Position numbers and translations under genes: made by a program
The notes under the pieces: model-generated
Told to the model about the DNA's origin: nothing
Seen by the model: only the letters and a program-made list of their open reading frames with translations
Database searches by the model: none
Part shown: piece by piece, positions 1-64,000 of the stretch
Layout of the letters: the number at the start of each line of letters is the position of its first letter
Numbering within the stretch: position 1 is the first letter of the stretch
Assembly: GCF_024055715.1 (NCBI RefSeq)
Contig: NZ_JAMXMV010000002.1
Location: forward strand, 434,001-498,000
Origin: Actinoallomurus soli
GTDB lineage: Bacteria > Actinomycetota > Actinomycetes > Streptosporangiales > Streptosporangiaceae
Length of the DNA: 64,000 bases
Direction: 5' to 3'

Positions 1-994
1 CGGCGACGTCGAACAGCGGGTTGTCGTTCGAGGAGTTGACCTCCACGGTCACCCAGCGCGCGGCCCACTCGACGGTGTCGCGGAGCACCCCGATGACGTG
101 AGGGGCGCACCGGATCGAGTAGCGGTCCTGAATGGGGTCGTCGAGCTCGCGGAAGCCGTCCTCGGACATGTGCGCGGCCTCGGGGCCCTGGGCGTTGGCG
201 CCGCCGAGCAACCGCCGGATCGTACGGGCGCTGGCGATCACGCCGTCGTGCGGCTTCTGCTCGAACAGGAACGCGGCGAAGTGACCGGGATTGCCGCGCA
301 GGACCGACGACGCCATGGCCGTGCACAGGTCGGCGGCGTAGGCCAGCTCGGCCGCGCCGTGCAGCGCGAGGGCGGCGAAGCCGGACATGAACGAGGTGCC
401 GTTGACCAGGCCCAGGCCCTCCTTCGCGCCGAGGGTGAGGGCCTCGATCCCCACCTCGGCCAGCGCCTCGGCGGCCGGGCGCTCGACGCCGTGGTGCAGG
501 ACCGTACCCTCGCCGGTGAGCAGCGCGGCGATGTAGCTGAGCGGCACCAGGTCACCGCTGGCGCCGACCGAGCCCTGCTCGGGGATGAGCGGCAGGATGT
601 CGTGATTGAGGCATTCCAGCAGGTTCGCGGCGCACTGGGGACGGACGCCGGAGTGGCCGCGCGCCAGGCAGTTCGCCCGTACGAGCATGGTCGCGCGGGC
701 GACGTCCGGCGCGGCGTACGTGCCCACGCCGCACCCGAGGAAGCGGATCAGGTTCCGTTGCAGTTCCTCGACCTTGGCCGTGCCGATCTGCCGGGTGTTG
801 CTGTCCCCGAACCCGGACGTCACGCCGTAGATGGGGATGTCCGTCTCGATGAGCTTGGTCTTCAGCTCGTCCGACAGCTGCATCCGGCGAGCGGCCTCAT
901 CGGCCAGCTCCAGGTGAACCGTGCCGGGGTGCCGCGCCACCGCGACGATGTCCGCGAGGGTCAGGCTATGGCCGTCGATCAGCAGACTTGTCAC
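1..994 (-). CDS. MIO-type aromatic amino acid ammonia-lyase/aminomutase (3' part beyond window)
   Basis: The visible 331 residues belong to the HAL/PAL/tyrosine aminomutase family. These enzymes remove ammonia from His, Phe or Tyr, or shift it to the beta carbon, using a self-made MIO cofactor. The MIO-forming Ala-Ser-Gly is seen in GSVGASGDLVPL near residue 145, the catalytic-loop Tyr in IYGVTSGFG near residue 53, and the family motif EVNSSNDNPLFD near the window edge. The GTG start overlaps the acyl-CoA ligase stop (TAGTG), so the two are translationally coupled. That pairing suggests an aryl-acrylate (cinnamate type) made here and activated next door. A beta-amino acid product as in SgcC4 is equally possible from the family. 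The C-terminus lies outside, so substrate-deciding residues cannot all be read. Confidence 0.9.
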   Translation of the reverse strand, partial: MTSLLIDGHSLTLADIVAVARHPGTVHLELADEAARRMQLSDELKTKLIETDIPIYGVTSGFGDSNTRQIGTAKVEELQRNLIRFLGCGVGTYAAPDVARATMLVRANCLARGHSGVRPQCAANLLECLNHDILPLIPEQGSVGASGDLVPLSYIAALLTGEGTVLHHGVERPAAEALAEVGIEALTLGAKEGLGLVNGTSFMSGFAALALHGAAELAYAADLCTAMASSVLRGNPGHFAAFLFEQKPHDGVIASARTIRRLLGGANAQGPEAAHMSEDGFRELDDPIQDRYSIRCAPHVIGVLRDTVEWAARWVTVEVNSSNDNPLFDVA

Positions 995-2589
995 TAGCTC
1001 CTACCTTTCTCCATGAGATTTCGCGTGCCGTTCCCGGATCTCCCGGTCACCAGCGCCCGGAGCGCAGCCCTGTCGATCTTTCCGCTGGCGTTGCGGGGCA
1101 GGGCTTCGAGATGGACGACCCCGGTCGGCAGCTTGAAGCGCGCCAGGCGCTCGGAGGTGAAGGCCCGGACGGCGTCGAGAGTGGGCGGCTCGCCCCCGTG
1201 GCACAGCACCGCCACCGGCGTCTGGCCCCACCGCGGATCGGGGACGCCGACCACGGCGACGTCCCGTACGCCGGGGAACTCGGCGAGCACCCGCTCGATC
1301 TCGGCCGGCGAGACGTTCTCACCGCCGCTGATGATCAGGTCCTTGAGCCGGTCGACGATGTAGCAGAGCCCCTGCTCGTCGAGGAAGCCCAGGTCGCCGG
1401 TGGAGAACCAGCCGTCGGCGTCGATGGCCGCGGAGGTGGCCTCCGGGTCGTTCCAGTACCCGCGCATGACGTTCGGGCCGCGGACGCACAGCTCACCGGG
1501 CATGCCCGGGTCGGTGACCGGCAGCCCGGTCCGCGGCGACAGCACGCGGACCTCGGAGTACGGCATGGCGAAGCCGGCCGAGGCCGGGTGGGTCCGGACC
1601 AGGTGGGGCGGCAGGTAGGTGGCGAACGGGGCGGTCTCGGTGAGGCCCCAGGCCTGTTGCAACGCCACGCCGTGCTCGGCGTACTCGGCGACGAGCGCCG
1701 GCGGCACCGGCGCGCCCGCCACGACCGCCGCGCGCAGCGAGGACAGGTCCGTACGGGCGAAGTCCTCCGACCGCAGCATCGCCGCGAACATGACCGGCAC
1801 CATGAACGTGCTCGCGATCCGGTACCGCGCCACGTCCTGGAGGCACCGCTGCGGATCGAAGGCACGGCGGAGGACGACCGGGCCGCCGCGGGTGAGGGTG
1901 CCGAGCGTGAAGGCGTTCAGGCCGCCGATGTGGAAGAGCGGCGCCACGGCGAGGGTGGCCGCGCGCGGGCGGATGTCGATCGCGGCCTGCACGTTGACCT
2001 GGTTCCACCACAGGTTGCCGTAGGTGAGGATCACGCCCTTGGGCCGGCCGGTGGTGCCGGACGTGTACATCAGGAGGGCGACGTCGTCGGCGCCGGCCGG
2101 CACCGGGTCCGCCGGGGCTACCGGGTCGGCCGGGTCCGCCGGATCGGCCGCGCCCCCGCCGATCGGCTGCCAGCGGCCGTCGCCGTCCTCGCCGTCCAGG
2201 TAGAAGCGGTGTACGGGTACCGAGTCCGCGATGCCGTCGGCGAGGCCGCGGTGGCCGTCCTCGGCGACCACGCTGTGGCAGCCGGCGTTGCCGAGTACGT
2301 AGGCGACCTCGTCGGGCGCCAGCCGGAAGTTCACCGGCACGAAGACCGCGCCGAGATGGGCGGCGGCCAGCAGCGTCTCCAGGAACAGCGGGCTGTTCAT
2401 GCCGAGGTAGGCGACACGGGAGCCGCGCCGCGCCCCGCCCGCGGCCAGGACCGCGGCCGTCCGCCGGACGCGGCGGCTCAGCTCCGCGAACGTGAGCGTG
2501 CCGTCGTCATGGATGATCGCGGGATCCGATCCGGATATCCGCGCCCATCGATGGATCGCTGCCGCGGGATTGATCCAGGGCTGATTCAC
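994..2589 (-). CDS. Acyl-CoA ligase (ANL superfamily; probable aryl-acid CoA ligase)
   Basis: This 531-residue adenylate-forming enzyme is of the fatty-acid/coumarate CoA-ligase kind. Motifs in order: YTSGTTGRPKG (P-loop, about residue 175), the Gly-Leu-Thr-Glu of the A5 motif in WGLTETAPF, STGDLGF, VDRLKDLIISGGENV (hinge and A8) and the C-terminal lysine in NASGKID. It should activate a carboxylic acid as AMP ester and pass it to CoA or to a carrier protein. It lies directly upstream of the MIO enzyme with a 1-nt overlap, so an aryl acid such as cinnamate is the likely substrate (inference). A low-complexity Ala-Asp-Pro run sits near residue 155 in the linker before the P-loop. The start is set by ATG at the edge of the AT-rich upstream region. 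Confidence 0.9.
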   Translation of the reverse strand: MNQPWINPAAAIHRWARISGSDPAIIHDDGTLTFAELSRRVRRTAAVLAAGGARRGSRVAYLGMNSPLFLETLLAAAHLGAVFVPVNFRLAPDEVAYVLGNAGCHSVVAEDGHRGLADGIADSVPVHRFYLDGEDGDGRWQPIGGGAADPADPADPVAPADPVPAGADDVALLMYTSGTTGRPKGVILTYGNLWWNQVNVQAAIDIRPRAATLAVAPLFHIGGLNAFTLGTLTRGGPVVLRRAFDPQRCLQDVARYRIASTFMVPVMFAAMLRSEDFARTDLSSLRAAVVAGAPVPPALVAEYAEHGVALQQAWGLTETAPFATYLPPHLVRTHPASAGFAMPYSEVRVLSPRTGLPVTDPGMPGELCVRGPNVMRGYWNDPEATSAAIDADGWFSTGDLGFLDEQGLCYIVDRLKDLIISGGENVSPAEIERVLAEFPGVRDVAVVGVPDPRWGQTPVAVLCHGGEPPTLDAVRAFTSERLARFKLPTGVVHLEALPRNASGKIDRAALRALVTGRSGNGTRNLMEKGRS

Positions 2590-2677
2590 ACCAGCAGGAT
2601 CGTTGTTCGTTCTATATGTCCGCTATCTTCAAACTCATTCTATAAAACAGCTATATCTCACTATATGTCCGCTATCC
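2590..2677 (-). promoter_or_regulatory. AT-rich putative promoter/operator with 16-bp direct repeats
   Basis: This strongly AT-rich stretch separates the KAS III-like gene from the acyl-CoA ligase in otherwise GC-rich DNA. An identical 16-mer, CTATATGTCCGCTATC, occurs at 2612-2627 and 2661-2676 (49 bp apart). A further GCTATAT is at 2650. Within each copy the CTAT cores are 11 bp apart. The second copy overlaps the stop codon of the upstream gene. It probably drives the ligase/MIO pair. Confidence 0.5.
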
Positions 2678-3680
2678 GGAGAAGTGCGCTGCTCCAGCTG
2701 AATCCGGCGCCGACGCCGAGCATCAGGACGTACTGTCCGGGCTTGAGCTGTCCGTTCTCATGGAGGTGGTTCAGCGCGGCGAGTTGATCGGCCGGTCCCA
2801 GATGACCGGTGGATCGGGCGAAATCCCATGTCGTACGCTCGATATCCCGGAGGCCGAGCGGAAACAGGCATTGCAGCATCGTGATCGTACGACCGAAATG
2901 CGGGACGATCACGTGCTCGATCTCGTCGAGGGCGATCCCGGACTCGGCCAGGACCTGGCGGACCACGACGCGCGGGCCGGCGGCCAGCCGCTTGAAGATC
3001 TCCTCCTTCGCCATTCCGCCGGCCTGGAACTCCTTCGCCCGCTCACGCAGGTCGATCGGGAACTTCTTGTCCGGGTCGAACGGGCCGATCGGCGTGTCGC
3101 CCCGGTGCATCGCCTCCAGGGACGGGTCGCTGGTGCTCGCCGTGGCGACCAGGCGCGCGTACCCCTCCCCGGTCGACAGCACCGCGGCGGCGCAGCCGTC
3201 CCCGAACAGGAACCGCTCGGCCCGCCACCGGTCGAAGTACGGAGCGGGGAACAGGTCGCCGGCCGTGATGACCGCGGCGTTCGCCCCGGGCCGCGTCAGG
3301 AACGACGCGGCGAGTTCGAGGGCCGCCAGGCCGCCGTTGGAGCCGCCGCGCACCTCGACGGCGAGCCCACCGGTCATCCCCAGCTCGCGCTGGACGTACG
3401 CGGCGGCGTTCCAGCCGTCCACCCCCGCGCCGAAGGTGCCCGCGCACAGCAGCAGGTCGACGCCGTCCACGTCGAAGTCCGACCGGGACAGGGCGAGCCG
3501 CGCGGCACGGGACCACATGTCCGCGACGTTCTCGCCCGGGCCCGCGACGGTCACCGACGCGTAGTCCTGCCGCTCGGCGTCCTCGGGGTCGTAGGCCCCC
3601 GACGCCAGCGGCTCCTCGACGTCGACGGCCGGCGGAAGCCAGGACGCGGTCGCCGCGATGGAGAGGTCGTTCCAGATCAC
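2661..3680 (-). CDS. KAS III-like acyltransferase (FabH superfamily, CerJ/DpsC type)
   Basis: This 339-residue protein has the thiolase fold of 3-oxoacyl-ACP synthase III. The expected nucleophilic Cys is replaced by Ser in VRGGSNGGLAALE (about residue 118), as known for DpsC. The His is in VIVPHFGR, and the Asn of condensing KAS III is replaced by a GHLGPADQ motif, resembling the Cys-His-Asp arrangement of ester/amide-forming CerJ-like acyltransferases. It is therefore more likely to transfer an acyl group to an acceptor than to start a fatty acid. The start is GTG behind a GAGGAGGGAA ribosome site. It sits in the minus-strand block with ACP and CoA-ligase genes, which could supply its acyl donor. 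Acceptor and donor are unknown. Confidence 0.8.
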   Translation of the reverse strand: MIWNDLSIAATASWLPPAVDVEEPLASGAYDPEDAERQDYASVTVAGPGENVADMWSRAARLALSRSDFDVDGVDLLLCAGTFGAGVDGWNAAAYVQRELGMTGGLAVEVRGGSNGGLAALELAASFLTRPGANAAVITAGDLFPAPYFDRWRAERFLFGDGCAAAVLSTGEGYARLVATASTSDPSLEAMHRGDTPIGPFDPDKKFPIDLRERAKEFQAGGMAKEEIFKRLAAGPRVVVRQVLAESGIALDEIEHVIVPHFGRTITMLQCLFPLGLRDIERTTWDFARSTGHLGPADQLAALNHLHENGQLKPGQYVLMLGVGAGFSWSSALLRIADI

Positions 3681-3754
3681 GCCGTTTCCCTCCTCGATCC
3701 CCTGCCACCGGCAGGGCCTCGCCGGTCGACCGCGTCCGCCGCCTACCGTCTCGC

Positions 3755-6283
3755 CTACCGTCTTGCGTTGATGTCCTCGGCCGGGTTCCGGCGCAGCATC
3801 ATCCGGGCCGGGACCAACGAGGCCACCAGGCCGAGGACGATCGCGCCGGCCAGGATCTCGGCGTACGTCCCCAGGGCGACGCTCGGTGTTCCGGAGCCGA
3901 CCATTCCGGCGTTGAATCCGGTCAGCGTGAGCCAGGCGGCGCCGGTGCCGAGGACCGCGGCGACCACGATGATCAGCGCCAGCTCCCACCGCAGGACGCC
4001 GAACACCTGCGGGCGTGTGGTCCCGACCAGGCGCATCAGCGCGAACTCGCGGGTCCGGTCGCCCGTCGCCATGGCGAGGGTGTTGACGACGGCGATCGCG
4101 GCGAAGGCGATGATCAGCCCCATGAAGACCAGGTTGACCTCGGCGTTCGTCTGCTCCCGCGCGGCCTGCACCTTGTCGTAGCCGGACCGGTCCAGCACCT
4201 GGAGGCCCGGGAAGCCCTTCAGGTGCGAACGCAGGTCGCGCACGCTCACCGACCCGTTGATCATCACCGTCTTGGCCAGCGGATCGTCCACGTGGCCGAC
4301 GATGTCGTCGTGGGCCAGCAGCGTGTCGCCGAAGCCGAGGCCGCGGCTGTAGATCGCCACCAGGTGGAGCTGCGTCTTGACCCCGTCGCCGAGGGTGACC
4401 TGGACAGCGTCGCCGATGTGCCGCCCCTGGGCCGCGAGCTCGCTCATCGCGATCGAGCCGGGGGCGAGCCGGTCCAGCGATCCGGACGTCACGTCCGGAT
4501 CCACCATCTGCGTCACGCCGGCGGAGGTCAGCCCCTGGGCCGAGCGCTTGTCCTTGCCGACCCAGATGATCGTCTGGAGGACCTCGGTGACCGCCTTCAC
4601 CCCCGGCACCGCCCGCAACTCCTGGGCCGCGGCGGCGGGAACGCCGGGACCGCTCGACCCGACCAGGTAGTCGGCCTTCACGCCGACCTTGGTCTGGGCG
4701 CGGGCCCCGTGGTTCATCGTGACGGGGACGAACAGGATGGTCGTCAGCATGCCGATGAGCAGGGCCAGCGGTGTGATCACCGAGGCCACCCGGCGGCTGT
4801 TGGCCTGGGAGTTCCGCGCCGCGAGGAAACCGCCGACCGGGAAGGCCCGCAGCAGCCCGCCCAGGACCACCACGGCGCCGCGGGTGATGAACGGGCCCCA
4901 CAGCGCCACCGCGATCATCCACAGCAGGATGCTGAGGTACGTCACGGGCATGGCGGCCGGCTCGGTGTGCAGGAAGCTCAGCACCACCGTGATGATCACC
5001 GCGACCGCGGTGAAGACCAGCGCGGCCACCACCCGCCCGAAGCCCACGGTCCGGCGTTCGACGGCCGCCTCGGCCAGCGCCTCCGCCGGCTTGATCCGCG
5101 CGGTACGGCGCCCGGTCACCCGCGCGGCCACCCACGCGGCGCCCACCGTCGCCACCAGCGCGGCGAGGACCGGCAGGGGGCCGCGGTACAGCCGCAGCGC
5201 GTCGGGGATGGCGCCCAGCGAGACGAACTTGGCGCGGATCGTGCTCGCCAGCGGGATGCCGAGCAGCGCGCCGGGGACCCCGGCGGTCAGACCGAGCACC
5301 AGCGCCTCACGGCTGATCATCCGGCGCACCTGGCGCGGAGTGGCACCGACGGCGCGCAGGAGCGCGAGTTCGCGGTAGCGCTGCTGGATCGACAGGGCGA
5401 AGGTGCCGACGACCACGAGCACCGCCACGATCAGCGAGGTGCCGCCGATGGCGCCGCCCATGCTGGTCAGCTTGACCCGGGCCTTGGCGGCGTCGATGAA
5501 CTCGACCTGGCCGCGGCCGTCCCCGGTCGCGACGACGGCGCCGGTCCCGGCGACCGCGGCCTTGACCTTCGCGCCGCTCACGCCGAACACCCCGTAGCCC
5601 GCGACCAGGCCGGGGTGGCCGGCGAGCCGCCGTGCCTCGGCCTCGTCGAAGAACATCGCGGACTGCTGCTTGACGTCGACGTCGGGTCGCGCGATGCCGA
5701 CGACGCGGTAGGTCTTCGGCGACGACGTCGACTGGACGACCGTCTGGTCGCCGACCTTGAGCCCGGCCCGGTCGGCCAGCTTCTCGTCGAGCACCACGTC
5801 GCCGTCCTGCTGCGGCGCCGAGCCGGACCGCAGGCGGTACGGGGTCAGCGCCGCCGACGACCAGCCGTGGCCCCACGACGGCCTGCCGTCCACGCTGGAC
5901 AGCACCGAGCCGTCGTGCTCGACGACGTTCGCCGGGAAGGTCAGGTCGGCGACCACCTTGGCGCCCGGCAGGGCGGCGATCCGGTCGCCGACGGAGGTGG
6001 ACAGCCAGGCGCGCTCGCTCAGCGCCTTGAACTTGGTCTTCCGCTTGACCTTGTGCTTGCCCTTCTTGTTCTTCTCCTTCACCTTGGTCCAGTGGATCTG
6101 CTGGTCGGCGGAGACGACGACCGGCGACCCGGCGTACCGCTCGGCGGGGATGGACCCGTGGATTCCGGTCTCCAGCAGCACGCCGCACGCGCAGACGATC
6201 ATGGCCGCGCAGAACAGCGCGAGGAAACCGCCGACGGCGGACCCCTTGCGCTGCCGGAGCGTGGCCAACGCGAGTCGGAACAT
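3755..6283 (-). CDS. ABC transporter permease, FtsX/MacB type
   Basis: This 842-residue membrane protein has two FtsX modules. A single N-terminal helix (residues about 18-40) is followed by a large extracytoplasmic domain. Then come a helix bundle with LALLRAVGATPRQVRRMI (about 305-400), two central helices, a second extracytoplasmic domain, and a C-terminal bundle with FALMRLVGTTRPQV (about 710-840). A lysine-rich patch (about residues 68-87) sits in the first outer domain. The ATG overlaps the ATPase stop (TGATG), giving an obligate pair. Such pairs act as mechanotransmitters or export peptides and cell-envelope-active compounds. Here self-protection or export of the cluster product is inferred. 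Confidence 0.9.
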   Translation of the reverse strand: MFRLALATLRQRKGSAVGGFLALFCAAMIVCACGVLLETGIHGSIPAERYAGSPVVVSADQQIHWTKVKEKNKKGKHKVKRKTKFKALSERAWLSTSVGDRIAALPGAKVVADLTFPANVVEHDGSVLSSVDGRPSWGHGWSSAALTPYRLRSGSAPQQDGDVVLDEKLADRAGLKVGDQTVVQSTSSPKTYRVVGIARPDVDVKQQSAMFFDEAEARRLAGHPGLVAGYGVFGVSGAKVKAAVAGTGAVVATGDGRGQVEFIDAAKARVKLTSMGGAIGGTSLIVAVLVVVGTFALSIQQRYRELALLRAVGATPRQVRRMISREALVLGLTAGVPGALLGIPLASTIRAKFVSLGAIPDALRLYRGPLPVLAALVATVGAAWVAARVTGRRTARIKPAEALAEAAVERRTVGFGRVVAALVFTAVAVIITVVLSFLHTEPAAMPVTYLSILLWMIAVALWGPFITRGAVVVLGGLLRAFPVGGFLAARNSQANSRRVASVITPLALLIGMLTTILFVPVTMNHGARAQTKVGVKADYLVGSSGPGVPAAAAQELRAVPGVKAVTEVLQTIIWVGKDKRSAQGLTSAGVTQMVDPDVTSGSLDRLAPGSIAMSELAAQGRHIGDAVQVTLGDGVKTQLHLVAIYSRGLGFGDTLLAHDDIVGHVDDPLAKTVMINGSVSVRDLRSHLKGFPGLQVLDRSGYDKVQAAREQTNAEVNLVFMGLIIAFAAIAVVNTLAMATGDRTREFALMRLVGTTRPQVFGVLRWELALIIVVAAVLGTGAAWLTLTGFNAGMVGSGTPSVALGTYAEILAGAIVLGLVASLVPARMMLRRNPAEDINARR

Positions 6284-7044
6284 CAGGCCCACGCCCCCAG
6301 CCGGGTCATCCGGTCCGCGATCTGGTCGGCGGACAGGTTCGACGCGGCCTCCACGATGCCGCCGTCCGCCAGGAAGAGCACCGAGTCGGCGTACGAGGCC
6401 GCCACCGGGTCGTGCGTGACCATCACCATCGTCTGGCCCATGGTGTCCACGGCCTGCCGCAGCAGCTTGAGGATCTCCCGTGCGGTGACGGTGTCCAGCG
6501 CGCCGGTGGGTTCGTCGGCGAACACCACCTCGGGCCGGGTGATCAGCGCCCGGGCGATGGCCACCCGCTGCTGCTGGCCGCCGGACAGCTGTGAGGGCAG
6601 GTGCCGGGCCCGCTCGGCGAGCCCGACCCGGGACAGGACCTCGGCGAGGTACGCCCGGTCGGCGCGGCGGCCGGCCAGCCGCAGCGGGAGGGTGACGTTC
6701 TGCCGTACGTCGAGCGCGGCGAGCAGGTTGAACGCCTGGAAGACGAACCCGATGCGCTCGCGGCGGAGCTCGGTCAGCTCCGTCTCGGACAGCCTGGACA
6801 GGTCGGCGTCGAGGTCACCGAGGTAGACCGACCCCGACGAGGGCCGGTCGAGCCCGGCGGCGCAGTGCAGGAAGGTGCTCTTCCCCGATCCGGACGGCCC
6901 CATCACCGCGGTGAACGTCTGGGGGGGAATGGTGACGGAGACGTTGTTGATCGCGGTGACCGCCCCGGCGCCTTTGCCGTAAGTCTTCGTCACCGATTCC
7001 AATCGAACGGCCGCCCTCGGAAGAGCCGGACCTCTGCGCGCCAT
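6283..7044 (-). CDS. ABC transporter ATP-binding protein (MacB/LolD type)
   Basis: This 253-residue ATPase shows Walker A GPSGSGKST, the Q-loop in FVFQAFNLL, the signature LSGGQQQR, Walker B VVFADEPTGALD and the H-loop in VMVTHD. Length and motifs are those of the partner of FtsX-type permeases, and the permease gene follows with a 1-nt overlap. The ATG at 7044 was preferred to an upstream in-frame start because it lies 25 nt after the MFS stop behind an AAAGGGAACAAGG ribosome site. Confidence 0.92.
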   Translation of the reverse strand: MARRGPALPRAAVRLESVTKTYGKGAGAVTAINNVSVTIPPQTFTAVMGPSGSGKSTFLHCAAGLDRPSSGSVYLGDLDADLSRLSETELTELRRERIGFVFQAFNLLAALDVRQNVTLPLRLAGRRADRAYLAEVLSRVGLAERARHLPSQLSGGQQQRVAIARALITRPEVVFADEPTGALDTVTAREILKLLRQAVDTMGQTMVMVTHDPVAASYADSVLFLADGGIVEAASNLSADQIADRMTRLGAWA

Positions 7045-7069
7045 TGGCCTTGTTCCCTTTCGATTCTCG

Positions 7070-8314
7070 TCAGGCGAGTGGCTCGGTCTCTGCGGCGCCG
7101 TCGGCACCGCGGATGGCCGGGCTCAACATCGCGAACACCGCCATGAGCGCCATTGCCGCGCCGATCGCGGCAATGCCCTGTCGCGGCGTGAGAGTCGTGA
7201 GGAGAAGGCCCGCCGCCACCCAGCCCAGTGCCATCGCACCGGAACTCACCAGGTTCGCGACGCTGGAGACCCGCCCCTGCATCGTCGGTGGGGTTATCCG
7301 CATGACGTACACGATCGCCGGCACGTTGAACACTCCCCCGACATAGCCACTAGCAGCGAAAACCGCGCCCATTGCAAAGACATTGTGTGCGGCGGCGAGG
7401 AGGGGAGTCACTATGGCCCACACCATTGTTCCGACGAGCAGGATGCGGCGTAGGCTCCAGACGCGCATCCACTTGGTCGCGGTGAGCGCGCCCAGCAGGC
7501 CGCCGACGGCGGAGCAGGCGAGGACCACCCCGACCAGCCCCTTCGGCCGCCCCTCGTCGCGGAACAACGGCAGCAGCGCGAACACCAGCATCTGGTAGAG
7601 CATGTTCGTGCCCGCGAGGACGAGCATGACGGTCCGCAGGAAGCGCTGCCGCCACAGCCACGACAGCCCGTCGGCGATCTCGGAGCGCACGTCGGCCGGT
7701 GGCGTACCGCGCTCGACCTGGAACCGCGTCCGGATGCCGAGCAGCGACACCAGCGACACCAGGTGGGCCCCCACGCTGAAGACCAGGGGGATCGCGTTGC
7801 CGACCGCGAACAGGCCGCTGCCCGTGGGCTGGCCGATCATCGCGGCGCCGCGCGTCCGCGCCTCGTTGCGGCTGTAGGCCGCGCCGAGTTGCTCGGCGAC
7901 CACCAGATGCGGGACGGCGGAGCGCTCCGCGAGCTGGTAGAAGACCAGCAGGCTGCCTTCGATGAAGGCCACCGCGAACAGGTGCGGCATCCAGAGCCGT
8001 CCGGTGGCGACCGGGATGGCGAGGCTGCCGAGGGCCAGCACGCAGCCGAGCTCGCAGACGAGCATGAGCCGGCGCCGGTCGAAACGGTCGACGTACGCGC
8101 CGGCGGGGAGCTGCATCAGCAGCTGCGGCAGGAGGGCGGTGAAGCCGATCAGGCCGGCCGTGGTCTTGGACCCGCTGCTCCACAGCACGAGCATCGGGTA
8201 GACCAGTGCGGTCACCCGCGAGCCCAGGAACGAGAAACCCGCGCCTACCCACAGCAGACCGAAGTCGCGGTTGCGCCGCAGGGTCATCGGCGTCTTGTCG
8301 GCGATCGCGGTCAC
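7070..8314 (-). CDS. MFS exporter (EntS-like)
   Basis: This 414-residue transporter of the major facilitator superfamily has about 12 helices. The motif-A like loop is DRFDRRRLMLVCE after the second helix. N-terminal residues MTLRRNRDFGLLWVGAGFSFLGSR are like those of the enterobactin exporter/macrolide efflux group. GTG at 8314 overlaps the carbamoyltransferase stop (GTGA), indicating translational coupling. Together with the ABC pair directly downstream it gives the cluster two separate efflux systems; export of the peptide or an intermediate is inferred. Confidence 0.88.
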   Translation of the reverse strand: MTAIADKTPMTLRRNRDFGLLWVGAGFSFLGSRVTALVYPMLVLWSSGSKTTAGLIGFTALLPQLLMQLPAGAYVDRFDRRRLMLVCELGCVLALGSLAIPVATGRLWMPHLFAVAFIEGSLLVFYQLAERSAVPHLVVAEQLGAAYSRNEARTRGAAMIGQPTGSGLFAVGNAIPLVFSVGAHLVSLVSLLGIRTRFQVERGTPPADVRSEIADGLSWLWRQRFLRTVMLVLAGTNMLYQMLVFALLPLFRDEGRPKGLVGVVLACSAVGGLLGALTATKWMRVWSLRRILLVGTMVWAIVTPLLAAAHNVFAMGAVFAASGYVGGVFNVPAIVYVMRITPPTMQGRVSSVANLVSSGAMALGWVAAGLLLTTLTPRQGIAAIGAAMALMAVFAMLSPAIRGADGAAETEPLA

Positions 8315-9219
8315 GCGAGGCACCACTCCAGTGCCGCCATGGCGCTGTGCATCTTGTGCTCGGCCTGCCGGAAGGCGACACTGGCCGGGCCGTCGAGCAC
8401 GTCGGCGGTCACTTCGTCGCCCCGATGCGCGGGAAGGTCGTGCATGAAGACGGCCTTCGGGCTGGTCTCCCACAGGTCCGCGGTGACCTGGAACGGCGCG
8501 AACACCCGCCGCCAGTCCGGGTCCGGCTTGCTCGTTCCGGTGGTCTGCCAGCGCGTGGTGTAGATGGCGTCGAAGTCGCCGGGCAGGTCGCGCATGTCGT
8601 GCCGCTCGGTGACGACGGCGCCGCTGTGCTCGGCGTTCGCCCGCGCCCGCTCGGTGTACTCGGCGGGCAGGCCGTACCCCGGCGGCGTGCGCAGCTCCAG
8701 GTGGACGCCGGGGTACCGGCTGAGCGCGAGCGCGAGGGCGGTGGCGCTGTTGTTGCCCTCCCCCACGTAGAGCACGCGCAGGTCCTCGATGCGGCCGAAG
8801 TGCTCCTGCAGGGTGGTCAGGTCGGCGAGTGCCTGGGTCGGGTGCTCGGCGGCGCTCATGGCGTTGATCACCGCCATCGTGTGCTGCGCCGCGAACGCGA
8901 GCAGCTCCTCGGTGCTGCCCGTGGTGCGCGCGACGAGGGCGTCGATCATCCCGGACAGCACGCGGCCGGTGTCCTCGGCGGTCTCCCCCGTGACCAGCTG
9001 CATGTCCTCCGGGCCGTAGGCGATCACCTGCGCGCCGAGGCGCAGCGCGCCCGCGGTGAACGCGGTCCGGGTGCGGGTCGAGGTCTTGCGGAAGTAGGTG
9101 CCGACGATCCGCCCGGCCAGGCTGCGTTCGCGGTGTCCGGCGGCGAACCGCACGGCACGCGCCACCACGTCATGGAGATCGTCGTCGGGCAGGTCCGATA
9201 CCGAGATCAGATGGCTCAT
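8311..9219 (-). CDS. Ornithine carbamoyltransferase-like enzyme, probable side-chain amine carbamoyltransferase
   Basis: This 302-residue aspartate/ornithine carbamoyltransferase homologue keeps the carbamoyl-phosphate site (KTSTRTR near residue 48 and HPTQ near 130). The ornithine-binding HCLP signature reads HDLPAHRGDEV, so the substrate is probably not ornithine. In viomycin-type clusters such an enzyme (VioL) carbamoylates diaminopropionate to beta-ureidoalanine, and this cluster also has the SbnA/SbnB pair that makes diaminopropionate. I therefore infer Dap, free or carrier-bound, as acceptor. The ATG at 9219 has AAGGA just upstream. An in-frame ATG at 9243, directly after the preceding stop, would add eight residues and cannot be excluded. 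Confidence 0.82.
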   Translation of the reverse strand: MSHLISVSDLPDDDLHDVVARAVRFAAGHRERSLAGRIVGTYFRKTSTRTRTAFTAGALRLGAQVIAYGPEDMQLVTGETAEDTGRVLSGMIDALVARTTGSTEELLAFAAQHTMAVINAMSAAEHPTQALADLTTLQEHFGRIEDLRVLYVGEGNNSATALALALSRYPGVHLELRTPPGYGLPAEYTERARANAEHSGAVVTERHDMRDLPGDFDAIYTTRWQTTGTSKPDPDWRRVFAPFQVTADLWETSPKAVFMHDLPAHRGDEVTADVLDGPASVAFRQAEHKMHSAMAALEWCLA

Positions 9220-9243
9220 GCGTCCTTGGTAATGGGGCGGCAT

Positions 9244-10593
9244 CTACGCGTTCCATACTCCGCCCAGGGCCAGCAGCGCGGCGAGCTCGTCGTCCCCGGT
9301 CAGGTCCGCGTCCGCGACGACGGCGTCCGGGTCGGTGACCGCGGCGCGGACGAAGCGCTGGTAGTGCTCGGCGAAGCGGTCGATGGTGGCGGCGTCGAAG
9401 AGGTCCGAGTCGTACGCGCAGACCATGTCGATGCCCGCGTCGCTCTGTTCGAGCCGGACGACCAGGTCCAGCTGCCCCTCCTGCGACGGGACGTCCATGA
9501 GCGCGACGGTCAGGCCGCCGTACTCGACCGTCGGGCCGGTGTCCTCGCCGGCGGCCGCGTTCGGGATGTTCGGCTCGCGCCGGTCCATCGCCACCAGCAG
9601 GACCGCGAGGCGGAACAGCGGCGCGCCGCCGCCGAGCAGCCCGCAGGGGTAGCGCACGTGCAGCATTCCGGTGCGGATCTGCGCACCGGCCGAGACGATC
9701 GCGTCCCGGAACGTCGTGGCCGGGGTGAACCGCGCCCGGATGGGCACCGGGTTGACGAAGGCGCCGACGACCTCCCGGAGCTCGCGGCCCATCCGGTTGG
9801 TGGCCGGGCAGCCGATGAGGAAGTCGTCCCGCCCGGAGTACCGCCGGACCAGGGCGGCGAAGGTCCCCAGCAGGTAGGCGAACGGCGTGACGCCCGCGGC
9901 CTCGGCGGCGCCGGGCAGCCGCTCGGCGACGTCCGCGGCCAGCCGGACCTTGCGGGTGGCGCCCACGTGCCGGGACAGCGCCGGGCGCGGCCGGTCGGCC
10001 GGCAGCTCCGCCGCCGACGCACCCTCGATCCGCTCGGCCCAGTACGCGCGGGAGCGCGCCCCGACCGCCGAGGCGACCACCCGGGCCTCCTCGTCGACGA
10101 ACAGGTCGTAGTCGCCGGACGGCTCCGGCAGGCGGCCCTGCCCGTAGGCCGCCAGCAGGTCGCGCACGATCAGCCAGTGGGAGGCGAAGTCACCGGCGAT
10201 GTGGTGCGCGACCGGGAGGAGCACGGCGTCGTCGGGGGCCAGGCGCAGCAGCCCGACCCGGAACGCGCCCTCGGCCAGGTCGAAGGGACGGTCGACGTAG
10301 GCGCGGGCGGCGGCGCGCAGGCCGGCCGCCGTCACGTCCTGGACCTCCAGCCGGGCGAGCGGCTCGCCGGCCGGCACCCGGCGCGGCTCACCGTCGAGCT
10401 CGACGAACCGGGTCCGCAGCAGCTCGTGCCGCGCGCCCACCGCCTCGACGGCCCGCTCCAGGGCCCCGACGTCGTACGGGGAACGGATGCGGATCGCGAG
10501 CACCAGGTTGTACGCCGCGCTCGCCGGGGCCAGCCGATGCTCCAGCCACATGGTCTGCTGAATGACGGACAGCGGCTTGGAAACGACCGGCAT
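9244..10593 (-). CDS. Free-standing NRPS condensation enzyme
   Basis: This 449-residue protein is a lone condensation domain without adenylation or carrier domains. The active-site motif reads HHIAGDF (about residue 134), so the two His and the Asp are kept while the usual final Gly is Phe. The second-half motif GAFVNPVPIRAR corresponds to the VGxFxN region. Free C enzymes are known to form amides or esters between a carrier-bound acyl group and an external nucleophile (SgcC5 in C-1027) or to release chains. It begins 3 nt after the ACP gene, so it probably uses that ACP. Either N-acylation of the first residue or off-loading of the last carrier is possible, because no thioesterase is seen. 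Confidence 0.88.
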   Translation of the reverse strand: MPVVSKPLSVIQQTMWLEHRLAPASAAYNLVLAIRIRSPYDVGALERAVEAVGARHELLRTRFVELDGEPRRVPAGEPLARLEVQDVTAAGLRAAARAYVDRPFDLAEGAFRVGLLRLAPDDAVLLPVAHHIAGDFASHWLIVRDLLAAYGQGRLPEPSGDYDLFVDEEARVVASAVGARSRAYWAERIEGASAAELPADRPRPALSRHVGATRKVRLAADVAERLPGAAEAAGVTPFAYLLGTFAALVRRYSGRDDFLIGCPATNRMGRELREVVGAFVNPVPIRARFTPATTFRDAIVSAGAQIRTGMLHVRYPCGLLGGGAPLFRLAVLLVAMDRREPNIPNAAAGEDTGPTVEYGGLTVALMDVPSQEGQLDLVVRLEQSDAGIDMVCAYDSDLFDAATIDRFAEHYQRFVRAAVTDPDAVVADADLTGDDELAALLALGGVWNA

Positions 10594-10596
10594 GCC

Positions 10597-10854
10597 CTAC
10601 AGCGCCTCTTCGATGACGGCGTAGATGCCGGCCAGCGTGGTCATCCGGACCATCTCCTCCGGATCGATCAGCACGCCGCAGACCCGTTCGATGGACGCGA
10701 GGACGTCGACGTACTGCAGCGAGTCGGCGCCGTGGTCCTCGATGAAGCGGCTGTTCAGTGTGACGTTGTCCGGGCTCGTCTTCAGGATGTCGCAGACGAT
10801 GTCCTTGATCTCCGCGCGAAGCGGCTCGTCGAGAGCGACAGCTCGCTCGACCAT
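10597..10854 (-). CDS. Discrete acyl/peptidyl carrier protein
   Basis: This 85-residue carrier protein has the phosphopantetheine serine in HGADSLQYVD (about residue 44). Hydrophobic helix pattern and length are typical of a discrete ACP/PCP. The ATG follows a GGGGAGG ribosome site, and it is the first gene of the minus-strand block. It probably carries the aryl-acyl group made by the ligase, or an amino acid, for the free C enzyme encoded next to it. Confidence 0.92.
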   Translation of the reverse strand: MVERAVALDEPLRAEIKDIVCDILKTSPDNVTLNSRFIEDHGADSLQYVDVLASIERVCGVLIDPEEMVRMTTLAGIYAVIEEAL

Positions 10855-10893
10855 GCGCGCCTCCCCTTTCGATAATCGGCGTCAATTTTCGGC

Positions 10894-10978
10894 CGACCAC
10901 CTATACGTGGCCTATATCGACCACCTATAGGGCAGATATAGCGATCCAATACACGATAAACACCTATTGCCGCCTAAA
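10894..10978. promoter_or_regulatory. Divergent promoter region with CCTATA heptamer repeats
   Basis: The region between the ACP gene and the halogenase is AT-rich. ACCTATA starts at 10899, GCCTATA at 10910 and ACCTATA at 10923, i.e. 11 and 13 bp apart. An exact 12-bp direct repeat, CGACCACCTATA, is at 10894 and 10918. An inverted copy, GATATAGC, is at 10935, and weaker CCTATT/CCTAAA elements are at 10963 and 10973. Heptamers with an 11-bp period are the hallmark of SARP/OmpR-type binding sites. No such regulator is encoded in the window. Confidence 0.5.
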
Positions 10979-10998
10979 TATGGAAGGTACGGTCATCG

Positions 10999-12588
10999 GT
11001 GGACAATCGAATTAGCAACGTGGTGATCCTCGGCGGCGGTACGGCGGGCTGGATGACGGCCGCGTACCTGGGCAAGGCGCTCGAGGAGAACGTCAAGATC
11101 ACCGTGCTGGAGGCCCCGGCGATCCCCCGCATCGGCGTGGGAGAGGCCACGGTCCCCAATCTCCAGCGGGCATTCTTCGACTTCCTCGGCCTGCGGGAAG
11201 AGGACTGGATGCCCGAATGCAACGCGGCATTCAAGACCGCCGTCAAATTCATCAACTGGCGCACGCCGGGCGAGAGCAGTACGCAGGCCCGGCCGCTGGG
11301 CTCGCGCACCGATCACTTCTTCCACCCCTTCGGGCTGCTGCCCTCCCAGGACGGCGTCCCCCTCTCGCACTACTGGTTCAACGACTTCCAGGCCGGCCGC
11401 ACCGACGAGCCGTTCGACTACGCCTGCTTCCGCGAGCCGCCGATGATGCAGGCCAACCGGGCGCCGCGCTGGCTCGACGGCCGGCGGGCGACCAACTACG
11501 CCTGGCACTTCGACGCGCACCTCGTGGCCGACTTCCTGCGCCGCTTCGCCACCGAGAAGCAGGGCGTCATCCACGTCCAGGACGAGATGACGCACCTCGA
11601 CCAGGACTCGCGCGGCTTCATCACCGCCCTGCACACCAAGTCGGGCCAGGTCCTCGAAGGCGACCTGTTCGTCGACTGCTCCGGCTTCCGCGGCCTCCTC
11701 ATCAACCAGGCGCTGCGCGAGCCGTTCATGGACATGAGCGACCATCTGATCAACGACCGCGCCGTGGCCACCTCGCTCCCCAACGACGACGAGAAGACCG
11801 GCGTCGAGCCGTACACCTCGGCGATCGCGATGAAGTCCGGCTGGTCGTGGAAGATCCCGATGCTCGGCCGGCACGGCACCGGCTACGTCTACTCCAGCCG
11901 CTTCGCGACCCAGGACGAGGCCACGCTGGAGTTCGCGAAGATGTGGGGGATCGACCCGGAGAACACGCAGTTCAACCAGGTCCGCTTCCGCGTCGGGCGC
12001 AACCGCCGCGCCTGGGTGCGCAACTGCGTCAGCATCGGCCTGTCGTCCTGCTTCCTGGAGCCGCTGGAGTCGACCGGGATCTACTTCATCACCGCCGCCA
12101 TCTATCAGCTGGCCAAGCACTTCCCGAACAATAACTTCGACCCGATCCTGATCGACCGGTTCAACACCGAGATCGAGACGATGTTCGACGACACCCGGGA
12201 CTTCATCCAGGCGCACTTCTACTTCGCCCCGCGCGCGGACACGCCGTTCTGGCAGGCGAACAAGGAACTGCACCTCCCGGAGGCGATCCAGGAGAAGGTC
12301 GCGATGTACCGGGCCGGCCTGCCGGTGAACGCCCCGACGACCAGCGAGGACGGCTACTACGGCAACTTCGAGGCCGAGTTCCGTAACTTCTGGACGAACG
12401 GCAGCTACTACTGCATCTTCACCGGTCTCGGCCTGCTCCCCGACCAGGTCCTGCCGTCACTGGCGCACCGGCCGTCGGCGGTGGAGGGCGCGGCGCCGCT
12501 GTTCGAGAAGGTCAAGCAGGAGCAGCAGGAGCTCGTCACCACCCTGCCCAGCAACTACGACTACCTGCGGCAGCTCCACAACGCCTGA
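10999..12588 (+). CDS. Flavin-dependent tryptophan halogenase, RebH/PrnA-like (7-position)
   Basis: This 529-residue FADH2-dependent halogenase has the FAD motif GGGTAGW (residues 12-18), the WSWKIP motif of halogenases, the chloramine lysine at residue 79 (in [10 protein letters not shown]) and the catalytic Glu in [14 protein letters not shown]. By eye it follows the Trp 7-halogenases RebH/PrnA almost residue for residue ([45 protein letters not shown]), and not the Trp 5-halogenase PyrH. It should chlorinate or brominate free tryptophan, which an A domain would then take up. GTG start 11 nt after GGAAGG. The flavin reductase that follows would supply FADH2. Confidence 0.95.
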
Positions 12589-12616
12589 GGGCGGCCGCCG
12601 TTCCATGCGCACGGGC

Positions 12617-12642
12617 CCGGCGGGGGCGTACGTCCCCGCCGG
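12617..12642 (+). terminator. GC-rich hairpin between halogenase and flavin reductase
   Basis: A perfect 9-bp stem, CCGGCGGGG and CCCCGCCGG, encloses an 8-nt loop containing CGTACG. Outer bases TTCCA and TGGAA extend the dyad. There is no T-tract, so partial attenuation or mRNA stabilisation fits better than a full stop. Confidence 0.45.
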
Positions 12643-12659
12643 CCGTGGAAGGGACCGTG

Positions 12660-13157
12660 ATGGGTGATCTGCGCACGATGATGGCGGCGTTCCCGACCGG
12701 GGTGGGCATCGTGGCCGCGGTCGGAGCCGACGACCGGCCGTGGGGCATGACCTGCACCTCGATCGCGAGCGTGGCCTTGGACCCGCCGTGTCTCCTGGTG
12801 TGCCTGCGCCGGGGCAGCCCGACGCTGACGGCGATCCTGGAGAACGGCGGCTTCGCGCTCAACCTGCTCCGGGCCGACGCCCAGGCGGCCGCCGAGCTGT
12901 TCGCCTCCGGCGCCCCGGACCGCTTCCAGCGCGTCCGCTGGACGATGAACCCGGGCGCCGAGGGCCCGCACCTGGAGGACGTCGCCCACAGCACCGCGGA
13001 CTGCCGCCTGCTGCACCAGACCACCATCGGTGACCACACCGTCGTCTACGGGCAGGTCACCCGAATCAACGAACGTGGCGATGTCCGACCCCTGATGTAC
13101 GGTTTGCGGGAGTTTGCGCAGTGGCCCGCCTCCGTGCTCCTGTCCCGAGGGATCTGA
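12660..13157 (+). CDS. Flavin reductase (HpaC/RebF type)
   Basis: This 165-residue flavin reductase-like FMN-binding split-barrel protein has the fold signature FPTGVGIVAA at residues 11-20, the substrate/flavin segment MTCTSIASVALDPPCLLVCLRRGS, and the C-terminal pattern of short-chain flavin reductases. It reduces FAD with NAD(P)H and hands FADH2 to the halogenase, the standard two-component arrangement. The ATG at 12660 is preferred (GGAAGGGACC upstream); an in-frame GTG at 12645 would add five residues. Confidence 0.9.
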   Translation: MGDLRTMMAAFPTGVGIVAAVGADDRPWGMTCTSIASVALDPPCLLVCLRRGSPTLTAILENGGFALNLLRADAQAAAELFASGAPDRFQRVRWTMNPGAEGPHLEDVAHSTADCRLLHQTTIGDHTVVYGQVTRINERGDVRPLMYGLREFAQWPASVLLSRGI

Positions 13158-13172
13158 CGATTCGAGGTGTCA

Positions 13173-14522
13173 ATGCCTCTCGCCCTGACGACCACTCCGC
13201 CGTCCCTGTCCTCCCATCAGAGCCTCGTCTTCCTGCTTCAACTGGCATTACTCGCCCTGGCGGCGCTGGGCATGGGCCGGCTGGCCGAGCGCGTCGGGCT
13301 GCCCGCCGTGGCCGGAGAGCTCGTCACCGGCGTGCTCCTCGGCCCCACGGTGCTCGGTCAGGCCCTGCCCCACGTCTCCGGCTGGCTGTTCCCGCCGCGG
13401 GCCGGCCAGAGCGGCCTGCTGGACGCGGTCAGCCTGCTCGGGTCGGTCCTGCTGGTCGGCCTGACCGGCGCCCACCTCGACCTGTCCCTCCTGCGGCGCC
13501 GGGCCCGGGCGGCGGCCTGGGTCGGCGGGGCCTCGCTCGTGGTGCCGCTCGGCGCCGGCCTCGCGACCGGGTTCCTGCTGCCGTCCGCCCTGCACGGCGT
13601 CCACGGTTCGACCACGGCATTCGCCGCGTTCATCGGGACCGCGCTGTGCGCCAGCGCCATCCCCGTGATCAGCAAGACGCTGGCCGACATGAAGCTGCTG
13701 CACCGGGACATCGGTCAGCTGATCATCGCGGCGGCGGTGGTCGACGACGCGTTCGGGTGGTTCCTGCTGTCCGTCGTCGCGGCCATGGCGGGGGACGGCG
13801 CGATCGCGGGCCGGGTGTCCATGACGCTCTGCTACCTCGTCGGGTTCACCCTCGCCATGGCGTTCGTCGGGCGGCGCGTCGTCCGGTACGCCTTCCGTCT
13901 CGCCTCCGGTCCCGGCCCCGCCACCGCGGTCGCCGTGGGCGTGATGCTCCTGAGCGCGTCGGCCACTGCGGCGTTCGGGCTCGATCCGGTGTTCGGCGCC
14001 TTCATCGGCGGGGTGCTGATCAGCGCCGCCGGGCCGGAGGCGCGGGAGCGGCTGGCCGGCCTGGAGACCGTGGTCATGTCCGTCCTCGCACCGATCTTCC
14101 TCGCCACGGCCGGCCTCAAGATGGACCTGACGGTGCTCGGCCGGCTCCCGATCCTCCTCGCGTTCCTGGCGGTCCTGGCGGTCGCGGTCGCCACCAAGTT
14201 CGCCGGCGCGCACCTCGGCGGCGCGGCCTGCCGCCTGCCCCGCTGGGAGCGCGTCGCGCTCGGCGCCGGCCTGAACTCGCGCGGCGTGGTGGGGATCGTC
14301 ATCGCCGCGACCGGGCTCCGGCTCGGTGTGGTCAGCCCGGCGGGGGCCACGGTCATCGTCCTCATCGGAATCGCCACGTCCCTGCTCGCTCCCCCGCTGC
14401 TGCGCCGGTCGGTGGCGAAGGGGGACAGCGCCGAGGAACGCCTGCGCGAGGCCGAGATGGACGAGTGGCTCCGCTCCTCTTCTACCGGAACGCCACCGGC
14501 AGACGACAGTACCCGTACATGA
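13173..14522 (+). CDS. Cation/proton antiporter, CPA2 family
   Basis: This 449-residue membrane protein has about 12-13 helices. Family marks are AGELVTGVLLGPTVLG near residue 50, the paired acidic residues in AAAVVDDAFGW (about residue 190) that bind the ion, and GLNSRGVVGIVIA near residue 370. It closes the plus-strand operon behind the halogenase and flavin reductase. Its last 41 nt overlap tail-to-tail with the P450 gene. CPA2 members are frequent in antibiotic clusters and may export product or adjust ions; a specific role is not deducible. Confidence 0.87.
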   Translation: MPLALTTTPPSLSSHQSLVFLLQLALLALAALGMGRLAERVGLPAVAGELVTGVLLGPTVLGQALPHVSGWLFPPRAGQSGLLDAVSLLGSVLLVGLTGAHLDLSLLRRRARAAAWVGGASLVVPLGAGLATGFLLPSALHGVHGSTTAFAAFIGTALCASAIPVISKTLADMKLLHRDIGQLIIAAAVVDDAFGWFLLSVVAAMAGDGAIAGRVSMTLCYLVGFTLAMAFVGRRVVRYAFRLASGPGPATAVAVGVMLLSASATAAFGLDPVFGAFIGGVLISAAGPEARERLAGLETVVMSVLAPIFLATAGLKMDLTVLGRLPILLAFLAVLAVAVATKFAGAHLGGAACRLPRWERVALGAGLNSRGVVGIVIAATGLRLGVVSPAGATVIVLIGIATSLLAPPLLRRSVAKGDSAEERLREAEMDEWLRSSSTGTPPADDSTRT

Positions 14523-15714
14523 AGTTGGAGTAGACCTGCTGCGGCTCCCCGAGCAGCTCGATCGCCCCGACCGTCTCGCGCACCGTCTCCACCATCGCCC
14601 GCAGCTGCTCCCGGCCCAGGAACGCGCCCATGCAGAAGTGCGTGCCGTGACCGAAGGTGAGGTGCTTGTTCGGGGTGCGCGCCAGATCGAAGCGCTCCGG
14701 CTCGGGGAACACCCGCTCGTCGTAGTTGGCCGAGGTGTTCCAGACGGTCACGGCGTCGCCGGCCGGGATGAGCGTGCCGCCGACCTCCACGTCGACGCGG
14801 GCGGTGCGGCCGAAGTGCATGGCCGGGGTCGTCCAGCGCAGGATCTCCTCCACCGCGGACTCCGCCGAGACGTCACCGTTCTTCAGCGCCGCCCACTGCT
14901 CCGGGTGCCCGGCGAAGGCGTGGATCGCGCCGGTCGAGCTCAGCCGGCTGGACTCGTCGCCGCCGATGATGAGGCTGTAGCAGTTGTAGACCACCTCCTC
15001 GTGGGTGAGGAAGCTGGTCGCCAGGGTGCTGACGACGTCCTCGCCGGGGTGTTCGCGGCGCTCGGTGGCCAGGTCCGTGAAGTACAGCAGCATCTCGTTG
15101 CGGGCGAGGACCATCTCGGTCTGGTCGGGCGCGGCCGTGTCGGAGCTGAGGACCGACTTGCTCAGGCCGAGCAGCTCCTGCCGGTCCCCTTCGGGGATGT
15201 CGAGCAGGTCGCAGATGGTGCCGATGGGGATCTGCTCGGCGACGTCGGCGGCGTAGTCGAACTCGCCGCGTTCCATGGCCTCGGCGACGAGACGCCGGAT
15301 GCGCACCTTGATCCGCTCGGCGACGTGGCCCAGGACGCGCGGGGAGAAGGCCTTGAGCATCAGCTGCCGGACCTCACGGTGCCGCTGCCCGTCGGTGACC
15401 GCGAGCATCTTCCCCGACGCCGAGTCGCCGCCGGTGAGCAGCGTGGTGAGCAGGTTGCCCCGTTCGGTGGTGAAGCTCCGGTGGTCGCGGTAGACCGCGA
15501 TCACGTCCGCGTAGCGGGACACGGCCCAGAACCCCGGCCGGTCGCCGCGCGGCGGCTGGAACCGGACCGGCCGCTCGTCGCGGAAGCGGCGCCACAGGGC
15601 GACCAGGTCGATGTCGCGGAACGTCGTGACGTCGGAGAGGTCCACGGCGTCGAGGTCGAGCGCCTCGACGTCGGCGGCGGCCGGCTTCACGGCGGCCGGC
15701 GAGGTGTTCGTCAC
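14482..15714 (-). CDS. Cytochrome P450 (NRPS tailoring)
   Basis: This 410-residue bacterial class I P450 has the I-helix GGDESSR (replacing AGxDTT), the ExxR of EEILRWTTP, and the heme-Cys loop FGHGTHFCMGAFLG. Its GTG start overlaps the stop of the downstream-module NRPS (GTGA), a coupling common for P450s that act on carrier-bound residues. A hydroxylation, for example at a beta carbon, or aryl coupling are both possible. It needs external ferredoxin partners; none is encoded nearby. Confidence 0.92.
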   Translation of the reverse strand: MTNTSPAAVKPAAADVEALDLDAVDLSDVTTFRDIDLVALWRRFRDERPVRFQPPRGDRPGFWAVSRYADVIAVYRDHRSFTTERGNLLTTLLTGGDSASGKMLAVTDGQRHREVRQLMLKAFSPRVLGHVAERIKVRIRRLVAEAMERGEFDYAADVAEQIPIGTICDLLDIPEGDRQELLGLSKSVLSSDTAAPDQTEMVLARNEMLLYFTDLATERREHPGEDVVSTLATSFLTHEEVVYNCYSLIIGGDESSRLSSTGAIHAFAGHPEQWAALKNGDVSAESAVEEILRWTTPAMHFGRTARVDVEVGGTLIPAGDAVTVWNTSANYDERVFPEPERFDLARTPNKHLTFGHGTHFCMGAFLGREQLRAMVETVRETVGAIELLGEPQQVYSNFMYGYCRLPVAFR

Positions 15715-18700
15715 TGGATCTCCTGGGCTTCGGCGGCGATCTGTCCGAGCGTGGCGTTGGCCCGCAGGAGGCCGCGGGGCAGGTCCAGGCCCCGTCGTTC
15801 CGCCTCGGCGAGCACCTGCAGGATCAGCAGGGAGTCCGCGCCGAGGTCGAACAGGCGGTCCTCGGCGCCGACGACCGGCGCGCCGGTCAGGCGGGACCAG
15901 ATCCCGGCGAGGGTCCGTTCCGCGTCGCTCGCCGGCGGCCCGCCCCGGCCGGCGCCGGGTCGCGGAGGCGCGGGCAGGGCGTTGCGGTCCAGCTTGCCGT
16001 TGTGGGTGAGCGGCAGGTCGGGCAGGACGACGACGGCCGCCGGGACGAGGTACCCCGGCAGGACGCGGGTCAGCGCGCCGCGGACGTCCTCCGCGTCCGC
16101 CGAGGTGACCACGTACGCGACGAGCGCCCCGTCGCGGAGCACGACCGCGGCGCGCTCGACCCGCGGATCGGCCAGCAGCGCGGCCTCGACCTGCGCGGGC
16201 TCGACCCGGTGGCCGCGCACCTTCACCTGGTCGTCGGTCCGGCCGACGAACTCCAGGCGGCCGTCCGGCGTCATCCGGGCGAGGTCGCCGGTCCGGTACA
16301 GCCGCGCGCCCGGCGGGCCGTACGGGTCGGGCACGAAGCGCTCGGCGGTCCGGCCCGGCGCGCCGGCGTACCCGCGCGCGAGCCCGGCCCCGCCGACGTA
16401 CAGCTCGCCGACCACCCCGGTCTGCACCGGGAGCAGCTCGGCGTCGAGGATCTGGACGACCGTGCCCGGGATCGGAGCGCCCAGCGGCGCCGTGAGCCTG
16501 CCGTCGACGCGCTCGCCGCAGACGCCGACGGTCGCCTCCGTCGGCCCGTACTCGACGCGCAGTCCGGGCAGCCGCCGGGCGATGGACGGGCCGAGCGCCT
16601 CGCCGGCCGAGACCAGGACGCCGGCGAGTCCACGGGTCGCCTCGGTTCCGAGCCGGTCCAGCAGGAGGCCGAGGTGGCTCGCGGTCAGCATCATGAAGCC
16701 GTACGGTGCGTGCCGGAGCAGCTCCGGCCCGAGATCGGCCGGGTCCAGGTCCTGCGGGAGCAGGTGCACCGGCTGCCCGGCGAGCAGCGGGGCGAGCAGG
16801 TTCGGCACGGTGATGTCGAAGGCGATCGAGGAGAGGACCGGCGCGCCACCGGGACTCGCGGCGTAGGTGGTGACGGCCCAGTCGAGGTAGTTCGCCAGGG
16901 CCCGCCGCGTGACCGTCACGGCGTTCGGCCGGCCGGTGGAGCCGGAGGTGTGGATGACGTACGCCGCCGCGTCGGGATCCGTCGCGGGGGCGACCGGCGG
17001 CGCCTCCGGCAGCTCCGCCACAAGGACGGGCTCGGCCTCCCGTACCCGGCCGGCGTGCTTCGCCGAGGTGAGCACGAGCGCGGTGCCCTGGAGGGCCTCG
17101 ACCGGCCCGTCCGTGAGGTGCGCCGGATCGACGGGGACGTACGCCGCCCCGGCCTTCAGCACCCCGGCGACCGAGGCGACCAGGTCGAAGCCCCGGTCGA
17201 GCAGGACGCCCACGGTGGACTCGGTTCCCAGGCCGCGCTCGCGCAGGTGGGACGCGACCCGGTTCGCGCGGTCGGTCAGCTCGCCGAAGGTGTGGGTGCG
17301 GCCGTCCGCGATCACCGCGACGGCGTCCGGGTCCCCGTTCGCCAGGAGGTCGCCGAGGTCGCCGGTCGCCCGCTCGGCGCCGTGCAGGCGGGGCGATCCG
17401 GGCAGCGTGAGTCTCCGGGGGTCGCCGTCCGGGTCGGCCGCCATCGCCTCCAGGACCGCGCGGTAGAGGCCCGCGAGCCGCGCCGCGTTGTCCTGGCTCA
17501 GCACGGCGGGCGTGCTCGCGATGCTCAGGTTGCCCCGGTTCGGCGTGCCGACGACGAGGCCGAACTCGTTGGGGCTGTCGTCGATGCAGGCCTCCACGTC
17601 CACCAGCGTCCGGTCCACCTGGTGGAAGTCGAGGTAGTGGAACAGGACGTCCACGGGCCGTCCGCCGCCGGCCAGCGCGGGCATGGCCGGCATCGGGAAG
17701 TGCCGGTGCGGCCACATCGCGATCTCCGAGTCGAAGGTCTCCCGGACCAGCTCCCGCCAGCTCCGCGCGCCCCGGGAGTGCGGGAACGGCACGGAGTTGA
17801 GGTACATCCCCGAGACCCGGTCGAACCCCGGCAGCTCGGGCCGCCCGTCGCAGACGACGCCGCTGTGGAACGACTCCTCCGGCGTCAGGCGGCTCAGCAC
17901 GTACAGGTGCGCGGCGTGCAGGACGCTCTTGTACGGCGCGTCGGCGGCCGTCGCCAGCGCGCGCAGCGGCTCCTCGAGGTCGTGGAGCGGGATCGTGAGC
18001 TGGTAGCGCTCCGTGCCGCCCGCAGGGTCGGCCCACGCGGCCGGGACGGTGAACCTGCCGTGCTCCGTCAGGACGCCCGTCCAGTACTCCCGGTCCTCGG
18101 CCGAGTCCAGCGCCTTCAGCTCGGTGGCGATGAAGTCGGCGTACCGCGCGGCGACGGGTTCGGCGTCCTCGGGCGGCAGGCCGTCGCGGATCCGCTGGTA
18201 GGCGCGCAGCATCTCCATGAGCTGGGAGTGGTAGCTCCAGCCTTCCAGGATCGGATGGCACTCGGTGATGGACAGCCACCAGCTCTCGTCGTCGCACAGA
18301 TGGACGTGCATCCGCATGAGCGGCGGGTTCGCCAGGTCGAACAGCACCGCGCGCTCGGCCGCGCAGTGCGCCAGCAGCTCCGCATGGCGGGTGTCCGGGT
18401 CCAGGTGCCGCAGGTCGGTGAACCCGACGGGCATCTCCGCGTGCGGCCGCACCAGCTGCAACGGCACCGAGTAGGACGTGAGGTCGTACGCCGTGCGCAT
18501 CACCTCGTGGCGCGCGACGATCAGGTCCGCGGCCGCGAGGAATGCGTCCAGCGAGAACGGCACCGCGTCCAGGATCCGGAACGCGGTGATGTTGTGGTAG
18601 TGGTTCTCCTCGCCGCCGGCGAGCATCTCCAGCAGCATGCCGCGCTGGGTCAGCGAGATCGGATAGGCGTCGACCAGGTCCGGGGGGAGGGCGGCGCGGT

Positions 18701-21700
18701 CGGCGGGGTCCAGCAGCGCGAACGGCGCGACCGTGGTGTCCGGCGGCTCCGCGGCGCCGACGCCGTCGGCCAGCTCCGCGAGCGCGGCGATGGTGCGCGC
18801 GGCGAACACGTCCTTCACGCCGAGGTCGAAGCCCGCGTCGCGCAGCGCGCCGGCCAGCCCGACCGCGCTGATCGAGTCGCCGCCGAGGTCGAAGAAGCCA
18901 TCCTGGGCGCCGGGCCGGTCGACCTTGAGCACCTGGGACCAGATCCGCGCGATCAGCTCCTGGGTCGGGCCGCTCGGCGCCGCGTACCCGGTGTCGGTCA
19001 GCGCCTCGCGCCCCGGCGCGGGCAGGGCCCGGCGGTCGACCTTCCCGTTGGCCGTCAGGGGGATCGCGTCGAGCGTGACGAACGCCGACGGCACCATGTA
19101 CGACGGCAGCGTACGCGCGGCCCGCCGGCGCAGGCCCTCGTGCTCGGCGTCGCCGACGACGTACGCGACGAGCCGGTCCTCGCGCAGGGCGACGACCGCG
19201 TCCCGTACGCCGCTGTCGGCGGTGAGCACGGCCTCGATCTCGTCGAGTTCGATCCGGTAGCCGCGCAGCTTGACCTGGTGGTCGACGCGGCCCGCGAAGT
19301 CGACCGAGCCGTCCGGCAGGACACGGGCCAGGTCGCCGGTGCGGTAGAGGCGCGAGCCCGGCTCGCCGTACGGGTCCGGGAGGAACCTCTCGGCGGTCAG
19401 GCCGGGGCGGCCGATGTAGCCGCGGGCCAGGCCGACGCCGCCGATGTAGACCTCGCCGACCACGCCGACCGGCGCGGGGAGCATGGCCTCGTCCAGCACG
19501 TACATGGTCGTGCCGGGGATCGGCGAGCCGATCGGCACCAGCTCGGTGGCCGACTCGCCGACGTCGAACTGCGCGGAGTTGCCGACCGTGATCTCGGTGG
19601 GGCCGTACTCCGCGGCCAGCGGCGGCCCGCCGAGCTCGGCCCAGCGCCGTACGAGGCGGTGCGGGAACTCGTCCCCGGCGGCGATGACCAGCCCGGCGAA
19701 CGACCGTGCCTGCTCCGGCGTCAGCTGCCGGCTGAGCAGGTCCAGGTGGCCGGGGGTCAGCTTGACGAATCCGTACGGCGCGCCGGCCGCGAGCAGCTCG
19801 CCGAGCTCGGCGGGGTCGAAGTCGTCCGGGATCAGGCGGACGCTCTGGCCGACCAGCAGGGGCGCGAACAGGTTCGGCACGCCCAGGTCGAAGGCGATGG
19901 AGGAGAAGAACGGCGCTCCGCCGCGGGGCCCCGCGTAGCGGCTGACCGCCCAGGCCAGGTAGTTGGCCAGCCCGCGGTGGGTCACGGCCACGCCCTTGGG
20001 CCGTCCCGTGGACCCCGACGTGTACATGACGTAGGCGAGCCCGTCGGGGTCGGCGTCGTACGCGACGGGCGTCGTGGGCAGCGCGCCGACGTTCACGTCC
20101 TCGTCCACGACGACGGTCGCGCCGGAGTTGGCCAGCATGTAGGCGACGCGGTCCTCGGGATAGGAGACGTCGATCGGCACGTACGCGGCGCCCGTCCTCC
20201 ACACGCCGAGCAGGCAGGCGACCATGTCGGGCGTGCGGCGCATCCGCACGCCCACGATCGAGTCCGGCCCGGCGCCCTCGCGCAGGAGGTGGTGGGCGTA
20301 CTGGTTCGCGCGCGCGTCGAGCTCCGCGTAGGTCACCTCGGCGTCGCCGGCCACCACCGCGACCGCGTCCGGTGCGCCGGCGAGGCGGAACCGCAGGCCG
20401 GCGGCGGGTTCGGGCGCGCGGAGCAGGGACCGCCGCTCCCGTGCGGGCAGGAAGTCGATGAGCGCGACCGGGGCGTCGGGGTCCGCCGTGGCCCGGTCCA
20501 GGAAGAGGGCGTAGTGCTCGGCGATCCGGACCGCCGTCGCCTCGTCGAAGAGCGCCGTGGCGTACTCCAGCTCGCCGGAGATCGTCCCCTCCGCGTCGCG
20601 CAGGTGCAGCGTCAGGTCGAACCGCGCGACGCCCTTGCCCGTCGGCAGGGGTTCGGCGGTGACGCCGGGCAGCGTCAGGCTCGGGTCCGGTCCGGCGCGC
20701 AGGTCCAGCATCACCTGGAACAGTCCCTGGTCCCCGGACGGGCGCACCTCGTCGGCGACCGCCAGGAACGGCGTGTCGGCGTTGTCCAGGGCGTCCAGGA
20801 CCCGGTCGCGGCCCGCCGCCAGCAGCTCGCCGAAGCTTCCGCCGTCCCACCGGGCGCGCAGCACGAGCGTGTTGAAGGCGTAGCCGACGAGGCGCTCCAG
20901 CTCCGGGCGGTTCCGGGCGGAGACGGCCGTGCCGACCGCCACGTCCGGCGTGCCGGTGTAGCGCGCGAGCAGCGCCTGGAACGCCGTGAGCAGCACGACG
21001 TACGGCGTGGCGCCGTGGCGCGTGGCCAGGTCGCGGATCCGCCGGGCCACGTCGCCGGGCACGGTGACCGGCACCGTGGCCCCGGTCCAGTCGCGCTCCG
21101 CCGGGCGCGGGCGGTCCGTGGGCAGTTCCAGCGGGACCGGGTCGGCGAGCTGCTCGCGCCAGTAGCCGAGGTCGAAGGTCTGCGACCGTTCCCACGCCGC
21201 GTAGTCGGCGTACTGCACGGACACCGGCGGCAGCCGGTCCGGCCGGTTCCCGACGGCGGCGGCGTAGAGCTCCGACAGCTCCCCCGCGACGATCCCGTGC
21301 GTCATGGCGTCGCAGGCGATGTGGTGGAAGAGCGCGAGGAGGACGTGGTCGTCCTCCGCGTACCGGATCAGCCGCACCCGCAGCGGCGCCCGCCGCTCCA
21401 GGTCGATCGGGATCGCCGTCTCGCGCTCGAAGATCTCCCGGGTGCGCGCGTCCCGGTCGGCGGCGCCGCCCTCCTCGACGACCGCGAAGTCCACCGTGCC
21501 CGGCTCGTGGACCAGCTGCCGCGGCCCGTCGCCGTCCCACGCGTACGTGGTGCGCAGGATCTCGTGCCGGGCCACCAGGCGCGTCCACGCCTCGGCCAGG
21601 GCCGGGACGCGCAGCGCGCCGCGCAGCCGGAACATCATGGGAACGAGGTACTCCGGGCTCTCCGGAGCGGCGGCGTGCAACGCGAGGAACTGCCGCTGCC

Positions 21701-21806
21701 CCCAGGACAGCGGCGCCTCCGCGCCGCGGTCGGCCCGGCCGACGCCCGGATCGGGACGGCGCGTCCCCTCCAGCCGCTCGCGGACCACCTGGTCCACGGT
21801 GCTCAT
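15711..21806 (-). CDS. Nonribosomal peptide synthetase, C-A-T-C-A-T
   Basis: A 2031-residue, two-module NRPS without thioesterase. C1: HHIACDA near residue 163 (final Gly changed to Ala). A: core motif FDLGVPN near 637 and YGPTE near 735; by-eye ten-residue code DLPKIAEVGK, close to the known Asn code DLTKLGEVGK. T: LGGDS near 975. C2: active-site motif ECHPILEG near 1188, where the first His is Cys and the Asp is Glu. A: FDITVPN near 1663, code DIPMVAEVGK. T: LGADS near 1990. The ATG overlaps the stop of the other NRPS (ATGA). The two A domains look like recent relatives of each other. The terminal T must be unloaded in trans or by another enzyme. No E or MT domain is seen. Confidence 0.95.
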   Translation of the reverse strand: MSTVDQVVRERLEGTRRPDPGVGRADRGAEAPLSWGQRQFLALHAAAPESPEYLVPMMFRLRGALRVPALAEAWTRLVARHEILRTTYAWDGDGPRQLVHEPGTVDFAVVEEGGAADRDARTREIFERETAIPIDLERRAPLRVRLIRYAEDDHVLLALFHHIACDAMTHGIVAGELSELYAAAVGNRPDRLPPVSVQYADYAAWERSQTFDLGYWREQLADPVPLELPTDRPRPAERDWTGATVPVTVPGDVARRIRDLATRHGATPYVVLLTAFQALLARYTGTPDVAVGTAVSARNRPELERLVGYAFNTLVLRARWDGGSFGELLAAGRDRVLDALDNADTPFLAVADEVRPSGDQGLFQVMLDLRAGPDPSLTLPGVTAEPLPTGKGVARFDLTLHLRDAEGTISGELEYATALFDEATAVRIAEHYALFLDRATADPDAPVALIDFLPARERRSLLRAPEPAAGLRFRLAGAPDAVAVVAGDAEVTYAELDARANQYAHHLLREGAGPDSIVGVRMRRTPDMVACLLGVWRTGAAYVPIDVSYPEDRVAYMLANSGATVVVDEDVNVGALPTTPVAYDADPDGLAYVMYTSGSTGRPKGVAVTHRGLANYLAWAVSRYAGPRGGAPFFSSIAFDLGVPNLFAPLLVGQSVRLIPDDFDPAELGELLAAGAPYGFVKLTPGHLDLLSRQLTPEQARSFAGLVIAAGDEFPHRLVRRWAELGGPPLAAEYGPTEITVGNSAQFDVGESATELVPIGSPIPGTTMYVLDEAMLPAPVGVVGEVYIGGVGLARGYIGRPGLTAERFLPDPYGEPGSRLYRTGDLARVLPDGSVDFAGRVDHQVKLRGYRIELDEIEAVLTADSGVRDAVVALREDRLVAYVVGDAEHEGLRRRAARTLPSYMVPSAFVTLDAIPLTANGKVDRRALPAPGREALTDTGYAAPSGPTQELIARIWSQVLKVDRPGAQDGFFDLGGDSISAVGLAGALRDAGFDLGVKDVFAARTIAALAELADGVGAAEPPDTTVAPFALLDPADRAALPPDLVDAYPISLTQRGMLLEMLAGGEENHYHNITAFRILDAVPFSLDAFLAAADLIVARHEVMRTAYDLTSYSVPLQLVRPHAEMPVGFTDLRHLDPDTRHAELLAHCAAERAVLFDLANPPLMRMHVHLCDDESWWLSITECHPILEGWSYHSQLMEMLRAYQRIRDGLPPEDAEPVAARYADFIATELKALDSAEDREYWTGVLTEHGRFTVPAAWADPAGGTERYQLTIPLHDLEEPLRALATAADAPYKSVLHAAHLYVLSRLTPEESFHSGVVCDGRPELPGFDRVSGMYLNSVPFPHSRGARSWRELVRETFDSEIAMWPHRHFPMPAMPALAGGGRPVDVLFHYLDFHQVDRTLVDVEACIDDSPNEFGLVVGTPNRGNLSIASTPAVLSQDNAARLAGLYRAVLEAMAADPDGDPRRLTLPGSPRLHGAERATGDLGDLLANGDPDAVAVIADGRTHTFGELTDRANRVASHLRERGLGTESTVGVLLDRGFDLVASVAGVLKAGAAYVPVDPAHLTDGPVEALQGTALVLTSAKHAGRVREAEPVLVAELPEAPPVAPATDPDAAAYVIHTSGSTGRPNAVTVTRRALANYLDWAVTTYAASPGGAPVLSSIAFDITVPNLLAPLLAGQPVHLLPQDLDPADLGPELLRHAPYGFMMLTASHLGLLLDRLGTEATRGLAGVLVSAGEALGPSIARRLPGLRVEYGPTEATVGVCGERVDGRLTAPLGAPIPGTVVQILDAELLPVQTGVVGELYVGGAGLARGYAGAPGRTAERFVPDPYGPPGARLYRTGDLARMTPDGRLEFVGRTDDQVKVRGHRVEPAQVEAALLADPRVERAAVVLRDGALVAYVVTSADAEDVRGALTRVLPGYLVPAAVVVLPDLPLTHNGKLDRNALPAPPRPGAGRGGPPASDAERTLAGIWSRLTGAPVVGAEDRLFDLGADSLLILQVLAEAERRGLDLPRGLLRANATLGQIAAEAQEIQ

Positions 21807-24800
21807 GCCGGGCTGCCCTCCTGCGCGGCCAGCTCCTCCTCGACCGAGGCCCGTACGGCCTCCTCGACGAGGACGGCCATCCCGGCGATGGTCGGGTTGT
21901 CGAAGAACGCGCGCATCGAGATCTTCGCGCCGAACTCCCGCCGGACGTCCGAGACGAGCCGGGTGGCGAGCATCGACGTGCCGCCGGCCTGGAAGAAGTC
22001 GTCCTCGACGCCGACGAAGCGGTCGAGGACGTCGGCCCACAGGCCGGCGATGCGGTATTCAACCCTGTTCCTGGGCGCACCGGTCATATCTGGTTTCTCC
22101 TGTGGGGGCTGCTCCAGCCGGAACAGCGCTTCGTAGTCGATCTTCGAGTTGCGGTTGAGCGGGATCCGGTCGATGGGGACGACCCGGCCGGGCACCATGT
22201 AGTCCGGCAGGAAGCGGCCGGCGTGCGCGATCAGCTCGGCCGGGGCCGGCACCTCACCCACGCAGTACGCCACCACCTGGTCGTCGCGCAGGGCGACCAC
22301 CGCGGCCCGTACGCCGGGGTACTCGGTGAGCACGGCCTCGATCTCACCGAGCTCGACCCGGCGCCCGCGTACCTTCACCTGCCGGTCGGCCCGGCCGGCG
22401 AAGACGAGCGCGCCGTCGGGCAGCTCGCGGCACAGGTCGCCGGTGCGGTACAGCCGGTTCCCGCCTCCGGTGAAGGGGTCCGGCAGGAAGCGGGACGCGG
22501 TGAGGCCCGGCCGGCCCATGTAGCCGCGCGCGACGCCCGCGCCGCCGATGTACAGCTCGCCGATCGCGCCCGGCGGCACCGGCCGCATCTCCTCGTCGAG
22601 CAGGTACACCGACACGTGCGGGTACGGGTGCCCGATGCACGCCGTCTCGGCGTTCGCGGGGACCCGCCAGCGGGTGGCCGCGACGGTCGTCTCGGTCAGC
22701 CCGTACTCGTTGAAGAACACCCGGACCCGGGACGCGATCTCGCTGAGGTGCGCGGGGGTCGTCGCCTCGCCGCCGGTGATCGCGGTGACGTCCCGCACAC
22801 CGAACCCGGCGTCGATCAGCATCTGCCAGTGCGGCGGCGAGACCTGCAGGTGGGTCACCGCGTGCTCGTCCATGAGCCGGAGCTGGGCCGCGTGGTCCAG
22901 GACCTGCTCGGCGTCCGCGATCACCGTACGGCCGCCGGACGACAGCGGCAGGAACAGCTCGACGCAGGAGATGTCGAAGGTGAACTCGGCCATCGCCAGC
23001 CACGCCGAGTGCTCACCGAAGTCCAGGTTGTCGCGCGCCGCGGCCAGCATGGTCGCGAGCGAGCGGTGCTCCACCTGGACGCCCTTGGGGCGGCCGGTCG
23101 ACCCGGAGGTGAACATGACGTAGGCCGGCGCGCCGGGGTTGGGCACCGACAGCGGCACCCCCGCCCCGGGTCCGGTCTCCGGCGGCGTCGTGCCGGACTC
23201 GGCCTCGGCGAGGAAGTCCTCGTCGATGACCACGCGTGCCGCCGTGACCTCGAGGATGTGCGACCGGCGCTCCGGCGCGTCGGCCGGGCTCACCGGAACG
23301 TACGCGCCGCCGGCCTTCCACACGCCGAGCACCGCGACCACGAAGCCGGCGCCGCGCGGCAGGGACACGCCGACCACGGTCTCCGGCCCGACGCCCAGGC
23401 CGCGCAGCCGGTGGGCCAGCCGTACGGCGCGGCGGTCGAGCTCGCCGTAGGTCAGCGACGTACCCCCGCCGACGAGCGCGATCCGGTCGGGGTCGCGCTC
23501 GGCCCACCCGGCGATGTCGCCGTGCACGCAGGTGACCGGCCGCCGCTCGGCGGGCCGGGCCAGCCGCGCCCGCTCCTCGTCGGTCAGCACGTCCAGCTCG
23601 GCCAGGCGTACGGCCGGGTCCGCCGCGACCGCCCGGAGCAGGCCGAGGAGATGCCGTCCCATCCGTTCGACGGTCCCCCGGTCGAACAGGGCCGTCGCGT
23701 ACTCCAGGAACCCGAAGGCCGAGCCGTCGTCCTGCCGCTCCAGCACCAGGGTGAGGTCGGTACGGGCGACCCGCCAGGCCCTGCTCGCGGCCTCCAGGTC
23801 GGCGGCGGCGTTGGCCACCCCGGTCAGGCCCGCCTCGTGGAAGTTGAACATCACCTGGTAGAGCGGCGTCCGCGACGGATCGCGCTCCGGCTGGAGCTCG
23901 TCGATGAGCCAGTCGAACGGCAGCGCCTGGTGGGCGAACGCCCCCTGCGTCACGTCGCGCATCCGGCTCACCGCCTCGGCGAAGGTCAGGTCCGCCTCCA
24001 GCGCGCAGCGCATCACCACGGTGTTGAGGAACACGCCCACGACGTCGTGAAACTCCGGGCGGGTCCGGCCGGTGACCGACGTTCCGATCGGCACGTCCCA
24101 GCCCGCGCCGTACCGCCCCAGCAGGGAGGCCAGCGCGGTCAGCAGCACGGTGTACGGGGTCGCCTGACGCCGGCGCCCCACCGCCTCCAGCGCGGCCATG
24201 AGCTCGGCGGGCACCGCGAACGTCACCGCGGAGCCGAGGGCGTCCCGGCGGGCGGGACGCGGGCGGTCGGTGGGCAGCTCCAGGGGCTTCAGGCCGGCCA
24301 GCCGCTCACGCCAGTAGGCGAGCTGGCTCTCATCGACGCCGTGCGTGCGGTGCCAGGCCCCGTAGTCGGCGTACTGGATCGGCGGCGGAGCCGGCCGCCG
24401 GCCCTCGGCCAGGTCGCGGATGTCGCGCGCCAGCACGGCCGAGGACCAGCCGTCGCAGGCGATGTGGTGGATGACGAGCGCCAGCAGGTGGTCCTCGCCG
24501 GGGTTGCGGAACAGCACCGCCCGCCACACCGGCCCCTCGGCCAGGTCGAAACCGCGCCCCAGCTCGTCATCCAGGTCCACCGGGCCGTCCACGACCCGCG
24601 CGCCGACCGGCGCGGGCGGGTCGATGACCTGACGCGGTTCGCCGTCGTCGGCGACGTACCGGGTGCGCAGGATCTCGTGCCGTTCCACCAGGGCGGTCAG
24701 CACCGCGTCCACGTCCTGCGGCGTCAGGGCCGCGGGCAGCCGGACGAACAGCGGCGCGTTCCACTCCGAACCGCCCGGGTTCATCCGGTCCAGCAGCCAG

Positions 24801-26527
24801 AACTGGTGCTGCGCCACCGACAGCGGCAGCGGCGCGCTCCGGCTCACCCGCGTCACCGGCGGGACGTCCGCCGCGTCCTCCAGCAGCCGGGCCTGCGCCT
24901 CGACCGTGGTCGCGGTGAACAGGGCCGGCAGCGGCACGTCGCCCAGCCGTCCGGCGAGCCGCGTCAGCAGCAGCGAGGAGCCGCCGAGGTGGAAGAAGTC
25001 GTCGTGGACGCCGACCTGGGGCAGGTCGAGCAGCTCGGCCCAGGCCCCGGCCACCTCCTTCTCCGCGATCGTGCGCGGCGCGGTGTAGGCCGGCCGGCTG
25101 AGATCCGGTGTCGGCAGGGCGGCGCGGTCGACCTTGCCGTTCGCGGTGAGCGGCAGCTCCGCCAGCTCGACGAACACCGCGGGCACCAGCGCCGCGGGCA
25201 GCCGCTCGAACAGGAACTCGCGCGACGGCGCCGCTCCGGCGACGTAGGCGACCAGCCGCCCGTCGACGGCGACCACGGCCGCCGCCCGTACCGAGGGGTG
25301 CGCGCTCAGGGCCGCCTCCACCTCGCCGGGCTCGACGCGCACCCCGTTCACCTTGAGCTGGGAGTCGAGGCGGCCGAGGTACTCCAGGGTCCGGTCACCG
25401 CGCCAGCGGACCTGGTCGCCGGTCCGGTAGAGCAGCGAGCCCGCCGGCCCGAACGGGTCGGGGACGAACCGCTCGGCGGTCAGCGCGGGCCGCCCCTGGT
25501 AGCCGAGCGCGACGCCGACCCCGCCCGCGTACAGCTCGCCGGGCACGCCGATCGGCACCGGCCGGCCGCGTTCGTCCAGCACGACGACCCGCAGGCCCGG
25601 CAGCGGACGGCCGATCGGGACCGGGCCCGTGGTCTGCGCCGGGTCGAACCGGTGCGCCGTTACGTCGATCGAGCACTCCGTGGGGCCGTAGGTGTTCCAC
25701 AGCTCCACGTCCACCTTGGCGAGCACCTTGTGGCACAGCTCGGCGTGCAGCGCCTCCCCGGCCGAGAACAGCAGCCGTAGCGCGTCGCAGCCGGTCCAGT
25801 CCTCCTCCACCAGGAGCCGGAGCACGGACGGCACCACCTGGAGCACCGTCACGCCGTGCTCGGCGACCGCGCGCAGCATGACCGCGGGGTCGCGCTCGGC
25901 TCCGGGCGGCGCGAGGACGACCACGCCGCCGCTCACCAGCGGCGCCCAGATCTCCCAGCCCGCGGCGTCGAAGCCGATCGTCGTCTTCTGCAGCACCCGG
26001 TCCGCCGGGCCGAGCCCGTGCCGCCGTACGGTCCACAGGACGCGGTTGGCGATCCCGGCGTGGGTGATCACCACGCCCTTGGGCGTCCCGGTCGAGCCCG
26101 ACGTGTACATCACGTACGCCTCGTCGCCCCCGTCGAGCGCGGGGAAGGCGGGTTCGGCCGGGTCGTCCGGGATCTCGGCGAAGAGCTCGGGGGTCAGCTC
26201 GACGGCGGCGGCGCCGTCGGCGAGGATCCGCGCCGACCGTTCGGCGGGACCGGCCGGGTCGATCGGCACGTACGCCGCGCCCGCCTTCCAGACGCCCAGC
26301 AGCGCCGCGATCAGCTCGGGGCTCCGCTCCATGCGCACCGCCACGTGCGCTCCCGGCCGGATCCCCCGGCCGCGCAGGAACGCCGCCACCTGCCCGGCCC
26401 GGCGTTCCAGCTCGCGATACGTGTAGGAGCGCCGCCCACCCGGACCGAGCACGGCCAAGGCGTCGGGCGTCCGGCGGACCTGCGCGGCGATGAGCCCGGG
26501 CAGCGGGCGGATCTCCTCATCGGACAT
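21803..26527 (-). CDS. Nonribosomal peptide synthetase, A-T-C-A-T (initiating)
   Basis: This 1574-residue NRPS starts directly with an A domain, so it is the likely first enzyme of the line. A1: YTSGSTGTPKG, FDAAGWEIW near 186, YGPTE near 280; by-eye code DAWQFATIDK, reminiscent of Gln- and Ser-type codes. T1: LGGSS near 513. C: HHIACDG near 690, canonical. A2: FDISCVELF near 1185, EYGLTE; code DIVQIGEVAK (partly Asn-like, weak). T2: AGGTS near 1512. The Gln-like A1 code would fit diaminopropionate or its carbamoyl derivative, a known glutamine mimic, given the Dap genes upstream; this is inference. The MbtH gene ends 3 nt upstream. Confidence 0.95.
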   Translation of the reverse strand: MSDEEIRPLPGLIAAQVRRTPDALAVLGPGGRRSYTYRELERRAGQVAAFLRGRGIRPGAHVAVRMERSPELIAALLGVWKAGAAYVPIDPAGPAERSARILADGAAAVELTPELFAEIPDDPAEPAFPALDGGDEAYVMYTSGSTGTPKGVVITHAGIANRVLWTVRRHGLGPADRVLQKTTIGFDAAGWEIWAPLVSGGVVVLAPPGAERDPAVMLRAVAEHGVTVLQVVPSVLRLLVEEDWTGCDALRLLFSAGEALHAELCHKVLAKVDVELWNTYGPTECSIDVTAHRFDPAQTTGPVPIGRPLPGLRVVVLDERGRPVPIGVPGELYAGGVGVALGYQGRPALTAERFVPDPFGPAGSLLYRTGDQVRWRGDRTLEYLGRLDSQLKVNGVRVEPGEVEAALSAHPSVRAAAVVAVDGRLVAYVAGAAPSREFLFERLPAALVPAVFVELAELPLTANGKVDRAALPTPDLSRPAYTAPRTIAEKEVAGAWAELLDLPQVGVHDDFFHLGGSSLLLTRLAGRLGDVPLPALFTATTVEAQARLLEDAADVPPVTRVSRSAPLPLSVAQHQFWLLDRMNPGGSEWNAPLFVRLPAALTPQDVDAVLTALVERHEILRTRYVADDGEPRQVIDPPAPVGARVVDGPVDLDDELGRGFDLAEGPVWRAVLFRNPGEDHLLALVIHHIACDGWSSAVLARDIRDLAEGRRPAPPPIQYADYGAWHRTHGVDESQLAYWRERLAGLKPLELPTDRPRPARRDALGSAVTFAVPAELMAALEAVGRRRQATPYTVLLTALASLLGRYGAGWDVPIGTSVTGRTRPEFHDVVGVFLNTVVMRCALEADLTFAEAVSRMRDVTQGAFAHQALPFDWLIDELQPERDPSRTPLYQVMFNFHEAGLTGVANAAADLEAASRAWRVARTDLTLVLERQDDGSAFGFLEYATALFDRGTVERMGRHLLGLLRAVAADPAVRLAELDVLTDEERARLARPAERRPVTCVHGDIAGWAERDPDRIALVGGGTSLTYGELDRRAVRLAHRLRGLGVGPETVVGVSLPRGAGFVVAVLGVWKAGGAYVPVSPADAPERRSHILEVTAARVVIDEDFLAEAESGTTPPETGPGAGVPLSVPNPGAPAYVMFTSGSTGRPKGVQVEHRSLATMLAAARDNLDFGEHSAWLAMAEFTFDISCVELFLPLSSGGRTVIADAEQVLDHAAQLRLMDEHAVTHLQVSPPHWQMLIDAGFGVRDVTAITGGEATTPAHLSEIASRVRVFFNEYGLTETTVAATRWRVPANAETACIGHPYPHVSVYLLDEEMRPVPPGAIGELYIGGAGVARGYMGRPGLTASRFLPDPFTGGGNRLYRTGDLCRELPDGALVFAGRADRQVKVRGRRVELGEIEAVLTEYPGVRAAVVALRDDQVVAYCVGEVPAPAELIAHAGRFLPDYMVPGRVVPIDRIPLNRNSKIDYEALFRLEQPPQEKPDMTGAPRNRVEYRIAGLWADVLDRFVGVEDDFFQAGGTSMLATRLVSDVRREFGAKISMRAFFDNPTIAGMAVLVEEAVRASVEEELAAQEGSPA

Positions 26528-26530
26528 CGG

Positions 26531-26731
26531 TCAGACACTCTCCATCCGCCGGCGCAGGCTCAGCGGGCGCATGTCGGTCCACACCTCGTCGATGTGCGCG
26601 AGGCACTCCTCCTTGCCGCCCCGCGTGCCCTCGGCGTGCCACCCGGCCGGCAGCTCGCGCCCGTCCCACCAGATCGAGTACTGGCCCTCGTCGTTGACGA
26701 CGACCAGGTACGTCACCTGCTTCTGCGACAT
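26531..26731 (-). CDS. MbtH-like NRPS helper protein
   Basis: This 66-residue protein has the full MbtH signature: the NDEGQYSIW start, the Trp and Pro-Ala-Gly-Trp of LPAGWHAEG, and CLAHIDEVWTDMRPLSLR near the C-terminus. MbtH proteins bind NRPS adenylation domains and are often required for their folding or activity. It sits directly before the NRPS genes, and its ATG follows an AGGAGATATCTC ribosome site. Confidence 0.97.
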   Translation of the reverse strand: MSQKQVTYLVVVNDEGQYSIWWDGRELPAGWHAEGTRGGKEECLAHIDEVWTDMRPLSLRRRMESV

Positions 26732-26749
26732 GAGATATCTCCTGTTGGA

Positions 26750-27727
26750 TCACCAGGGCACGGACTGGCCGGCGCCGCTGTTCTCCGCGGTCCGCCGGAC
26801 CATCTCGGCCACCGCGATGTCGAGCGCTCCGAGGCCGAACGGCGAGAACACCGTGACCTGCCCGGTCCCGGCCGGGAGGGGCTCACCGTCGAGGAGCGCG
26901 CCGATGGTGGCGTGAATGAAGTCGCGGTTCCCCGCCTGCTGCGAGGCGAGGTGCACCGAGGTGCGCTCGCGGTCGACGTGGTCGGGGTCGTCGACGACGT
27001 TCCGCGCCGCCAGCAGCGCCTCCGGACGCAGGTCCCGCAGCGACACGTGCAGGACGACCGTCCCCGGCCGGCAGGCGTCGAGGCCGGTGTGCGGGGTCGA
27101 GGCGTTGGTGGCGAAGGAGACCAGGCGGTGGGCGGCCAGCGCGGCGTCGAGGTCGGTGGTCCGGCGGACCGTCAGCCCGCCGGGGAGCCCGGACGCGAGC
27201 GCCTCCGCGCGTGCCGGATCGACGTCGTGCAGCAGGACCTGCGTCACCGAGGGCAGCAGGTGCCGTACGTAGCGCAGGACCGCCTGGTTGATCACGCCGC
27301 ACCCGATCAGGCTGATGCCGGTCGGCTCCGCCTCGCCGAGCAGCCGGGCCGCGAGGGCCGCGCTCGCCGCGGTCCGGTGCGCCGAGATCAGCGACCCTTC
27401 GAGCAACGCGGTGGGGCGGCCGGTGTCCAGGGAGTTGAGGATGATCGCGGCGCTCGCCCGTGGCAGTCCGTCCGCGATGTTGCCGGGGAAGGACGCGATC
27501 CACTTCATCCCGGCCGCGTGGACGGGCCTGCCGACGTAGGCCGGCAGGCCGATGATCCGGTTGACCGTGTCGCCGGGGAACCGCAGGAACGTCGAGTGCG
27601 GCACCGCCGTCTGTTCCCGGTGGTGCAGCCGGTACGCCGTCCGCACCGCGTCCACCACCGCCGCCGGGGAGCCGGCGAGGATGTCTTCGATCTCCTTCTG
27701 GGCAAGGACCAGCAGCCGTGTCGTCAC
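26750..27727 (-). CDS. SbnB-like dehydrogenase (ornithine cyclodeaminase family), diaminopropionate formation
   Basis: This 325-residue member of the ornithine cyclodeaminase/mu-crystallin family has the NAD-binding motif SLIGCGVINQ near residue 143. In the staphyloferrin B pathway SbnB oxidatively splits the SbnA product, N-(1-amino-1-carboxy-2-ethyl)glutamate, into L-2,3-diaminopropionate and 2-oxoglutarate. The same pair (VioK/VioB) serves viomycin. The gene follows the SbnA-like gene. The GTG start at 27727 has CGGAG 9-10 nt upstream. In the sequence as given, the upstream gene's frame runs without a stop into this one because of a probable frameshift there. Confidence 0.9.
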   Translation of the reverse strand: MTTRLLVLAQKEIEDILAGSPAAVVDAVRTAYRLHHREQTAVPHSTFLRFPGDTVNRIIGLPAYVGRPVHAAGMKWIASFPGNIADGLPRASAAIILNSLDTGRPTALLEGSLISAHRTAASAALAARLLGEAEPTGISLIGCGVINQAVLRYVRHLLPSVTQVLLHDVDPARAEALASGLPGGLTVRRTTDLDAALAAHRLVSFATNASTPHTGLDACRPGTVVLHVSLRDLRPEALLAARNVVDDPDHVDRERTSVHLASQQAGNRDFIHATIGALLDGEPLPAGTGQVTVFSPFGLGALDIAVAEMVRRTAENSGAGQSVPW

Positions 27728-27761
27728 GGGATTCAGTCTCCGAGTGCCCGCTATGCCCGGC

Positions 27762-28759
27762 CTATACCTCGACCTCGTCCTCCTTCCACAGGTGGGCGAC
27801 CTCGCCGAACTGCGTCGTGACCAGGAGTCCGAGTAGATGGTGTCGAGGTAGCGATCCCCCCGGTCCGGGAAGATGAGCACGCAGGTGGCCCCGTCGGGGA
27901 CCTGCCGGCGGACCCGCGCCAGCGCCGCGACGGTCGCCCCGGAGGACCCGCCCGCGAGGATCGCCTCCCGGCCCACGAGCTTGCGGCAGCCGACGACGCA
28001 GTCCAGATCGCTGACGTGGACGACCTGGTCCGGGATCGAGCGGTCCAGGAGCGCCGGCGCGACGGAGGCACCGTGCCCCGGGATGAGCCGCGGAGCCGCC
28101 TCGTCGCCGTACAGGAGGCTGCCCACCGCGTCCACCGCGATGAGCGTCGTGTTCAGGCCGTGCTCCCGTACGTAGGCGGCGCAGCCGTTCAGCGTGCCCG
28201 TGGTGCTCGTCGCGGAGAACAGGTAGTCGACCCGGCCGTCGAGCGCGGTGGCGATCTCGGCCATGGTGCGCTCGTGCGCCTTGGGGTTCAGCGCGTTCGA
28301 GTACTGGTCCGGGGAGTACGCGTGCGGCGTGGCCTCGACGATCTCCCACACCCGCTTCTTGCGCACGGACAGGAACTCCCCGGTCACCGGGTCGGGGTCG
28401 GTGACGACGTCCAGGCCGACCTGGTAGGCGCGCAGTATCGCCAGGTTCTGCTCGGTGGTCTTGGCGTCCACCACGCAGATCAGCCGCAGGCCGAAGTACC
28501 GGCAGATCTGGGCCAGGCCGATCGCCAGGTTCCCCGAGCTGGACTCCACGATGACCGAGCGGCCCGCCTCCAGCTCGCCGGACTTGATCTTTTCGAGGAT
28601 CATTCCCGCCGCGGAGCGGTCCTTGATGCTGCCGCCCGGGTTGAAGAACTCGAGCTTGCCGAACACCCGGCCCCTGAACCCCGGCATCAGCGCGCTGAGC
28701 TCGGCCAGGGGCGTGTTCCCGATGGTGTCCAGGACTCCGCTGACCGGCTTCGTCCGCAT
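27762..28759 (-). CDS. SbnA-like PLP synthase of the Dap precursor, with an apparent 1-nt frameshift near its 3' end
   Basis: This cysteine-synthase-family enzyme has the PLP lysine in NPGGSIKDRSAAG (about residue 36), the substrate loop ESSSGNLAIGLA and GGSSGATVAAL. SbnA joins O-phosphoserine and glutamate. The frame holds until DTIYSDSW (about 27822). After that it reads Arg-rich nonsense and continues straight into the SbnB gene. Adding one G after TGG restores VTTQFGEVAHLWKEDEVEV and a TAG at 27762, which matches the expected C-terminus and gives 332 residues. So this is either a sequencing slip in a short G run or a real mutation. ATG 28759 follows ACGGAGACGGGA. Confidence 0.85.
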
Positions 28760-28793
28760 TCCCGTCTCCGTTCGCATCGTGCTGCGCTGTGGC

Positions 28794-29780
28794 TTAGGCG
28801 ATGACCTGGCTGTCACCGACCCGGGAGCCCAGCGACCGCCGGCCGTCCAGGTGGATGAAGCTGCGGTGCAGCCAGCGGTCCCGGCCGTCGTAGCGCGGGA
28901 CGAACTCGCTGCGCCCGTGGACCGTGATCCGGTTGTCGACCACGGCCAGGTCACCGGAGCCGAGGACGAAGGTCTGGGCCGCGGCGGCGAGGTGCTCCTT
29001 GAGCACGTCCATGGCGTCCCGCGCCTCGTCGTCGAGCGGCCTGGTGGCGTTGAAGTCGACCAGGATGTTCGGGTCACCGGACGCGCCGGAGAACACCGCA
29101 TGCCGCAGATTCTTCGCCCCGGAGGCGACGAACGACGGCGGCGCCTCGGTCTCGAAGCGCTCCTGCCACAGCACCTCCCGTACCTTGACGGGGATGTGGG
29201 GGAACGCCCGGCGGAGCGGGCCGGTGAGCAGCCCGGCCCGGTTCTCGTGGTCGCTGCGCAGGCACATCAGCATCACGTAGTCGGGGCGATGCGCGTGGAA
29301 GGCGTTCTCCACGTGCATCTCCAGGTCGGCGGAGCCGGCGTTGCTCTGCGTCCGCTCCTGCCCCTGGACCGGCACCACGTTCTGGACCAGCGCGCCGTCC
29401 TTCTCCTTCTGGTACGCGATCATCTCGCCCAGGCAGAGCGCGATCAGCGCCTGCGTCGCCGCCGGCAGCGTCGCGTCGCGTTCGACCGAACCGCGCCGGG
29501 TGGGGGTCTGGGGCAGGGTCTCGTCGTCCAGCCCCAGGTTCGACAGCAACAGCACGCCGTCCAGCCCGGGGTCGTGCTGGAACCGGCGCAGCTCCTGCCG
29601 GACCCGGATCGGGACGGCCGCCGCGAGCCGGTAGGCGACGGCCAGCCACTTCTCGTCGTCCACCAGTGCCGGTGGGGTCTGCGTCAGTTCGCGGGCGATG
29701 GCCGCCAACTCGTTTCGCTCGGCGTCCGAGAGCACCACACGGAAGTCCGACTCGGTTCCGACTGCCGAATTCTCACTCAT
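28794..29780 (-). CDS. Fe(II)/2-oxoglutarate-dependent hydroxylase, AsnO/VioC type
   Basis: This 328-residue clavaminate-synthase-like oxygenase has iron ligands His-x-Glu in LEMHVENAFH (about residues 153-155) and the distal His in ITVHGRSEF. The 2OG-binding Arg lies in DRWLHRSFIH. The His-x-Glu variant, in place of His-x-Asp, is the mark of the AsnO (L-Asn 3-hydroxylase) and VioC/OrfP (L-Arg 3-hydroxylase) group that makes beta-hydroxy amino acids before NRPS loading. One A domain here carries an Asn-like code, so beta-hydroxyasparagine is the favoured product, while Arg cannot be ruled out. It is the first gene of the long minus-strand operon. Confidence 0.88.
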   Translation of the reverse strand: MSENSAVGTESDFRVVLSDAERNELAAIARELTQTPPALVDDEKWLAVAYRLAAAVPIRVRQELRRFQHDPGLDGVLLLSNLGLDDETLPQTPTRRGSVERDATLPAATQALIALCLGEMIAYQKEKDGALVQNVVPVQGQERTQSNAGSADLEMHVENAFHAHRPDYVMLMCLRSDHENRAGLLTGPLRRAFPHIPVKVREVLWQERFETEAPPSFVASGAKNLRHAVFSGASGDPNILVDFNATRPLDDEARDAMDVLKEHLAAAAQTFVLGSGDLAVVDNRITVHGRSEFVPRYDGRDRWLHRSFIHLDGRRSLGSRVGDSQVIA

Positions 29781-29800
29781 GCCGTCCAGGGGACCGAAGA

Positions 29801-29823
29801 CTTCTATATGAGACCCATAGAAG
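29801..29823. promoter_or_regulatory. Inverted repeat / CTATA element upstream of the hydroxylase operon
   Basis: CTTCTAT (29801-29807) and ATAGAAG (29817-29823) form a perfect 7-bp inverted repeat with a 9-bp spacer, about 20 bp ahead of the hydroxylase ATG. The same site contains TCTATATG, which also occurs at 2611. A -10-like TATAGA on the minus strand overlaps it, so operator and promoter may coincide. Confidence 0.5.
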
Positions 29824-29877
29824 CCCGTCTGGGCAGGGGATCGGCCCGGGGTCGCCGCCGAGCCGCGGTTCCCGGCT

Positions 29878-29908
29878 TGACCTTGACGCCGGTGTCAAGG
29901 GCTACCGT
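29878..29908 (+). promoter_or_regulatory. MerR-type promoter/operator
   Basis: TTGACC (29878) and TACCGT (29903) are spaced by 19 bp, the overlong spacer typical of MerR-controlled promoters. The spacer holds the dyad CCTTGACGCCGGTGTCAAGG (29881-29900, one mismatch). The merR-family gene starts 30 bp downstream, so autoregulation is likely. Confidence 0.7.
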
Positions 29909-29937
29909 CGCTGTCGGCGGTCGATCGGGAGGTGTCG

Positions 29938-30486
29938 ATGCGGATCGGCGAGCTGGCCGAGCGCGCCGGGGTGAGCACGCGGGCGCTGCGCTACTACGAG
30001 AAGCAGGGGCTGCTTCCGGCGCGCCGTGCGGCCAATGGCTATCGCGAGTACGACGAGTCGGACCTGCGCCTGGTGTCGGAGATCCGCTCGCTCCTGGGAG
30101 CGGGCTTCACGCTGGAGGACGCCCGGCCGTTCGTGGACTGCCTGCGCTCGGGCCGGGAGACGGGGGCCTCCTGTCCCGAGTCGGTGGCCGTCTACCGGCG
30201 CAGGCTCGCCGAGATCGACGCCGAGATCCGCGACCTGATCAAGCGGCGGACCGAGGTGGCCGACCAACTGTCGCGGTCCTGCCCGGGCTGCGTCTTCTTC
30301 CCGGAGGATACAAATGATCACGCTGACGACCGAGAACTTCGACGAGCACGTCCTCCACGGCGAGACGCCCATACTGGTCGACTTCTGGGCGGAGTGGTGC
30401 CCGCCGTGCAGGATGATCGCCCCGATCTTGGAGCAGATCGAGGCGGAGTACGGCGACCGCATCCGGATCGCCAAGATCAACGGTGA
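29938..30486 (+). CDS. MerR-family transcriptional regulator with abnormal 3' overlap
   Basis: The winged-helix start MRIGELAERAGVSTRALRYYEKQGLL (its first 26 residues) is a clear MerR N-terminus, followed by a helical dimer region to about residue 115 and a CPGC pair. ATG 29938 follows GGAGG at 5 nt. The frame does not stop where the thioredoxin gene begins but runs 173 nt across it to 30486, giving an Arg/Asp-rich tail that looks like shadow coding. Either the tail is real or a frameshift near 30300 hides a stop; the alternative frame ends in TGA overlapping the thioredoxin ATG. The effector is unknown; redox sensing through the CPGC pair is possible. Confidence 0.8.
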   Translation: MRIGELAERAGVSTRALRYYEKQGLLPARRAANGYREYDESDLRLVSEIRSLLGAGFTLEDARPFVDCLRSGRETGASCPESVAVYRRRLAEIDAEIRDLIKRRTEVADQLSRSCPGCVFFPEDTNDHADDRELRRARPPRRDAHTGRLLGGVVPAVQDDRPDLGADRGGVRRPHPDRQDQR

Positions 30487-30628
30487 CGAGAACCCGGAGA
30501 TCGTCGAGCGCTACGGCGTCATGGGCTTCCCCACGCTGAACCTCTACCGCGACGGCCAGGTCGTCCAGCAGATCATGGGCGCGAGGTCCAAGCGCCGCCT
30601 CCTGGCCGACCTGTCCGGCCACCTCTGA
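30314..30628 (+). CDS. Thioredoxin with WCPPC active site
   Basis: This 104-residue thioredoxin-fold protein has the active site WCPPC at about residues 32-36 instead of the usual WCGPC, and the cis-Pro in MGFPTLNLY. Full length and no signal peptide, so cytoplasmic. GGAGG lies 7 nt upstream of the ATG. It overlaps and probably depends on the MerR gene. The Pro substitution between the cysteines is expected to raise or lower the redox potential compared with ordinary Trx. Confidence 0.93.
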   Translation: MITLTTENFDEHVLHGETPILVDFWAEWCPPCRMIAPILEQIEAEYGDRIRIAKINGDENPEIVERYGVMGFPTLNLYRDGQVVQQIMGARSKRRLLADLSGHL

Positions 30629-30948
30629 CACGGTTCGCCGTCGCCGCGCCCTTCCCCGGCCCACGACGTACCGAAGGCCCGGCAACGGCACCACGCCACC
30701 GACAACGGGGGCAATCGCGCCGAATCGGGCACCCGGGTGGGTGGTCGTCTTCGGCGCGTGTCCCGCCGGCGGCCACTTTGTCCCTCCTGAGGGGACAGCC
30801 TCCAACGCGACGAGCCCCCAGGCGAAGCCTTGGCCGAGCATCCCGTACGACCGCACGCGGCCGCCCCGGGGATATGCCGAGCAATCCTCCGCAGTGCGCC
30901 CACCGGATCGCCTGTCGTCTTCCAGCACCGTCTACTGAGAGGAGAATT

Positions 30949-31071
30949 GTGCTCGCGTCAGTAGACACCTCGAGAAACGACGCCTCGCCCGGCGAGCGGA
31001 CCGCTCTACCCGGCCGATGCCGTCCGCGCCCTTCCCCCGCGCGGCACAGTCCCAGATCGACCATTACGTAA
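30949..31071 (+). CDS. Possible 40-residue peptide (unproven)
   Basis: The gap 30629-31120 holds no recognisable gene except this short frame. A strong ribosome site (GAGAGGAGAATT) precedes a GTG, and the frame ends with TAA six bases before a strong hairpin terminator. The product is Arg/Pro/Ser-rich, without signal or motif. SD plus terminator argue for translation, composition argues against it. Confidence 0.3.
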   Translation: MLASVDTSRNDASPGERTALPGRCRPRPSPARHSPRSTIT

Positions 31072-31076
31072 CCCGT

Positions 31077-31113
31077 GAAAGCCCCGGCTACTACGGCAAC
31101 CGGGGCTTTCTTT
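31077..31113. terminator. Intrinsic terminator, probably bidirectional
   Basis: An 11-bp perfect stem, GAAAGCCCCGG and CCGGGGCTTTC (31077-31087 and 31100-31110), has a 12-nt loop, followed on the plus strand by TTT. It lies between the plus-strand thioredoxin side and the minus-strand DUF397/XRE genes. Confidence 0.75.
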
Positions 31114-31120
31114 CACGCGG

Positions 31121-31219
31121 TCAGCTGTCGACGACGGCAACCTCGACGCAGGCTCCCTGCTGCTGGGAGCGCTGGGACTTACGCCATGCAAGAGCGCGCG
31201 GGAGGTCCTGTTGGGTCAT
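31121..31219 (-). CDS. Very short DUF397-like protein
   Basis: A 32-residue frame reads MTQQDLPRALAWRKSQRS, then ends in a GACVEVAVVDS core. Trp-Arg-Lys-Ser followed by Cys-Val-Glu-Val-Ala is the N-terminal half of the DUF397 domain found beside XRE/DUF5753 regulators in actinomycetes. A full domain is about 60 residues, so this copy lacks the usual second half. It follows the XRE gene on the same strand after 25 nt, the usual order. It may be a truncated but working partner or a decaying gene. Confidence 0.65.
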   Translation of the reverse strand: MTQQDLPRALAWRKSQRSQQQGACVEVAVVDS

Positions 31220-31244
31220 CGGTACACGTCTCTCGGGTCGTGGG

Positions 31245-32099
31245 TTAGTTACGCGCTGCCTCCTTCGACAGCATCGCGATCGTATCCTCAGGGCTCAGCG
31301 CCTTCGCGATCAATTGGCGGAACACCGCCTCGTATCGGCGCACGTCGGCGGCCTCTTCGACCAGGAGTTCGCCGGCGACCGTCTCCACGTAGGCCGCGTC
31401 CGGGTCGCGCGGGAACGACAGGATCGTGAAAGAACCCGCCGTGCTCGGATGCGGACCTGCGGAGAACGGGATCACCTGGAACGTGATTTTCGGCAGCTCA
31501 GCCAACTCGATCAGCCGCTGGATCTGGGCGCGCATCACCTCGGGGCCGCCGACCGGTCGGTGAAGGGCGGCCTCGTCAATGATCGCCCACAGCCGCGCTG
31601 GAGCATCGCCGAACAGGATCCGCTGTCGCTCCGTTCGAACCTTCACGCGTTGCTCGACCTCCTCGTCGGAGATCTCGGCGGGGCCGGACTGGATGAGGCC
31701 GCGGGCGTAATCGGCGGTCTGCATCAGGCCAGGGAAGACCGCCAGCTCGAAGGTCAGCACGTCATCGGCTTCGCTCTCCAGGCCGATATAGGTGGTGTAC
31801 CGGTCGGACAGCATCTTGCGATATGGCTGCCACCAGTCGCGTTGGCTGCCCTCGCGGGCCATCGCGAACAGCTTTTCGCGGTGCTTCGCATCAGTGACGC
31901 CGTATCTGTCGAGCAAATCACGGACGTCGCGGAGCTTCGGCTTCACCCACTCGGCTCGTTCCATCCACAAGATCTTGTCGGTGGAGCAGTCGAGCGCCTC
32001 GGCGGCGTCATCCACGGTAAAGCCACCCTCCTCGCGTAGCCGCCGGAGGGCATTGGAGAGTTCCCGTCGCCGTGCTGTTGGGCTGCGCCGTTCTGGCAT
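31245..32099 (-). CDS. XRE-family regulator with DUF5753 domain
   Basis: This 284-residue protein has an N-terminal helix-turn-helix (LRRLREEGGFTVDDAAEALDC region, residues about 15-65) and a DUF5753 C-terminal domain marked by FPGLMQTADYARGL and RQRILFG. Such regulators act with DUF397 proteins in antibiotic production and development (WhiJ/BldB-like systems). The MPERRSPTARRR start at 32099 is the one usual for the family; earlier in-frame starts up to 32156 are less likely. The partner DUF397 gene follows and an RsbW-like ATPase is divergent, a common trio. Confidence 0.88.
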   Translation of the reverse strand: MPERRSPTARRRELSNALRRLREEGGFTVDDAAEALDCSTDKILWMERAEWVKPKLRDVRDLLDRYGVTDAKHREKLFAMAREGSQRDWWQPYRKMLSDRYTTYIGLESEADDVLTFELAVFPGLMQTADYARGLIQSGPAEISDEEVEQRVKVRTERQRILFGDAPARLWAIIDEAALHRPVGGPEVMRAQIQRLIELAELPKITFQVIPFSAGPHPSTAGSFTILSFPRDPDAAYVETVAGELLVEEAADVRRYEAVFRQLIAKALSPEDTIAMLSKEAARN

Positions 32100-32276
32100 G
32101 CGCCCGATCGTAGGCCACAGTGGCAGCGACGACTGGGAATCCGACATACGACTCATTTTCTACTGCCCGAAGGTTTCTCATTGAAAGTTTCTCGTCGGAG
32201 ATGCATGCTAGGCCGTACCGAACCCCCACCCGTTCGGTCAACACGACCTGGCGCAACTACAGAGAGTTGATCTCCC

Positions 32277-32774
32277 GTGACACCAGATCCGGCGGTCATC
32301 GCCGACCGCTCGCCATATCCCCCCGAACCGGCGTCCGCGGTCCTTTCGCTCCAGGTCCGACGCGATGCCGTACGCGACGCCCGGCGCTTCGCCGCCGACG
32401 CCGTGGCCGGGCGCCCGTACGACTCTTACGAGATCGCGCTGCTGGCGTCGGAGCTGACGACCAACGCCGTACGCGCCGCCGAGGCGATGCACCCCACCTG
32501 GCCGGACGACATCCGGCCGATCGGCGTCCGGCTGACCGTCACCGATCGGTACGCGCACCTGGCCGTCGGCGACCCCGACCCCGACCCCCTGCCCGCCCAG
32601 CAGCACGGCGGCCTGCTCGCCGAACGCGGACGCGGCCTGACCATCGTCGACCAGCACGCCGCCGCCCGCTGGGTCACCTACGGCGACCACGGCAAGACCG
32701 TGCACGCCCTCATCGCCGCACCCGGCGTCATCCTGACCGCCGCCGAACTCGCCGAGATCCGGGGGACGTCATGA
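32277..32774 (+). CDS. RsbW-like ATP-binding protein (HATPase fold)
   Basis: This 165-residue protein has the GHKL ATPase N-box in ELTTNAVRAA (residues about 58-67) and the glycine loop in GRGLTIVDQHA. Such stand-alone anti-sigma-factor kinase-like proteins accompany XRE/DUF397 sets in actinomycetes. GTG start. The stop overlaps the following gene (ATGA). Confidence 0.82.
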   Translation: MTPDPAVIADRSPYPPEPASAVLSLQVRRDAVRDARRFAADAVAGRPYDSYEIALLASELTTNAVRAAEAMHPTWPDDIRPIGVRLTVTDRYAHLAVGDPDPDPLPAQQHGGLLAERGRGLTIVDQHAAARWVTYGDHGKTVHALIAAPGVILTAAELAEIRGTS

Positions 32775-33055
32775 TCCGGCGACTCCTCGGCGCCCTCGGC
32801 ATCCTCATCACCGAGCCCGATCGGTCCCCGTGGCCGCCTTCGCCGCGCCGGCCCGAGCCGCCCGATCCCTCTCCGGCCCAACTCGCCGAAGTCCAGAGCC
32901 TGTGCTCCCAATGGCTCGTGATGTGGTGCTGGTACCGGCGCGAATACGCCGCCATCGCCAGGTTCGGCCCCGACTCGACGATCATCTACGACCGTGACCC
33001 ACGGCATTTAGTGTTCCGCTGCCGCGCGGCCGAACTCGCGGTGCCGGTCCCGTGA
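32771..33055 (+). CDS. Hypothetical small protein
   Basis: A 94-residue product of unknown family, translationally coupled to the RsbW-like gene by an ATGA overlap. It has a Pro-rich stretch (residues about 18-36), then a conserved-looking Trp/Arg/Tyr segment LVMWCWYRREYAAIARFG. No membrane helix or signal peptide is evident. Its position after the ATPase suggests a joint function, otherwise not deducible. Confidence 0.7.
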   Translation: MIRRLLGALGILITEPDRSPWPPSPRRPEPPDPSPAQLAEVQSLCSQWLVMWCWYRREYAAIARFGPDSTIIYDRDPRHLVFRCRAAELAVPVP

Positions 33056-33215
33056 GCCTCGACCTGGCCGGACTGTGAGTCGTGCGTACGGCCTCCGCTC
33101 AGGGCGTCCCCGCTTAGGGCGCCTGGGTTCCCCGGAAACGGCGCGTACCCGGTATGTCACGCACTAGCGTCGATCGGGCGTCGCGTACGGGCGTTCCTGA
33201 CGGGGAGGCGTGGCG

Positions 33216-35075
33216 GTGGAACCAGGAGATCTCGTCGCGGGGCGGTACCGCGTCACCAAGGGGCCGCTGGACGGGGGAACGAACGAGCTCTGGGAGGCCG
33301 TGGACGAGGGCCTCGATCTCAGACGCAAGGTCGTCCTCAAACGCCTGGCCGACGACGGTGCGGCCGCGCTGGCACGGCTGAAGGCGGAGGCACGCGCCCA
33401 GGCGGCCTTCAGCCATCCCCACGTCGTGACCCTGTACAACGTCGAACGGGATGAGACGGACACGGGCGTCACCTGGTGGCTCGTGCTGGAGCACGTCCCG
33501 CACGGGAGCCTGGACGGGCGGGAGAAGAAACCGGCTCGGTGGGCGGCGGGCATCGGCGCGCAGATCGCGGACGCCCTGACGGCCCTGCACGCCAAGGGCA
33601 TCGTCCACTGCGACGTCAAGCCCGGCAACATCCTCATCGCCGACGAGACCGCCAAGCTGACCGACTTCGGCGCGGCGTACCGGATGGAGCACAGGGAGAC
33701 GATCACGCCGAACGGCGAGCTCGGTCACACCCCGGCCTATGCCGCTCCCGAGGTAGTGAAAGGACGGCCTGAGCCGGCGTCGGACGTCTTCTCCCTCGCC
33801 GTCACGATCCTCGCGCTCATCCTCGGCCGGCCGGTCCGTACGGTTCCTGCCCCCAGCGAATCCGATGACCCGTTTAAGGACGTCGAGCCGCTGCGCGACG
33901 TCCTGGCGGCGATGCTCCGGCCCGACCCGGCGGACCGGCCCGACGCGGCCGAGGCGCACCGGCGGCTGGCCGCGCTCGCGGAATCGGTGGAAGCGCCGGC
34001 TCCGATCGGCGTCGTCCCCGTGCCGCCGCCGAAGAAATTCACGTCTGTGCCTGTGCCGAGACCTGGGCAGCCGGGCGGATCGGTGGGGGACCCAGGTCCC
34101 CCACCGGGGCCCGTCCGGCGTCGCTCGCGTCTCATCGCGGTGAGCGCGGTCGTCGTGGCGTTGGCGGCGGCCGGGGGCTGGTTCACGCTGCGGCACCTGA
34201 GCCGGGAATCCCCGAAGAAGCCTCCGCACGCGCAGCCGAAGCCGTCGGAGCGGCCCGGCATCGAGGACGCCGATCCCTGTGCCCTGATCGCCCCGGGCCC
34301 TCTCGGGAAGTACGGCGAGACCGAGGTGGACGACGCCGCGGGGAACTTCAACCGCTGTGACGTGATCGTCCACTCGCGTACGCACGGTGTCGTGGACGTC
34401 GAGGTGCAGTTCGTTGCCGGGTCCGGCCCGGAAGAGGCATCCTCGGTCAGGACCATGGGTCCCGTTCGCGTCGTCGCGGAACGGGCGTCGGGCGGTGAGT
34501 GCGACCGTACGCTCCTGCTGCCGCCTCCCGACGACGGCTTCACCGTCATCGTCAGCGCGGACAGCAACAAGCCCGCGCCGCTATGCAAGATCGCGGACAC
34601 CGCCACCACGAGCGCGGTCGGCGTCATCAGGAAAGGGCCGATCAGACGGCGGTCCCTGCCGGCGCGCTCGCTGGGGCGGCAGAAAGCGTGCGCGCTGCTC
34701 GGCGAGAAGGCGTTGGACATCGTCCCCGGCATCGACGCCGGTGACCGGGTGTCCGAAAGCCCGTGGGACTGCACGTGGCGGAGCACCACCGAGGACATTC
34801 AGGTCAAGCTGCGGTTCGACCGTGGTCAGCCCCTCACCGGAGCGGACGGCCGCGTGACGTGGCTCAATGGCTACCGCACCGTCATCACGCCGCAGGGAGA
34901 CGGGAACGACACCTGCCTGGTACGGGTCGTCTACCGGGACTACAACGGCAGCGACCAGCAGCGGATGATCGAGATGCTGTACCTCACCATCGAGGGCAGG
35001 CCGTCCACCACACGACTGTGCTCGATCGGGACCGGCCTCGCCGGGTCCGCGGCCGCTGCGCTCCCCCGAACCTGA
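33216..35075 (+). CDS. Serine/threonine protein kinase, membrane-anchored, with extracytoplasmic domain
   Basis: A 619-residue Hanks-type kinase. Kinase domain about 10-270: the ATP lysine in KVVLKRL, catalytic loop HCDVKPGNIL (HCD in place of HRD), TDFG and YAAPE. A Pro-rich juxtamembrane linker is followed by a helix (RLIAVSAVVVALAAAGGWF, about 310-330) and an outer domain of about 290 residues with paired cysteines and no recognised sensor repeats such as PASTA. GTG 33216 lies 7 nt after GGGGAGG. The outer domain probably senses an external or cell-wall signal. Confidence 0.9.
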   Translation: MEPGDLVAGRYRVTKGPLDGGTNELWEAVDEGLDLRRKVVLKRLADDGAAALARLKAEARAQAAFSHPHVVTLYNVERDETDTGVTWWLVLEHVPHGSLDGREKKPARWAAGIGAQIADALTALHAKGIVHCDVKPGNILIADETAKLTDFGAAYRMEHRETITPNGELGHTPAYAAPEVVKGRPEPASDVFSLAVTILALILGRPVRTVPAPSESDDPFKDVEPLRDVLAAMLRPDPADRPDAAEAHRRLAALAESVEAPAPIGVVPVPPPKKFTSVPVPRPGQPGGSVGDPGPPPGPVRRRSRLIAVSAVVVALAAAGGWFTLRHLSRESPKKPPHAQPKPSERPGIEDADPCALIAPGPLGKYGETEVDDAAGNFNRCDVIVHSRTHGVVDVEVQFVAGSGPEEASSVRTMGPVRVVAERASGGECDRTLLLPPPDDGFTVIVSADSNKPAPLCKIADTATTSAVGVIRKGPIRRRSLPARSLGRQKACALLGEKALDIVPGIDAGDRVSESPWDCTWRSTTEDIQVKLRFDRGQPLTGADGRVTWLNGYRTVITPQGDGNDTCLVRVVYRDYNGSDQQRMIEMLYLTIEGRPSTTRLCSIGTGLAGSAAAALPRT

Positions 35076-35092
35076 ATCCGAATCGCTCGTAC

Positions 35093-36559
35093 TCATCGCC
35101 GTCCGCTCGCCGTACGCCGAGGTGAGGGAAGCAGGAGGAGACAGACCAGGACCCCGGTGGCGAGGAGAGCCAGGCCCGCCGTCCAGACGGCATGGCGCAG
35201 GCCGTCGACGAACAGCGCCCGGTCCGCGGCGGAGAGCCGCCCGCCGGAACCGTGCCGCGGCAGCCGTGCGTACACGAGCGCGCCCAGCACGGCGACGCCG
35301 AGGACCTGTCCGAGCTGGCGCATCGCGTTGTGCACGGCGGAGGCCATGCCCGCCCGGGTCGTGCCCGCCGCTGACAGCGCCGTAACGGTCATCGGGGTCA
35401 GGCACATGCCGATCCCGAAGCCGCCGAGCGCGAGGTCCCACCAGATGGCACCGATCCCGGTGCCGGTGCCGAGTCTCAGGAGCCCGAGGACGGCGACGCC
35501 GCCGAGGGCCAGTCCGCTCAGCATCGGCGGGAGCGCGCCGTACCTGCCGACCAGGCGGCCGGACACCGGAGCGGCGAGCGCGAAGGCGACCCCGATCGCC
35601 GCGACGTCGATCCCCGCCGTGTCGGCAGGATCTCCGTGCACCTGCTGGAAGTACGCGCTCAGGTAGACGATCAGGCCGATGAAGGCGAAGAAGACGACCA
35701 GGCCCGCGACGTTCGCGGCGGTGAACGCGGGTCGCAGGAAGAGCGACACGTCGATCAGCGGTTCGGCCCGGTGACGCTCCCAGACGACGAAGACGATCAG
35801 GATCGTGATACCCGTGGCGAACGAGCCGATGATGACCGGTGAGGCCCATCCGAGGCGCTGGCCCTCGATGAGGCCGAACGCGACGGCCGCGAGGCCGGCC
35901 GTCGTCAACAGCGCACCGAGCAGGTCGAAGCGGTGTCGGGCCGTCGCACGGGCCGGTCGCGGAATGACACGGGCCGCCAGGACGACCAGCGCGGCCGATA
36001 GAGGGCCGTTCATCAACAGCACCCAACGCCAGCCGAGACCGGTGACGATGACGCCGCCGAGCACCGGTCCGATGGCCAGCGCCAGTCCGGAGCTCGTGGA
36101 CCACAGCCCGATGGCAGTGGCCCGCCGGCGTTCGTCGGGAAACGCCAGCCGGATGAGCGTCAGGCTGCCTGGGACGAGGAACGCCGGTCCCAGCCCCTGG
36201 ATCACCCGGCCGGCGAGCAGCACCGGCACCGTGGGGGCGAGCCCGGCGAGCAACGAGCCCAGGCCGAACGCGGCGACCCCGCCGATGAAGGCGCCCTTGC
36301 GGCCCCACCGGTCGCCGAGCGTTCCCCCGGTCACCAGCAGACTCGCATAGACGAGGACATAGGCGTCGACGATCCACTGCTGTTCCGTCGCGCCGGCTCC
36401 GAGATCGGCCCCGATGGACGGCAGCGCCACGCTGATGACCGTCGTCGACATGACGGCGAGGAACAACCCGCCGGCCGTGGCGAGGAGCGTCAGCCAGGGA
36501 CCCGCCGAGCCTGCAGCGGGAACCCGTTCGTGTGCTGGAACAGCGGCCTGGGACGTCAT
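35093..36559 (-). CDS. MFS drug exporter, DHA2 (EmrB/QacA) family
   Basis: This 488-residue transporter has about 14 helices. Motif A, GGTLGDRWGRKGAF, follows helix 2, and the antiporter motif C region reads GLALAIGPVLGG near residue 160. It is divergent from a LysR gene across 77 bp that carry a palindromic operator, so the regulator very likely controls it in response to a substrate of the pump. Confidence 0.9.
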   Translation of the reverse strand: MTSQAAVPAHERVPAAGSAGPWLTLLATAGGLFLAVMSTTVISVALPSIGADLGAGATEQQWIVDAYVLVYASLLVTGGTLGDRWGRKGAFIGGVAAFGLGSLLAGLAPTVPVLLAGRVIQGLGPAFLVPGSLTLIRLAFPDERRRATAIGLWSTSSGLALAIGPVLGGVIVTGLGWRWVLLMNGPLSAALVVLAARVIPRPARATARHRFDLLGALLTTAGLAAVAFGLIEGQRLGWASPVIIGSFATGITILIVFVVWERHRAEPLIDVSLFLRPAFTAANVAGLVVFFAFIGLIVYLSAYFQQVHGDPADTAGIDVAAIGVAFALAAPVSGRLVGRYGALPPMLSGLALGGVAVLGLLRLGTGTGIGAIWWDLALGGFGIGMCLTPMTVTALSAAGTTRAGMASAVHNAMRQLGQVLGVAVLGALVYARLPRHGSGGRLSAADRALFVDGLRHAVWTAGLALLATGVLVCLLLLPSPRRTASGRR

Positions 36560-36601
36560 ACCGACGACGTTAGAGAGGGTCCGCTCATAGCGTCCAAGTC
36601 C

Positions 36602-36616
36602 AGTTATGCCATAACT
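36602..36616. promoter_or_regulatory. Probable LysR operator
   Basis: AGTTATGCCATAACT is a perfect 6-bp inverted repeat with a 3-bp centre, lying between the divergent MFS and LysR genes, 21 bp before the LysR start. Confidence 0.7.
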
Positions 36617-36636
36617 TCATGCCTGAGGAGGCATGA

Positions 36637-37518
36637 GTGGAGCTACTGCAGCTGTACTACTTCCAGACCGTCGCCCGCCGCGAGCACATCAGCCGGGCCG
36701 CCGAGGAACTCCGGGTGGCTCAGCCATCGCTCAGCCGCACGATCGCCCGTCTCGAGGCCGAACTGGGCGTTCCGCTCTTCGACCGGCACGGCCGCAGGAT
36801 CCGGCTGAACCACTTCGGCGCTCTGTTCCTCGCGCGGGTCGACCGGGCGCTCGGCGAACTCGACGACGCCCGGCGCGAACTCGCCGACGCGGCGGGGCTG
36901 GACCTCGGTACCGTATCGATCGCCGCGGAGAACCTGCAGGCGCTGAGCGACCTGCTCGCCGCGTTTCTCCGTGACCATCCGGGAGTGAACGTCAGGCTCA
37001 GCCAGTCGTCCGCGCCGGTGATGCTCCGGCAACTGGCCGCGGGGGAGGTTGACCTCTGCCTCGCATCGCAGCCGCTCCCCGGGTCGTACCTGCGCTCGGT
37101 GGAGATCCGGCGGGAGGAGGTGCTCCTCGCCGTCCCCCCGCACCACCCGCTGGCAGGCCGGTCCGAGGTCGGTGTCCCCGCGCTGGCCGACGAGCCGTTC
37201 GTCACGACGCGGCCCGGCTACTGGCAGCGCAGCCTGTTGGACCGCCTGTTCGCCGACGCCGGGCTGGAACCCGCCATCGCCTGCGAGGGCGACGAGCCCG
37301 CCGCCATCCGCAGCCTGATCAGCGCCGGGCTCGGCATCGGGCTCCTTCCCGCCGCCGCGTACGAGGCGGCGGCGGGCCCGTCCGTCGCCTGGCTGCGGAT
37401 CGACGCCCCGGACTGCCACCGCGTCCTGCGTCTCGTCCACCGCGACGACGGCTACCTCTCCGCCGCGGCGCGCAGTCTCCGTGACGTCGCCACCGAGCAC
37501 TTCCGCACCGCCGGCTGA
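36637..37518 (+). CDS. LysR-family transcriptional regulator
   Basis: This 293-residue regulator has the N-terminal winged helix (YFQTVARREHISRAAEELRV, then PSLSRTIARLEAELGVPLFDR) and an effector-binding domain of the periplasmic-protein fold (from about residue 90). GTG start 5 nt after GAGGAGG. It probably regulates the divergent MFS pump and itself. Confidence 0.93.
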   Translation: MELLQLYYFQTVARREHISRAAEELRVAQPSLSRTIARLEAELGVPLFDRHGRRIRLNHFGALFLARVDRALGELDDARRELADAAGLDLGTVSIAAENLQALSDLLAAFLRDHPGVNVRLSQSSAPVMLRQLAAGEVDLCLASQPLPGSYLRSVEIRREEVLLAVPPHHPLAGRSEVGVPALADEPFVTTRPGYWQRSLLDRLFADAGLEPAIACEGDEPAAIRSLISAGLGIGLLPAAAYEAAAGPSVAWLRIDAPDCHRVLRLVHRDDGYLSAAARSLRDVATEHFRTAG

Positions 37519-37612
37519 GGCGGGCACGGTTCAGTCGATCAGCCGGAGGCCGCCCCATGACGAAGAGCGTGCCGGGCTCCGCCGGGGGGAGGGTGGCCGG
37601 GCCGAGGGCCCG

Positions 37613-39070
37613 TCAGGTGTCGATCTCGGCGGGCTGCGGGTCGGCCACCGTCTCCGGGGCGGCGTGCCGGGCGGTGGCGGTACGGGCGGCGGGGATGGCG
37701 GCGGCGATGAGCGCGGCCAGGAGGGCGACGCCGCAGCCGATGCCCAGGCCGGCGCGGAACCCGTTCTCGGAGGTGAAGGTGTAGCCGGCCCGGGTCACGG
37801 TCAGCTGCGCCAGGACCACGCCCATCACGGCGGCGCCGGTCGAGGTGCCCAGGGATCGCATGAGGGTGTTGAAGCCGTTGGCGGCGGCGGTCTCGTTCAG
37901 CGGGACGGAGCTCATGATCAGGGCGGGCATCGCGCCGTAGGCGAGACCGACACCGCTGTTGATGATCATCATGGCGAGCATGAGGCTCCAGGCCGAGCCC
38001 ATGAGCACCAGCGACAGGCCATAGCCGATGGCCAGCACGAGGACGCCGCTGATCAGGGTGAACTTCGGGCCGCGGGCGTTGGTGAGCTTCCCGCCCAGCG
38101 GGGACACGATCATCATCATGACGCCGCCGGGCGCCAGCCACAGGCCCGCCGCGAGCATCGACTGGCCCAGGCCGTACCCGGTGGCCTTGGGGAACTGCAG
38201 GAGCTGCGGCACGACCAGCATCGAGGCGTACATGCCGAACCCGACGAAGATCGAGGCGACGTTGGTGAGCAGGACGCGGGGGCGGGCCGTGGTGCGCAGG
38301 TCGACGAGCGGCTCGCGGCTGCGCACCTCCCACGCCCCCCACGCGAGCAGGACGACGACGGCGGCGGCGAACAGGCCGAGCGTGGTCCCCGACGCCCAGC
38401 CCCAGTCGGCGCCCTTGGAGACCGCCAGCAGCAGGCAGACCAGGCCGATGCCGAGCCCGATCGCGCCGGGCGCGTCGAAGTGCTGGCCCTTGGCGCCGGC
38501 CGGCACACTCGGGATCAGGAACCAGATCAGGATCGCGACCACCGCGGCCAGGACGGCCGATCCCCAGAACAGCACGCGCCAGCTCGCGTACTCGGCGACG
38601 GCCGCCGCGATCGGCAGGCCCAGACCGCCGCCGATCCCCATGGAGGCGCTGACCAGCGCGATGGAGGAGCTGAGCCGCTCCCTCGGGACCACGTCGCGGA
38701 GCAGGGCGATGCCGAGCGGCACCATGCCCATCCCCATGCCCTGCAGGCCGCGTCCGACGATCATCGGGACGACCGAGGAGGACAGCGCGCACACCACCGA
38801 GCCCGCGACCAGCGGAACCGAGCACACCAGGAGCATCGGGCGCTTGCCCACCAGGTCGCCCAGGCGGCCGAAGACCGGAACGCAGACGGCTCCCGCCAGG
38901 AGGGTGACGGTGATCACCCAGGCGGCGTTCGAGGAGCCGGTGTGCAGGATCTTCGGCAGCTCCTGGATCAGCGGCGTGACGAGCGTCTGCATGATCGCTG
39001 CCGTGATGCCGGCCAGGGCCAGCGTGAGAACCACGCCGCCCGCGCGGGCGGTGGGCTGGGGGGCTTCCAA
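37613..39070 (-). CDS. MFS drug exporter, DHA2 family
   Basis: This 485-residue, about 14-helix exporter has motif A GRLGDLVGKRPMLL and MGIGGGLGLPIAAAVAE (motif C region). The probable start is TTG 39070, which has GAGGAG 6 nt upstream; an in-frame ATG at 39109 would add residues that look non-coding and overlap the operator. It is divergent from a MarR gene, implying substrate-induced derepression. Confidence 0.88.
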   Translation of the reverse strand: MEAPQPTARAGGVVLTLALAGITAAIMQTLVTPLIQELPKILHTGSSNAAWVITVTLLAGAVCVPVFGRLGDLVGKRPMLLVCSVPLVAGSVVCALSSSVVPMIVGRGLQGMGMGMVPLGIALLRDVVPRERLSSSIALVSASMGIGGGLGLPIAAAVAEYASWRVLFWGSAVLAAVVAILIWFLIPSVPAGAKGQHFDAPGAIGLGIGLVCLLLAVSKGADWGWASGTTLGLFAAAVVVLLAWGAWEVRSREPLVDLRTTARPRVLLTNVASIFVGFGMYASMLVVPQLLQFPKATGYGLGQSMLAAGLWLAPGGVMMMIVSPLGGKLTNARGPKFTLISGVLVLAIGYGLSLVLMGSAWSLMLAMMIINSGVGLAYGAMPALIMSSVPLNETAAANGFNTLMRSLGTSTGAAVMGVVLAQLTVTRAGYTFTSENGFRAGLGIGCGVALLAALIAAAIPAARTATARHAAPETVADPQPAEIDT

Positions 39071-39103
39071 GGAGGACTCCTCATAGATCGCGGAACACCA
39101 AGC

Positions 39104-39133
39104 ATGCATTATGCATACTGTTTGCACAATGCA
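39104..39133. promoter_or_regulatory. Probable MarR operator
   Basis: The AT-rich gap between the MFS and MarR genes holds ATGCATTATGCAT (39104-39116) and TTGCACAATGCA (39122-39133). Both are dyads built on TGCA, 18 bp apart, consistent with two dimer sites. Confidence 0.55.
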
Positions 39134-39235
39134 CACCTTGTGTAAGACGCAAATCACTGTGGGAGCATGAGGGGGAGGCCGCTCTCCGGACCTGGCGCGC
39201 CGAGCGGCCTGGGCACCACCAGGAGGCGAAGGCAG

Positions 39236-39679
39236 TTGAGCAGGCCCACGTACGAGGTCGAGTACGAGCAGATGTTGCTCAGCCGGCACGAGTTCCTCAG
39301 ACGCAGGGCCGCCGGTGCGCTGGACCGCAGCGCGTACGTTCTCCTCAGCCGCATCCGCATCCAGGGGCCCATGTCGATCAGCGAGCTGAGCGACGCCTTC
39401 GGGCTGGACTTCTCCACCCTGCAACGGCAGACGACCGCGGCGATGCGCTCCGGCCTGGTCGAGCGCATCCCCGACCCCGCCGGCGGCATGGCCCGCAAGT
39501 TCCGCATCACGGACAAGGGCGAGCAGATGCTGAACGAGGAGCGTGAGACCCTCGTCGGCAGCCTCGACAAGATCATGGCCGACTGGTCGGACGAGGACAT
39601 CGCCGCCTTCGTGGGCTACCTCCGCCGCTTCAACAGCGGCATCGAACGCCTCACCGGCCGCCCCTGGCCCCGCCCCTGA
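39236..39679 (+). CDS. MarR-family transcriptional regulator
   Basis: A 147-residue MarR protein with the winged helix from about 40 to 110 (RIQGPMSISELSDAFGLD, then STLQRQTTAAMRSGLVER) and dimerisation helices at both ends. TTG 39236 with AGGAGG 9 nt upstream is preferred. A longer version from ATG 39167 would add 23 low-complexity residues. It is likely the repressor of the divergent MFS pump. Confidence 0.87.
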   Translation: MSRPTYEVEYEQMLLSRHEFLRRRAAGALDRSAYVLLSRIRIQGPMSISELSDAFGLDFSTLQRQTTAAMRSGLVERIPDPAGGMARKFRITDKGEQMLNEERETLVGSLDKIMADWSDEDIAAFVGYLRRFNSGIERLTGRPWPRP

Positions 39680-39747
39680 GACCGAGCCGGGGGCGGAGCC
39701 AAAGGCGGAGACCCTCTCCCGAGACGGGACCCCGTCCCCGAGGCGGT

Positions 39748-39779
39748 GGACCGGCCGCGCGGCGTCCGGCGGCCGGTCC
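39748..39779. terminator. Hairpin between convergent MarR and FG-GAP genes
   Basis: A perfect 11-bp stem, GGACCGGCCGC and GCGGCCGGTCC (39748-39758, 39769-39779), has a 10-nt loop and lies between two convergent genes. There is no T-run. Confidence 0.6.
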
Positions 39780-39793
39780 GGTCGGCGTGCGGG

Positions 39794-41314
39794 TCAGCCG
39801 TTACGGCCGAGGCGCAGGCCCACCAGGGCGTGCTTGCCGCTGACGCCGAGCGTCGAGGCGCCGATGGTCGCCGAACCCGACCCGGTCACGCCCGTGGCGG
39901 TGCCCTTGAGCAGGCTCACCGCGCCGTCCGTGCCGTTCTCGTTGGGCGCGCCGGCGATCAGGTCGCCGTAGGCGTCGGCGTTGACGTTCAGCATGGTGAC
40001 CGCCCAGCCGAACTGGTCGTTCTGCTCCGCGGCGCCGGGCACATCGGGGTAGCTCTGCGAGACCGCCTGGGCGCCCGTGCCGGTGAGCCCGGAGGCCGAG
40101 CCGTACAGGACGACCGCCTCGCCGGCGTGCGACTGGGAGCTGACGGTGCGGTACGGCACGCCGACCGCGAGGTCGTACTTGCCGTCCTTGTTCACGTCGC
40201 CCGCGGACAGCGCGTAGCCGAACTTGTCACCGGTCACCGCGGCGCCCGGCACACCCGAGCTGTCCTGGGTGATCGTATTCGAGCTCGCCAGGCTGACGTT
40301 CGCGTCGCCCTTGAAGACCGTGACGTGACCGCCCTTGCCGGCGCTCTCGTCGGCGCCGCCGGCGGCGATGTCGGCGTAGCCGTCACCGTCGAAGTCGGCC
40401 ACGGCGAGGCTGTCCACGCGGGTGATCGCCTCACCGACGACCGAGCCCTCCGGGGACGTGAAGTCCCACACGTCGAAGCCGGACTTCGGGTCGGCGCTGG
40501 AGACCCAGCCCACGACCAGGTCGAGTTTGTTGTCGCCGTTGACGTCGCCGATCGCCGGGGTGAGGGCGCTGAAGTTGCTCGCCGCCGCCGCGGTGATGCC
40601 GCTCTTCTTCGCCCGGAGCCGGTGCGGCCTCGCGGGCGGGCTGAAGCGTGCCGTCTCGCCCTGCGCCCTGACCTGCGCCTTGGCCTGCGCGGTGCTCGGG
40701 GCCGAACTGAAGGTCCAGAAATAGCCGTCGCCCGGCGACGTGTCGACCCAGTCGGTGTAGCCGTCGCCGTCGAGGTCGCCCGCCGTCAGCGCGTAGCCGA
40801 ACCGGTGACCCGCGCCGGCGTACGACGAGGGCTCGGCGATGGCGCCCGAGCCCGACCCCGTCAGCCCGGACGGCGAACCCCACAGGATCGTCTCGGAGCC
40901 GGCGTCCGTGCCCGCGGTGGTGTCCTCGTCGGGCGCGCCGATGAGCAGGTCCGCGTAGCCGTCGCGGTCGTAGTCCATGGACGTGATCGAGTAGCCGAAG
41001 TGGTCGCCGGCCTCGGCGGCGCCGGGCACCCCGCTGCTGTCCTGGCTGAAGACCTGCTTCTTGCTCGTGTTCAGGCCGGACGAGGAGCCGTAGACGATCG
41101 TGACGAAGCCGGCGTTGGCGTGGCCGCTGACCGTGCCGTACGGGTTGCCGAGCGCCAGGTCGGGATGGCCGTCGCCGTTGAAGTCGTAGGGCTGGACCGC
41201 CTTGAGGGGCGCAGCCGCCTTCGGGAGGGGGGACGCATGGGCGACGCCGGCCAGCCCGGCCCCCATGGCGGTGATGGCGGACACCGCGAGTGCCCGTGTG
41301 ACGCCAGTTTTCAA
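39794..41314 (-). CDS. Secreted FG-GAP (integrin-alpha-like) beta-propeller protein
   Basis: An approximately 506-residue exported protein with a Sec signal ending near HASPLPKA. It contains at least six FG-GAP/calcium-binding loops of the type DFNGDGHPD, DYDRDGYAD, DLDGDGYTD, DVNGDNKLD, DFDGDGYAD and DVNKDGKYD, predicting a seven-bladed propeller. The start is one of two consecutive TTG codons (41317/41314) behind AGGAGG. No catalytic domain is seen; binding or adhesion outside the cell is likely. Confidence 0.88.
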   Translation of the reverse strand: MKTGVTRALAVSAITAMGAGLAGVAHASPLPKAAAPLKAVQPYDFNGDGHPDLALGNPYGTVSGHANAGFVTIVYGSSSGLNTSKKQVFSQDSSGVPGAAEAGDHFGYSITSMDYDRDGYADLLIGAPDEDTTAGTDAGSETILWGSPSGLTGSGSGAIAEPSSYAGAGHRFGYALTAGDLDGDGYTDWVDTSPGDGYFWTFSSAPSTAQAKAQVRAQGETARFSPPARPHRLRAKKSGITAAAASNFSALTPAIGDVNGDNKLDLVVGWVSSADPKSGFDVWDFTSPEGSVVGEAITRVDSLAVADFDGDGYADIAAGGADESAGKGGHVTVFKGDANVSLASSNTITQDSSGVPGAAVTGDKFGYALSAGDVNKDGKYDLAVGVPYRTVSSQSHAGEAVVLYGSASGLTGTGAQAVSQSYPDVPGAAEQNDQFGWAVTMLNVNADAYGDLIAGAPNENGTDGAVSLLKGTATGVTGSGSATIGASTLGVSGKHALVGLRLGRNG

Positions 41315-41411
41315 CAAGCCTCCTAGGAACCGCCGCGCGGTGGAGAAACCGGCGGCAGATAAGTGACGCTTCGCGTTAACGAAGGGTTTACTTTTCCCGT
41401 GGGCTCGTGGA

Positions 41412-41449
41412 GGAGATGACGCGGCTACGCGGAGATGACGCGGCTACGC
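41412..41449. repeat. 19-bp perfect tandem duplication
   Basis: GGAGATGACGCGGCTACGC occurs twice head to tail (41412-41430, 41431-41449). The second copy includes the stop codon of the CHAP gene, the first is a copy of that gene end placed in the spacer. Confidence 0.9.
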
Positions 41450-42067
41450 GGAGTACTCGGGGTAGCCGTAGCCGACGACGTAGTCCTTGCTGCGGGTCCG
41501 GACCTTCACGGCGTTGTCGGTGTTGCCCTCGACGGTCTGGATCGTGCCGTCATGGTTGTCCTTGATGACGAGGCCGACGTGCTCGATGCTGCCGATGTCC
41601 TTGCCGCCGTTCCAGGAGAAGAACACGACGGCTCCGGGCTTGGGGGTCGTGCCCCAGCGGCCCTGCCGTTCGAACCACCTGGCGTGCGCGGGGGTGAAGG
41701 CGTCGCCGCCGATCCCCTTGACCCCGGCCTGGGCCCCGACCCAGGTGACGAACATGTCGCACCAGCTCGCGTTGGCGTAGTCGCCGATCGATCCGCCGTC
41801 GCGCGCGACGTCGGCCTTCGCGAACGGCGAGGACATGAACCACTGGTTGAACTTGCTGCCGCCGGCGGCGTCCTCGGTGGTGCCGACTTGGGAAAGAGCG
41901 ACCTTCAACGCGTCATCCGCGGTGGGCGACCGCTGCAGGCGAATTCCGATCAGGATCGCCGCGACCAGAAGGATCACGGCCATTCCCGCCGACGCGATAC
42001 CCACGACGGGATTGATGAGACGTCCGCGAAATGAGAATCGCGGATAACGAAGGACTGGGGACGACAC
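41444..42067 (-). CDS. Membrane-anchored CHAP-domain peptidoglycan hydrolase
   Basis: A 207-residue protein with one N-terminal helix (about 18-40) and a CHAP domain: catalytic Cys in ANASWCDMFVTWVG, His in SIEHVGLVI, and an Asn/Glu in VEGNTDN. CHAP enzymes cut peptide stems or cross-bridges of the cell wall. GTG 42067 follows GAGGAG at 7 nt. It is a close paralogue of the protein at 55879-56658 (same VGTxED, GDYANASWCDMFVTWVG and GYGYPxY segments) but is held in the membrane instead of secreted. Confidence 0.88.
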   Translation of the reverse strand: MSSPVLRYPRFSFRGRLINPVVGIASAGMAVILLVAAILIGIRLQRSPTADDALKVALSQVGTTEDAAGGSKFNQWFMSSPFAKADVARDGGSIGDYANASWCDMFVTWVGAQAGVKGIGGDAFTPAHARWFERQGRWGTTPKPGAVVFFSWNGGKDIGSIEHVGLVIKDNHDGTIQTVEGNTDNAVKVRTRSKDYVVGYGYPEYSA

Positions 42068-42340
42068 GGGGACACTCCTCGCGGCTTCCACCTCGGAGAA
42101 CACGTCCGAAGCGCACAGGCCGAAATGCTGACTGCACGATAGCAAGCACGCAGCGTGAAACCGTACGCACGTGACCCGAATCATATGATTGAATAACGCG
42201 AGTTACTCAGCGCTCCGGGAGCATTTCCGCGAGCCCAGCGGGTCTGCTGTGCCATTTGTGACTGCTGAGGCCCGCAGCGCCGTCCCGGCCCCGGTAGGGA
42301 CCGGCGATTCCGGGAAGGCAGGGCCTGAGGAGGTGAGGTC

Positions 42341-42652
42341 ATGAGGCAGCTGAAGTTCCGGGCGCTCGTCACCATCGATCCGACCGCCGAGGAGGAATGG
42401 GACCTGCAGAGTTCCACCCGGCGGATCGTCGTACGCGCCCACCGGCACGAGCCGGAACGGATCCGGTCCTTCAACGCGATGGTCTCCACGGAGGATCAGG
42501 AGCCGCTGCGACCGGGCGACACCTACCACATGGTCACGCTGACGGTGACCGACGAAGAGGCCACGGAGTTCTTGATGCCCGGCGAGCACTTCGAGCTGTG
42601 GGAGCACCACGAGGTGGGCCACGGCGTCATCTCGCGCCGGGTCGTCATCTGA
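42341..42652 (+). CDS. Hypothetical protein with EF-Tu-like barrel features
   Basis: A 103-residue cytoplasmic protein, Glu/Arg-rich. The C-terminal pattern MPGEHFELWEHHEVGHGVISRRVVI resembles the last strands of the EF-Tu domain III barrel, where such stand-alone copies are known in actinomycetes; function unknown. GGAGGTG lies 5 nt before the ATG. Flanks: divergent CHAP gene and downstream XRE regulator. Confidence 0.75.
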   Translation: MRQLKFRALVTIDPTAEEEWDLQSSTRRIVVRAHRHEPERIRSFNAMVSTEDQEPLRPGDTYHMVTLTVTDEEATEFLMPGEHFELWEHHEVGHGVISRRVVI

Positions 42653-42755
42653 GGATCTCCGGCCCTGTCGCACATCTCCACCGGAGGCGCATTCCCCGGT
42701 GCCTGTCCACGGCAGGGTGTGGCTGGACTCCCGCGCGGGTTGAAGACTGTGCCGC

Positions 42756-43649
42756 ATGGACGGGAAACGGCAGCTCGGAGAGTTCCTGCGGACACGCCGC
42801 GCCCGGCTGCGGCCGGAGGACGTAGGGCTGGTGTCGTACGGCGACCGGCGTCGGGTGCCGGGGTTGCGGCGCGAGGAGCTGGCGCTGCTGGCCGGGGTCA
42901 GTGCGTCGTACTACTCCAGGCTGGAGCGCGGGCACTCGCTGAACGCCTCCCTGGAGGTGCTCGACGCGATCGCCCGCGCGCTGGACCTGAACGCGGCCGA
43001 ACGCCGTCACCTGCACGACCTCGCCGCCGCTCCGCGCCGCCCGGCGGCCGATCGCCGGCCCCCGCCGGAACGGGTGACGACGGCGATACGCCAGATGGTC
43101 TCCGCCCTGGCGGACGTCCCGGTCATCGTCCTCGGCCGGCGCGGTGACGTGCTGGCCTGGAACCGTACGGGACACGCGTTGTACGCCGGTCACCTGGACT
43201 GCGGAGCTCCGGAGCGGCCGGCCGAGCGCCCCAACATGCCGCGCCTGGTGTTCTGCGACGCCCACACCCGTGAGCTGTACGCGGACTGGCCCCACAAGGC
43301 CAGGGACGTCGTGGGCCACCTGCGTCTCGCGGCCGGCCGGCACCCCGACGATCCCGCACTGGCGTCGCTGATCGGTGAGCTGACGATGCGGAGCCCGGAG
43401 TTCGCCGGGATGTGGTCCGACCACAAGGTCGGCGTCTGTGACGTCGGCGTCTACGACATGCGGCATCCGCTCGTCGGCGCGATGACCGTGACCCAGCAGA
43501 CCCTGCACACCGAACAGGGGCAGCGGGTCGTCGTGGCCACCGCGGAGCCCGGCTCGGCCTCCCGGCACGCCCTTGTCCTCCTGTCCCGGGCCGTCACGGC
43601 CGTCGACGACTCCCCCGACGCCGAAGACGACCGTCTGACCCGCCGCTGA
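42756..43649 (+). CDS. XRE-family regulator with MmyB-like ligand-binding domain
   Basis: A 297-residue protein. Residues about 10-80 are an HTH with VPGLRREELALLAGVSASYYSRLERG, the signature of MmyB/SCO-type XRE regulators. Residues about 105-275 are the PAS-like MmyB domain (VLGRRGDVLAWNRTGHAL) known to bind fatty-acid-like ligands. The following secreted propeller gene may be its target. Confidence 0.92.
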   Translation: MDGKRQLGEFLRTRRARLRPEDVGLVSYGDRRRVPGLRREELALLAGVSASYYSRLERGHSLNASLEVLDAIARALDLNAAERRHLHDLAAAPRRPAADRRPPPERVTTAIRQMVSALADVPVIVLGRRGDVLAWNRTGHALYAGHLDCGAPERPAERPNMPRLVFCDAHTRELYADWPHKARDVVGHLRLAAGRHPDDPALASLIGELTMRSPEFAGMWSDHKVGVCDVGVYDMRHPLVGAMTVTQQTLHTEQGQRVVVATAEPGSASRHALVLLSRAVTAVDDSPDAEDDRLTRR

Positions 43650-43723
43650 GCCTCTCCGAAGCGACCGCGGCACCCCTCGCGCGGGCGCCCGTCTCCAGCG
43701 CGCCCGAAAACCTGGAAGGAACC

Positions 43724-44692
43724 ATGACAACAAGGCTTTCGCGTGCCGTTCTGACCGCTCTGGCGGCCGGAACCGCCGCTCTGTCGGCCGTCACCGCGGC
43801 CCCGGCCTCGGCGGCCACCGCGCCCATCTCCGAGGCGAAAATCGCCGTCCACTTCGACCTGTCCAAGGGGCAGATGCCGGAGAACGTGGCCCTGGAGCCC
43901 AACGGTGCCCTCGACGTGACCTTCGCCGCCGCCCGGCAGGTCGCACGCGTCGACTCCACCGGCCGGACCCGGATTCTGGCCACCCTGCCGGCCCCGGCCG
44001 ACGGCGGCGTCAGGACGCCCGTCCTCGGCTTCCCCCTGACCACCGGCATCGTACGGACTCACGACGGCACGCTGTACGTCCTGTACGCCACCGGTGGCGC
44101 CGACCTGACGGGGCTGTGGCGGCTGAGCCCGGGCGGGACGGCCCGGCGCGTCGCCGCCCTGCCCGCCGACGGCCTGCCCAACGGGCTGACCCTCGACGAG
44201 CACCGCCGGCGGTTCTTCATCACCGACTCGGTGCTCGGCAGGGTCTGGACCGTGCCGCTGACCGGCGGAACTCCCACGGTCTGGTCCGCGTCCGGCGACC
44301 TCGCCTCCACCGGCTTCCTCGGGGTGAACGGCGCCAAGATGCGCGGCGGCGCGCTGTGGGTCACCAACCTCGACCAGGGCACCCTGCTGCGGATCCCGGT
44401 CCGCGCGGACGGCGGTGCGGGCGTCCCGCGGGTCGAGGCGACGGGACTGACCGGCCTGGACGACTTCGCCTTCACCGGACGCGGCGACGAGCTCCTGGCC
44501 GCCGTCAACGGCCCGAACGAGGTCGTGCGCATCGAGCCCGGCGGCGCCGTCTCCACCGTCCTGGACGCCGATGACGGGCTGCAGAACCCGACCTCGGTGG
44601 CGGTCCGCGGCGGCAGGGTCGACGTGCTCAGCGCCTCCTACACCACCGCCACCGACCCGAACCTGCTGGTCGCCCGCCTCCGCCGCCGGTGA
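43724..44692 (+). CDS. Secreted SMP-30/NHL-type beta-propeller protein
   Basis: A 322-residue exported protein with a signal peptide cleaved near PASAATAP (residue about 30). Repeating blades with patterns such as LPNGLTLDEHRRRFFITDSV and GLDDFAFTGRGDELLAA are those of SMP-30/gluconolactonase-like six-bladed propellers. GGAAGG precedes the ATG. It lies 74 bp after the XRE regulator on the same strand. Enzymatic activity is uncertain. Confidence 0.85.
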   Translation: MTTRLSRAVLTALAAGTAALSAVTAAPASAATAPISEAKIAVHFDLSKGQMPENVALEPNGALDVTFAAARQVARVDSTGRTRILATLPAPADGGVRTPVLGFPLTTGIVRTHDGTLYVLYATGGADLTGLWRLSPGGTARRVAALPADGLPNGLTLDEHRRRFFITDSVLGRVWTVPLTGGTPTVWSASGDLASTGFLGVNGAKMRGGALWVTNLDQGTLLRIPVRADGGAGVPRVEATGLTGLDDFAFTGRGDELLAAVNGPNEVVRIEPGGAVSTVLDADDGLQNPTSVAVRGGRVDVLSASYTTATDPNLLVARLRRR

Positions 44693-44713
44693 CCGTACGG
44701 CCGGCCGTCCGCC

Positions 44714-45778
44714 TCACCCCGTACGCGGGCGGTCGGCCGGCCCGTTCGCGCCGGGGCCGTTGAGCCGGGCCAGCAGCGCGTTGTACGCCTGGAGGGCCGC
44801 GTCGTCGTCGTCGACGTCCGCGCTCGCCCGCAGCCGGGCCCGGTCCGCCTCGCCCGTGCCGGGCGCGGCCTCGTCTCCGGTGGCGGCGAGGGTGGCCTGC
44901 CGGACGGACTCGAAGAACCGGCCCGCCTTGGCCGCCTCCGGGGACCGGTCGGACAGCCAGCGGAGCATGACGATGATCGTCATGACGAACATCAGGCCGT
45001 CGCCGCCGATCCACATGGCGGCGCCGCCGCCGTGGATGTCGGCGAGCGGGCCCGGCCCCCAGGAGGGGTGCATCCGGGCGTAAGCGGGGAAGGGCGGTTC
45101 GGTCGCCTGGAGCAGGACGACGCCGACGATGGTGTCGGCGGACATCCCCATGAACAGGGCGAACAGCCGCAGCGGATAGGACAGCTCCCGGGGCGGCGAG
45201 TCGCGGGTCAGCAGCTGCGAGAAGTACAGGTAGCCGCCGCCGACGTACAGCACGTGCTCCAGCGCCATGAGGGCGGGCGAGCCCATCATCGCGTTCATGA
45301 AGCCCGACAGGTGCACGCCGAACAGCACCCCGGCGTAGACGACCAGCCCGGTGATCGGTGAGGTCGCGAACGCGGCGGCCTTCGACAGGCGGATCCGCTC
45401 GACGCGGTCGCGGGCGCGGCCGCGGGTGGCCGCCCGGAGCAGGCTGAGCGGGTGCCCCAGGCACAGCAGCCACGGCACGACCATGATCAGCATCAGGTGC
45501 TGGATCATGTGCACCCAGAACAGCCCGCCGTCGCCGTACACGGCGGGAGAGCCCATGACGGCCGCGACGATCACGGCCAGGCCGGCGACGAACGCCGCGG
45601 TGCGGGCGACGGGCCACGCCCGGCCGTTCCGCCGTGCCGCGAGCACCCCGGCGAGGTAGAGCCCCAGGGCCAGGGCCACCAGGACCGCGGTGATCGGCGC
45701 GAACCGCCAGGTGGTCAGCGCGCGCGCCCAGGTGAGCGGCGCCAGCATGTCGTGCATACCGGGCATGTCGTGCTTCAC
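44714..45778 (-). CDS. CtaG-type cytochrome c oxidase assembly/copper protein
   Basis: A 354-residue membrane protein with about 7-8 helices of the caa3_CtaG family. Metal-binding residues include the N-terminal His/Met motif HDMPGMHDM, FWVHMIQHLMLIM, and a His in MALEHVLYVGGG. GTG overlaps the DyP stop (GTGA). It is the last gene of the copper operon and probably delivers copper to cytochrome oxidase or exports it. The C-terminal 60 residues are cytoplasmic and charged. Confidence 0.9.
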   Translation of the reverse strand: MKHDMPGMHDMLAPLTWARALTTWRFAPITAVLVALALGLYLAGVLAARRNGRAWPVARTAAFVAGLAVIVAAVMGSPAVYGDGGLFWVHMIQHLMLIMVVPWLLCLGHPLSLLRAATRGRARDRVERIRLSKAAAFATSPITGLVVYAGVLFGVHLSGFMNAMMGSPALMALEHVLYVGGGYLYFSQLLTRDSPPRELSYPLRLFALFMGMSADTIVGVVLLQATEPPFPAYARMHPSWGPGPLADIHGGGAAMWIGGDGLMFVMTIIVMLRWLSDRSPEAAKAGRFFESVRQATLAATGDEAAPGTGEADRARLRASADVDDDDAALQAYNALLARLNGPGANGPADRPRTG

Positions 45779-47019
45779 AGTGACTCCAAGAGGTCCTGGC
45801 CGAGGTGGCGCCCCGGCCGGCAGCCGCGCGGGACCGCGAACAGCGCGCTGGAGGTGTGCCGGATGAACCGGCTGAGGTCGTCGGCGAGCGCGAGGCGCTG
45901 CTGGATCCGGGTGAAGCCGGCCGCCGGGTCGGCCTGGAAGGCCAGGAACAGCAGGCCCGCGTCCGGGCTCCCGTCGGGCAGCACGCCGTCGAAGTAGGAG
46001 AACCCCTTGCGCAGGATGACGGCCCCGTCGTTCGTCTCCGGGGCCGCCTGCCGTACGTGCGCGCTCGCGCCGATGGCGAGGCTGCCGTCGGCGTTCTGTC
46101 TCCCCAGGTCGAGCGGGGTGAACTCCGTTCCGCCCGACAGGGGCGCCCCGGTGTCCTTGCGCCGCCCGACGATCTGCTCCTGACGGCTCCGGGTGAGGGT
46201 GTCCCACTCGTCGAGCAGCATGCGGATGCGGCGGAAGACCAGGTAGCTGCCGCCGCGCATCCACGCCGGATCACCGGACGGCCCCACGAAGATCTTCTGG
46301 TCGAACCCGGTGTCGCCCGGACGCGGGTTCCCACTGCCGTCGAGCTGGCCCATGAGGTTGCGGGGCGTGGCGTCGCGGCCGGTCACCACGCCGTCACTGG
46401 TACTGAACCCGCTCATCTGCCAGCGGACGCGCGCGGCGCCCCGGGCCAGCCGGGTGAAGGTCCGCAGGGCGTGCGCGACGACGATCGCGTCGTCGGCGGT
46501 GAACAGCACGCCGAGGTCACCGCCGCTGCGCGCCTGGTCGATCTCGTCGCGGGGGAAGGACGGCAGCGGGGCGAGCGCGGCGGGGACCGGCGCGCCGAGG
46601 TGGCGCAGCAGGGACGCCCCGAACCCGACGGTGACGGTCAGCGACGCGGGTCCGTAGCCGGTCGCCATCGCGTCGTCGCCGGGCGCGGGGCGGCCGGCGG
46701 TCAGCCGCCTCGCCGCGTCCGTCCACGCCCGCAGCAGGGAGGTCAGGCCGGCCGCGCGCAGCCCCGGCTCGACGTCGAAGGCGGCGAACCAGCCGTGCGC
46801 GGCGTACGGGGCCAGGATCCCGGCCTGGCGTGCGCCGTCGAACGGGATCCTGCGCTCGCCGCGGTCCCGTGCGGACTCCCCCGCCGCGGCCGTGGCGGCG
46901 CCCGCGCCCACGGTGGCCGCGGCGGCGGCGCCGACGAGCGAGGACATCGCGAGCAGCCCGCGACGGCTCACCGTACGGTCCGCGCCGCCGTTCCCCTGCC
47001 GCTCGGCGGAACCCGTCAC
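45775..47019 (-). CDS. Dye-decolorizing peroxidase, EfeB-like, Tat-exported
   Basis: A 414-residue DyP peroxidase. Tat signal SRRGLLAMSSLVGAAAA at about 18-34; the GxxDG motif in MGQLDGSGNPRPGD (about 220); heme His in GASAHVRQA (about 310); distal Arg in GGSYLVFRRIRM. It oxidises dyes or phenols with peroxide or extracts iron from heme. Both ends overlap neighbours by 4 nt, fixing it in a copper operon. DyP next to Sco/PCuAC is seen in actinomycetes, where DtpA takes part in copper-dependent morphology. Confidence 0.93.
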   Translation of the reverse strand: MTGSAERQGNGGADRTVSRRGLLAMSSLVGAAAAATVGAGAATAAAGESARDRGERRIPFDGARQAGILAPYAAHGWFAAFDVEPGLRAAGLTSLLRAWTDAARRLTAGRPAPGDDAMATGYGPASLTVTVGFGASLLRHLGAPVPAALAPLPSFPRDEIDQARSGGDLGVLFTADDAIVVAHALRTFTRLARGAARVRWQMSGFSTSDGVVTGRDATPRNLMGQLDGSGNPRPGDTGFDQKIFVGPSGDPAWMRGGSYLVFRRIRMLLDEWDTLTRSRQEQIVGRRKDTGAPLSGGTEFTPLDLGRQNADGSLAIGASAHVRQAAPETNDGAVILRKGFSYFDGVLPDGSPDAGLLFLAFQADPAAGFTRIQQRLALADDLSRFIRHTSSALFAVPRGCRPGRHLGQDLLESL

Positions 47020-47507
47020 GGCGAGGCCCCCGGCCGGTAGCCCACCGGCTCGACCGGCGCGTCGACGGTGATCGAGGCGGACCGGCGGAAGCGCAGCGTG
47101 AGCCGGACGTGGTCACCCTCCCGCAGCGACCGCGTCGGATGTTCGAGCATCACGTGGTACCCGCCGGGCGCGAACGTCAGCCGTCCGTGGGCGGGGACGG
47201 GGACCCGGTCGACCATCCGCATCGTCCGTCCGGTGCTCTGGTGCATCATCGCCTGGGCGGAGACGTCCGCGGTGACCCCGGTGAGCTCGTCACCCTTGTC
47301 CCCGGAGTCGCTGATGGTGAAGTACGCGGCCGCGACGTCCGGGGAGGCCGGCCGGGGCACGTACGCGCCGGTGACCTTCAGCCGGGGGCCGGTGGAGCCG
47401 GACGAGCAGGCGGCCGCCGTGACGGCCGTCAGCGCCAGCAGTCCCGCCGCGGCCCGAAGGCTCCTTGGGGCCCGCGAGACCGGCGTGGCCGGGGAACCGG
47501 CGGTCAC
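47016..47507 (-). CDS. PCu(A)C-type periplasmic copper chaperone lipoprotein
   Basis: A 163-residue protein with a lipobox at TAAAC (residue about 34) and the PCu(A)C copper motif with Met and His ligands (AMMHQS, TMRMVDRV, then YHVMLEH). It carries Cu(I) to the CuA site of cytochrome oxidase together with Sco. GTG overlaps the Sco stop (GTGA) and its own stop overlaps the DyP start. Confidence 0.92.
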   Translation of the reverse strand: MTAGSPATPVSRAPRSLRAAAGLLALTAVTAAACSSGSTGPRLKVTGAYVPRPASPDVAAAYFTISDSGDKGDELTGVTADVSAQAMMHQSTGRTMRMVDRVPVPAHGRLTFAPGGYHVMLEHPTRSLREGDHVRLTLRFRRSASITVDAPVEPVGYRPGASP

Positions 47508-48247
47508 GCGCCGCCTCCCTTGGCGGTCGCGGCCGGCATGCGGGCCAGCAGCTTGGTCAGGTCGGAGGCGTAGTCGCGGGAGGACACGCCCGCCGTCCAG
47601 AGGACGTGGGCGAGATGGTCGGTCCCGAACGGCATCACCTCCGCGCCGTGGTCGACCTCGTAGTCCGCACCGGTCCGCTTGGGCTGCTCCAGGGGGACGC
47701 CCACCGACTTCGCCGCCGCCTCGATCGTGGAGTAGTCGCCGGTCAGGCCGATGAAGGACGGGTTGAAGGAGGCCAGCCAGGAGCGGATGACCTTCGGGGT
47801 GTCGCGCCAGGGATCGGTGGTGATGAACACGACGGCGATGCGGGCGCGCTGCGCCGGGGTCATCAGCCGGAGCGCGCCGGCGAGGTCGGCCATCGTGGTC
47901 GGGCACACGTCCGGGCAGTGCGTGTAGCCGAAGTACACCAGGGTCAGCTTGCCCGCGGTGGCCCGCCGCAGGTTCACGGGCTTGCCGGAGACGCCGGTGA
48001 GGGTCAGGTCGGGCTCGTGCAGCGCGGTGCCCAGGGTCGCGGCGTGCAGGTCGGAGGGGGGTGTGGAGATCCGGACGGGAGGCGACGAATGGGCGTTCGA
48101 CGCCCCGGCGCACCCGGTGGCCGCCGCGGCCAGGACGAGGGACGCGGCGATCAGGCGGGATGCCCGGATCACGGTGACGGGACGGGTACGGGCGCGGGCT
48201 GGGCGGCGCGACCGCGCGCGGCGGCGCGCGAAGGGGAAGAAGGGCAT
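47504..48247 (-). CDS. Sco1/SenC-type copper chaperone
   Basis: A 247-residue thioredoxin-fold protein with the CxxxC copper motif in YTHCPDVCPTTM (about residue 113) and the later His in FGTDHLAHVLW. The N-terminus is Arg-rich, followed by a lipobox-like ATGC (about 46), so it is probably membrane-anchored. ATG 48247 follows GAGGACC. It is the second gene of the copper operon and delivers copper to oxidase or reduces CuA cysteines. Confidence 0.93.
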   Translation of the reverse strand: MPFFPFARRRARSRRPARARTRPVTVIRASRLIAASLVLAAAATGCAGASNAHSSPPVRISTPPSDLHAATLGTALHEPDLTLTGVSGKPVNLRRATAGKLTLVYFGYTHCPDVCPTTMADLAGALRLMTPAQRARIAVVFITTDPWRDTPKVIRSWLASFNPSFIGLTGDYSTIEAAAKSVGVPLEQPKRTGADYEVDHGAEVMPFGTDHLAHVLWTAGVSSRDYASDLTKLLARMPAATAKGGGA

Positions 48248-48394
48248 GGCAGGTCCTCGGACGGCAGGTGGGATCGACTCGTGACCACGACGGATCCGGT
48301 CCGCCGCTCGGGCGGGCCGGACGGGCGGGGTCGATCCCCGGCCTCGGCCGATGTCGGCCGCGCGTTCCGCGCCGGAGCGATCTCCGGGCCGGCG

Positions 48395-49090
48395 TCAACC
48401 CGCCGCGGTCACGGCGAGACGGATGGATGCACGACGCTCGTACGCGGGCGGGCCCCGGCGGACCACGGTGTGGCGCAGCGCGCCGATCTGCGGCCGGGGA
48501 CGCTTCCGGCGGCCGCGGCCGGTCTTCGCTCCCCGGGGCGTGGTGGCGATCGAGACGCCTCTGAGCAGCGCGAGCACCCGCAGGGCGCGGGCGAGCAGCA
48601 GCCGGGTCATCGCGGTGAGCGCGCGCCACGCGGCCCGTTCACCGGCCGACAGCCAGACGGCGACCAGCACGCCGGCGAGGAGATGCGCGATCAGCATTCC
48701 CCAGCCGGACGTGCCGGCGTGGGGCGGGCCCGGATGTTCGAGGCCGGGGACGAGGTGGTCCGGATGCCCGACGCCGGGGACGAGGTGGTGCATGCCCGGC
48801 ATGGACGTCCGCGAAGTGGCCAACCCCGGCGCCGGGCCGGCCGAGACCGCGCTGAACCACAGGTGCAGGCCGCCCTGGACGACCTCGACCGCGAGCAGGA
48901 GCCACCACACCGATCGCCGCCGGTCGGCCAGGCAGAACCCGACGCCGGTCAGCGCGGCGAACGCGCTCGGAGCGGCGTACGCGGGCACCGGCCGCGGGTG
49001 CATCAGGCCGTGCGCCGTCACGGACAGCACGACGCACACCGCGGCGAAGACCCCGGCGCGCATCAGGCGGAACCATGCTGGAGGGCGCAC
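48395..49090 (-). CDS. Membrane protein with Met/His-rich loop
   Basis: An approximately 231-residue protein with four or five helices. Between them lies a loop rich in Met, His and Pro (SRTSMPGMHHLVPGVGHPDH and more, about residues 92-125), typical of metal binding. The basic C-terminal tail is cytoplasmic. It lies 147 bp upstream of sco on the same strand, so it may open the copper operon. The start is uncertain: GTG 49090 or ATG 49063. Confidence 0.75.
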   Translation of the reverse strand: MRPPAWFRLMRAGVFAAVCVVLSVTAHGLMHPRPVPAYAAPSAFAALTGVGFCLADRRRSVWWLLLAVEVVQGGLHLWFSAVSAGPAPGLATSRTSMPGMHHLVPGVGHPDHLVPGLEHPGPPHAGTSGWGMLIAHLLAGVLVAVWLSAGERAAWRALTAMTRLLLARALRVLALLRGVSIATTPRGAKTGRGRRKRPRPQIGALRHTVVRRGPPAYERRASIRLAVTAAG

Positions 49091-49102
49091 GACTTCACAA
49101 TA

Positions 49103-49117
49103 ACTACAAGCCGTAGT
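49103..49117. promoter_or_regulatory. Palindrome upstream of the copper operon
   Basis: ACTACAAGCCGTAGT is a perfect 5-bp inverted repeat with a 5-bp centre in an AT-rich pocket 12 bp before the membrane-protein start. It resembles TACA/TGTA boxes of CopY/BlaI-type repressors, which fits a copper operon. Confidence 0.5.
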
Positions 49118-49168
49118 ACATCGACCGCCGCCTCGCCTACGCGCCTCGTTTGTGGGAATGGTGTCGGT

Positions 49169-51793
49169 ATGGGCAGCCCCAGTCCGCCGGGGGTGCCGTC
49201 GCGGCGGCTCCCCCCTCGGCCGGAGAGTGCCGCGCCGGCCCGAGAATTCGTGCGGTCGGCCCTCGAAGGCGTCCCACCCGATCTCGTGGAAACCGCGCAG
49301 CTGCTGACCAGCGAGCTGGTGACCAACGCGGTGATACACGCGCGGACCGAGATCGAGGTGCGGGCCTGGGCCGCTGACGGCCGGGTCCATGTGAGCATCA
49401 GTGACGAGCGGCCATGCCGCGGGCTCGTACAGCGCCAGCTCCACCCGTACGCGACCACGGGCTGGGGCCTGGTCCTGGTCGAGGCCCTGGCCGCCGGCTA
49501 CGGCGTGCGGATCGAGGGGGACCGCAAGGCGGTCTGGTTCGAGCTGGTGCCCGGCGTCCCGCCACCGCGGGCATCCGCGTGGGGGGTCACGCCGCACCCC
49601 GGCCCGGCGGTGACCGTGACGCTGGTCGACCTGCCGTACGCGCTGTACTCGGCGGCGCGGCAGCACTGGGAGGCGCTCCTGCGCGAACTGTTCTTCGTCC
49701 TGTACGGCCCGGACCGGAGCGGTGTGCCGGTGCGGGCGGAGGATGTCATCATCGCGCAGGACCTGAGCAACGTGTTCGGCGGGTCCATGGCCTCCGCGGT
49801 GAAGGAGATCGCCGAGGCGGACACGATCTCCGTCTCCGTGGCGATCCCGGCGGACTCCGCCGAGGATCTCGGCACGTTCTGCGACGTGCTCGAGGACGCC
49901 GACACGGCGGCCCAGCAGGAGAGCCTGCTCACACTCCCCGCCCTTCCGCAGATCCGCGCCTTCTGGCAGTGGATCTGCGATGAGATCGCCCGCCAGATCG
50001 CCGGCGAGCACCCCGCCTCGTGGACCCTGGCCCCCGGCACGCCCAGTACCAGGCCCGTGGAACTGGCGGCGTGGGACGCCGATGATCTGCAGGCCAGTCC
50101 GGTGCCGACGATCGCGGCCGACGAAGAAGACCGGATCATCGCCGTGAACGAGCCCGTGGCCGACCTGCTGGGCTGGCACCCGGACGATCTCGTCGGGCAG
50201 CGGGTCAGCATGCTGATCCCCGAGCACCTCCGGGAGCGCCACACGGTCGCGTTCACCTCCCTGCTGCTCACGGGCCAGCCCCGCATCCTCGGCCACTCCA
50301 TACCGCTTCCGGCACTGTGCCGCGACGGCCGGCTGGTCCGCGTCCGCCTCAACATCCAGATCCAGGAGTCGGCCGACGGCCGTACCGTGTTCGTCGCCCA
50401 GCTCACCCCCATGGCGGCCGGGTCCGCCACGCCACGCGTTCCCAGGGAGGGCCGGTACGCGGCGCGCCCGAGGTCCGGCGGCGGACAGGCGCCGGCCGCT
50501 CCGGACAGGACGATCGGCGAGGAGACGTACAAGGGCGCGTTGCAGCGGCTGTCCCTGCTGGCCGACACCGGGAGCGCGCTGAGCAGCACCCTGGACCTCG
50601 AAGAAGGGCTGAACCGGGCCTGCAAGGTCCTGACCCAGCGGTTGGCCGACTGGTGCGTGGTGGACCTGCTGGGCGAGCACGGCCACGTTGAGCGGACCAG
50701 CGTCGTCCACCACGATCCCAAGGCCCTGACCGCTGGGGTCTACCTGGGCCGCCTCCCGCCGGTGTCGGAGTCCGCGCACGGGTCGCTGGCCCGGGTACTG
50801 CGCGGCGCCGGCCCCCTGTTGCTCACCAACATCTCCCCGCCGGGCCGGGCGCCGAGTCCCCTGGACGCCCGCCAACTGGAGCTGTTCGCCCAACTGGGCG
50901 CGAGCAGCGCCATGATCGCCCCGTTGCGGGCCCGCCGGGAGGTCCTCGGCGCCCTGACCGTGGTCCGCACCGGCGCGGGACCACCGTTCACCGAACAGGA
51001 CCTGCCCCTGATGTCCGACCTGGTCCGCGGCATCGCCCTGGGTGTGGACAGCGCCCGCCTGTACCAGAAGACCCGGCATACCGCCGAACGCCTGCAGCGC
51101 TCCCTGCTGCCCCACCTGCCGCAGATCGAGCACCTTCAGCTGGCCGCCCGCTACGCCCCCTCGAGCACCACCGCTCAGGTCGGCGGAGACTGGTACGACG
51201 CGTTCGTCCTCCCGAGCGGTGACACCGTACTGGTGATCGGTGACGTCACCGGCCACGACCTCCAGGCGGCCGTCGCCATGAGCGCGCTGCGGAACATGCT
51301 CCGCGGCATCGCCCTCGACCGCCAGCAACCGCCCGGAGACGTCCTGCGCCGTCTGGACGTGGCGTGCCAGACCCTGTACCGGCACGCCACCGCCACCTGC
51401 CTCTACGCCCTGCTCAAGGGGCCCGAGCACGGCCCGTGGCAGCTGCACCACGCCTCCGCCGGGCACCTGCCGCCCCTCCTGACCACCACCGGAGGAGACA
51501 CCCGCTATCTCGAAGAGGGCGCCGGTCTCCTGATCGGCATGGACTCCGACGTACCGCGCCCGACCGCGTGCGATCGGCTGCCGGCCCACTCGACCCTGCT
51601 GCTGTTCACCGACGGCCTGATCGAACGCCGCGGCGAATCCCTCGACGACTCCCTGAACCGGCTCCGCCGGCACACCGCAACCCTGGCGCGCGCGCCCCTC
51701 GACGTCTTCTGCGACGAACTGCTCATCGGACTCGGCGCCCACAGCGCCGACGACATCGCCCTCCTCGCCGTACGCCCCGTTCCCCCGACCTGA
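49169..51793 (+). CDS. Multidomain signalling protein: RsbW-like kinase - PAS - GAF - PP2C (SpoIIE) phosphatase
   Basis: An 874-residue cytoplasmic protein. Residues about 15-130: anti-sigma-type HATPase (ELVTNAVIHA, TGWGLVLVEAL). 150-290: unassigned region. 305-420: PAS (PVPTIAADEEDRIIAVNEP). 460-630: GAF. 640-870: SpoIIE/PP2C phosphatase with GGDWYDAF and VIGDVTGHDLQAA. Having both an anti-sigma-kinase-like and a phosphatase domain suggests both arms of a partner-switching circuit in one chain. ATG 49169 has no clear ribosome site; the upstream frame looks non-coding. Confidence 0.92.
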   Translation: MGSPSPPGVPSRRLPPRPESAAPAREFVRSALEGVPPDLVETAQLLTSELVTNAVIHARTEIEVRAWAADGRVHVSISDERPCRGLVQRQLHPYATTGWGLVLVEALAAGYGVRIEGDRKAVWFELVPGVPPPRASAWGVTPHPGPAVTVTLVDLPYALYSAARQHWEALLRELFFVLYGPDRSGVPVRAEDVIIAQDLSNVFGGSMASAVKEIAEADTISVSVAIPADSAEDLGTFCDVLEDADTAAQQESLLTLPALPQIRAFWQWICDEIARQIAGEHPASWTLAPGTPSTRPVELAAWDADDLQASPVPTIAADEEDRIIAVNEPVADLLGWHPDDLVGQRVSMLIPEHLRERHTVAFTSLLLTGQPRILGHSIPLPALCRDGRLVRVRLNIQIQESADGRTVFVAQLTPMAAGSATPRVPREGRYAARPRSGGGQAPAAPDRTIGEETYKGALQRLSLLADTGSALSSTLDLEEGLNRACKVLTQRLADWCVVDLLGEHGHVERTSVVHHDPKALTAGVYLGRLPPVSESAHGSLARVLRGAGPLLLTNISPPGRAPSPLDARQLELFAQLGASSAMIAPLRARREVLGALTVVRTGAGPPFTEQDLPLMSDLVRGIALGVDSARLYQKTRHTAERLQRSLLPHLPQIEHLQLAARYAPSSTTAQVGGDWYDAFVLPSGDTVLVIGDVTGHDLQAAVAMSALRNMLRGIALDRQQPPGDVLRRLDVACQTLYRHATATCLYALLKGPEHGPWQLHHASAGHLPPLLTTTGGDTRYLEEGAGLLIGMDSDVPRPTACDRLPAHSTLLLFTDGLIERRGESLDDSLNRLRRHTATLARAPLDVFCDELLIGLGAHSADDIALLAVRPVPPT

Positions 51794-51904
51794 CCCGCCC
51801 GGGTTCCGCCCCGCTGCTCCTCGCACTCCTGGAGCACCTCGACGTGACGGTGGCGCAGGCGATCCTCGTCGCCGGATACTCCACGAGCCGGCGCGCGGGG
51901 CCGC

Positions 51905-52066
51905 TCAGGGGCGCAGGAGGGCCTTGATGGCGCGGCGTTCGTCCATGGCGCGGTACGCCTCGGCGACGGCGGCGTACCAGCCGGTGCCCATGACGTCCGA
52001 CAGGGTCAGCAGGCTGGGAATCAGCTCCTGGGCGAACGCCGTGAAACGGCCGCCACGCCCCGGCAT
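51905..52066 (-). pseudogene. Relic of a zinc-dependent alcohol dehydrogenase
   Basis: A 53-codon frame joins LTLSDVMGTGW, typical of the middle of formaldehyde-type ADHs, directly to AVAEAYRAMDERRAIKALLRP, typical of their C-terminus. The NAD-binding core between them and all N-terminal zinc ligands are missing. An internal deletion remnant is the simplest reading. Confidence 0.65.
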
Positions 52067-52128
52067 CGGTGGAGCCGGGGCACGGCGGCCTGAGGGGGGT
52101 CGCGCGGGGGATCGGCGGGCGCGCGGGG

Positions 52129-52974
52129 TCAGTTCGCGAGTGCGGCCCAGGTCTTGGGGCCCACCTCTCCGTCGGCGGGCAGGTGCGCGTCCTTCTGGAA
52201 CGCGGTGACCGCGGCGGCCGTCACCGGGCCGTAGTAGGAGTCGACGTTCACCGGGTGCCGGTGCGCGCCGAGCCGCTGCTGGATCCAGGTGACGTGCGCG
52301 TCGTGCATCAGCGCGCCCGCGACGTACCGGTAGACCACGCCGGGGTACCGGCTCGGGTCGGAGGCGGCCAGGCCCGGCTTCACGAAGCCGTACACGTCGC
52401 TCCAGTACCTCGTGCGCGTGGCGACCTGGTCGTTCCCGGTGTTGCCCTCGATCGACTCGAACGTGGTGTGGCCCGAGTTGAGCCACTTGACGAAGAAGCC
52501 GACGTGCTCGGGCTCGCCGCTGTGGTTGAAGTCGAAGGTGACCGGGTCGCCTCGGGAGATCAGCTTTCGGTCGGTGTGCCATTTCGATCCGACGCGCTTC
52601 TTCAGGTCGGGCACATAGGCGATCTTTCCGCCGATCAGGCCGAGCGCGCCGAAGTGGTTCAGGCACCAGCAGACGAAGATCAGGCACCAGGACGCGGCGG
52701 TGTTGTCGCCGTAGTACCACTGCGTGAAGTCGTTGACGTTCTCCCGGACGCGGCCCCGTGCGGTGCCCCGCAGGGTCATCGCGTACGCGACCAGTTGCTC
52801 ACCCGTGGGCGCGGTGGCGGCGTGGTGCGTGGGTTCGGCCGACGGGGGCGTCACCGGATCGACGTAGATCCTGCCGTCGTCCGGCGGGTCGGGAAGGCGA
52901 GGGGCGGCGGCGTCGCTCGGACCCGGTTGGGGAATCGGCTCGCCGGCAGGCGGCGGAAGCGACGTATCGGACAT
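52129..52974 (-). CDS. CHAP-like amidase with peptidoglycan-binding domain
   Basis: A 281-residue protein. Pro-rich start (1-55), CHAP-like domain with Cys in NTAASWCLIFVCWCLNH (about 98) and His in EPEHVGFFVKW, then a C-terminal PG_binding_1 domain (about 220-281: WIQQRLGAHRHPVNVDSYYG, AVTAFQKDAHLPADGEVGP). No signal peptide is seen, so export is unclear (phage-like or non-classical). AGGAGGTAGCC precedes the ATG. Confidence 0.87.
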   Translation of the reverse strand: MSDTSLPPPAGEPIPQPGPSDAAAPRLPDPPDDGRIYVDPVTPPSAEPTHHAATAPTGEQLVAYAMTLRGTARGRVRENVNDFTQWYYGDNTAASWCLIFVCWCLNHFGALGLIGGKIAYVPDLKKRVGSKWHTDRKLISRGDPVTFDFNHSGEPEHVGFFVKWLNSGHTTFESIEGNTGNDQVATRTRYWSDVYGFVKPGLAASDPSRYPGVVYRYVAGALMHDAHVTWIQQRLGAHRHPVNVDSYYGPVTAAAVTAFQKDAHLPADGEVGPKTWAALAN

Positions 52975-53132
52975 GGCTACCTCCTACGTGACTGGAATGA
53001 GGGGGAAAGTCAGATTGGTAACCGCGGTCCGCGATACCCGCTCTCCGCGGGGCCATGCCGGGAGCCGCCCGCCGCGACCGCTGACCAGGAGAATGTCGGC
53101 GCCCCCGGAAGCGGCGCCCTCGAAACGGCCAA

Positions 53133-53144
53133 ATTCGGCCGAAT
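53133..53144. promoter_or_regulatory. 12-bp perfect palindrome upstream of the CHAP/PGB gene
   Basis: ATTCGGCCGAAT lies in AT-richer DNA about 160 bp before the CHAP gene, flanked by GGCC copies on both sides. It is a possible operator; nothing else is recognised in 52975-53271. Confidence 0.35.
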
Positions 53145-53271
53145 CAGGCCAAGGTGGTTTTTCGCCCGTGAAGCAGGCAAATGACGGGTGACGACCGCCG
53201 CCACGAGGAGGTCCCATGTCCGTGCGCCCCCGCGGAGCGCCGGCCGTCGCGTGCGCCGCGGTCGCCGGCCG

Positions 53272-55758
53272 CTACCTGCGCTGAGGCGCCAGGGTCAGGG
53301 TGTGAGCGGCCTCGCGGCGGATCACCGCCGGGTCGGACCGCATCGGGATCGTGTCGCCGCGCGCCCACAGCGGCGCCTGGTCCCAGTAGTGGCCCGCGAA
53401 CGCGTGGCCCGAGGCGCCGGTGAGGTTGATCCAGCGGGAGCGGTCCAGGTCGGCGAGGTCGGCGATCATCCGCATCGACGGCACCCAGTCCACCTGGTAC
53501 CCCTCCTGCGGGTTCCAGCCGGTCGCGTCGACGAGCGAGTCACCGCCGGACAGATTCAGCGGCCCGCGGTTGAACAGCCACTCGACCGGGCCGATCCCGG
53601 ACGTGCCGAACGTCTGGTTGGTGATCGTGAGGGTGTGCAGGTCGCCCCAGCGCCACTTCTTCGGGTCGCCGCCGAGCCGCTTGCGCAGTTCCCGCTCGGC
53701 GTCCTTGACCGCGAGCCGGAGGATGTCGTCGCGGGTCTCCTTCGCGGGCGTGCGGACGTCGTCCCACCAGGGGTCGTCCGGGCGGTTCAGGAGGTTCCGC
53801 AGGACCTCGAACCAGCGGTCGCCGCCGTCGGGGCGCGCCCCGTCGGGCAGTTCGTCGTCGAACGTCCGCAGCAGCAGGTGCCGGTAGACGGCGTTGTAGA
53901 AGGCCGCCGGCGCCGAGCCTGCGGGCTGGGTGAAGTCCCAGCCGCGCAGCAGTGCGACGGCGGGACCGGAGCCGACGCGCAGCAGGTGCGGCACGAGCGT
54001 CGGCGCGAACCCGTTGCGGTCGTCCATCTGGATGCGCGCCATCGTCGCCGCGTCCATCCTCGGCGTCCGCGCGACCAGTTCGGCGATGCGCGCGGCGCGG
54101 TAGCCGTAGGTCCAGTCGCGGGTCAGCATCCGCGGATAGCCGGGCCCGACGGCGGCGTTGTTGGCCGTGACGAGGTAGCCCTGCGGCGGGTCGTACGCGC
54201 TGGGCAGCTCGTCGAACGGGATGTAGCCCGTCCACTCCTCCCTGCCGGTCCAGCCCTGGGCGGGCCAGCGCCCGTCGCCGCTCGACCGGATCGGGATGCG
54301 GCCGGGCGCCTGGTAGCCGATGTGCCCGTCGACGTCGGCGTAGACGAGGTTCTGCGCGGGGACCTCGAAGGACCGGGCGGCGGCACGGAACTGCGCCCAG
54401 TTCCCGGCGGTGTCCAGCGACACGATCGCGTCGGCGGTCCGGCCCGGGTCCAGCGCGGTCCAGCGCAGCGCGACCGCGGTGCCGTTCCCCGCCGTGCGGA
54501 CCGTGTCCATCACGTCGGACAGCAGCGGACCGTGCCGCGTCGCCCGTACGGTCAGGGTCACGGCTCTGCCGCCGGCCACCTTGATCTGCTCGGTGCGGAC
54601 CTGGAGCGGCTCCCGGCGGCCTTTGTACTCGTACGTCGAGCCGGTGACCCGCTCCAGGTACAGGTCGGTGACGTCCGGGCCGAGGTTCGTGAACCCCCAG
54701 GCGATCCGGGCGTTGTGCCCGATGATCACGCCGGGGACGCCGGAGAAGGTGAACCCGGTGACGTCGAACGGGCAGGCCGCGGACACGCTCCGGCAGTGCA
54801 GGCCGGCCTGATACCACAGCGACGGCATCTGCGGCGCGAGGTGCGGGTCGTTGGCGAGCAGCGGCTTGCCGGTGTTCGTCCGCGCGCCGGACACGACCCA
54901 GGAGTTGGAGCCCAGGCCCGGGGCGCCGTTGCCCATCATCGTCGGCATCGCGTGGACGGCGGCGGCCACGCGGGTCAGCGCGGGCGACAGCGCGCGGGCG
55001 CGCGGCGCCGTGCCCGTACGGCCGCCGGAATGCCCGTCGCCGGGGACGATCACCGGGTTCCGGTCGTACGGGTAGCCGGGGTAGAGCTGGTCGACGCGGG
55101 CCGGGGAGACCTTGGTGGCGGCGATCGCGCGGCCCAGTTCCTCGTCCATGTTGCTGCGCAGGTCCCACGCCATCGCCTTCAGCCAGGACAGCGAGTCCAC
55201 GGCCGTCCACGGCTCGGGCCGGTAGCCGGTCCGCTGCAGGCCCAGCACGGAGTACTCCAGGCTCTGCGTGGCGGTGTTCCGGTGCCGGGCCAGCCAGGCG
55301 TTCACGCCCTGGGCGTACGCGTCGAGGTAGCGGCGGGTCTCGGGGCGCAGCAGCGGCAGCTCCTGCTCGGCGACGCGCCGCCAGCCGAGCGTGCGGACGA
55401 CCTTGTCGGTGTCGAGGGTGGTCGTGCCGAACAGCTCCGACAGCCGCCCGGCCGTGATGTGCCGCCGGAAGTCCATCTCCCAGAACCGGTCCTGCGCGTG
55501 AACGTAGCCCTGCGCCCGCATCAGGTCCTCGGCGCTGTCGGCGTAGATCTGCGGGACGCCCCACCGGTCGCGGAGCACGGTGACGTCCGCGCCGAGCCCG
55601 GGGACCGTGATCCGCCCGTCGACCTGCGGGTACGAGCGCCGTACGGTCCACCACCCGTACAGCCCGAGCACGAGCGTCAGCGCCACCAGAACGGCCAGGA
55701 CGCGCACCGCCCAGCGGGCCGTTCGCGGCAGCCGGGCCAACGGCGCGAACCGGACCAT
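53272..55758 (-). CDS. Penicillin acylase family N-terminal nucleophile hydrolase
   Basis: An 828-residue precursor anchored by an N-terminal helix (about 15-37). The alpha part (about 45-265) has DRWGVPQIYADSAEDL and YVHAQDRFWEMDFRR. The spacer (about 245-265) precedes the auto-cleavage site. The beta chain starts at the Ser of GLGSNSWVVSG, followed by NDPHLAP and the Asn-containing VTANNAAVG. Such enzymes hydrolyse amides: beta-lactams, acyl-homoserine lactones or lipopeptide tails. ATG 55758 follows AGGAGGG. Given the nearby NRPS cluster a role in acyl removal is imaginable but not supported by linkage. Confidence 0.92.
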   Translation of the reverse strand: MVRFAPLARLPRTARWAVRVLAVLVALTLVLGLYGWWTVRRSYPQVDGRITVPGLGADVTVLRDRWGVPQIYADSAEDLMRAQGYVHAQDRFWEMDFRRHITAGRLSELFGTTTLDTDKVVRTLGWRRVAEQELPLLRPETRRYLDAYAQGVNAWLARHRNTATQSLEYSVLGLQRTGYRPEPWTAVDSLSWLKAMAWDLRSNMDEELGRAIAATKVSPARVDQLYPGYPYDRNPVIVPGDGHSGGRTGTAPRARALSPALTRVAAAVHAMPTMMGNGAPGLGSNSWVVSGARTNTGKPLLANDPHLAPQMPSLWYQAGLHCRSVSAACPFDVTGFTFSGVPGVIIGHNARIAWGFTNLGPDVTDLYLERVTGSTYEYKGRREPLQVRTEQIKVAGGRAVTLTVRATRHGPLLSDVMDTVRTAGNGTAVALRWTALDPGRTADAIVSLDTAGNWAQFRAAARSFEVPAQNLVYADVDGHIGYQAPGRIPIRSSGDGRWPAQGWTGREEWTGYIPFDELPSAYDPPQGYLVTANNAAVGPGYPRMLTRDWTYGYRAARIAELVARTPRMDAATMARIQMDDRNGFAPTLVPHLLRVGSGPAVALLRGWDFTQPAGSAPAAFYNAVYRHLLLRTFDDELPDGARPDGGDRWFEVLRNLLNRPDDPWWDDVRTPAKETRDDILRLAVKDAERELRKRLGGDPKKWRWGDLHTLTITNQTFGTSGIGPVEWLFNRGPLNLSGGDSLVDATGWNPQEGYQVDWVPSMRMIADLADLDRSRWINLTGASGHAFAGHYWDQAPLWARGDTIPMRSDPAVIRREAAHTLTLAPQRR

Positions 55759-55878
55759 CGACCCTCCTGACCCAGGAACCGGGATGATCGCGTCAGTAAA
55801 CCATTCGCCTCGGCCCACCGAACAGGGTTCCGGCCGGGTCCTCGCCGCACGGCGAAGCCCGGCCGGAGTGAGGCGCGC

Positions 55879-56658
55879 CTACTGGCCGTAGTCGGGGTAG
55901 CCGTAGCCGACGACCTCGCTGGTGTCCCGGGTCCGGACCTTCACGGCGTCGTCGGTGTTGCCCTCCACGGTCTGGATCGTGCCGTCGCCGTTGTCCTTGA
56001 TGACCAGACCGACGTGATCGATGCTGTCGATGTCCTTGCCGCCGCTCCAGGAGAAGAACACCACCGCGCCCGGCTTGGGGGTCGTGCCCCAGCGGCCCTG
56101 CGCCTGGAACCACGCGGCATGCGCGGGGGCGAAGGCGTCGCCGCCGATGCCCTGGACGCCGGCCTGGACACCGACCCAGGTGACGAACATGTCGCACCAG
56201 TTCGCATCGGCGTAGTCGCCGACCGATCCGCCGTCGCGCTGCACGCCCCGCTGGGCCCACGGGGAGGCGGCGAACCACCGGCTGTACTTCGTGCTGCCGT
56301 CGTCGTCCTCGCTGGTGCCGACCTGGGCGAGGGCGATCTTCAGCGCGTCGGTGGCGGTGACCGGCAGCCGGCGCTCGGCCATGACCTTCGACTTGGGATC
56401 GGCCTTGGGCTTGGGATCGGCCTTGGGCTTGGGATCGCCCTTGGGCTTGGGCTTGGCGTCCAGTCCCCTGCCGGGGATGGGCACCTGCGTCACCTGGTGC
56501 GCCTGCGCGGCCGGCCTGGCGGCGCGCGCGGGCAGGGAGGACGCCTCGGCGGGCCCGGCGGCGGCCACGAGGACCGCGGCCGCGCCGGCCGCCGTGAGGC
56601 CCGACAGGACCGCGGCGAAGCGTGCTCCGGAACGTTGGGGTCGAGGAACAGCGGACAC
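55879..56658 (-). CDS. Secreted CHAP-domain cell-wall hydrolase
   Basis: A 259-residue exported protein. Signal peptide cleaved near AEASSLPA (about 40). A linker of repeated Asp-Pro-Lys-Pro-Lys units (about 68-90), then a CHAP domain with Cys in DANWCDMFVTWVG and His in SIDHVGLVI. GTG 56658 follows AAGGAG. It is a paralogue of the membrane-anchored CHAP protein at 41444-42067. A c-di-AMP riboswitch lies directly upstream, as on other actinobacterial wall hydrolases. Confidence 0.92.
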   Translation of the reverse strand: MSAVPRPQRSGARFAAVLSGLTAAGAAAVLVAAAGPAEASSLPARAARPAAQAHQVTQVPIPGRGLDAKPKPKGDPKPKADPKPKADPKSKVMAERRLPVTATDALKIALAQVGTSEDDDGSTKYSRWFAASPWAQRGVQRDGGSVGDYADANWCDMFVTWVGVQAGVQGIGGDAFAPAHAAWFQAQGRWGTTPKPGAVVFFSWSGGKDIDSIDHVGLVIKDNGDGTIQTVEGNTDDAVKVRTRDTSEVVGYGYPDYGQ

Positions 56659-56664
56659 GGGGTA

Positions 56665-56800
56665 CTCCTTGCTTCCATGCCGCTTACCGGGTTAGCTGAC
56701 GGGTTCGGGCGTGGAAGCTGCCCTACGGCATGGGGGATGCCGATTCACCCCGGGAATGCGTTGGGTCCCCGGCTCCGCGTGATGCGGATTAAGCGGTCGC
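56665..56800 (-). ncRNA. c-di-AMP riboswitch (ydaO-yuaA type)
   Basis: Read on the minus strand, the leader of the CHAP gene carries the conserved ydaO blocks in order: GGGGTGAATCGG, GGCAGCTTCCACGCC, CGAACCCGTCAGCTAACC and CGGTAAGCGGCATGGAAG, then the AAGGAG ribosome site. These match by eye the leaders of Streptomyces rpfA-type genes, which c-di-AMP switches off. The outer limits are approximate. Confidence 0.88.
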
Positions 56801-57314
56801 CCGTATATGGGCGATTTTTGAGAGACTTCCGATTGGTCGCAGTCGCCGCGGCGACGGTGGATCAGCGGAAGGGCATGATCATGGTTCCACTCCCTTGCCG
56901 TTCTCGCGTGCGCACCCGGTGGATGCTCGGCGAAAGCGACGCAGCTCGCTGGTGAACCGGCTGGTCGGACGCGGGCTCGGGCTCGGGCAGGCGTCTTGTG
57001 AACGCGCTATCGCCTGGGTCGGGCGGGCCGGCCATGGCCGACGGGTATGGGGTGACGCGTGGGGGGCGCCGAAAGAGTGATTGGAACTTAGCAGGACAAA
57101 ACGCCCGCTTAAACAGCGAGTTTACGTGATGTGGGTCACTCGGCGCATGCGAGGCAAGGGATCGCCATTACAGGAGTCGACTACCGAGCAATTATGAGTC
57201 TTTTGTTACTGCAGTTACTGATGTGACGACGGCCGATCGCCGCCATGTGAGGACCATCGCCTCTGGCCCGGTTCCGCATTCGGAGGGAGCGTGGGAGCGA
57301 GGGGGGGTGGAGTC
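56801..57314. other. Gene-free stretch
   Basis: I see no convincing gene here. It carries the promoter of the riboswitch/CHAP unit on its left. Near 57100-57230 is an AT-rich part with short repeats (GTTACTG twice near 57215) that may hold the promoter of the alpha/beta hydrolase. Confidence 0.5.
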
Positions 57315-58004
57315 ATGGGCTTCGACCATCGGACCGACGACTGTCCACGGGAGGAGAAGGTCGAGATCCAGGCCGGACCGGTCCGGCTGGCCGGCGACCT
57401 GGCCGTCCCCGACGAGGGTCTCGGGCTCGTCATGTTCGCCCACGGCAGCGGCAGCAGCCGCGCGAGCCCGCGCAACCGGTTCGTGGCCACCGCGCTCAAC
57501 CAGGTGGGGCTCGGAACTCTGCTGTTCGACCTGCTCACCCCGGCGGAGGAGGCCGACCGCGCCAACGTCTTCGACATCGAGCTGCTGGCCCGGCGCCTGG
57601 TCGACACCACCGCCTGGCTGCGCGAGCGCCCCGAGGCGAGCGGACTGCGCGTCGGCTACTTCGGTGCCAGCACCGGGGCCGCCGCCGCACTGTGCGCCGC
57701 CGCCGAGCCCGAGGCGGACGTCGCCGCGGTCGTCTCCCGTGGCGGCCGGCCGGACCTCGCCGCGTCCCGCCTCCGCCACGTGACCGCGCCCACGCTGCTG
57801 ATCGTCGGGAGCCGGGACGAGGTCGTCATCGAGCTGAACCGCCAGGCCCAGGCCCTCATGCGCTGCGAGAGCCGGCTCACCATCGTCCCCGGCGCCACGC
57901 ACCTGTTCGAGGAACCGGGGACCCTGGAGACGGTCGCTCAGCTGGCACGGGAGTGGTTCCTCGACCACCTCGCGCCGATCGGGCAACGATCGCGTGGTAC
58001 CTGA
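57315..58004 (+). CDS. Alpha/beta hydrolase (dienelactone-hydrolase-like)
   Basis: A 229-residue protein. Oxyanion-loop region FAHGSGSSRASPRNR (about 45), nucleophile elbow FGASTGAAAA with Ser (about 118), Asp in VGSRDEVV (about 172) and His in GATHLFEEPGT (about 202). This is the family often fused or linked to phosphoribosyltransferases. The substrate is unknown. ATG 57315 (GGAG close upstream) is favoured over GTG 57291. Confidence 0.85.
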   Translation: MGFDHRTDDCPREEKVEIQAGPVRLAGDLAVPDEGLGLVMFAHGSGSSRASPRNRFVATALNQVGLGTLLFDLLTPAEEADRANVFDIELLARRLVDTTAWLRERPEASGLRVGYFGASTGAAAALCAAAEPEADVAAVVSRGGRPDLAASRLRHVTAPTLLIVGSRDEVVIELNRQAQALMRCESRLTIVPGATHLFEEPGTLETVAQLAREWFLDHLAPIGQRSRGT

Positions 58005-58059
58005 GCGGCAGCGACCGAGGGCCGGGGCCTGGTGATTCCGGACGTCACGGTCGTCGCCG

Positions 58060-58440
58060 TCACCAGCCGCCCATGGACTGGCGGACGACGCAGGCTCTCC
58101 ACCTCTTGACGCAGATGGCCGACTGGGTGTTGGCCCGGCCACCCACGGTGGTGTTGCCGATCTGCTGGAAGCCGCGGTTGACCGAAGGGCTGAGCACGAC
58201 GGAGGTCCGGTTGAACCTTCCGTTCCCGGCGCGGATGGCGAAACGCTTGATCTTGCCGTCGCCGCCTCCGCCGCCGAACGGGCCGCCGCGCCCGATGGCC
58301 GGGGCCTTCACGGCGAGAGCGCTCGGGGACGCGACGACCACCAGAACCCCACTCATCAGGGCGGCGAAAACGAGCGCTCGCCCCTTGCCGACCGCGTCCT
58401 CACCCGAACCGCCATTCCGGCGGCGCATCGTTGGCGGCAT
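58060..58440 (-). CDS. Small secreted protein of unknown function
   Basis: A 126-residue product with a basic N-terminus and signal helix (ALVFAALMSGVLVVVASPSALA, about 22-43). The mature part begins with a Gly-rich stretch (GRGGPFGGGGGDG) and ends with two Cys (AICVKRWRACVV) that could form a disulfide. ATG 58440 is 7 nt after AAGGGG. No family recognised. Confidence 0.65.
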   Translation of the reverse strand: MPPTMRRRNGGSGEDAVGKGRALVFAALMSGVLVVVASPSALAVKAPAIGRGGPFGGGGGDGKIKRFAIRAGNGRFNRTSVVLSPSVNRGFQQIGNTTVGGRANTQSAICVKRWRACVVRQSMGGW

Positions 58441-58856
58441 ATCCGAACCCCTTATTGCGGCGTTTCTTCGCCCGCGGCTCCGCGAACTTTTCGGGACGTC
58501 CGCGTGCATACCCCGCTTCCGGCTTGATCCTGTCCTCCGGTGCCGATGCGACCGGAAGATTACCCGCGCTTGTCAACGACCATGCCGTTGCCGACCCCGG
58601 GCACCGAGAGCCTTCCCCGCGCCTTCCGGGCTACGCCTGGTCGGCGCCCTGCCCGATGGCGGACCGGGGGCCGCGATCCGATCTCGGCAAGGAAAAGCTA
58701 AGCGTCATTCAAATATCGCTCATCTCGACAGATATCGGTTGACTTCGCGAGTGCCGTGATGTGCCCTTAAATGGGACATAGCGCCATGAACGTCCCAAAT
58801 GACGCGTGCGACTCCGGCATCGTCGCGCGCGAGCCGAACCGAAGGAGGTATCTTCC
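58441..58856. other. Divergent intergenic region
   Basis: No gene is seen between the two small secreted-protein genes. The right half is AT-rich (58690-58800) and contains TTGACT at 58738 and the imperfect dyad TGTGCCCTTAAATGGGACA at 58760-58778, likely promoter/operator of the plus-strand gene. Confidence 0.45.
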
Positions 58857-59141
58857 ATGGGTATTTCGCGCCGGATGGGAGTAACGGTCGCAGGCCTGGC
58901 CTTCGCAGGAGCGACCATGGCCACGCTCGGCACGGCCGGATCGGCGAGCGCGCAGACGGCCACGATCGCGGCACCGCAGTCCATCGCCACGTACGGCGGT
59001 GGTGGCGGTTACGCGCACCGGCGTTCGCTCGTACGCAAGCACCTGCGGACCGGGAATTTCTCCTACTCCTACTACAAGCGGACCTCGGACACGAGCTGGT
59101 ACTACTGGTACGGCGGCTGCGGCGGATGCGGCTGGTTCTGA
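58857..59141 (+). CDS. Small secreted Tyr/Gly-rich protein
   Basis: A 94-residue product. Signal peptide to about GSASAQTA (residue 33). The mature part of about 60 residues has a GGGGGYAH start, a basic RRSLVRKHLR segment, an aromatic run (SYSYYKRTSDTSWYYWYGG) and a CGGCGWF end with two Cys. GGAGG lies 8 nt before the ATG. No family recognised; a strong terminator follows. Likely a surface or morphogenetic peptide (inference). Confidence 0.72.
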   Translation: MGISRRMGVTVAGLAFAGATMATLGTAGSASAQTATIAAPQSIATYGGGGGYAHRRSLVRKHLRTGNFSYSYYKRTSDTSWYYWYGGCGGCGWF

Positions 59142-59185
59142 CGTCCTGAGCGGCGGACCGCCGAACCCACCGGTCTCGTCCTGAC

Positions 59186-59213
59186 GACCCGCCCCGGACC
59201 TCCGGGGCGGGTC
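59186..59213 (+). terminator. Strong hairpin after the small secreted protein gene
   Basis: GACCCGCCCCGG and CCGGGGCGGGTC form a perfect 12-bp stem with an ACCT loop, 44 bp after the stop codon. There is no T-run, common in high-GC hosts. Confidence 0.75.
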
Positions 59214-59313
59214 TCCGGCGGACGGCCCCCGAGCGGAGGTACAGCCAGCACTACTCCGGGACTACCGCCTGCGGTATCGATCCGTCACCCCGCCCGTACG
59301 TAACGTCATCGCC

Positions 59314-60462
59314 ATGAGCGATCAACGTTTCCGCAAGGGCCGGCGTCTCACCGCCATCGTCGCGCTGGGCTGCCTCGGCGCCCTCCTCGCACCGAGCAGC
59401 GCGCTCGCGGCCCGCACCACCCGGACCGGCGACGCCGTCCAGCAGCACCTGAACCAGCTCGTGCGCGACGACGAATTCCCCGCCGCCCTGGCCACCGTAC
59501 GGGACCGGGACGGGCGCTTCCACGACTACACCGCGGGCGTCGGCGACCTGAAGACCGGGACCAGGGTGCCGGCCGACGGGTACGTCCGCATCGGCAGCAA
59601 CACCAAGACCTTCACCGCCGTCGTCGTCCTGCAGCTGGTCGGCGAGGGCAAGATCCGCCTCGACGCGCCGATCGAGACCTACCTGCCGAACCTCATCCGC
59701 GGCGACGGCATCGACGGCCGCCACATCACCGTGCGGCAGTTGCTCCAGCACACCAGCGGCCTGCCCAACTACACGAGCATGCTGGCGAACGGCCTCCTGC
59801 CGTACCTGCACCGGTACTTCGAGCCGCGTGAACTGCTCGACCTCGCCCTCGCCCAGAAGGCCGACTTCGCGCCCGGCACGAAGTGGGAGTACAGCAACAC
59901 CAACTACGCCGTCGCCGGGCTACTCGTCGAGAAGGTCACCGGCCGCCCGATCAGCGAGGAGATCACCCGTCGGGTGATCGACCGCATCGGGCTGCGGCAC
60001 ACCTACTTCCCCGGCGTCGGCGACCAGACGATCCGCGAACCGCATCCCCACGGCTACCACCACGACGACCCGAAGGCGCCACTGACCGACGTCACCGTGA
60101 TGGACCCGTCCTTCGGCTGGGCGGCCGGTGAGCTGATCTCCACACCGAGCGACGTCGACCGTTTCTTCACCGCGCTCCTCGCCGGACGGCTGCTCGCCCC
60201 GGCGCAGCTGAAGGAGATGCGCACGACCGTCCCCGCACCCAGCCTCGGCACGGGGGTGCGGTACGGCCTCGGCCTGACGAGCACCCCACTGAGCTGCGGC
60301 GGCCTCGTCTGGGGCCACGGCGGCGACATCGACGGATTCTCGACGACCAACGGCGCCACCGACGACGGCCGCGCCGCGACCATCGCGGTCACCGAACTGC
60401 TCTCCAACGAGACCCAGCTCGGCCACGTCACCTCGGCCCTCGACACCGCCCTCTGCCGCTGA
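59314..60462 (+). CDS. Secreted serine hydrolase, beta-lactamase/DD-peptidase family (class C-like)
   Basis: A 382-residue exported protein; signal cleaved near SSALAART (about 33). Active-site motifs: Ser-x-x-Lys in GSNTKTFTAV (about 96), Tyr-x-Asn in YSNTNYAVAG (about 195) and His-Gly-Gly in WGHGGDIDGF (about 333). These are typical of D-alanyl-D-alanine carboxypeptidases and esterases of this superfamily. Substrate not deducible. Confidence 0.92.
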   Translation: MSDQRFRKGRRLTAIVALGCLGALLAPSSALAARTTRTGDAVQQHLNQLVRDDEFPAALATVRDRDGRFHDYTAGVGDLKTGTRVPADGYVRIGSNTKTFTAVVVLQLVGEGKIRLDAPIETYLPNLIRGDGIDGRHITVRQLLQHTSGLPNYTSMLANGLLPYLHRYFEPRELLDLALAQKADFAPGTKWEYSNTNYAVAGLLVEKVTGRPISEEITRRVIDRIGLRHTYFPGVGDQTIREPHPHGYHHDDPKAPLTDVTVMDPSFGWAAGELISTPSDVDRFFTALLAGRLLAPAQLKEMRTTVPAPSLGTGVRYGLGLTSTPLSCGGLVWGHGGDIDGFSTTNGATDDGRAATIAVTELLSNETQLGHVTSALDTALCR

Positions 60463-60507
60463 CCGCTCCCCCACGCCCGTCGCGGAGGGGCGTTCACCGC
60501 AGCCGTG

Positions 60508-60523
60508 TAGGCAACGTTGCCTA
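60508..60523. promoter_or_regulatory. 16-bp perfect palindrome, TetR-type operator candidate
   Basis: TAGGCAACGTTGCCTA is fully self-complementary and lies about 145 bp ahead of the TRIC-family gene, after the serine hydrolase stop. Two smaller dyads follow (AAGGA/TCCTT at 60557-60569, CCGCTT/AAGCGG at 60579-60595). Confidence 0.6.
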
Positions 60524-60666
60524 TCTTGCGGCGACCGGCGCGACACGCCCCTCCCCAAGGACGATCCTTGATGTACGGCCGCTTCTGACAAGCGGCTTGA
60601 CGCGCGGTCTCGGTGAAGGGCCCCGGCCGGCCACGGCCGCGCCGCGGGATTTTTCAGAAGAAGGGC

Positions 60667-61464
60667 ATGTCGCTCATGACGTTCACCGGTGCGGTCCAGT
60701 ACGCGATGGACCTGATCGGCATCTTCGCCTTCGCCCTGTCCGGTGCCTTCCTCGCGGTGCGCAAGGACTTCGACGTCTTCGGGACGATCATCCTCGCCGA
60801 GGTGGCTGGCCTGGGCGGCGGACTGTTCCGCGACCTCGTCCTGGGGGTCAAGCCCGTCGCCTTCACCGACCCCGGCTACTACTCGGCTCCCGTCGTCGCG
60901 GCGCTGATCGTCTTCTTCAGCTCCCGGATCCACCGGCACGCGCGGCTGTCGGAAGTCTTCGACAGGTGTGACATGGCGGCCCTCGCTCTGTTCGGCGTCA
61001 CCGGCACGGTCAAGTCCCTCAGCCACGGCTTCGGCACCGTCCCGGCCGTCACGCTCGGCCTCGCCAGCGCCGTGGGCGGTGGCGTGCTCAGCAGCGTGCT
61101 GGCGATCGAGGTCCCGGCGCTGTTCCAGTGGACGCGCGACCTCTACCTCCTGCCCGCTCTGACGGGCGCGGTGCTGGTGGCCCTCTTCCGGTTCGCCGGC
61201 ATCCTGAACGGAGGGACCGCCATGGCCGCCGCCGTCTGCGCCATCGGGCTGCGGCTGATCTCCATGTACTTCGGCTGGCACACGCCGCGCGCATACGTCT
61301 GGCGCAATCCGTTCGCGGGGATGCGCCAGCAGCCCGTGCCCGCCGCCCGCCCGCCGTTCGACGGCGGGGGCGGCGTCGACGGCCTCGACGGCCCGCCGTA
61401 CGGGACGCCGGACGCGGAGTACACGGTCATGTTCCCCCGGCTGGACGGCCCGGATCCGCGGTGA
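60667..61464 (+). CDS. TRIC/UPF0126-family membrane protein
   Basis: A 265-residue protein with seven predicted helices made of two three-helix repeats. The first repeat has the usual GGGLFRDLVLG. The second reads GGGVLSSVLAIE, where the family normally has Arg-Asp. Members are trimeric cation channels or glycine transporters. The C-terminal 60 residues are Gly/Pro-rich and cytoplasmic. ATG 60667 follows AAGAAGGG. Confidence 0.88.
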   Translation: MSLMTFTGAVQYAMDLIGIFAFALSGAFLAVRKDFDVFGTIILAEVAGLGGGLFRDLVLGVKPVAFTDPGYYSAPVVAALIVFFSSRIHRHARLSEVFDRCDMAALALFGVTGTVKSLSHGFGTVPAVTLGLASAVGGGVLSSVLAIEVPALFQWTRDLYLLPALTGAVLVALFRFAGILNGGTAMAAAVCAIGLRLISMYFGWHTPRAYVWRNPFAGMRQQPVPAARPPFDGGGGVDGLDGPPYGTPDAEYTVMFPRLDGPDPR

Positions 61465-61470
61465 TCGGGC

Positions 61471-62223
61471 CTACTGCTCCCGTTCCTCCGGCGCCGCCGT
61501 GTCCAGGGCGGCGCCGGCCTGGTCGGCGAGGGTGACGGCGACCAGACGCGCCTGAAGTGACGGCCGCTCCCCCGGCACGGGGCTGAGCATGAACCGGCCC
61601 TGGAACCGGCCGTTGCCGAAGGCCCGCAGCTCGACGTCCTCCTCCGGCCAGCCGCGCCGCTCCACCTCCCATCGGCGGCGGCCGACGGTCAGGCTGCCGT
61701 CCTGCTCCATCCGCGGCGGATGGCCGAGCAGCGAGCCGTACTCGAACCGGCAGGCCCGCAGGTGCAGCAGGTCGCCGAGCTCCTCCCGCACGTGGTCGAC
61801 GACCGCGTCGGCGGAGGTCGCGCCCTGCGCCAGCCGGGCGGTGTCGTGGATGCGGGCGAGGTACGCGGCGTCGGTGACGGCGATCACCTTGAGCCGCCGG
61901 GCGCGGGCGGCCAGCTGGGAGACCGCGAGGCCGACCGCGAGCAGCAGCACGGCGGTCTGGACGTCGGCGGCCCGGTGGATGAGGAGGCTCTGATACGGCC
62001 GGGTGAGGAAGAAGTCGAACCACGCGGCGGCCGACAGGGCCGCGAGCGCGCCGGCGGGCCGGTTGCCGAGAGCCGCGACCGCCACGACGACCACGACGAG
62101 GATCAGCGCCAGGTTCGTGCTCGACAGGCTGCTCCGGAACGGCAGCAGGACGAGCGCGACCAGCAGCGGACCGGCCAGCGCGGCCGCCACCGCGACGGCG
62201 TCCCGGCGCCGGTGTCCCCTCAT
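61471..62223 (-). CDS. DUF4118 (KdpD-like) membrane sensor without kinase
   Basis: A 250-residue protein with four N-terminal helices of the KdpD/DUF4118 type (GPLLVALVLLPF, NLALILVVVVVAVAALGNRPAGALAALSAA region, FDFFLTRPYQS), then a soluble GAF-like part (about 130-245). No histidine kinase or ATPase domain follows, so it is a sensor-only protein. ATG 62223 follows GGGGAGG. It ends 6 bp from the TRIC gene, convergent. Confidence 0.82.
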   Translation of the reverse strand: MRGHRRRDAVAVAAALAGPLLVALVLLPFRSSLSSTNLALILVVVVVAVAALGNRPAGALAALSAAAWFDFFLTRPYQSLLIHRAADVQTAVLLLAVGLAVSQLAARARRLKVIAVTDAAYLARIHDTARLAQGATSADAVVDHVREELGDLLHLRACRFEYGSLLGHPPRMEQDGSLTVGRRRWEVERRGWPEEDVELRAFGNGRFQGRFMLSPVPGERPSLQARLVAVTLADQAGAALDTAAPEEREQ

Positions 62224-62341
62224 GGCGTACCTCCCCTGACGAGAAGTACCCCGCACGTCACCGGTGACCGCCGGACGGCCTGAAGGAGTGTCCGTCATTC
62301 GGTTATCCGCGCCCGGTAAAGGAGCCAAGAGTGGCGCTATT

Positions 62342-62384
62342 CACACGCTTGGTAATTGGCGTGTGTTGCATTACTCACATGAGT
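62342..62384. promoter_or_regulatory. Two dyads between P450 stop and DUF4118 gene
   Basis: CACACGC and GCGTGTG (62342-62348, 62359-62365) form a perfect 7-bp inverted repeat with a 10-bp AT-rich spacer. ACTCA-CA-TGAGT lies at 62373-62384. Either a terminator for the P450 or an operator for the DUF4118 gene. Confidence 0.4.
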
Positions 62385-62394
62385 GGTTGATGGC

Positions 62395-63636
62395 TCATCT
62401 ATTTCCCGTACCGTCCGATTGTCCGGCCGAAGAAGAGTTCCAGGCGACGGGCAGGCGGTCGACGCCGTACACCGCCGAGCGCTCGCGGGTCGGCACCTCG
62501 GCCGCCGGGACGGCCAGGCGCAGGTCCGGGAAGCGGCCGAACAGCGCGGTCAGCGCGATGCGCAGCTCGGCCCGCGCGAGGTGCTGCCCGAGACACTGGT
62601 GGGCCCCGTGGCCGAAGGCGAGGTGCCCGGTGGCGGAGCGGCCCAGGTCGAGGGCGTCCGGGTCGGCGAACCGCGCGGGGTCGCGGTTGGCGACCGGCAG
62701 CGCGAGCACGACCGTCTCACCGGCCGCGATGACCTGGCCGTCGATCTCGACGTCGGCGAGCGCGGTCCGCCGTACGTCGAACTGCAGGATCGACAGGTAC
62801 CGCAGCAACTCCTCGACCGCGCGCTCGGCGGTGACGGCGTCCGCGAGCGGGCGCGCCCGCTCGGTCGCGTCCGTGAGCAGCAGGAACGCGCCCAGGGAGA
62901 GCATGCTCGACGTCGGCAGGTGGCCGGTGGCCAGCAGCACCATGCCGAGGTTGGTGAGCTCATCGTCGGTCAGGTCGCCGGTGACCACGGCGTGCGCCAG
63001 CAGGCCGTCGCCGGCCGCCGGGCCCGCGCCGGCGCGCAGTCGCGCGATGAGGCCGCGCACCGTCCCGGTGATCGACATGACCGCCTCGACCGCCCGCTCC
63101 GGGGCGGAGTCCAGGTCGTTCATCACCGCGGTGGCCGCTTGGATCGCGTGCCGGTCCTCCGGGGGGACGCCCAGGAGTTCGCAGATGACCAGGGCCGGGA
63201 TCGGCACGGCGAACGCGGTGACGAGGTCGGCGGGCGACCCGCCGTCCGCCATCGCGTCGAGGGCCTGGTCGGTGTGCGCCCGGATCGCCGGCGTCAGCTC
63301 CGCGACGCGCCGGGGCCCGAAGTGGGCGCTCAGCAGGCGGCGGTAGCGGGTGTGCTCGGGCGGGTCCATGTGCGGGAAGATGCCCGGTTCCGCCGGGGTC
63401 GGCCGCTCGTGCGCTCGTTCGCGGCCGACCGGCTGGTGCAGCAGCTCACGCCGGGTGCTGAAGCGCGGATCGGCGAGGATGGTCCGGGTCACGGCGTACC
63501 CGGTGGCGACCCAGCCGAGGTGCCCGTCCGGGTAGGCCAGCCGGCTGAGCGGGGGACGCCGCCGCAGCTCGACGGGCGGGTCGAAGGGGGTGGGCCGATC
63601 GGTCTCCAGCGGACGAGCCGCCCGGCCGTCGGTCAT
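62395..63636 (-). CDS. Cytochrome P450
   Basis: A 413-residue P450. I-helix LLATGHLPTSS (the family usually has AGxxTT), ExxR in EELLRYLSI, heme loop FGHGAHQCLGQHLAR. It starts with ATG after GGGAGG and is divergent from a flavin monooxygenase gene across 256 bp. P450 plus FAD hydroxylase next to each other is usual in aromatic polyketide or other antibiotic clusters, which may begin to the right. Confidence 0.93.
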   Translation of the reverse strand: MTDGRAARPLETDRPTPFDPPVELRRRPPLSRLAYPDGHLGWVATGYAVTRTILADPRFSTRRELLHQPVGRERAHERPTPAEPGIFPHMDPPEHTRYRRLLSAHFGPRRVAELTPAIRAHTDQALDAMADGGSPADLVTAFAVPIPALVICELLGVPPEDRHAIQAATAVMNDLDSAPERAVEAVMSITGTVRGLIARLRAGAGPAAGDGLLAHAVVTGDLTDDELTNLGMVLLATGHLPTSSMLSLGAFLLLTDATERARPLADAVTAERAVEELLRYLSILQFDVRRTALADVEIDGQVIAAGETVVLALPVANRDPARFADPDALDLGRSATGHLAFGHGAHQCLGQHLARAELRIALTALFGRFPDLRLAVPAAEVPTRERSAVYGVDRLPVAWNSSSAGQSDGTGNR

Positions 63637-63678
63637 CCGATCACCTCCCGCCCGGTCCCGGACCGCGACCGGCCCGGT

Positions 63679-63693
63679 GCATGATCATCATGC
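63679..63693. promoter_or_regulatory. Inverted repeat in the P450/monooxygenase promoter region
   Basis: GCATGATCATCATGC is a perfect 7-bp inverted repeat (1-bp centre), 43 bp before the P450 start; a related ATTATGCATGAC follows at 63701. Further right, CGAACGGA repeats directly at 63773 and 63803. The gap 63637-63892 holds no gene. Confidence 0.55.
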
Positions 63694-63892
63694 GCCGCCG
63701 ATTATGCATGACAAGTCCCAAAAAACACACCACTAGTCATTTCTGGACCGTCCGATTAGCATCGGCGCTGACCGAACGGACACATCTGTCAAACACGCTG
63801 GGCGAACGGACCGTCGCGAATGTCGCCGGTCCGTGATCGGCGACCCCGCGTCTCCTCCATCAGGCTCACTGCTATCCCGTATAGAGGTGTTA

Positions 63893-64000
63893 ATGGCGGT
63901 TCGGCATGCTCAGGTGGCGGTTGTCGGCGGTGGACCGGTGGGGCTCATGCTCGCCTGCGAGGTGGCCCTGCACGACGTACCGGTGGTCGTCCTCGAACGG
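63893..64000 (+). CDS. FAD-dependent monooxygenase (5' end only)
   Basis: Only 36 residues are in the window. They show the beta-alpha-beta FAD-binding start VAVVGGGPVGLMLACEVA, and the acidic residue closing it (VVVLER), as in PheA/TetX/UbiH-type aromatic hydroxylases. The ATG follows GAGGTGTTA. Substrate not deducible. Confidence 0.85.
   Translation, partial: MAVRHAQVAVVGGGPVGLMLACEVALHDVPVVVLER

Follow-up and report, generated by a model that had tools for sequence, protein, structure and literature searches.

A single NRPS cluster of 19 genes occupies the left part of the window, a 64,000-nucleotide stretch of an Actinoallomurus soli contig, from the left edge to position 29780, and there is about an even chance that its product is a chlorinated, aryl-acyl-capped tetrapeptide, the enzymatic steps being inferred from homology and co-occurrence. 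The predicted peptide would read cinnamoyl-[beta-ureidoalanine]-[chloro-Trp]-[3-hydroxy-Asn, perhaps dehydrated]-[unassigned]. The NRPS core comprises four A domains, two per protein, in the layout A-T-C-A-T plus C-A-T-C-A-T. Pfam and NCBIfam searches located every part named in an earlier sequence-only reading of this DNA (MIO lyase, CoA ligase, KAS III, OTC, free C and ACP, halogenase, four A domains, SbnA/SbnB and hydroxylase), and its proposal that a single NRPS cluster makes a short halogenated peptide, bearing a Dap- or ureidoalanine-derived residue and an aryl-acyl cap, is supported. That reading had missed a P450, an MbtH-like protein, a flavin reductase, a Na+/H+-exchanger-like gene, ABC/FtsX and MFS exporters and a SARP-like regulator, the last of which lies left of the window (-2433..-706). 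The cluster belongs to a family that is scattered and little studied; the closest known product is saarvienin A.

The same genes are found in nearly the same order in Actinoplanes utahensis NBRC 13244, where 18 genes, including the SARP-like one, are 65-83% identical, so that the cluster goes beyond chance; SbnB and the exchanger are only 46-47% identical there. In addition, a Streptosporangiaceae MAG carries 12 of the 19 cluster genes on one contig, including those for the lyase, ligase, KAS III, free C, ACP, OTC, MbtH, SbnA, SbnB and Trp halogenase, and in Streptomyces the OTC, free C and ACP occur together with SbnA, the halogenase and the same NRPS pair. The change in gene direction around 11020-14522 could suggest two neighbouring clusters meeting near 10900, a separation that the sequence-only reading had proposed checking. 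As the blocks to the left and right of 10900 are near-collinear in A. utahensis and both sit on the one MAG contig, gene order indicates that they belong to one cluster; the two-cluster reading, contradicted also by the Streptomyces gene sets, is very improbable.

The peptide would start from 2,3-diaminopropionate (Dap) made by SbnA (27762..28759, minus strand; TIGR03945, 388.9 bits) and SbnB (26750..27727, minus; TIGR03944, 376.7 bits), each above its NCBIfam cut-off. The two form one ORF as sequenced and two genes in the MAG and A. utahensis; the SbnB start was set by eye at a GTG, and the SbnA end was taken from another frame, matching the A. utahensis tail. The proposed Dap carbamoyltransferase, an OTC-like protein (8311..9219, minus; PF02729/PF00185), would carbamoylate Dap to beta-ureidoalanine. 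All nine cluster OTCs keep the carbamoyl-phosphate motifs STRTRT and HPTQ (HPxQ), and in all nine the ornithine-side motifs are altered to TTG and HDLP; the argF-type pair SMG and HCLP, which the two solved OTCs used for comparison carry, is absent from every one of the nine. SbnA/SbnB together with a carbamoyltransferase whose amino-acid site is altered should make ureidoalanine. The ureidoalanine genes of viomycin and capreomycin are likewise SbnA/SbnB-type enzymes and an OTC-like carbamoyltransferase, but those pathways are not known to include a Trp halogenase, lyase or acyl cap, and the hydroxylase is VioC-like there and AsnO-like here.

Modules 1 and 2 are encoded by the A-T-C-A-T gene (21803..26527, minus; domains by Pfam, codes DAWQFATID and DIVQIGEVA), beside the MbtH-like gene (26531..26731, minus; PF03621, 70 bits). 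The A1 code DAWQFATID is Gln-like, and since ureidoalanine and Gln are nearly isosteric, A1 would load ureidoalanine; the only A-domain code matched to a tested enzyme is that for Gln, by analogy. The A1 substrate could also be Gln itself, or another amide, in which case the product of the carbamoyltransferase would go elsewhere, say into a ureido group that stays free or is added later, and the code indeed departs from that for Gln, DAWQFGLID, at only two of nine positions. This reading is improbable, as the A1 code type, common to ten clusters, coincides with a cluster-type OTC (65-83% identical in those other than the window's) and SbnB in 10/10 genomes, and the only other A code in all ten clusters is the DLPK type, which occurs without SbnB too. 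These clusters are partly related among themselves, and counts of co-occurrence in them are therefore not independent observations. Left aside in the ten-cluster count are G502, whose best OTC reaches 37% and in which no A1 code turned up, G044 and G095, for which A1 was not extracted, G334, whose A codes are different, and H3-H5 and H8-H13; near-identical plasmid records are treated as one with NBC_01362. The searches covered 7 genomes for OTC, 20 for SbnB and 21 for the halogenase. A search of 35 genomes around G502 gave no clear relative among the matches listed, and the loci L045-L049 reach 27-33% to the free C.

Chloro-Trp at position 2 would come from the Trp halogenase (11020..12588, plus strand; PF04820, 545.7 bits), whose best PDB matches are Trp halogenases, acting with the flavin reductase (12645..13157, plus; PF01613), and would be loaded by A2 (DIVQIGEVA). 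The enzyme had been called RebH-like; it is a Trp halogenase, but the nearest structure is the Trp 6-halogenase 6ul2 (905 bits), followed by Thal (881) and, third, RebH (840), and its assignment to the 6-halogenase type is to be read with the 7-halogenase RebH this close. Two points count against chloro-Trp at A2: at E<=1e-60 no Trp halogenase is found in G649, which does have the A2 code, and in the MAG, which does have a halogenase, module 2 is without an A domain. In its favour, Trp halogenases of two clades occur in the cluster family, and trp genes adjoin one relative. Gene direction switches around the halogenase group (11020-14522), which ends with the Na+/H+-exchanger-like membrane protein (13167..14522, plus; PF00999, 140.1 bits), a homologue of which stands beside the A. 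utahensis cluster.

The cap would be supplied from the left end of the cluster. The MIO aromatic amino acid lyase gene (1..994, minus; PF00221, 376.5 bits over the portion within the window) runs on to -610, its start lying 610 bases beyond the left edge. Its best NCBIfam match is BagA/FevW with 644 bits, under that model's cut-off of 1000, and the closest relative of known structure is a tyrosine aminomutase. The sequence-only reading had allowed ammonia-lyase or aminomutase; the aminomutase is less likely, because the gene overlaps by one base with that of the acyl-CoA ligase (994..2589, minus; PF00501, 292.7 bits) and a KAS III-type acyltransferase lies alongside. The selectivity position holds an F-L pair in the window, a motif that would indicate Phe preference, and L-L in the MAG. 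The lyase would convert Phe to cinnamate and the ligase would convert cinnamate to its CoA ester. The KAS III-like protein (2661..3680, minus), nearest to DpsC (4xs7, 209.6 bits), ChlB3 (194.4) and CerJ (188.9), has Ser at the nucleophile position, a feature of 3/3 orthologues and of DpsC, and may charge the free ACP (10597..10854, minus; NCBIfam ACP models only, below cut-off; DSL serine site) with the acyl group. DpsC, ChlB3 and CerJ work with acyl groups and acceptors unlike those of the proposed cinnamoyl transfer.

Module 1 has no C domain of its own, and the free condensation domain (9244..10593, minus; PF00668, 216.4 bits) would attach the acyl group to residue 1. Its HHxxxD motif is intact in 8/8 sequences, which form a single clade with support 100/100. 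As this one clade spans eight clusters with differing acyl-supply genes (G421, G535 and G611 were left out of the acyl-supply comparison), the free C is probably a trans-acting capping domain. At E<=1e-60 it was found in 5 of 394 genomes, all with the A1 code; G649 and G563, which have the A1 code and no free C at that threshold, count against this role. The FtsX-like ABC permease (3755..6292, minus; PF02687), ABC ATPase (6283..6993, minus; PF00005) and MFS exporter (7070..8314, minus; PF07690) would serve export.

Modules 3 and 4 lie on the C-A-T-C-A-T protein (15711..21806, minus; 2 C, 2 A and 2 T by Pfam), with codes DLPKIAEVG and DIPMVAEVG. The amino acid hydroxylase (28794..29780, minus), previously described as AsnO/VioC-type, is an Fe(II)/2OG enzyme nearest to AsnO (2og5, 268 bits; next 145), and the VioC half of that description falls away at about 115 bits. 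An AsnO-like gene is present in all six clusters with the A3 code DLPKIAEVG and in none of the 12 DLPKV[AG]EVG stretches that were compared. The code resembles the Asn code DLTKxGEVG, and A3 would load 3-hydroxy-Asn made by the AsnO-like enzyme; A4 perhaps loads a hydrophobic residue. Between the two modules, C3 (within the stretch 17196..18596, minus) carries the motif ECHPILEGW, with Cys for the first His, in both the window and A. utahensis, and falls into a dehydrating-type clade, closest to McyA (167 bits) and AmbE (147; next 84), whose C domains have a dehydrating role. C3 may turn a beta-hydroxy residue into a dehydro residue, that donor being assigned from code and co-occurrence only. 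The P450 (14482..15714, minus) is nearest by a wide margin to 4l0e (481 vs 263.5 bits), P450sky of skyllamycin, and is putatively a hydroxylase of some carrier-bound residue. No thioesterase for release was found in the cluster.

A saarvienin-type core is the main alternative at position 3: A3 would load a second Dap, the carbonyl that the carbamoyltransferase installs would end up as a urea bridge between residues 1 and 3, and the AsnO-like enzyme would act on another residue. The Cys in C3 here and an SbnB above cut-off in all four tested genomes with DLPKIAEVG point this way, as do the Dap-ClTrp-Dap-Phe order, aromatic cap and matching candidate gene set of saarvienin A (PMC12171682). This alternative is nonetheless unlikely, though not negligibly so: the available saarvienin text names no carbamoyl enzyme and gives an NRPS layout of 4 + 2 modules (PMC12171682). 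A Dap-loading A3 lost further ground, as SbnB stays below cut-off or is absent in seven genomes that have the near code DLPKVAEVG, and DLPKIAEVG tracks the AsnO-like gene. The likeness of DLPKIAEVG to the Asn code also speaks against a second Dap.

Taken across genomes, we tentatively propose, at somewhat less than even chances, that these clusters form one undescribed actinobacterial peptide family, in which a re-tooled ornithine carbamoyltransferase would provide a beta-ureidoalanine start and a dedicated free C would cap in trans, drawing its acyl group from a free carrier filled by any route, and that saarvienin A would get its urea carbonyl from carbamoyl phosphate via the same enzyme type. 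The peptide ureas that NRPS C domains build have a different origin. For two steps of the still unproven saarvienin A biosynthesis the cluster and its relatives give testable answers: a carbamoyltransferase would supply the urea group, and an ACP with a free C would serve for the cap. A. utahensis NBRC 13244 is a named strain with the orthologous cluster that can be grown for a compound search, and a capping domain kept across differing acyl-supply genes would be of interest to engineers of acylated peptides.

Finally, searches of open-licence PMC literature by A codes, gene combinations and compounds yielded no described cluster with this gene set, nor a characterised one of the same gene content and order. 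Enamidonin and olenamidonin, cyclic lipopeptides with Dap, were ruled out, being described as Phe-Dpr-Dpr-Gly with no halogen (PMC11204786, PMC12843350). Biffamycin A, a tetrapeptide from two dimodular NRPSs starting A-T-C-A-T, is similar in having chlorinated Trp as its second residue and in its use of an amino acid hydroxylase, but as described has Ile, hydroxy-Lys and Gly, a VioC-like hydroxylase, E and SurE domains and mannosylation, and was ruled out as product type for its want of Dap (PMC13285481). Saarvienin A (2025), which acts on Gram-positive bacteria resistant to vancomycin and daptomycin, is built on a Dap-ClTrp-Dap-Phe core with an aromatic cap and a urea bridge, and its proposed, unvalidated candidate cluster is BGC14 of Amycolatopsis sp. 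YIM10, which was compared through the paper's description rather than by sequence (PMC12171682). The sequence-only reading knew of no pathway with all these parts; BGC14, described as having an aromatic lyase, an AMP-binding enzyme, two Dap genes, a Trp halogenase and a Cys-variant C domain, shares most of the set, including the Cys for the first His (PMC12171682). The predicted peptide likewise has a four-residue core, in which residue 1 derives from Dap and bears an aromatic acyl cap and residue 2 is chloro-Trp. The pentasugar chain, the beta-methyl on Trp, Dap at position 3 with the urea bridge and the 4 + 2 modules are saarvienin's own in the available description, and no glycosyltransferase, eremosamine or Trp methyltransferase genes were seen among the 19 cluster genes scanned. 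The cluster here differs in its 2 + 2 modules, AsnO-like enzyme, P450 and Asn-like A3, and position 3 of its product probably differs as well.

Gene calling with Pfam/NCBIfam scans recovered every part named by the sequence-only reading, which had proposed a single NRPS cluster with Dap/ureido, halotryptophan and aryl-acyl components running from the left edge of the window to 29780. Absent from that list were a P450, MbtH, a flavin reductase, a Na+/H+-exchanger-like gene, ABC/FtsX and MFS exporters, and a SARP-like regulator gene immediately left of the window, whose edge cuts through the lyase gene. The two NRPS proteins scanned as A-T-C-A-T and C-A-T-C-A-T, giving four A domains (A1 to A4) and three in-line C domains, with no E or TE domain seen in either protein. 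Short gene overlaps suggest operons: 4 bases at the junctions of the P450 and the two NRPS genes and between the genes for MFS and the OTC-like carbamoyltransferase (OTC), and 1 base between those for lyase and ligase. At 26750-28759, SbnA and SbnB form a single 669-aa ORF where relatives have two genes, and the SbnA tail, as in Actinoplanes utahensis NBRC 13244, occurs there in another frame; a natural fusion, a natural frame change or an assembly error could each account for this. A 74-base gap at 3680-3755, between FtsX and KAS III, stands where A. utahensis has a thioesterase-like gene, missing here. The same 9.4 Mb genome holds a second, larger NRPS locus (G000:C10:82175-105034; nine C-domain matches) and a second Trp halogenase (G000:C58:14726-16285; 66% identity to that of the window).

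The sequence-only reading named separate clusters to the left and right of 10900 as an outcome that would refute it, and orthologous loci speak against such a split. When 84,980 species genomes were scanned by pattern for the stand-alone condensation domain (free C), seven loci came up; two were close, in A. utahensis (71%) and in a Streptosporangiaceae metagenome-assembled genome (MAG; 73%), and the remaining five were at 27-33%. A. utahensis keeps both blocks together, in the order hydroxylase, SbnA, MbtH, both NRPS, P450, flavin reductase, halogenase, ACP, free C, OTC, MFS, ABC, FtsX, thioesterase-like gene, KAS III, ligase, lyase and SARP, with SbnB and the exchanger on the far side of the hydroxylase. 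One MAG contig also has genes of both blocks (halogenase at 40%, OTC, flavin reductase, SARP, lyase, ligase, KAS III, thioesterase, MFS, free C, ACP, MbtH, SbnB and SbnA); no NRPS was found on that contig, and related NRPS genes lie on a different one. Apart from the window's own, the sole KAS III above 50% identity in 297 genomes of the family is that of the MAG. The window genes are one cluster, not two, and the cluster is rare but conserved; A. utahensis NBRC 13244 is a named strain in which it can be tested.

A wider family was assembled by searching 394 genomes of the class with the A3 domain, fetching 16 neighbourhoods (flanks extended for seven) and adding four annotated Streptomyces plasmid records. 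The A1 code type DA[WL]Q[FA]AT[IV]D recurs in ten clusters (window, A. utahensis, MAG, G649, G430, the plasmid-bearing Streptomyces NBC_01362, G421, G535, G611 and G563), and all ten genomes encode SbnB and a cluster-type OTC (65-83% to the window OTC), on another contig than the NRPS in the MAG and G563. Sister clusters (L132, L133, L137, L138) that carry a pair of beta-ketoacyl synthases along with ebo genes (EboA, EboE, others) sit on large linear plasmids of Streptomyces, one of them typed mobilizable. G649 (L118+L104+L119) has the same NRPS pair, OTC, SbnA/SbnB and AsnO-like gene, alongside sugar-type genes and several similar genes that by eye resemble glycosyltransferases, and is perhaps a glycosylated, non-halogenated relative. 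A recurrent NRPS, 1718-1821 aa long and bearing the code DLPKVAEVG, occurs beside conserved neighbours in genomes of the window's own family (L107-L111, L116, L117).

For residue 1, the cluster OTCs retain STRTRT and HPTQ, and both ornithine-side motifs are altered, to TTG and HDLP, in 9/9; two further OTC matches elsewhere in the genome show 36% identity. The A1 code resembles the Gln code DAWQFGLID, and we infer beta-ureidoalanine as the A1 substrate. For residue 2, the window halogenase is closest to Trp 6-halogenases by PDB comparison. The A2 code type DI[VT]QxGE[VI]A occurs in five of the ten A1-code clusters, four of which have a Trp halogenase; at E<=1e-60 none was found in the fifth, G649, nor in G421, G535 and G611, which like G563 and the MAG lack this A2 code type. 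G563 has a Trp halogenase (50%) on a different contig, and the plasmid cluster carries trpD and anthranilate synthase genes. A2 would, on these codes and genes, load chloro-Trp. The MAG has a halogenase closest to a Trp 5-halogenase (737 bits), yet its first NRPS protein (A-T-C-T; L041 10306-13644, G153:C311) lacks an A domain in the second module; the large partner of that protein has a beta-lactamase-type domain at its end.

For residue 3, 3-hydroxy-Asn is favoured over Dap as the predicted A3 substrate because an AsnO-like gene tracks the code DLPKIAEVG and because no SbnB over the cut-off was found in seven DLPKVAEVG genomes (G087, G155, G097, G065, G112, G139, G119). Of the DLPKIAEVG clusters, 6/6 have the gene, at 51-74% to the window copy (window, A. 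utahensis, G649, G430, NBC_01362, G334), and it is missing from all fetched stretches of 12 DLPKV[AG]EVG genomes (G421, G535, G611, G563, G502, G087, G155, G033, G097, G065, G112, G139), counts that come from partly related clusters and are not a probability; the MAG has only a distant AsnO-like gene (32-34%), on another contig. PDB comparison places the C domain that follows module 3 closest to those of McyA and AmbE, which have a dehydrating role. Within this clade, the position just before the acidic residue of the motif holds I, L or M after Thr-like codes (8/8) and after DLPKI (5/5), and T after other codes (4/4), counts that omit domains missed by the pattern, at least those after G535 1694, G334 658, G502 1714 and G563 1734. 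The pattern is consistent with a beta-hydroxy donor and with its possible dehydration.

The free C is probably a trans-acting capping domain, judging from sequence, because the free C domains of eight clusters form a single clade (support 100/100) despite differing acyl supply, co-occur with the A1 code, and accompany a module 1 with no C domain of its own. Three clusters have lyase, ligase and KAS III as acyl-supply genes, G430 and NBC_01362 have two ketosynthases and FabG, and the set in G421, G535 and G611 includes a CoA-ligase-like gene that is distant. At E<=1e-60 the free C was found in five of the 394 genomes, all with the A1 code, and was not found in G649 and G563, where that code is present. 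The KAS III resembles DpsC, and 3/3 orthologues have a Ser as the residue in the nucleophile position; the lyase residue pair is L-L in the MAG and F-L in the window and A. utahensis, the latter presumably a mark of Phe enzymes. The acyl group carried is likely cinnamoyl. The P450 is closest to P450sky, PDB 4l0e (481 bits; next 263.5); it is 82% identical in A. utahensis, and the MAG has 33% relatives only.

Among known systems, saarvienin A is HHPP-Dap-(beta-Me-Cl-Trp)-Dap-Phe with a urea bridge, and its candidate cluster, described in one paragraph, is not validated (PMC12171682); saarvienin is also mentioned in the paper on biffamycin A (PMC13285481). The likeness of the window cluster to saarvienin A is strong in residues 1 and 2, the cap and the gene set, and weak in residue 3, the sugars and the NRPS layout. 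The window cluster would work like the saarvienin core, yet we do not class it as a saarvienin cluster. It is a real, single and uncharacterised cluster.
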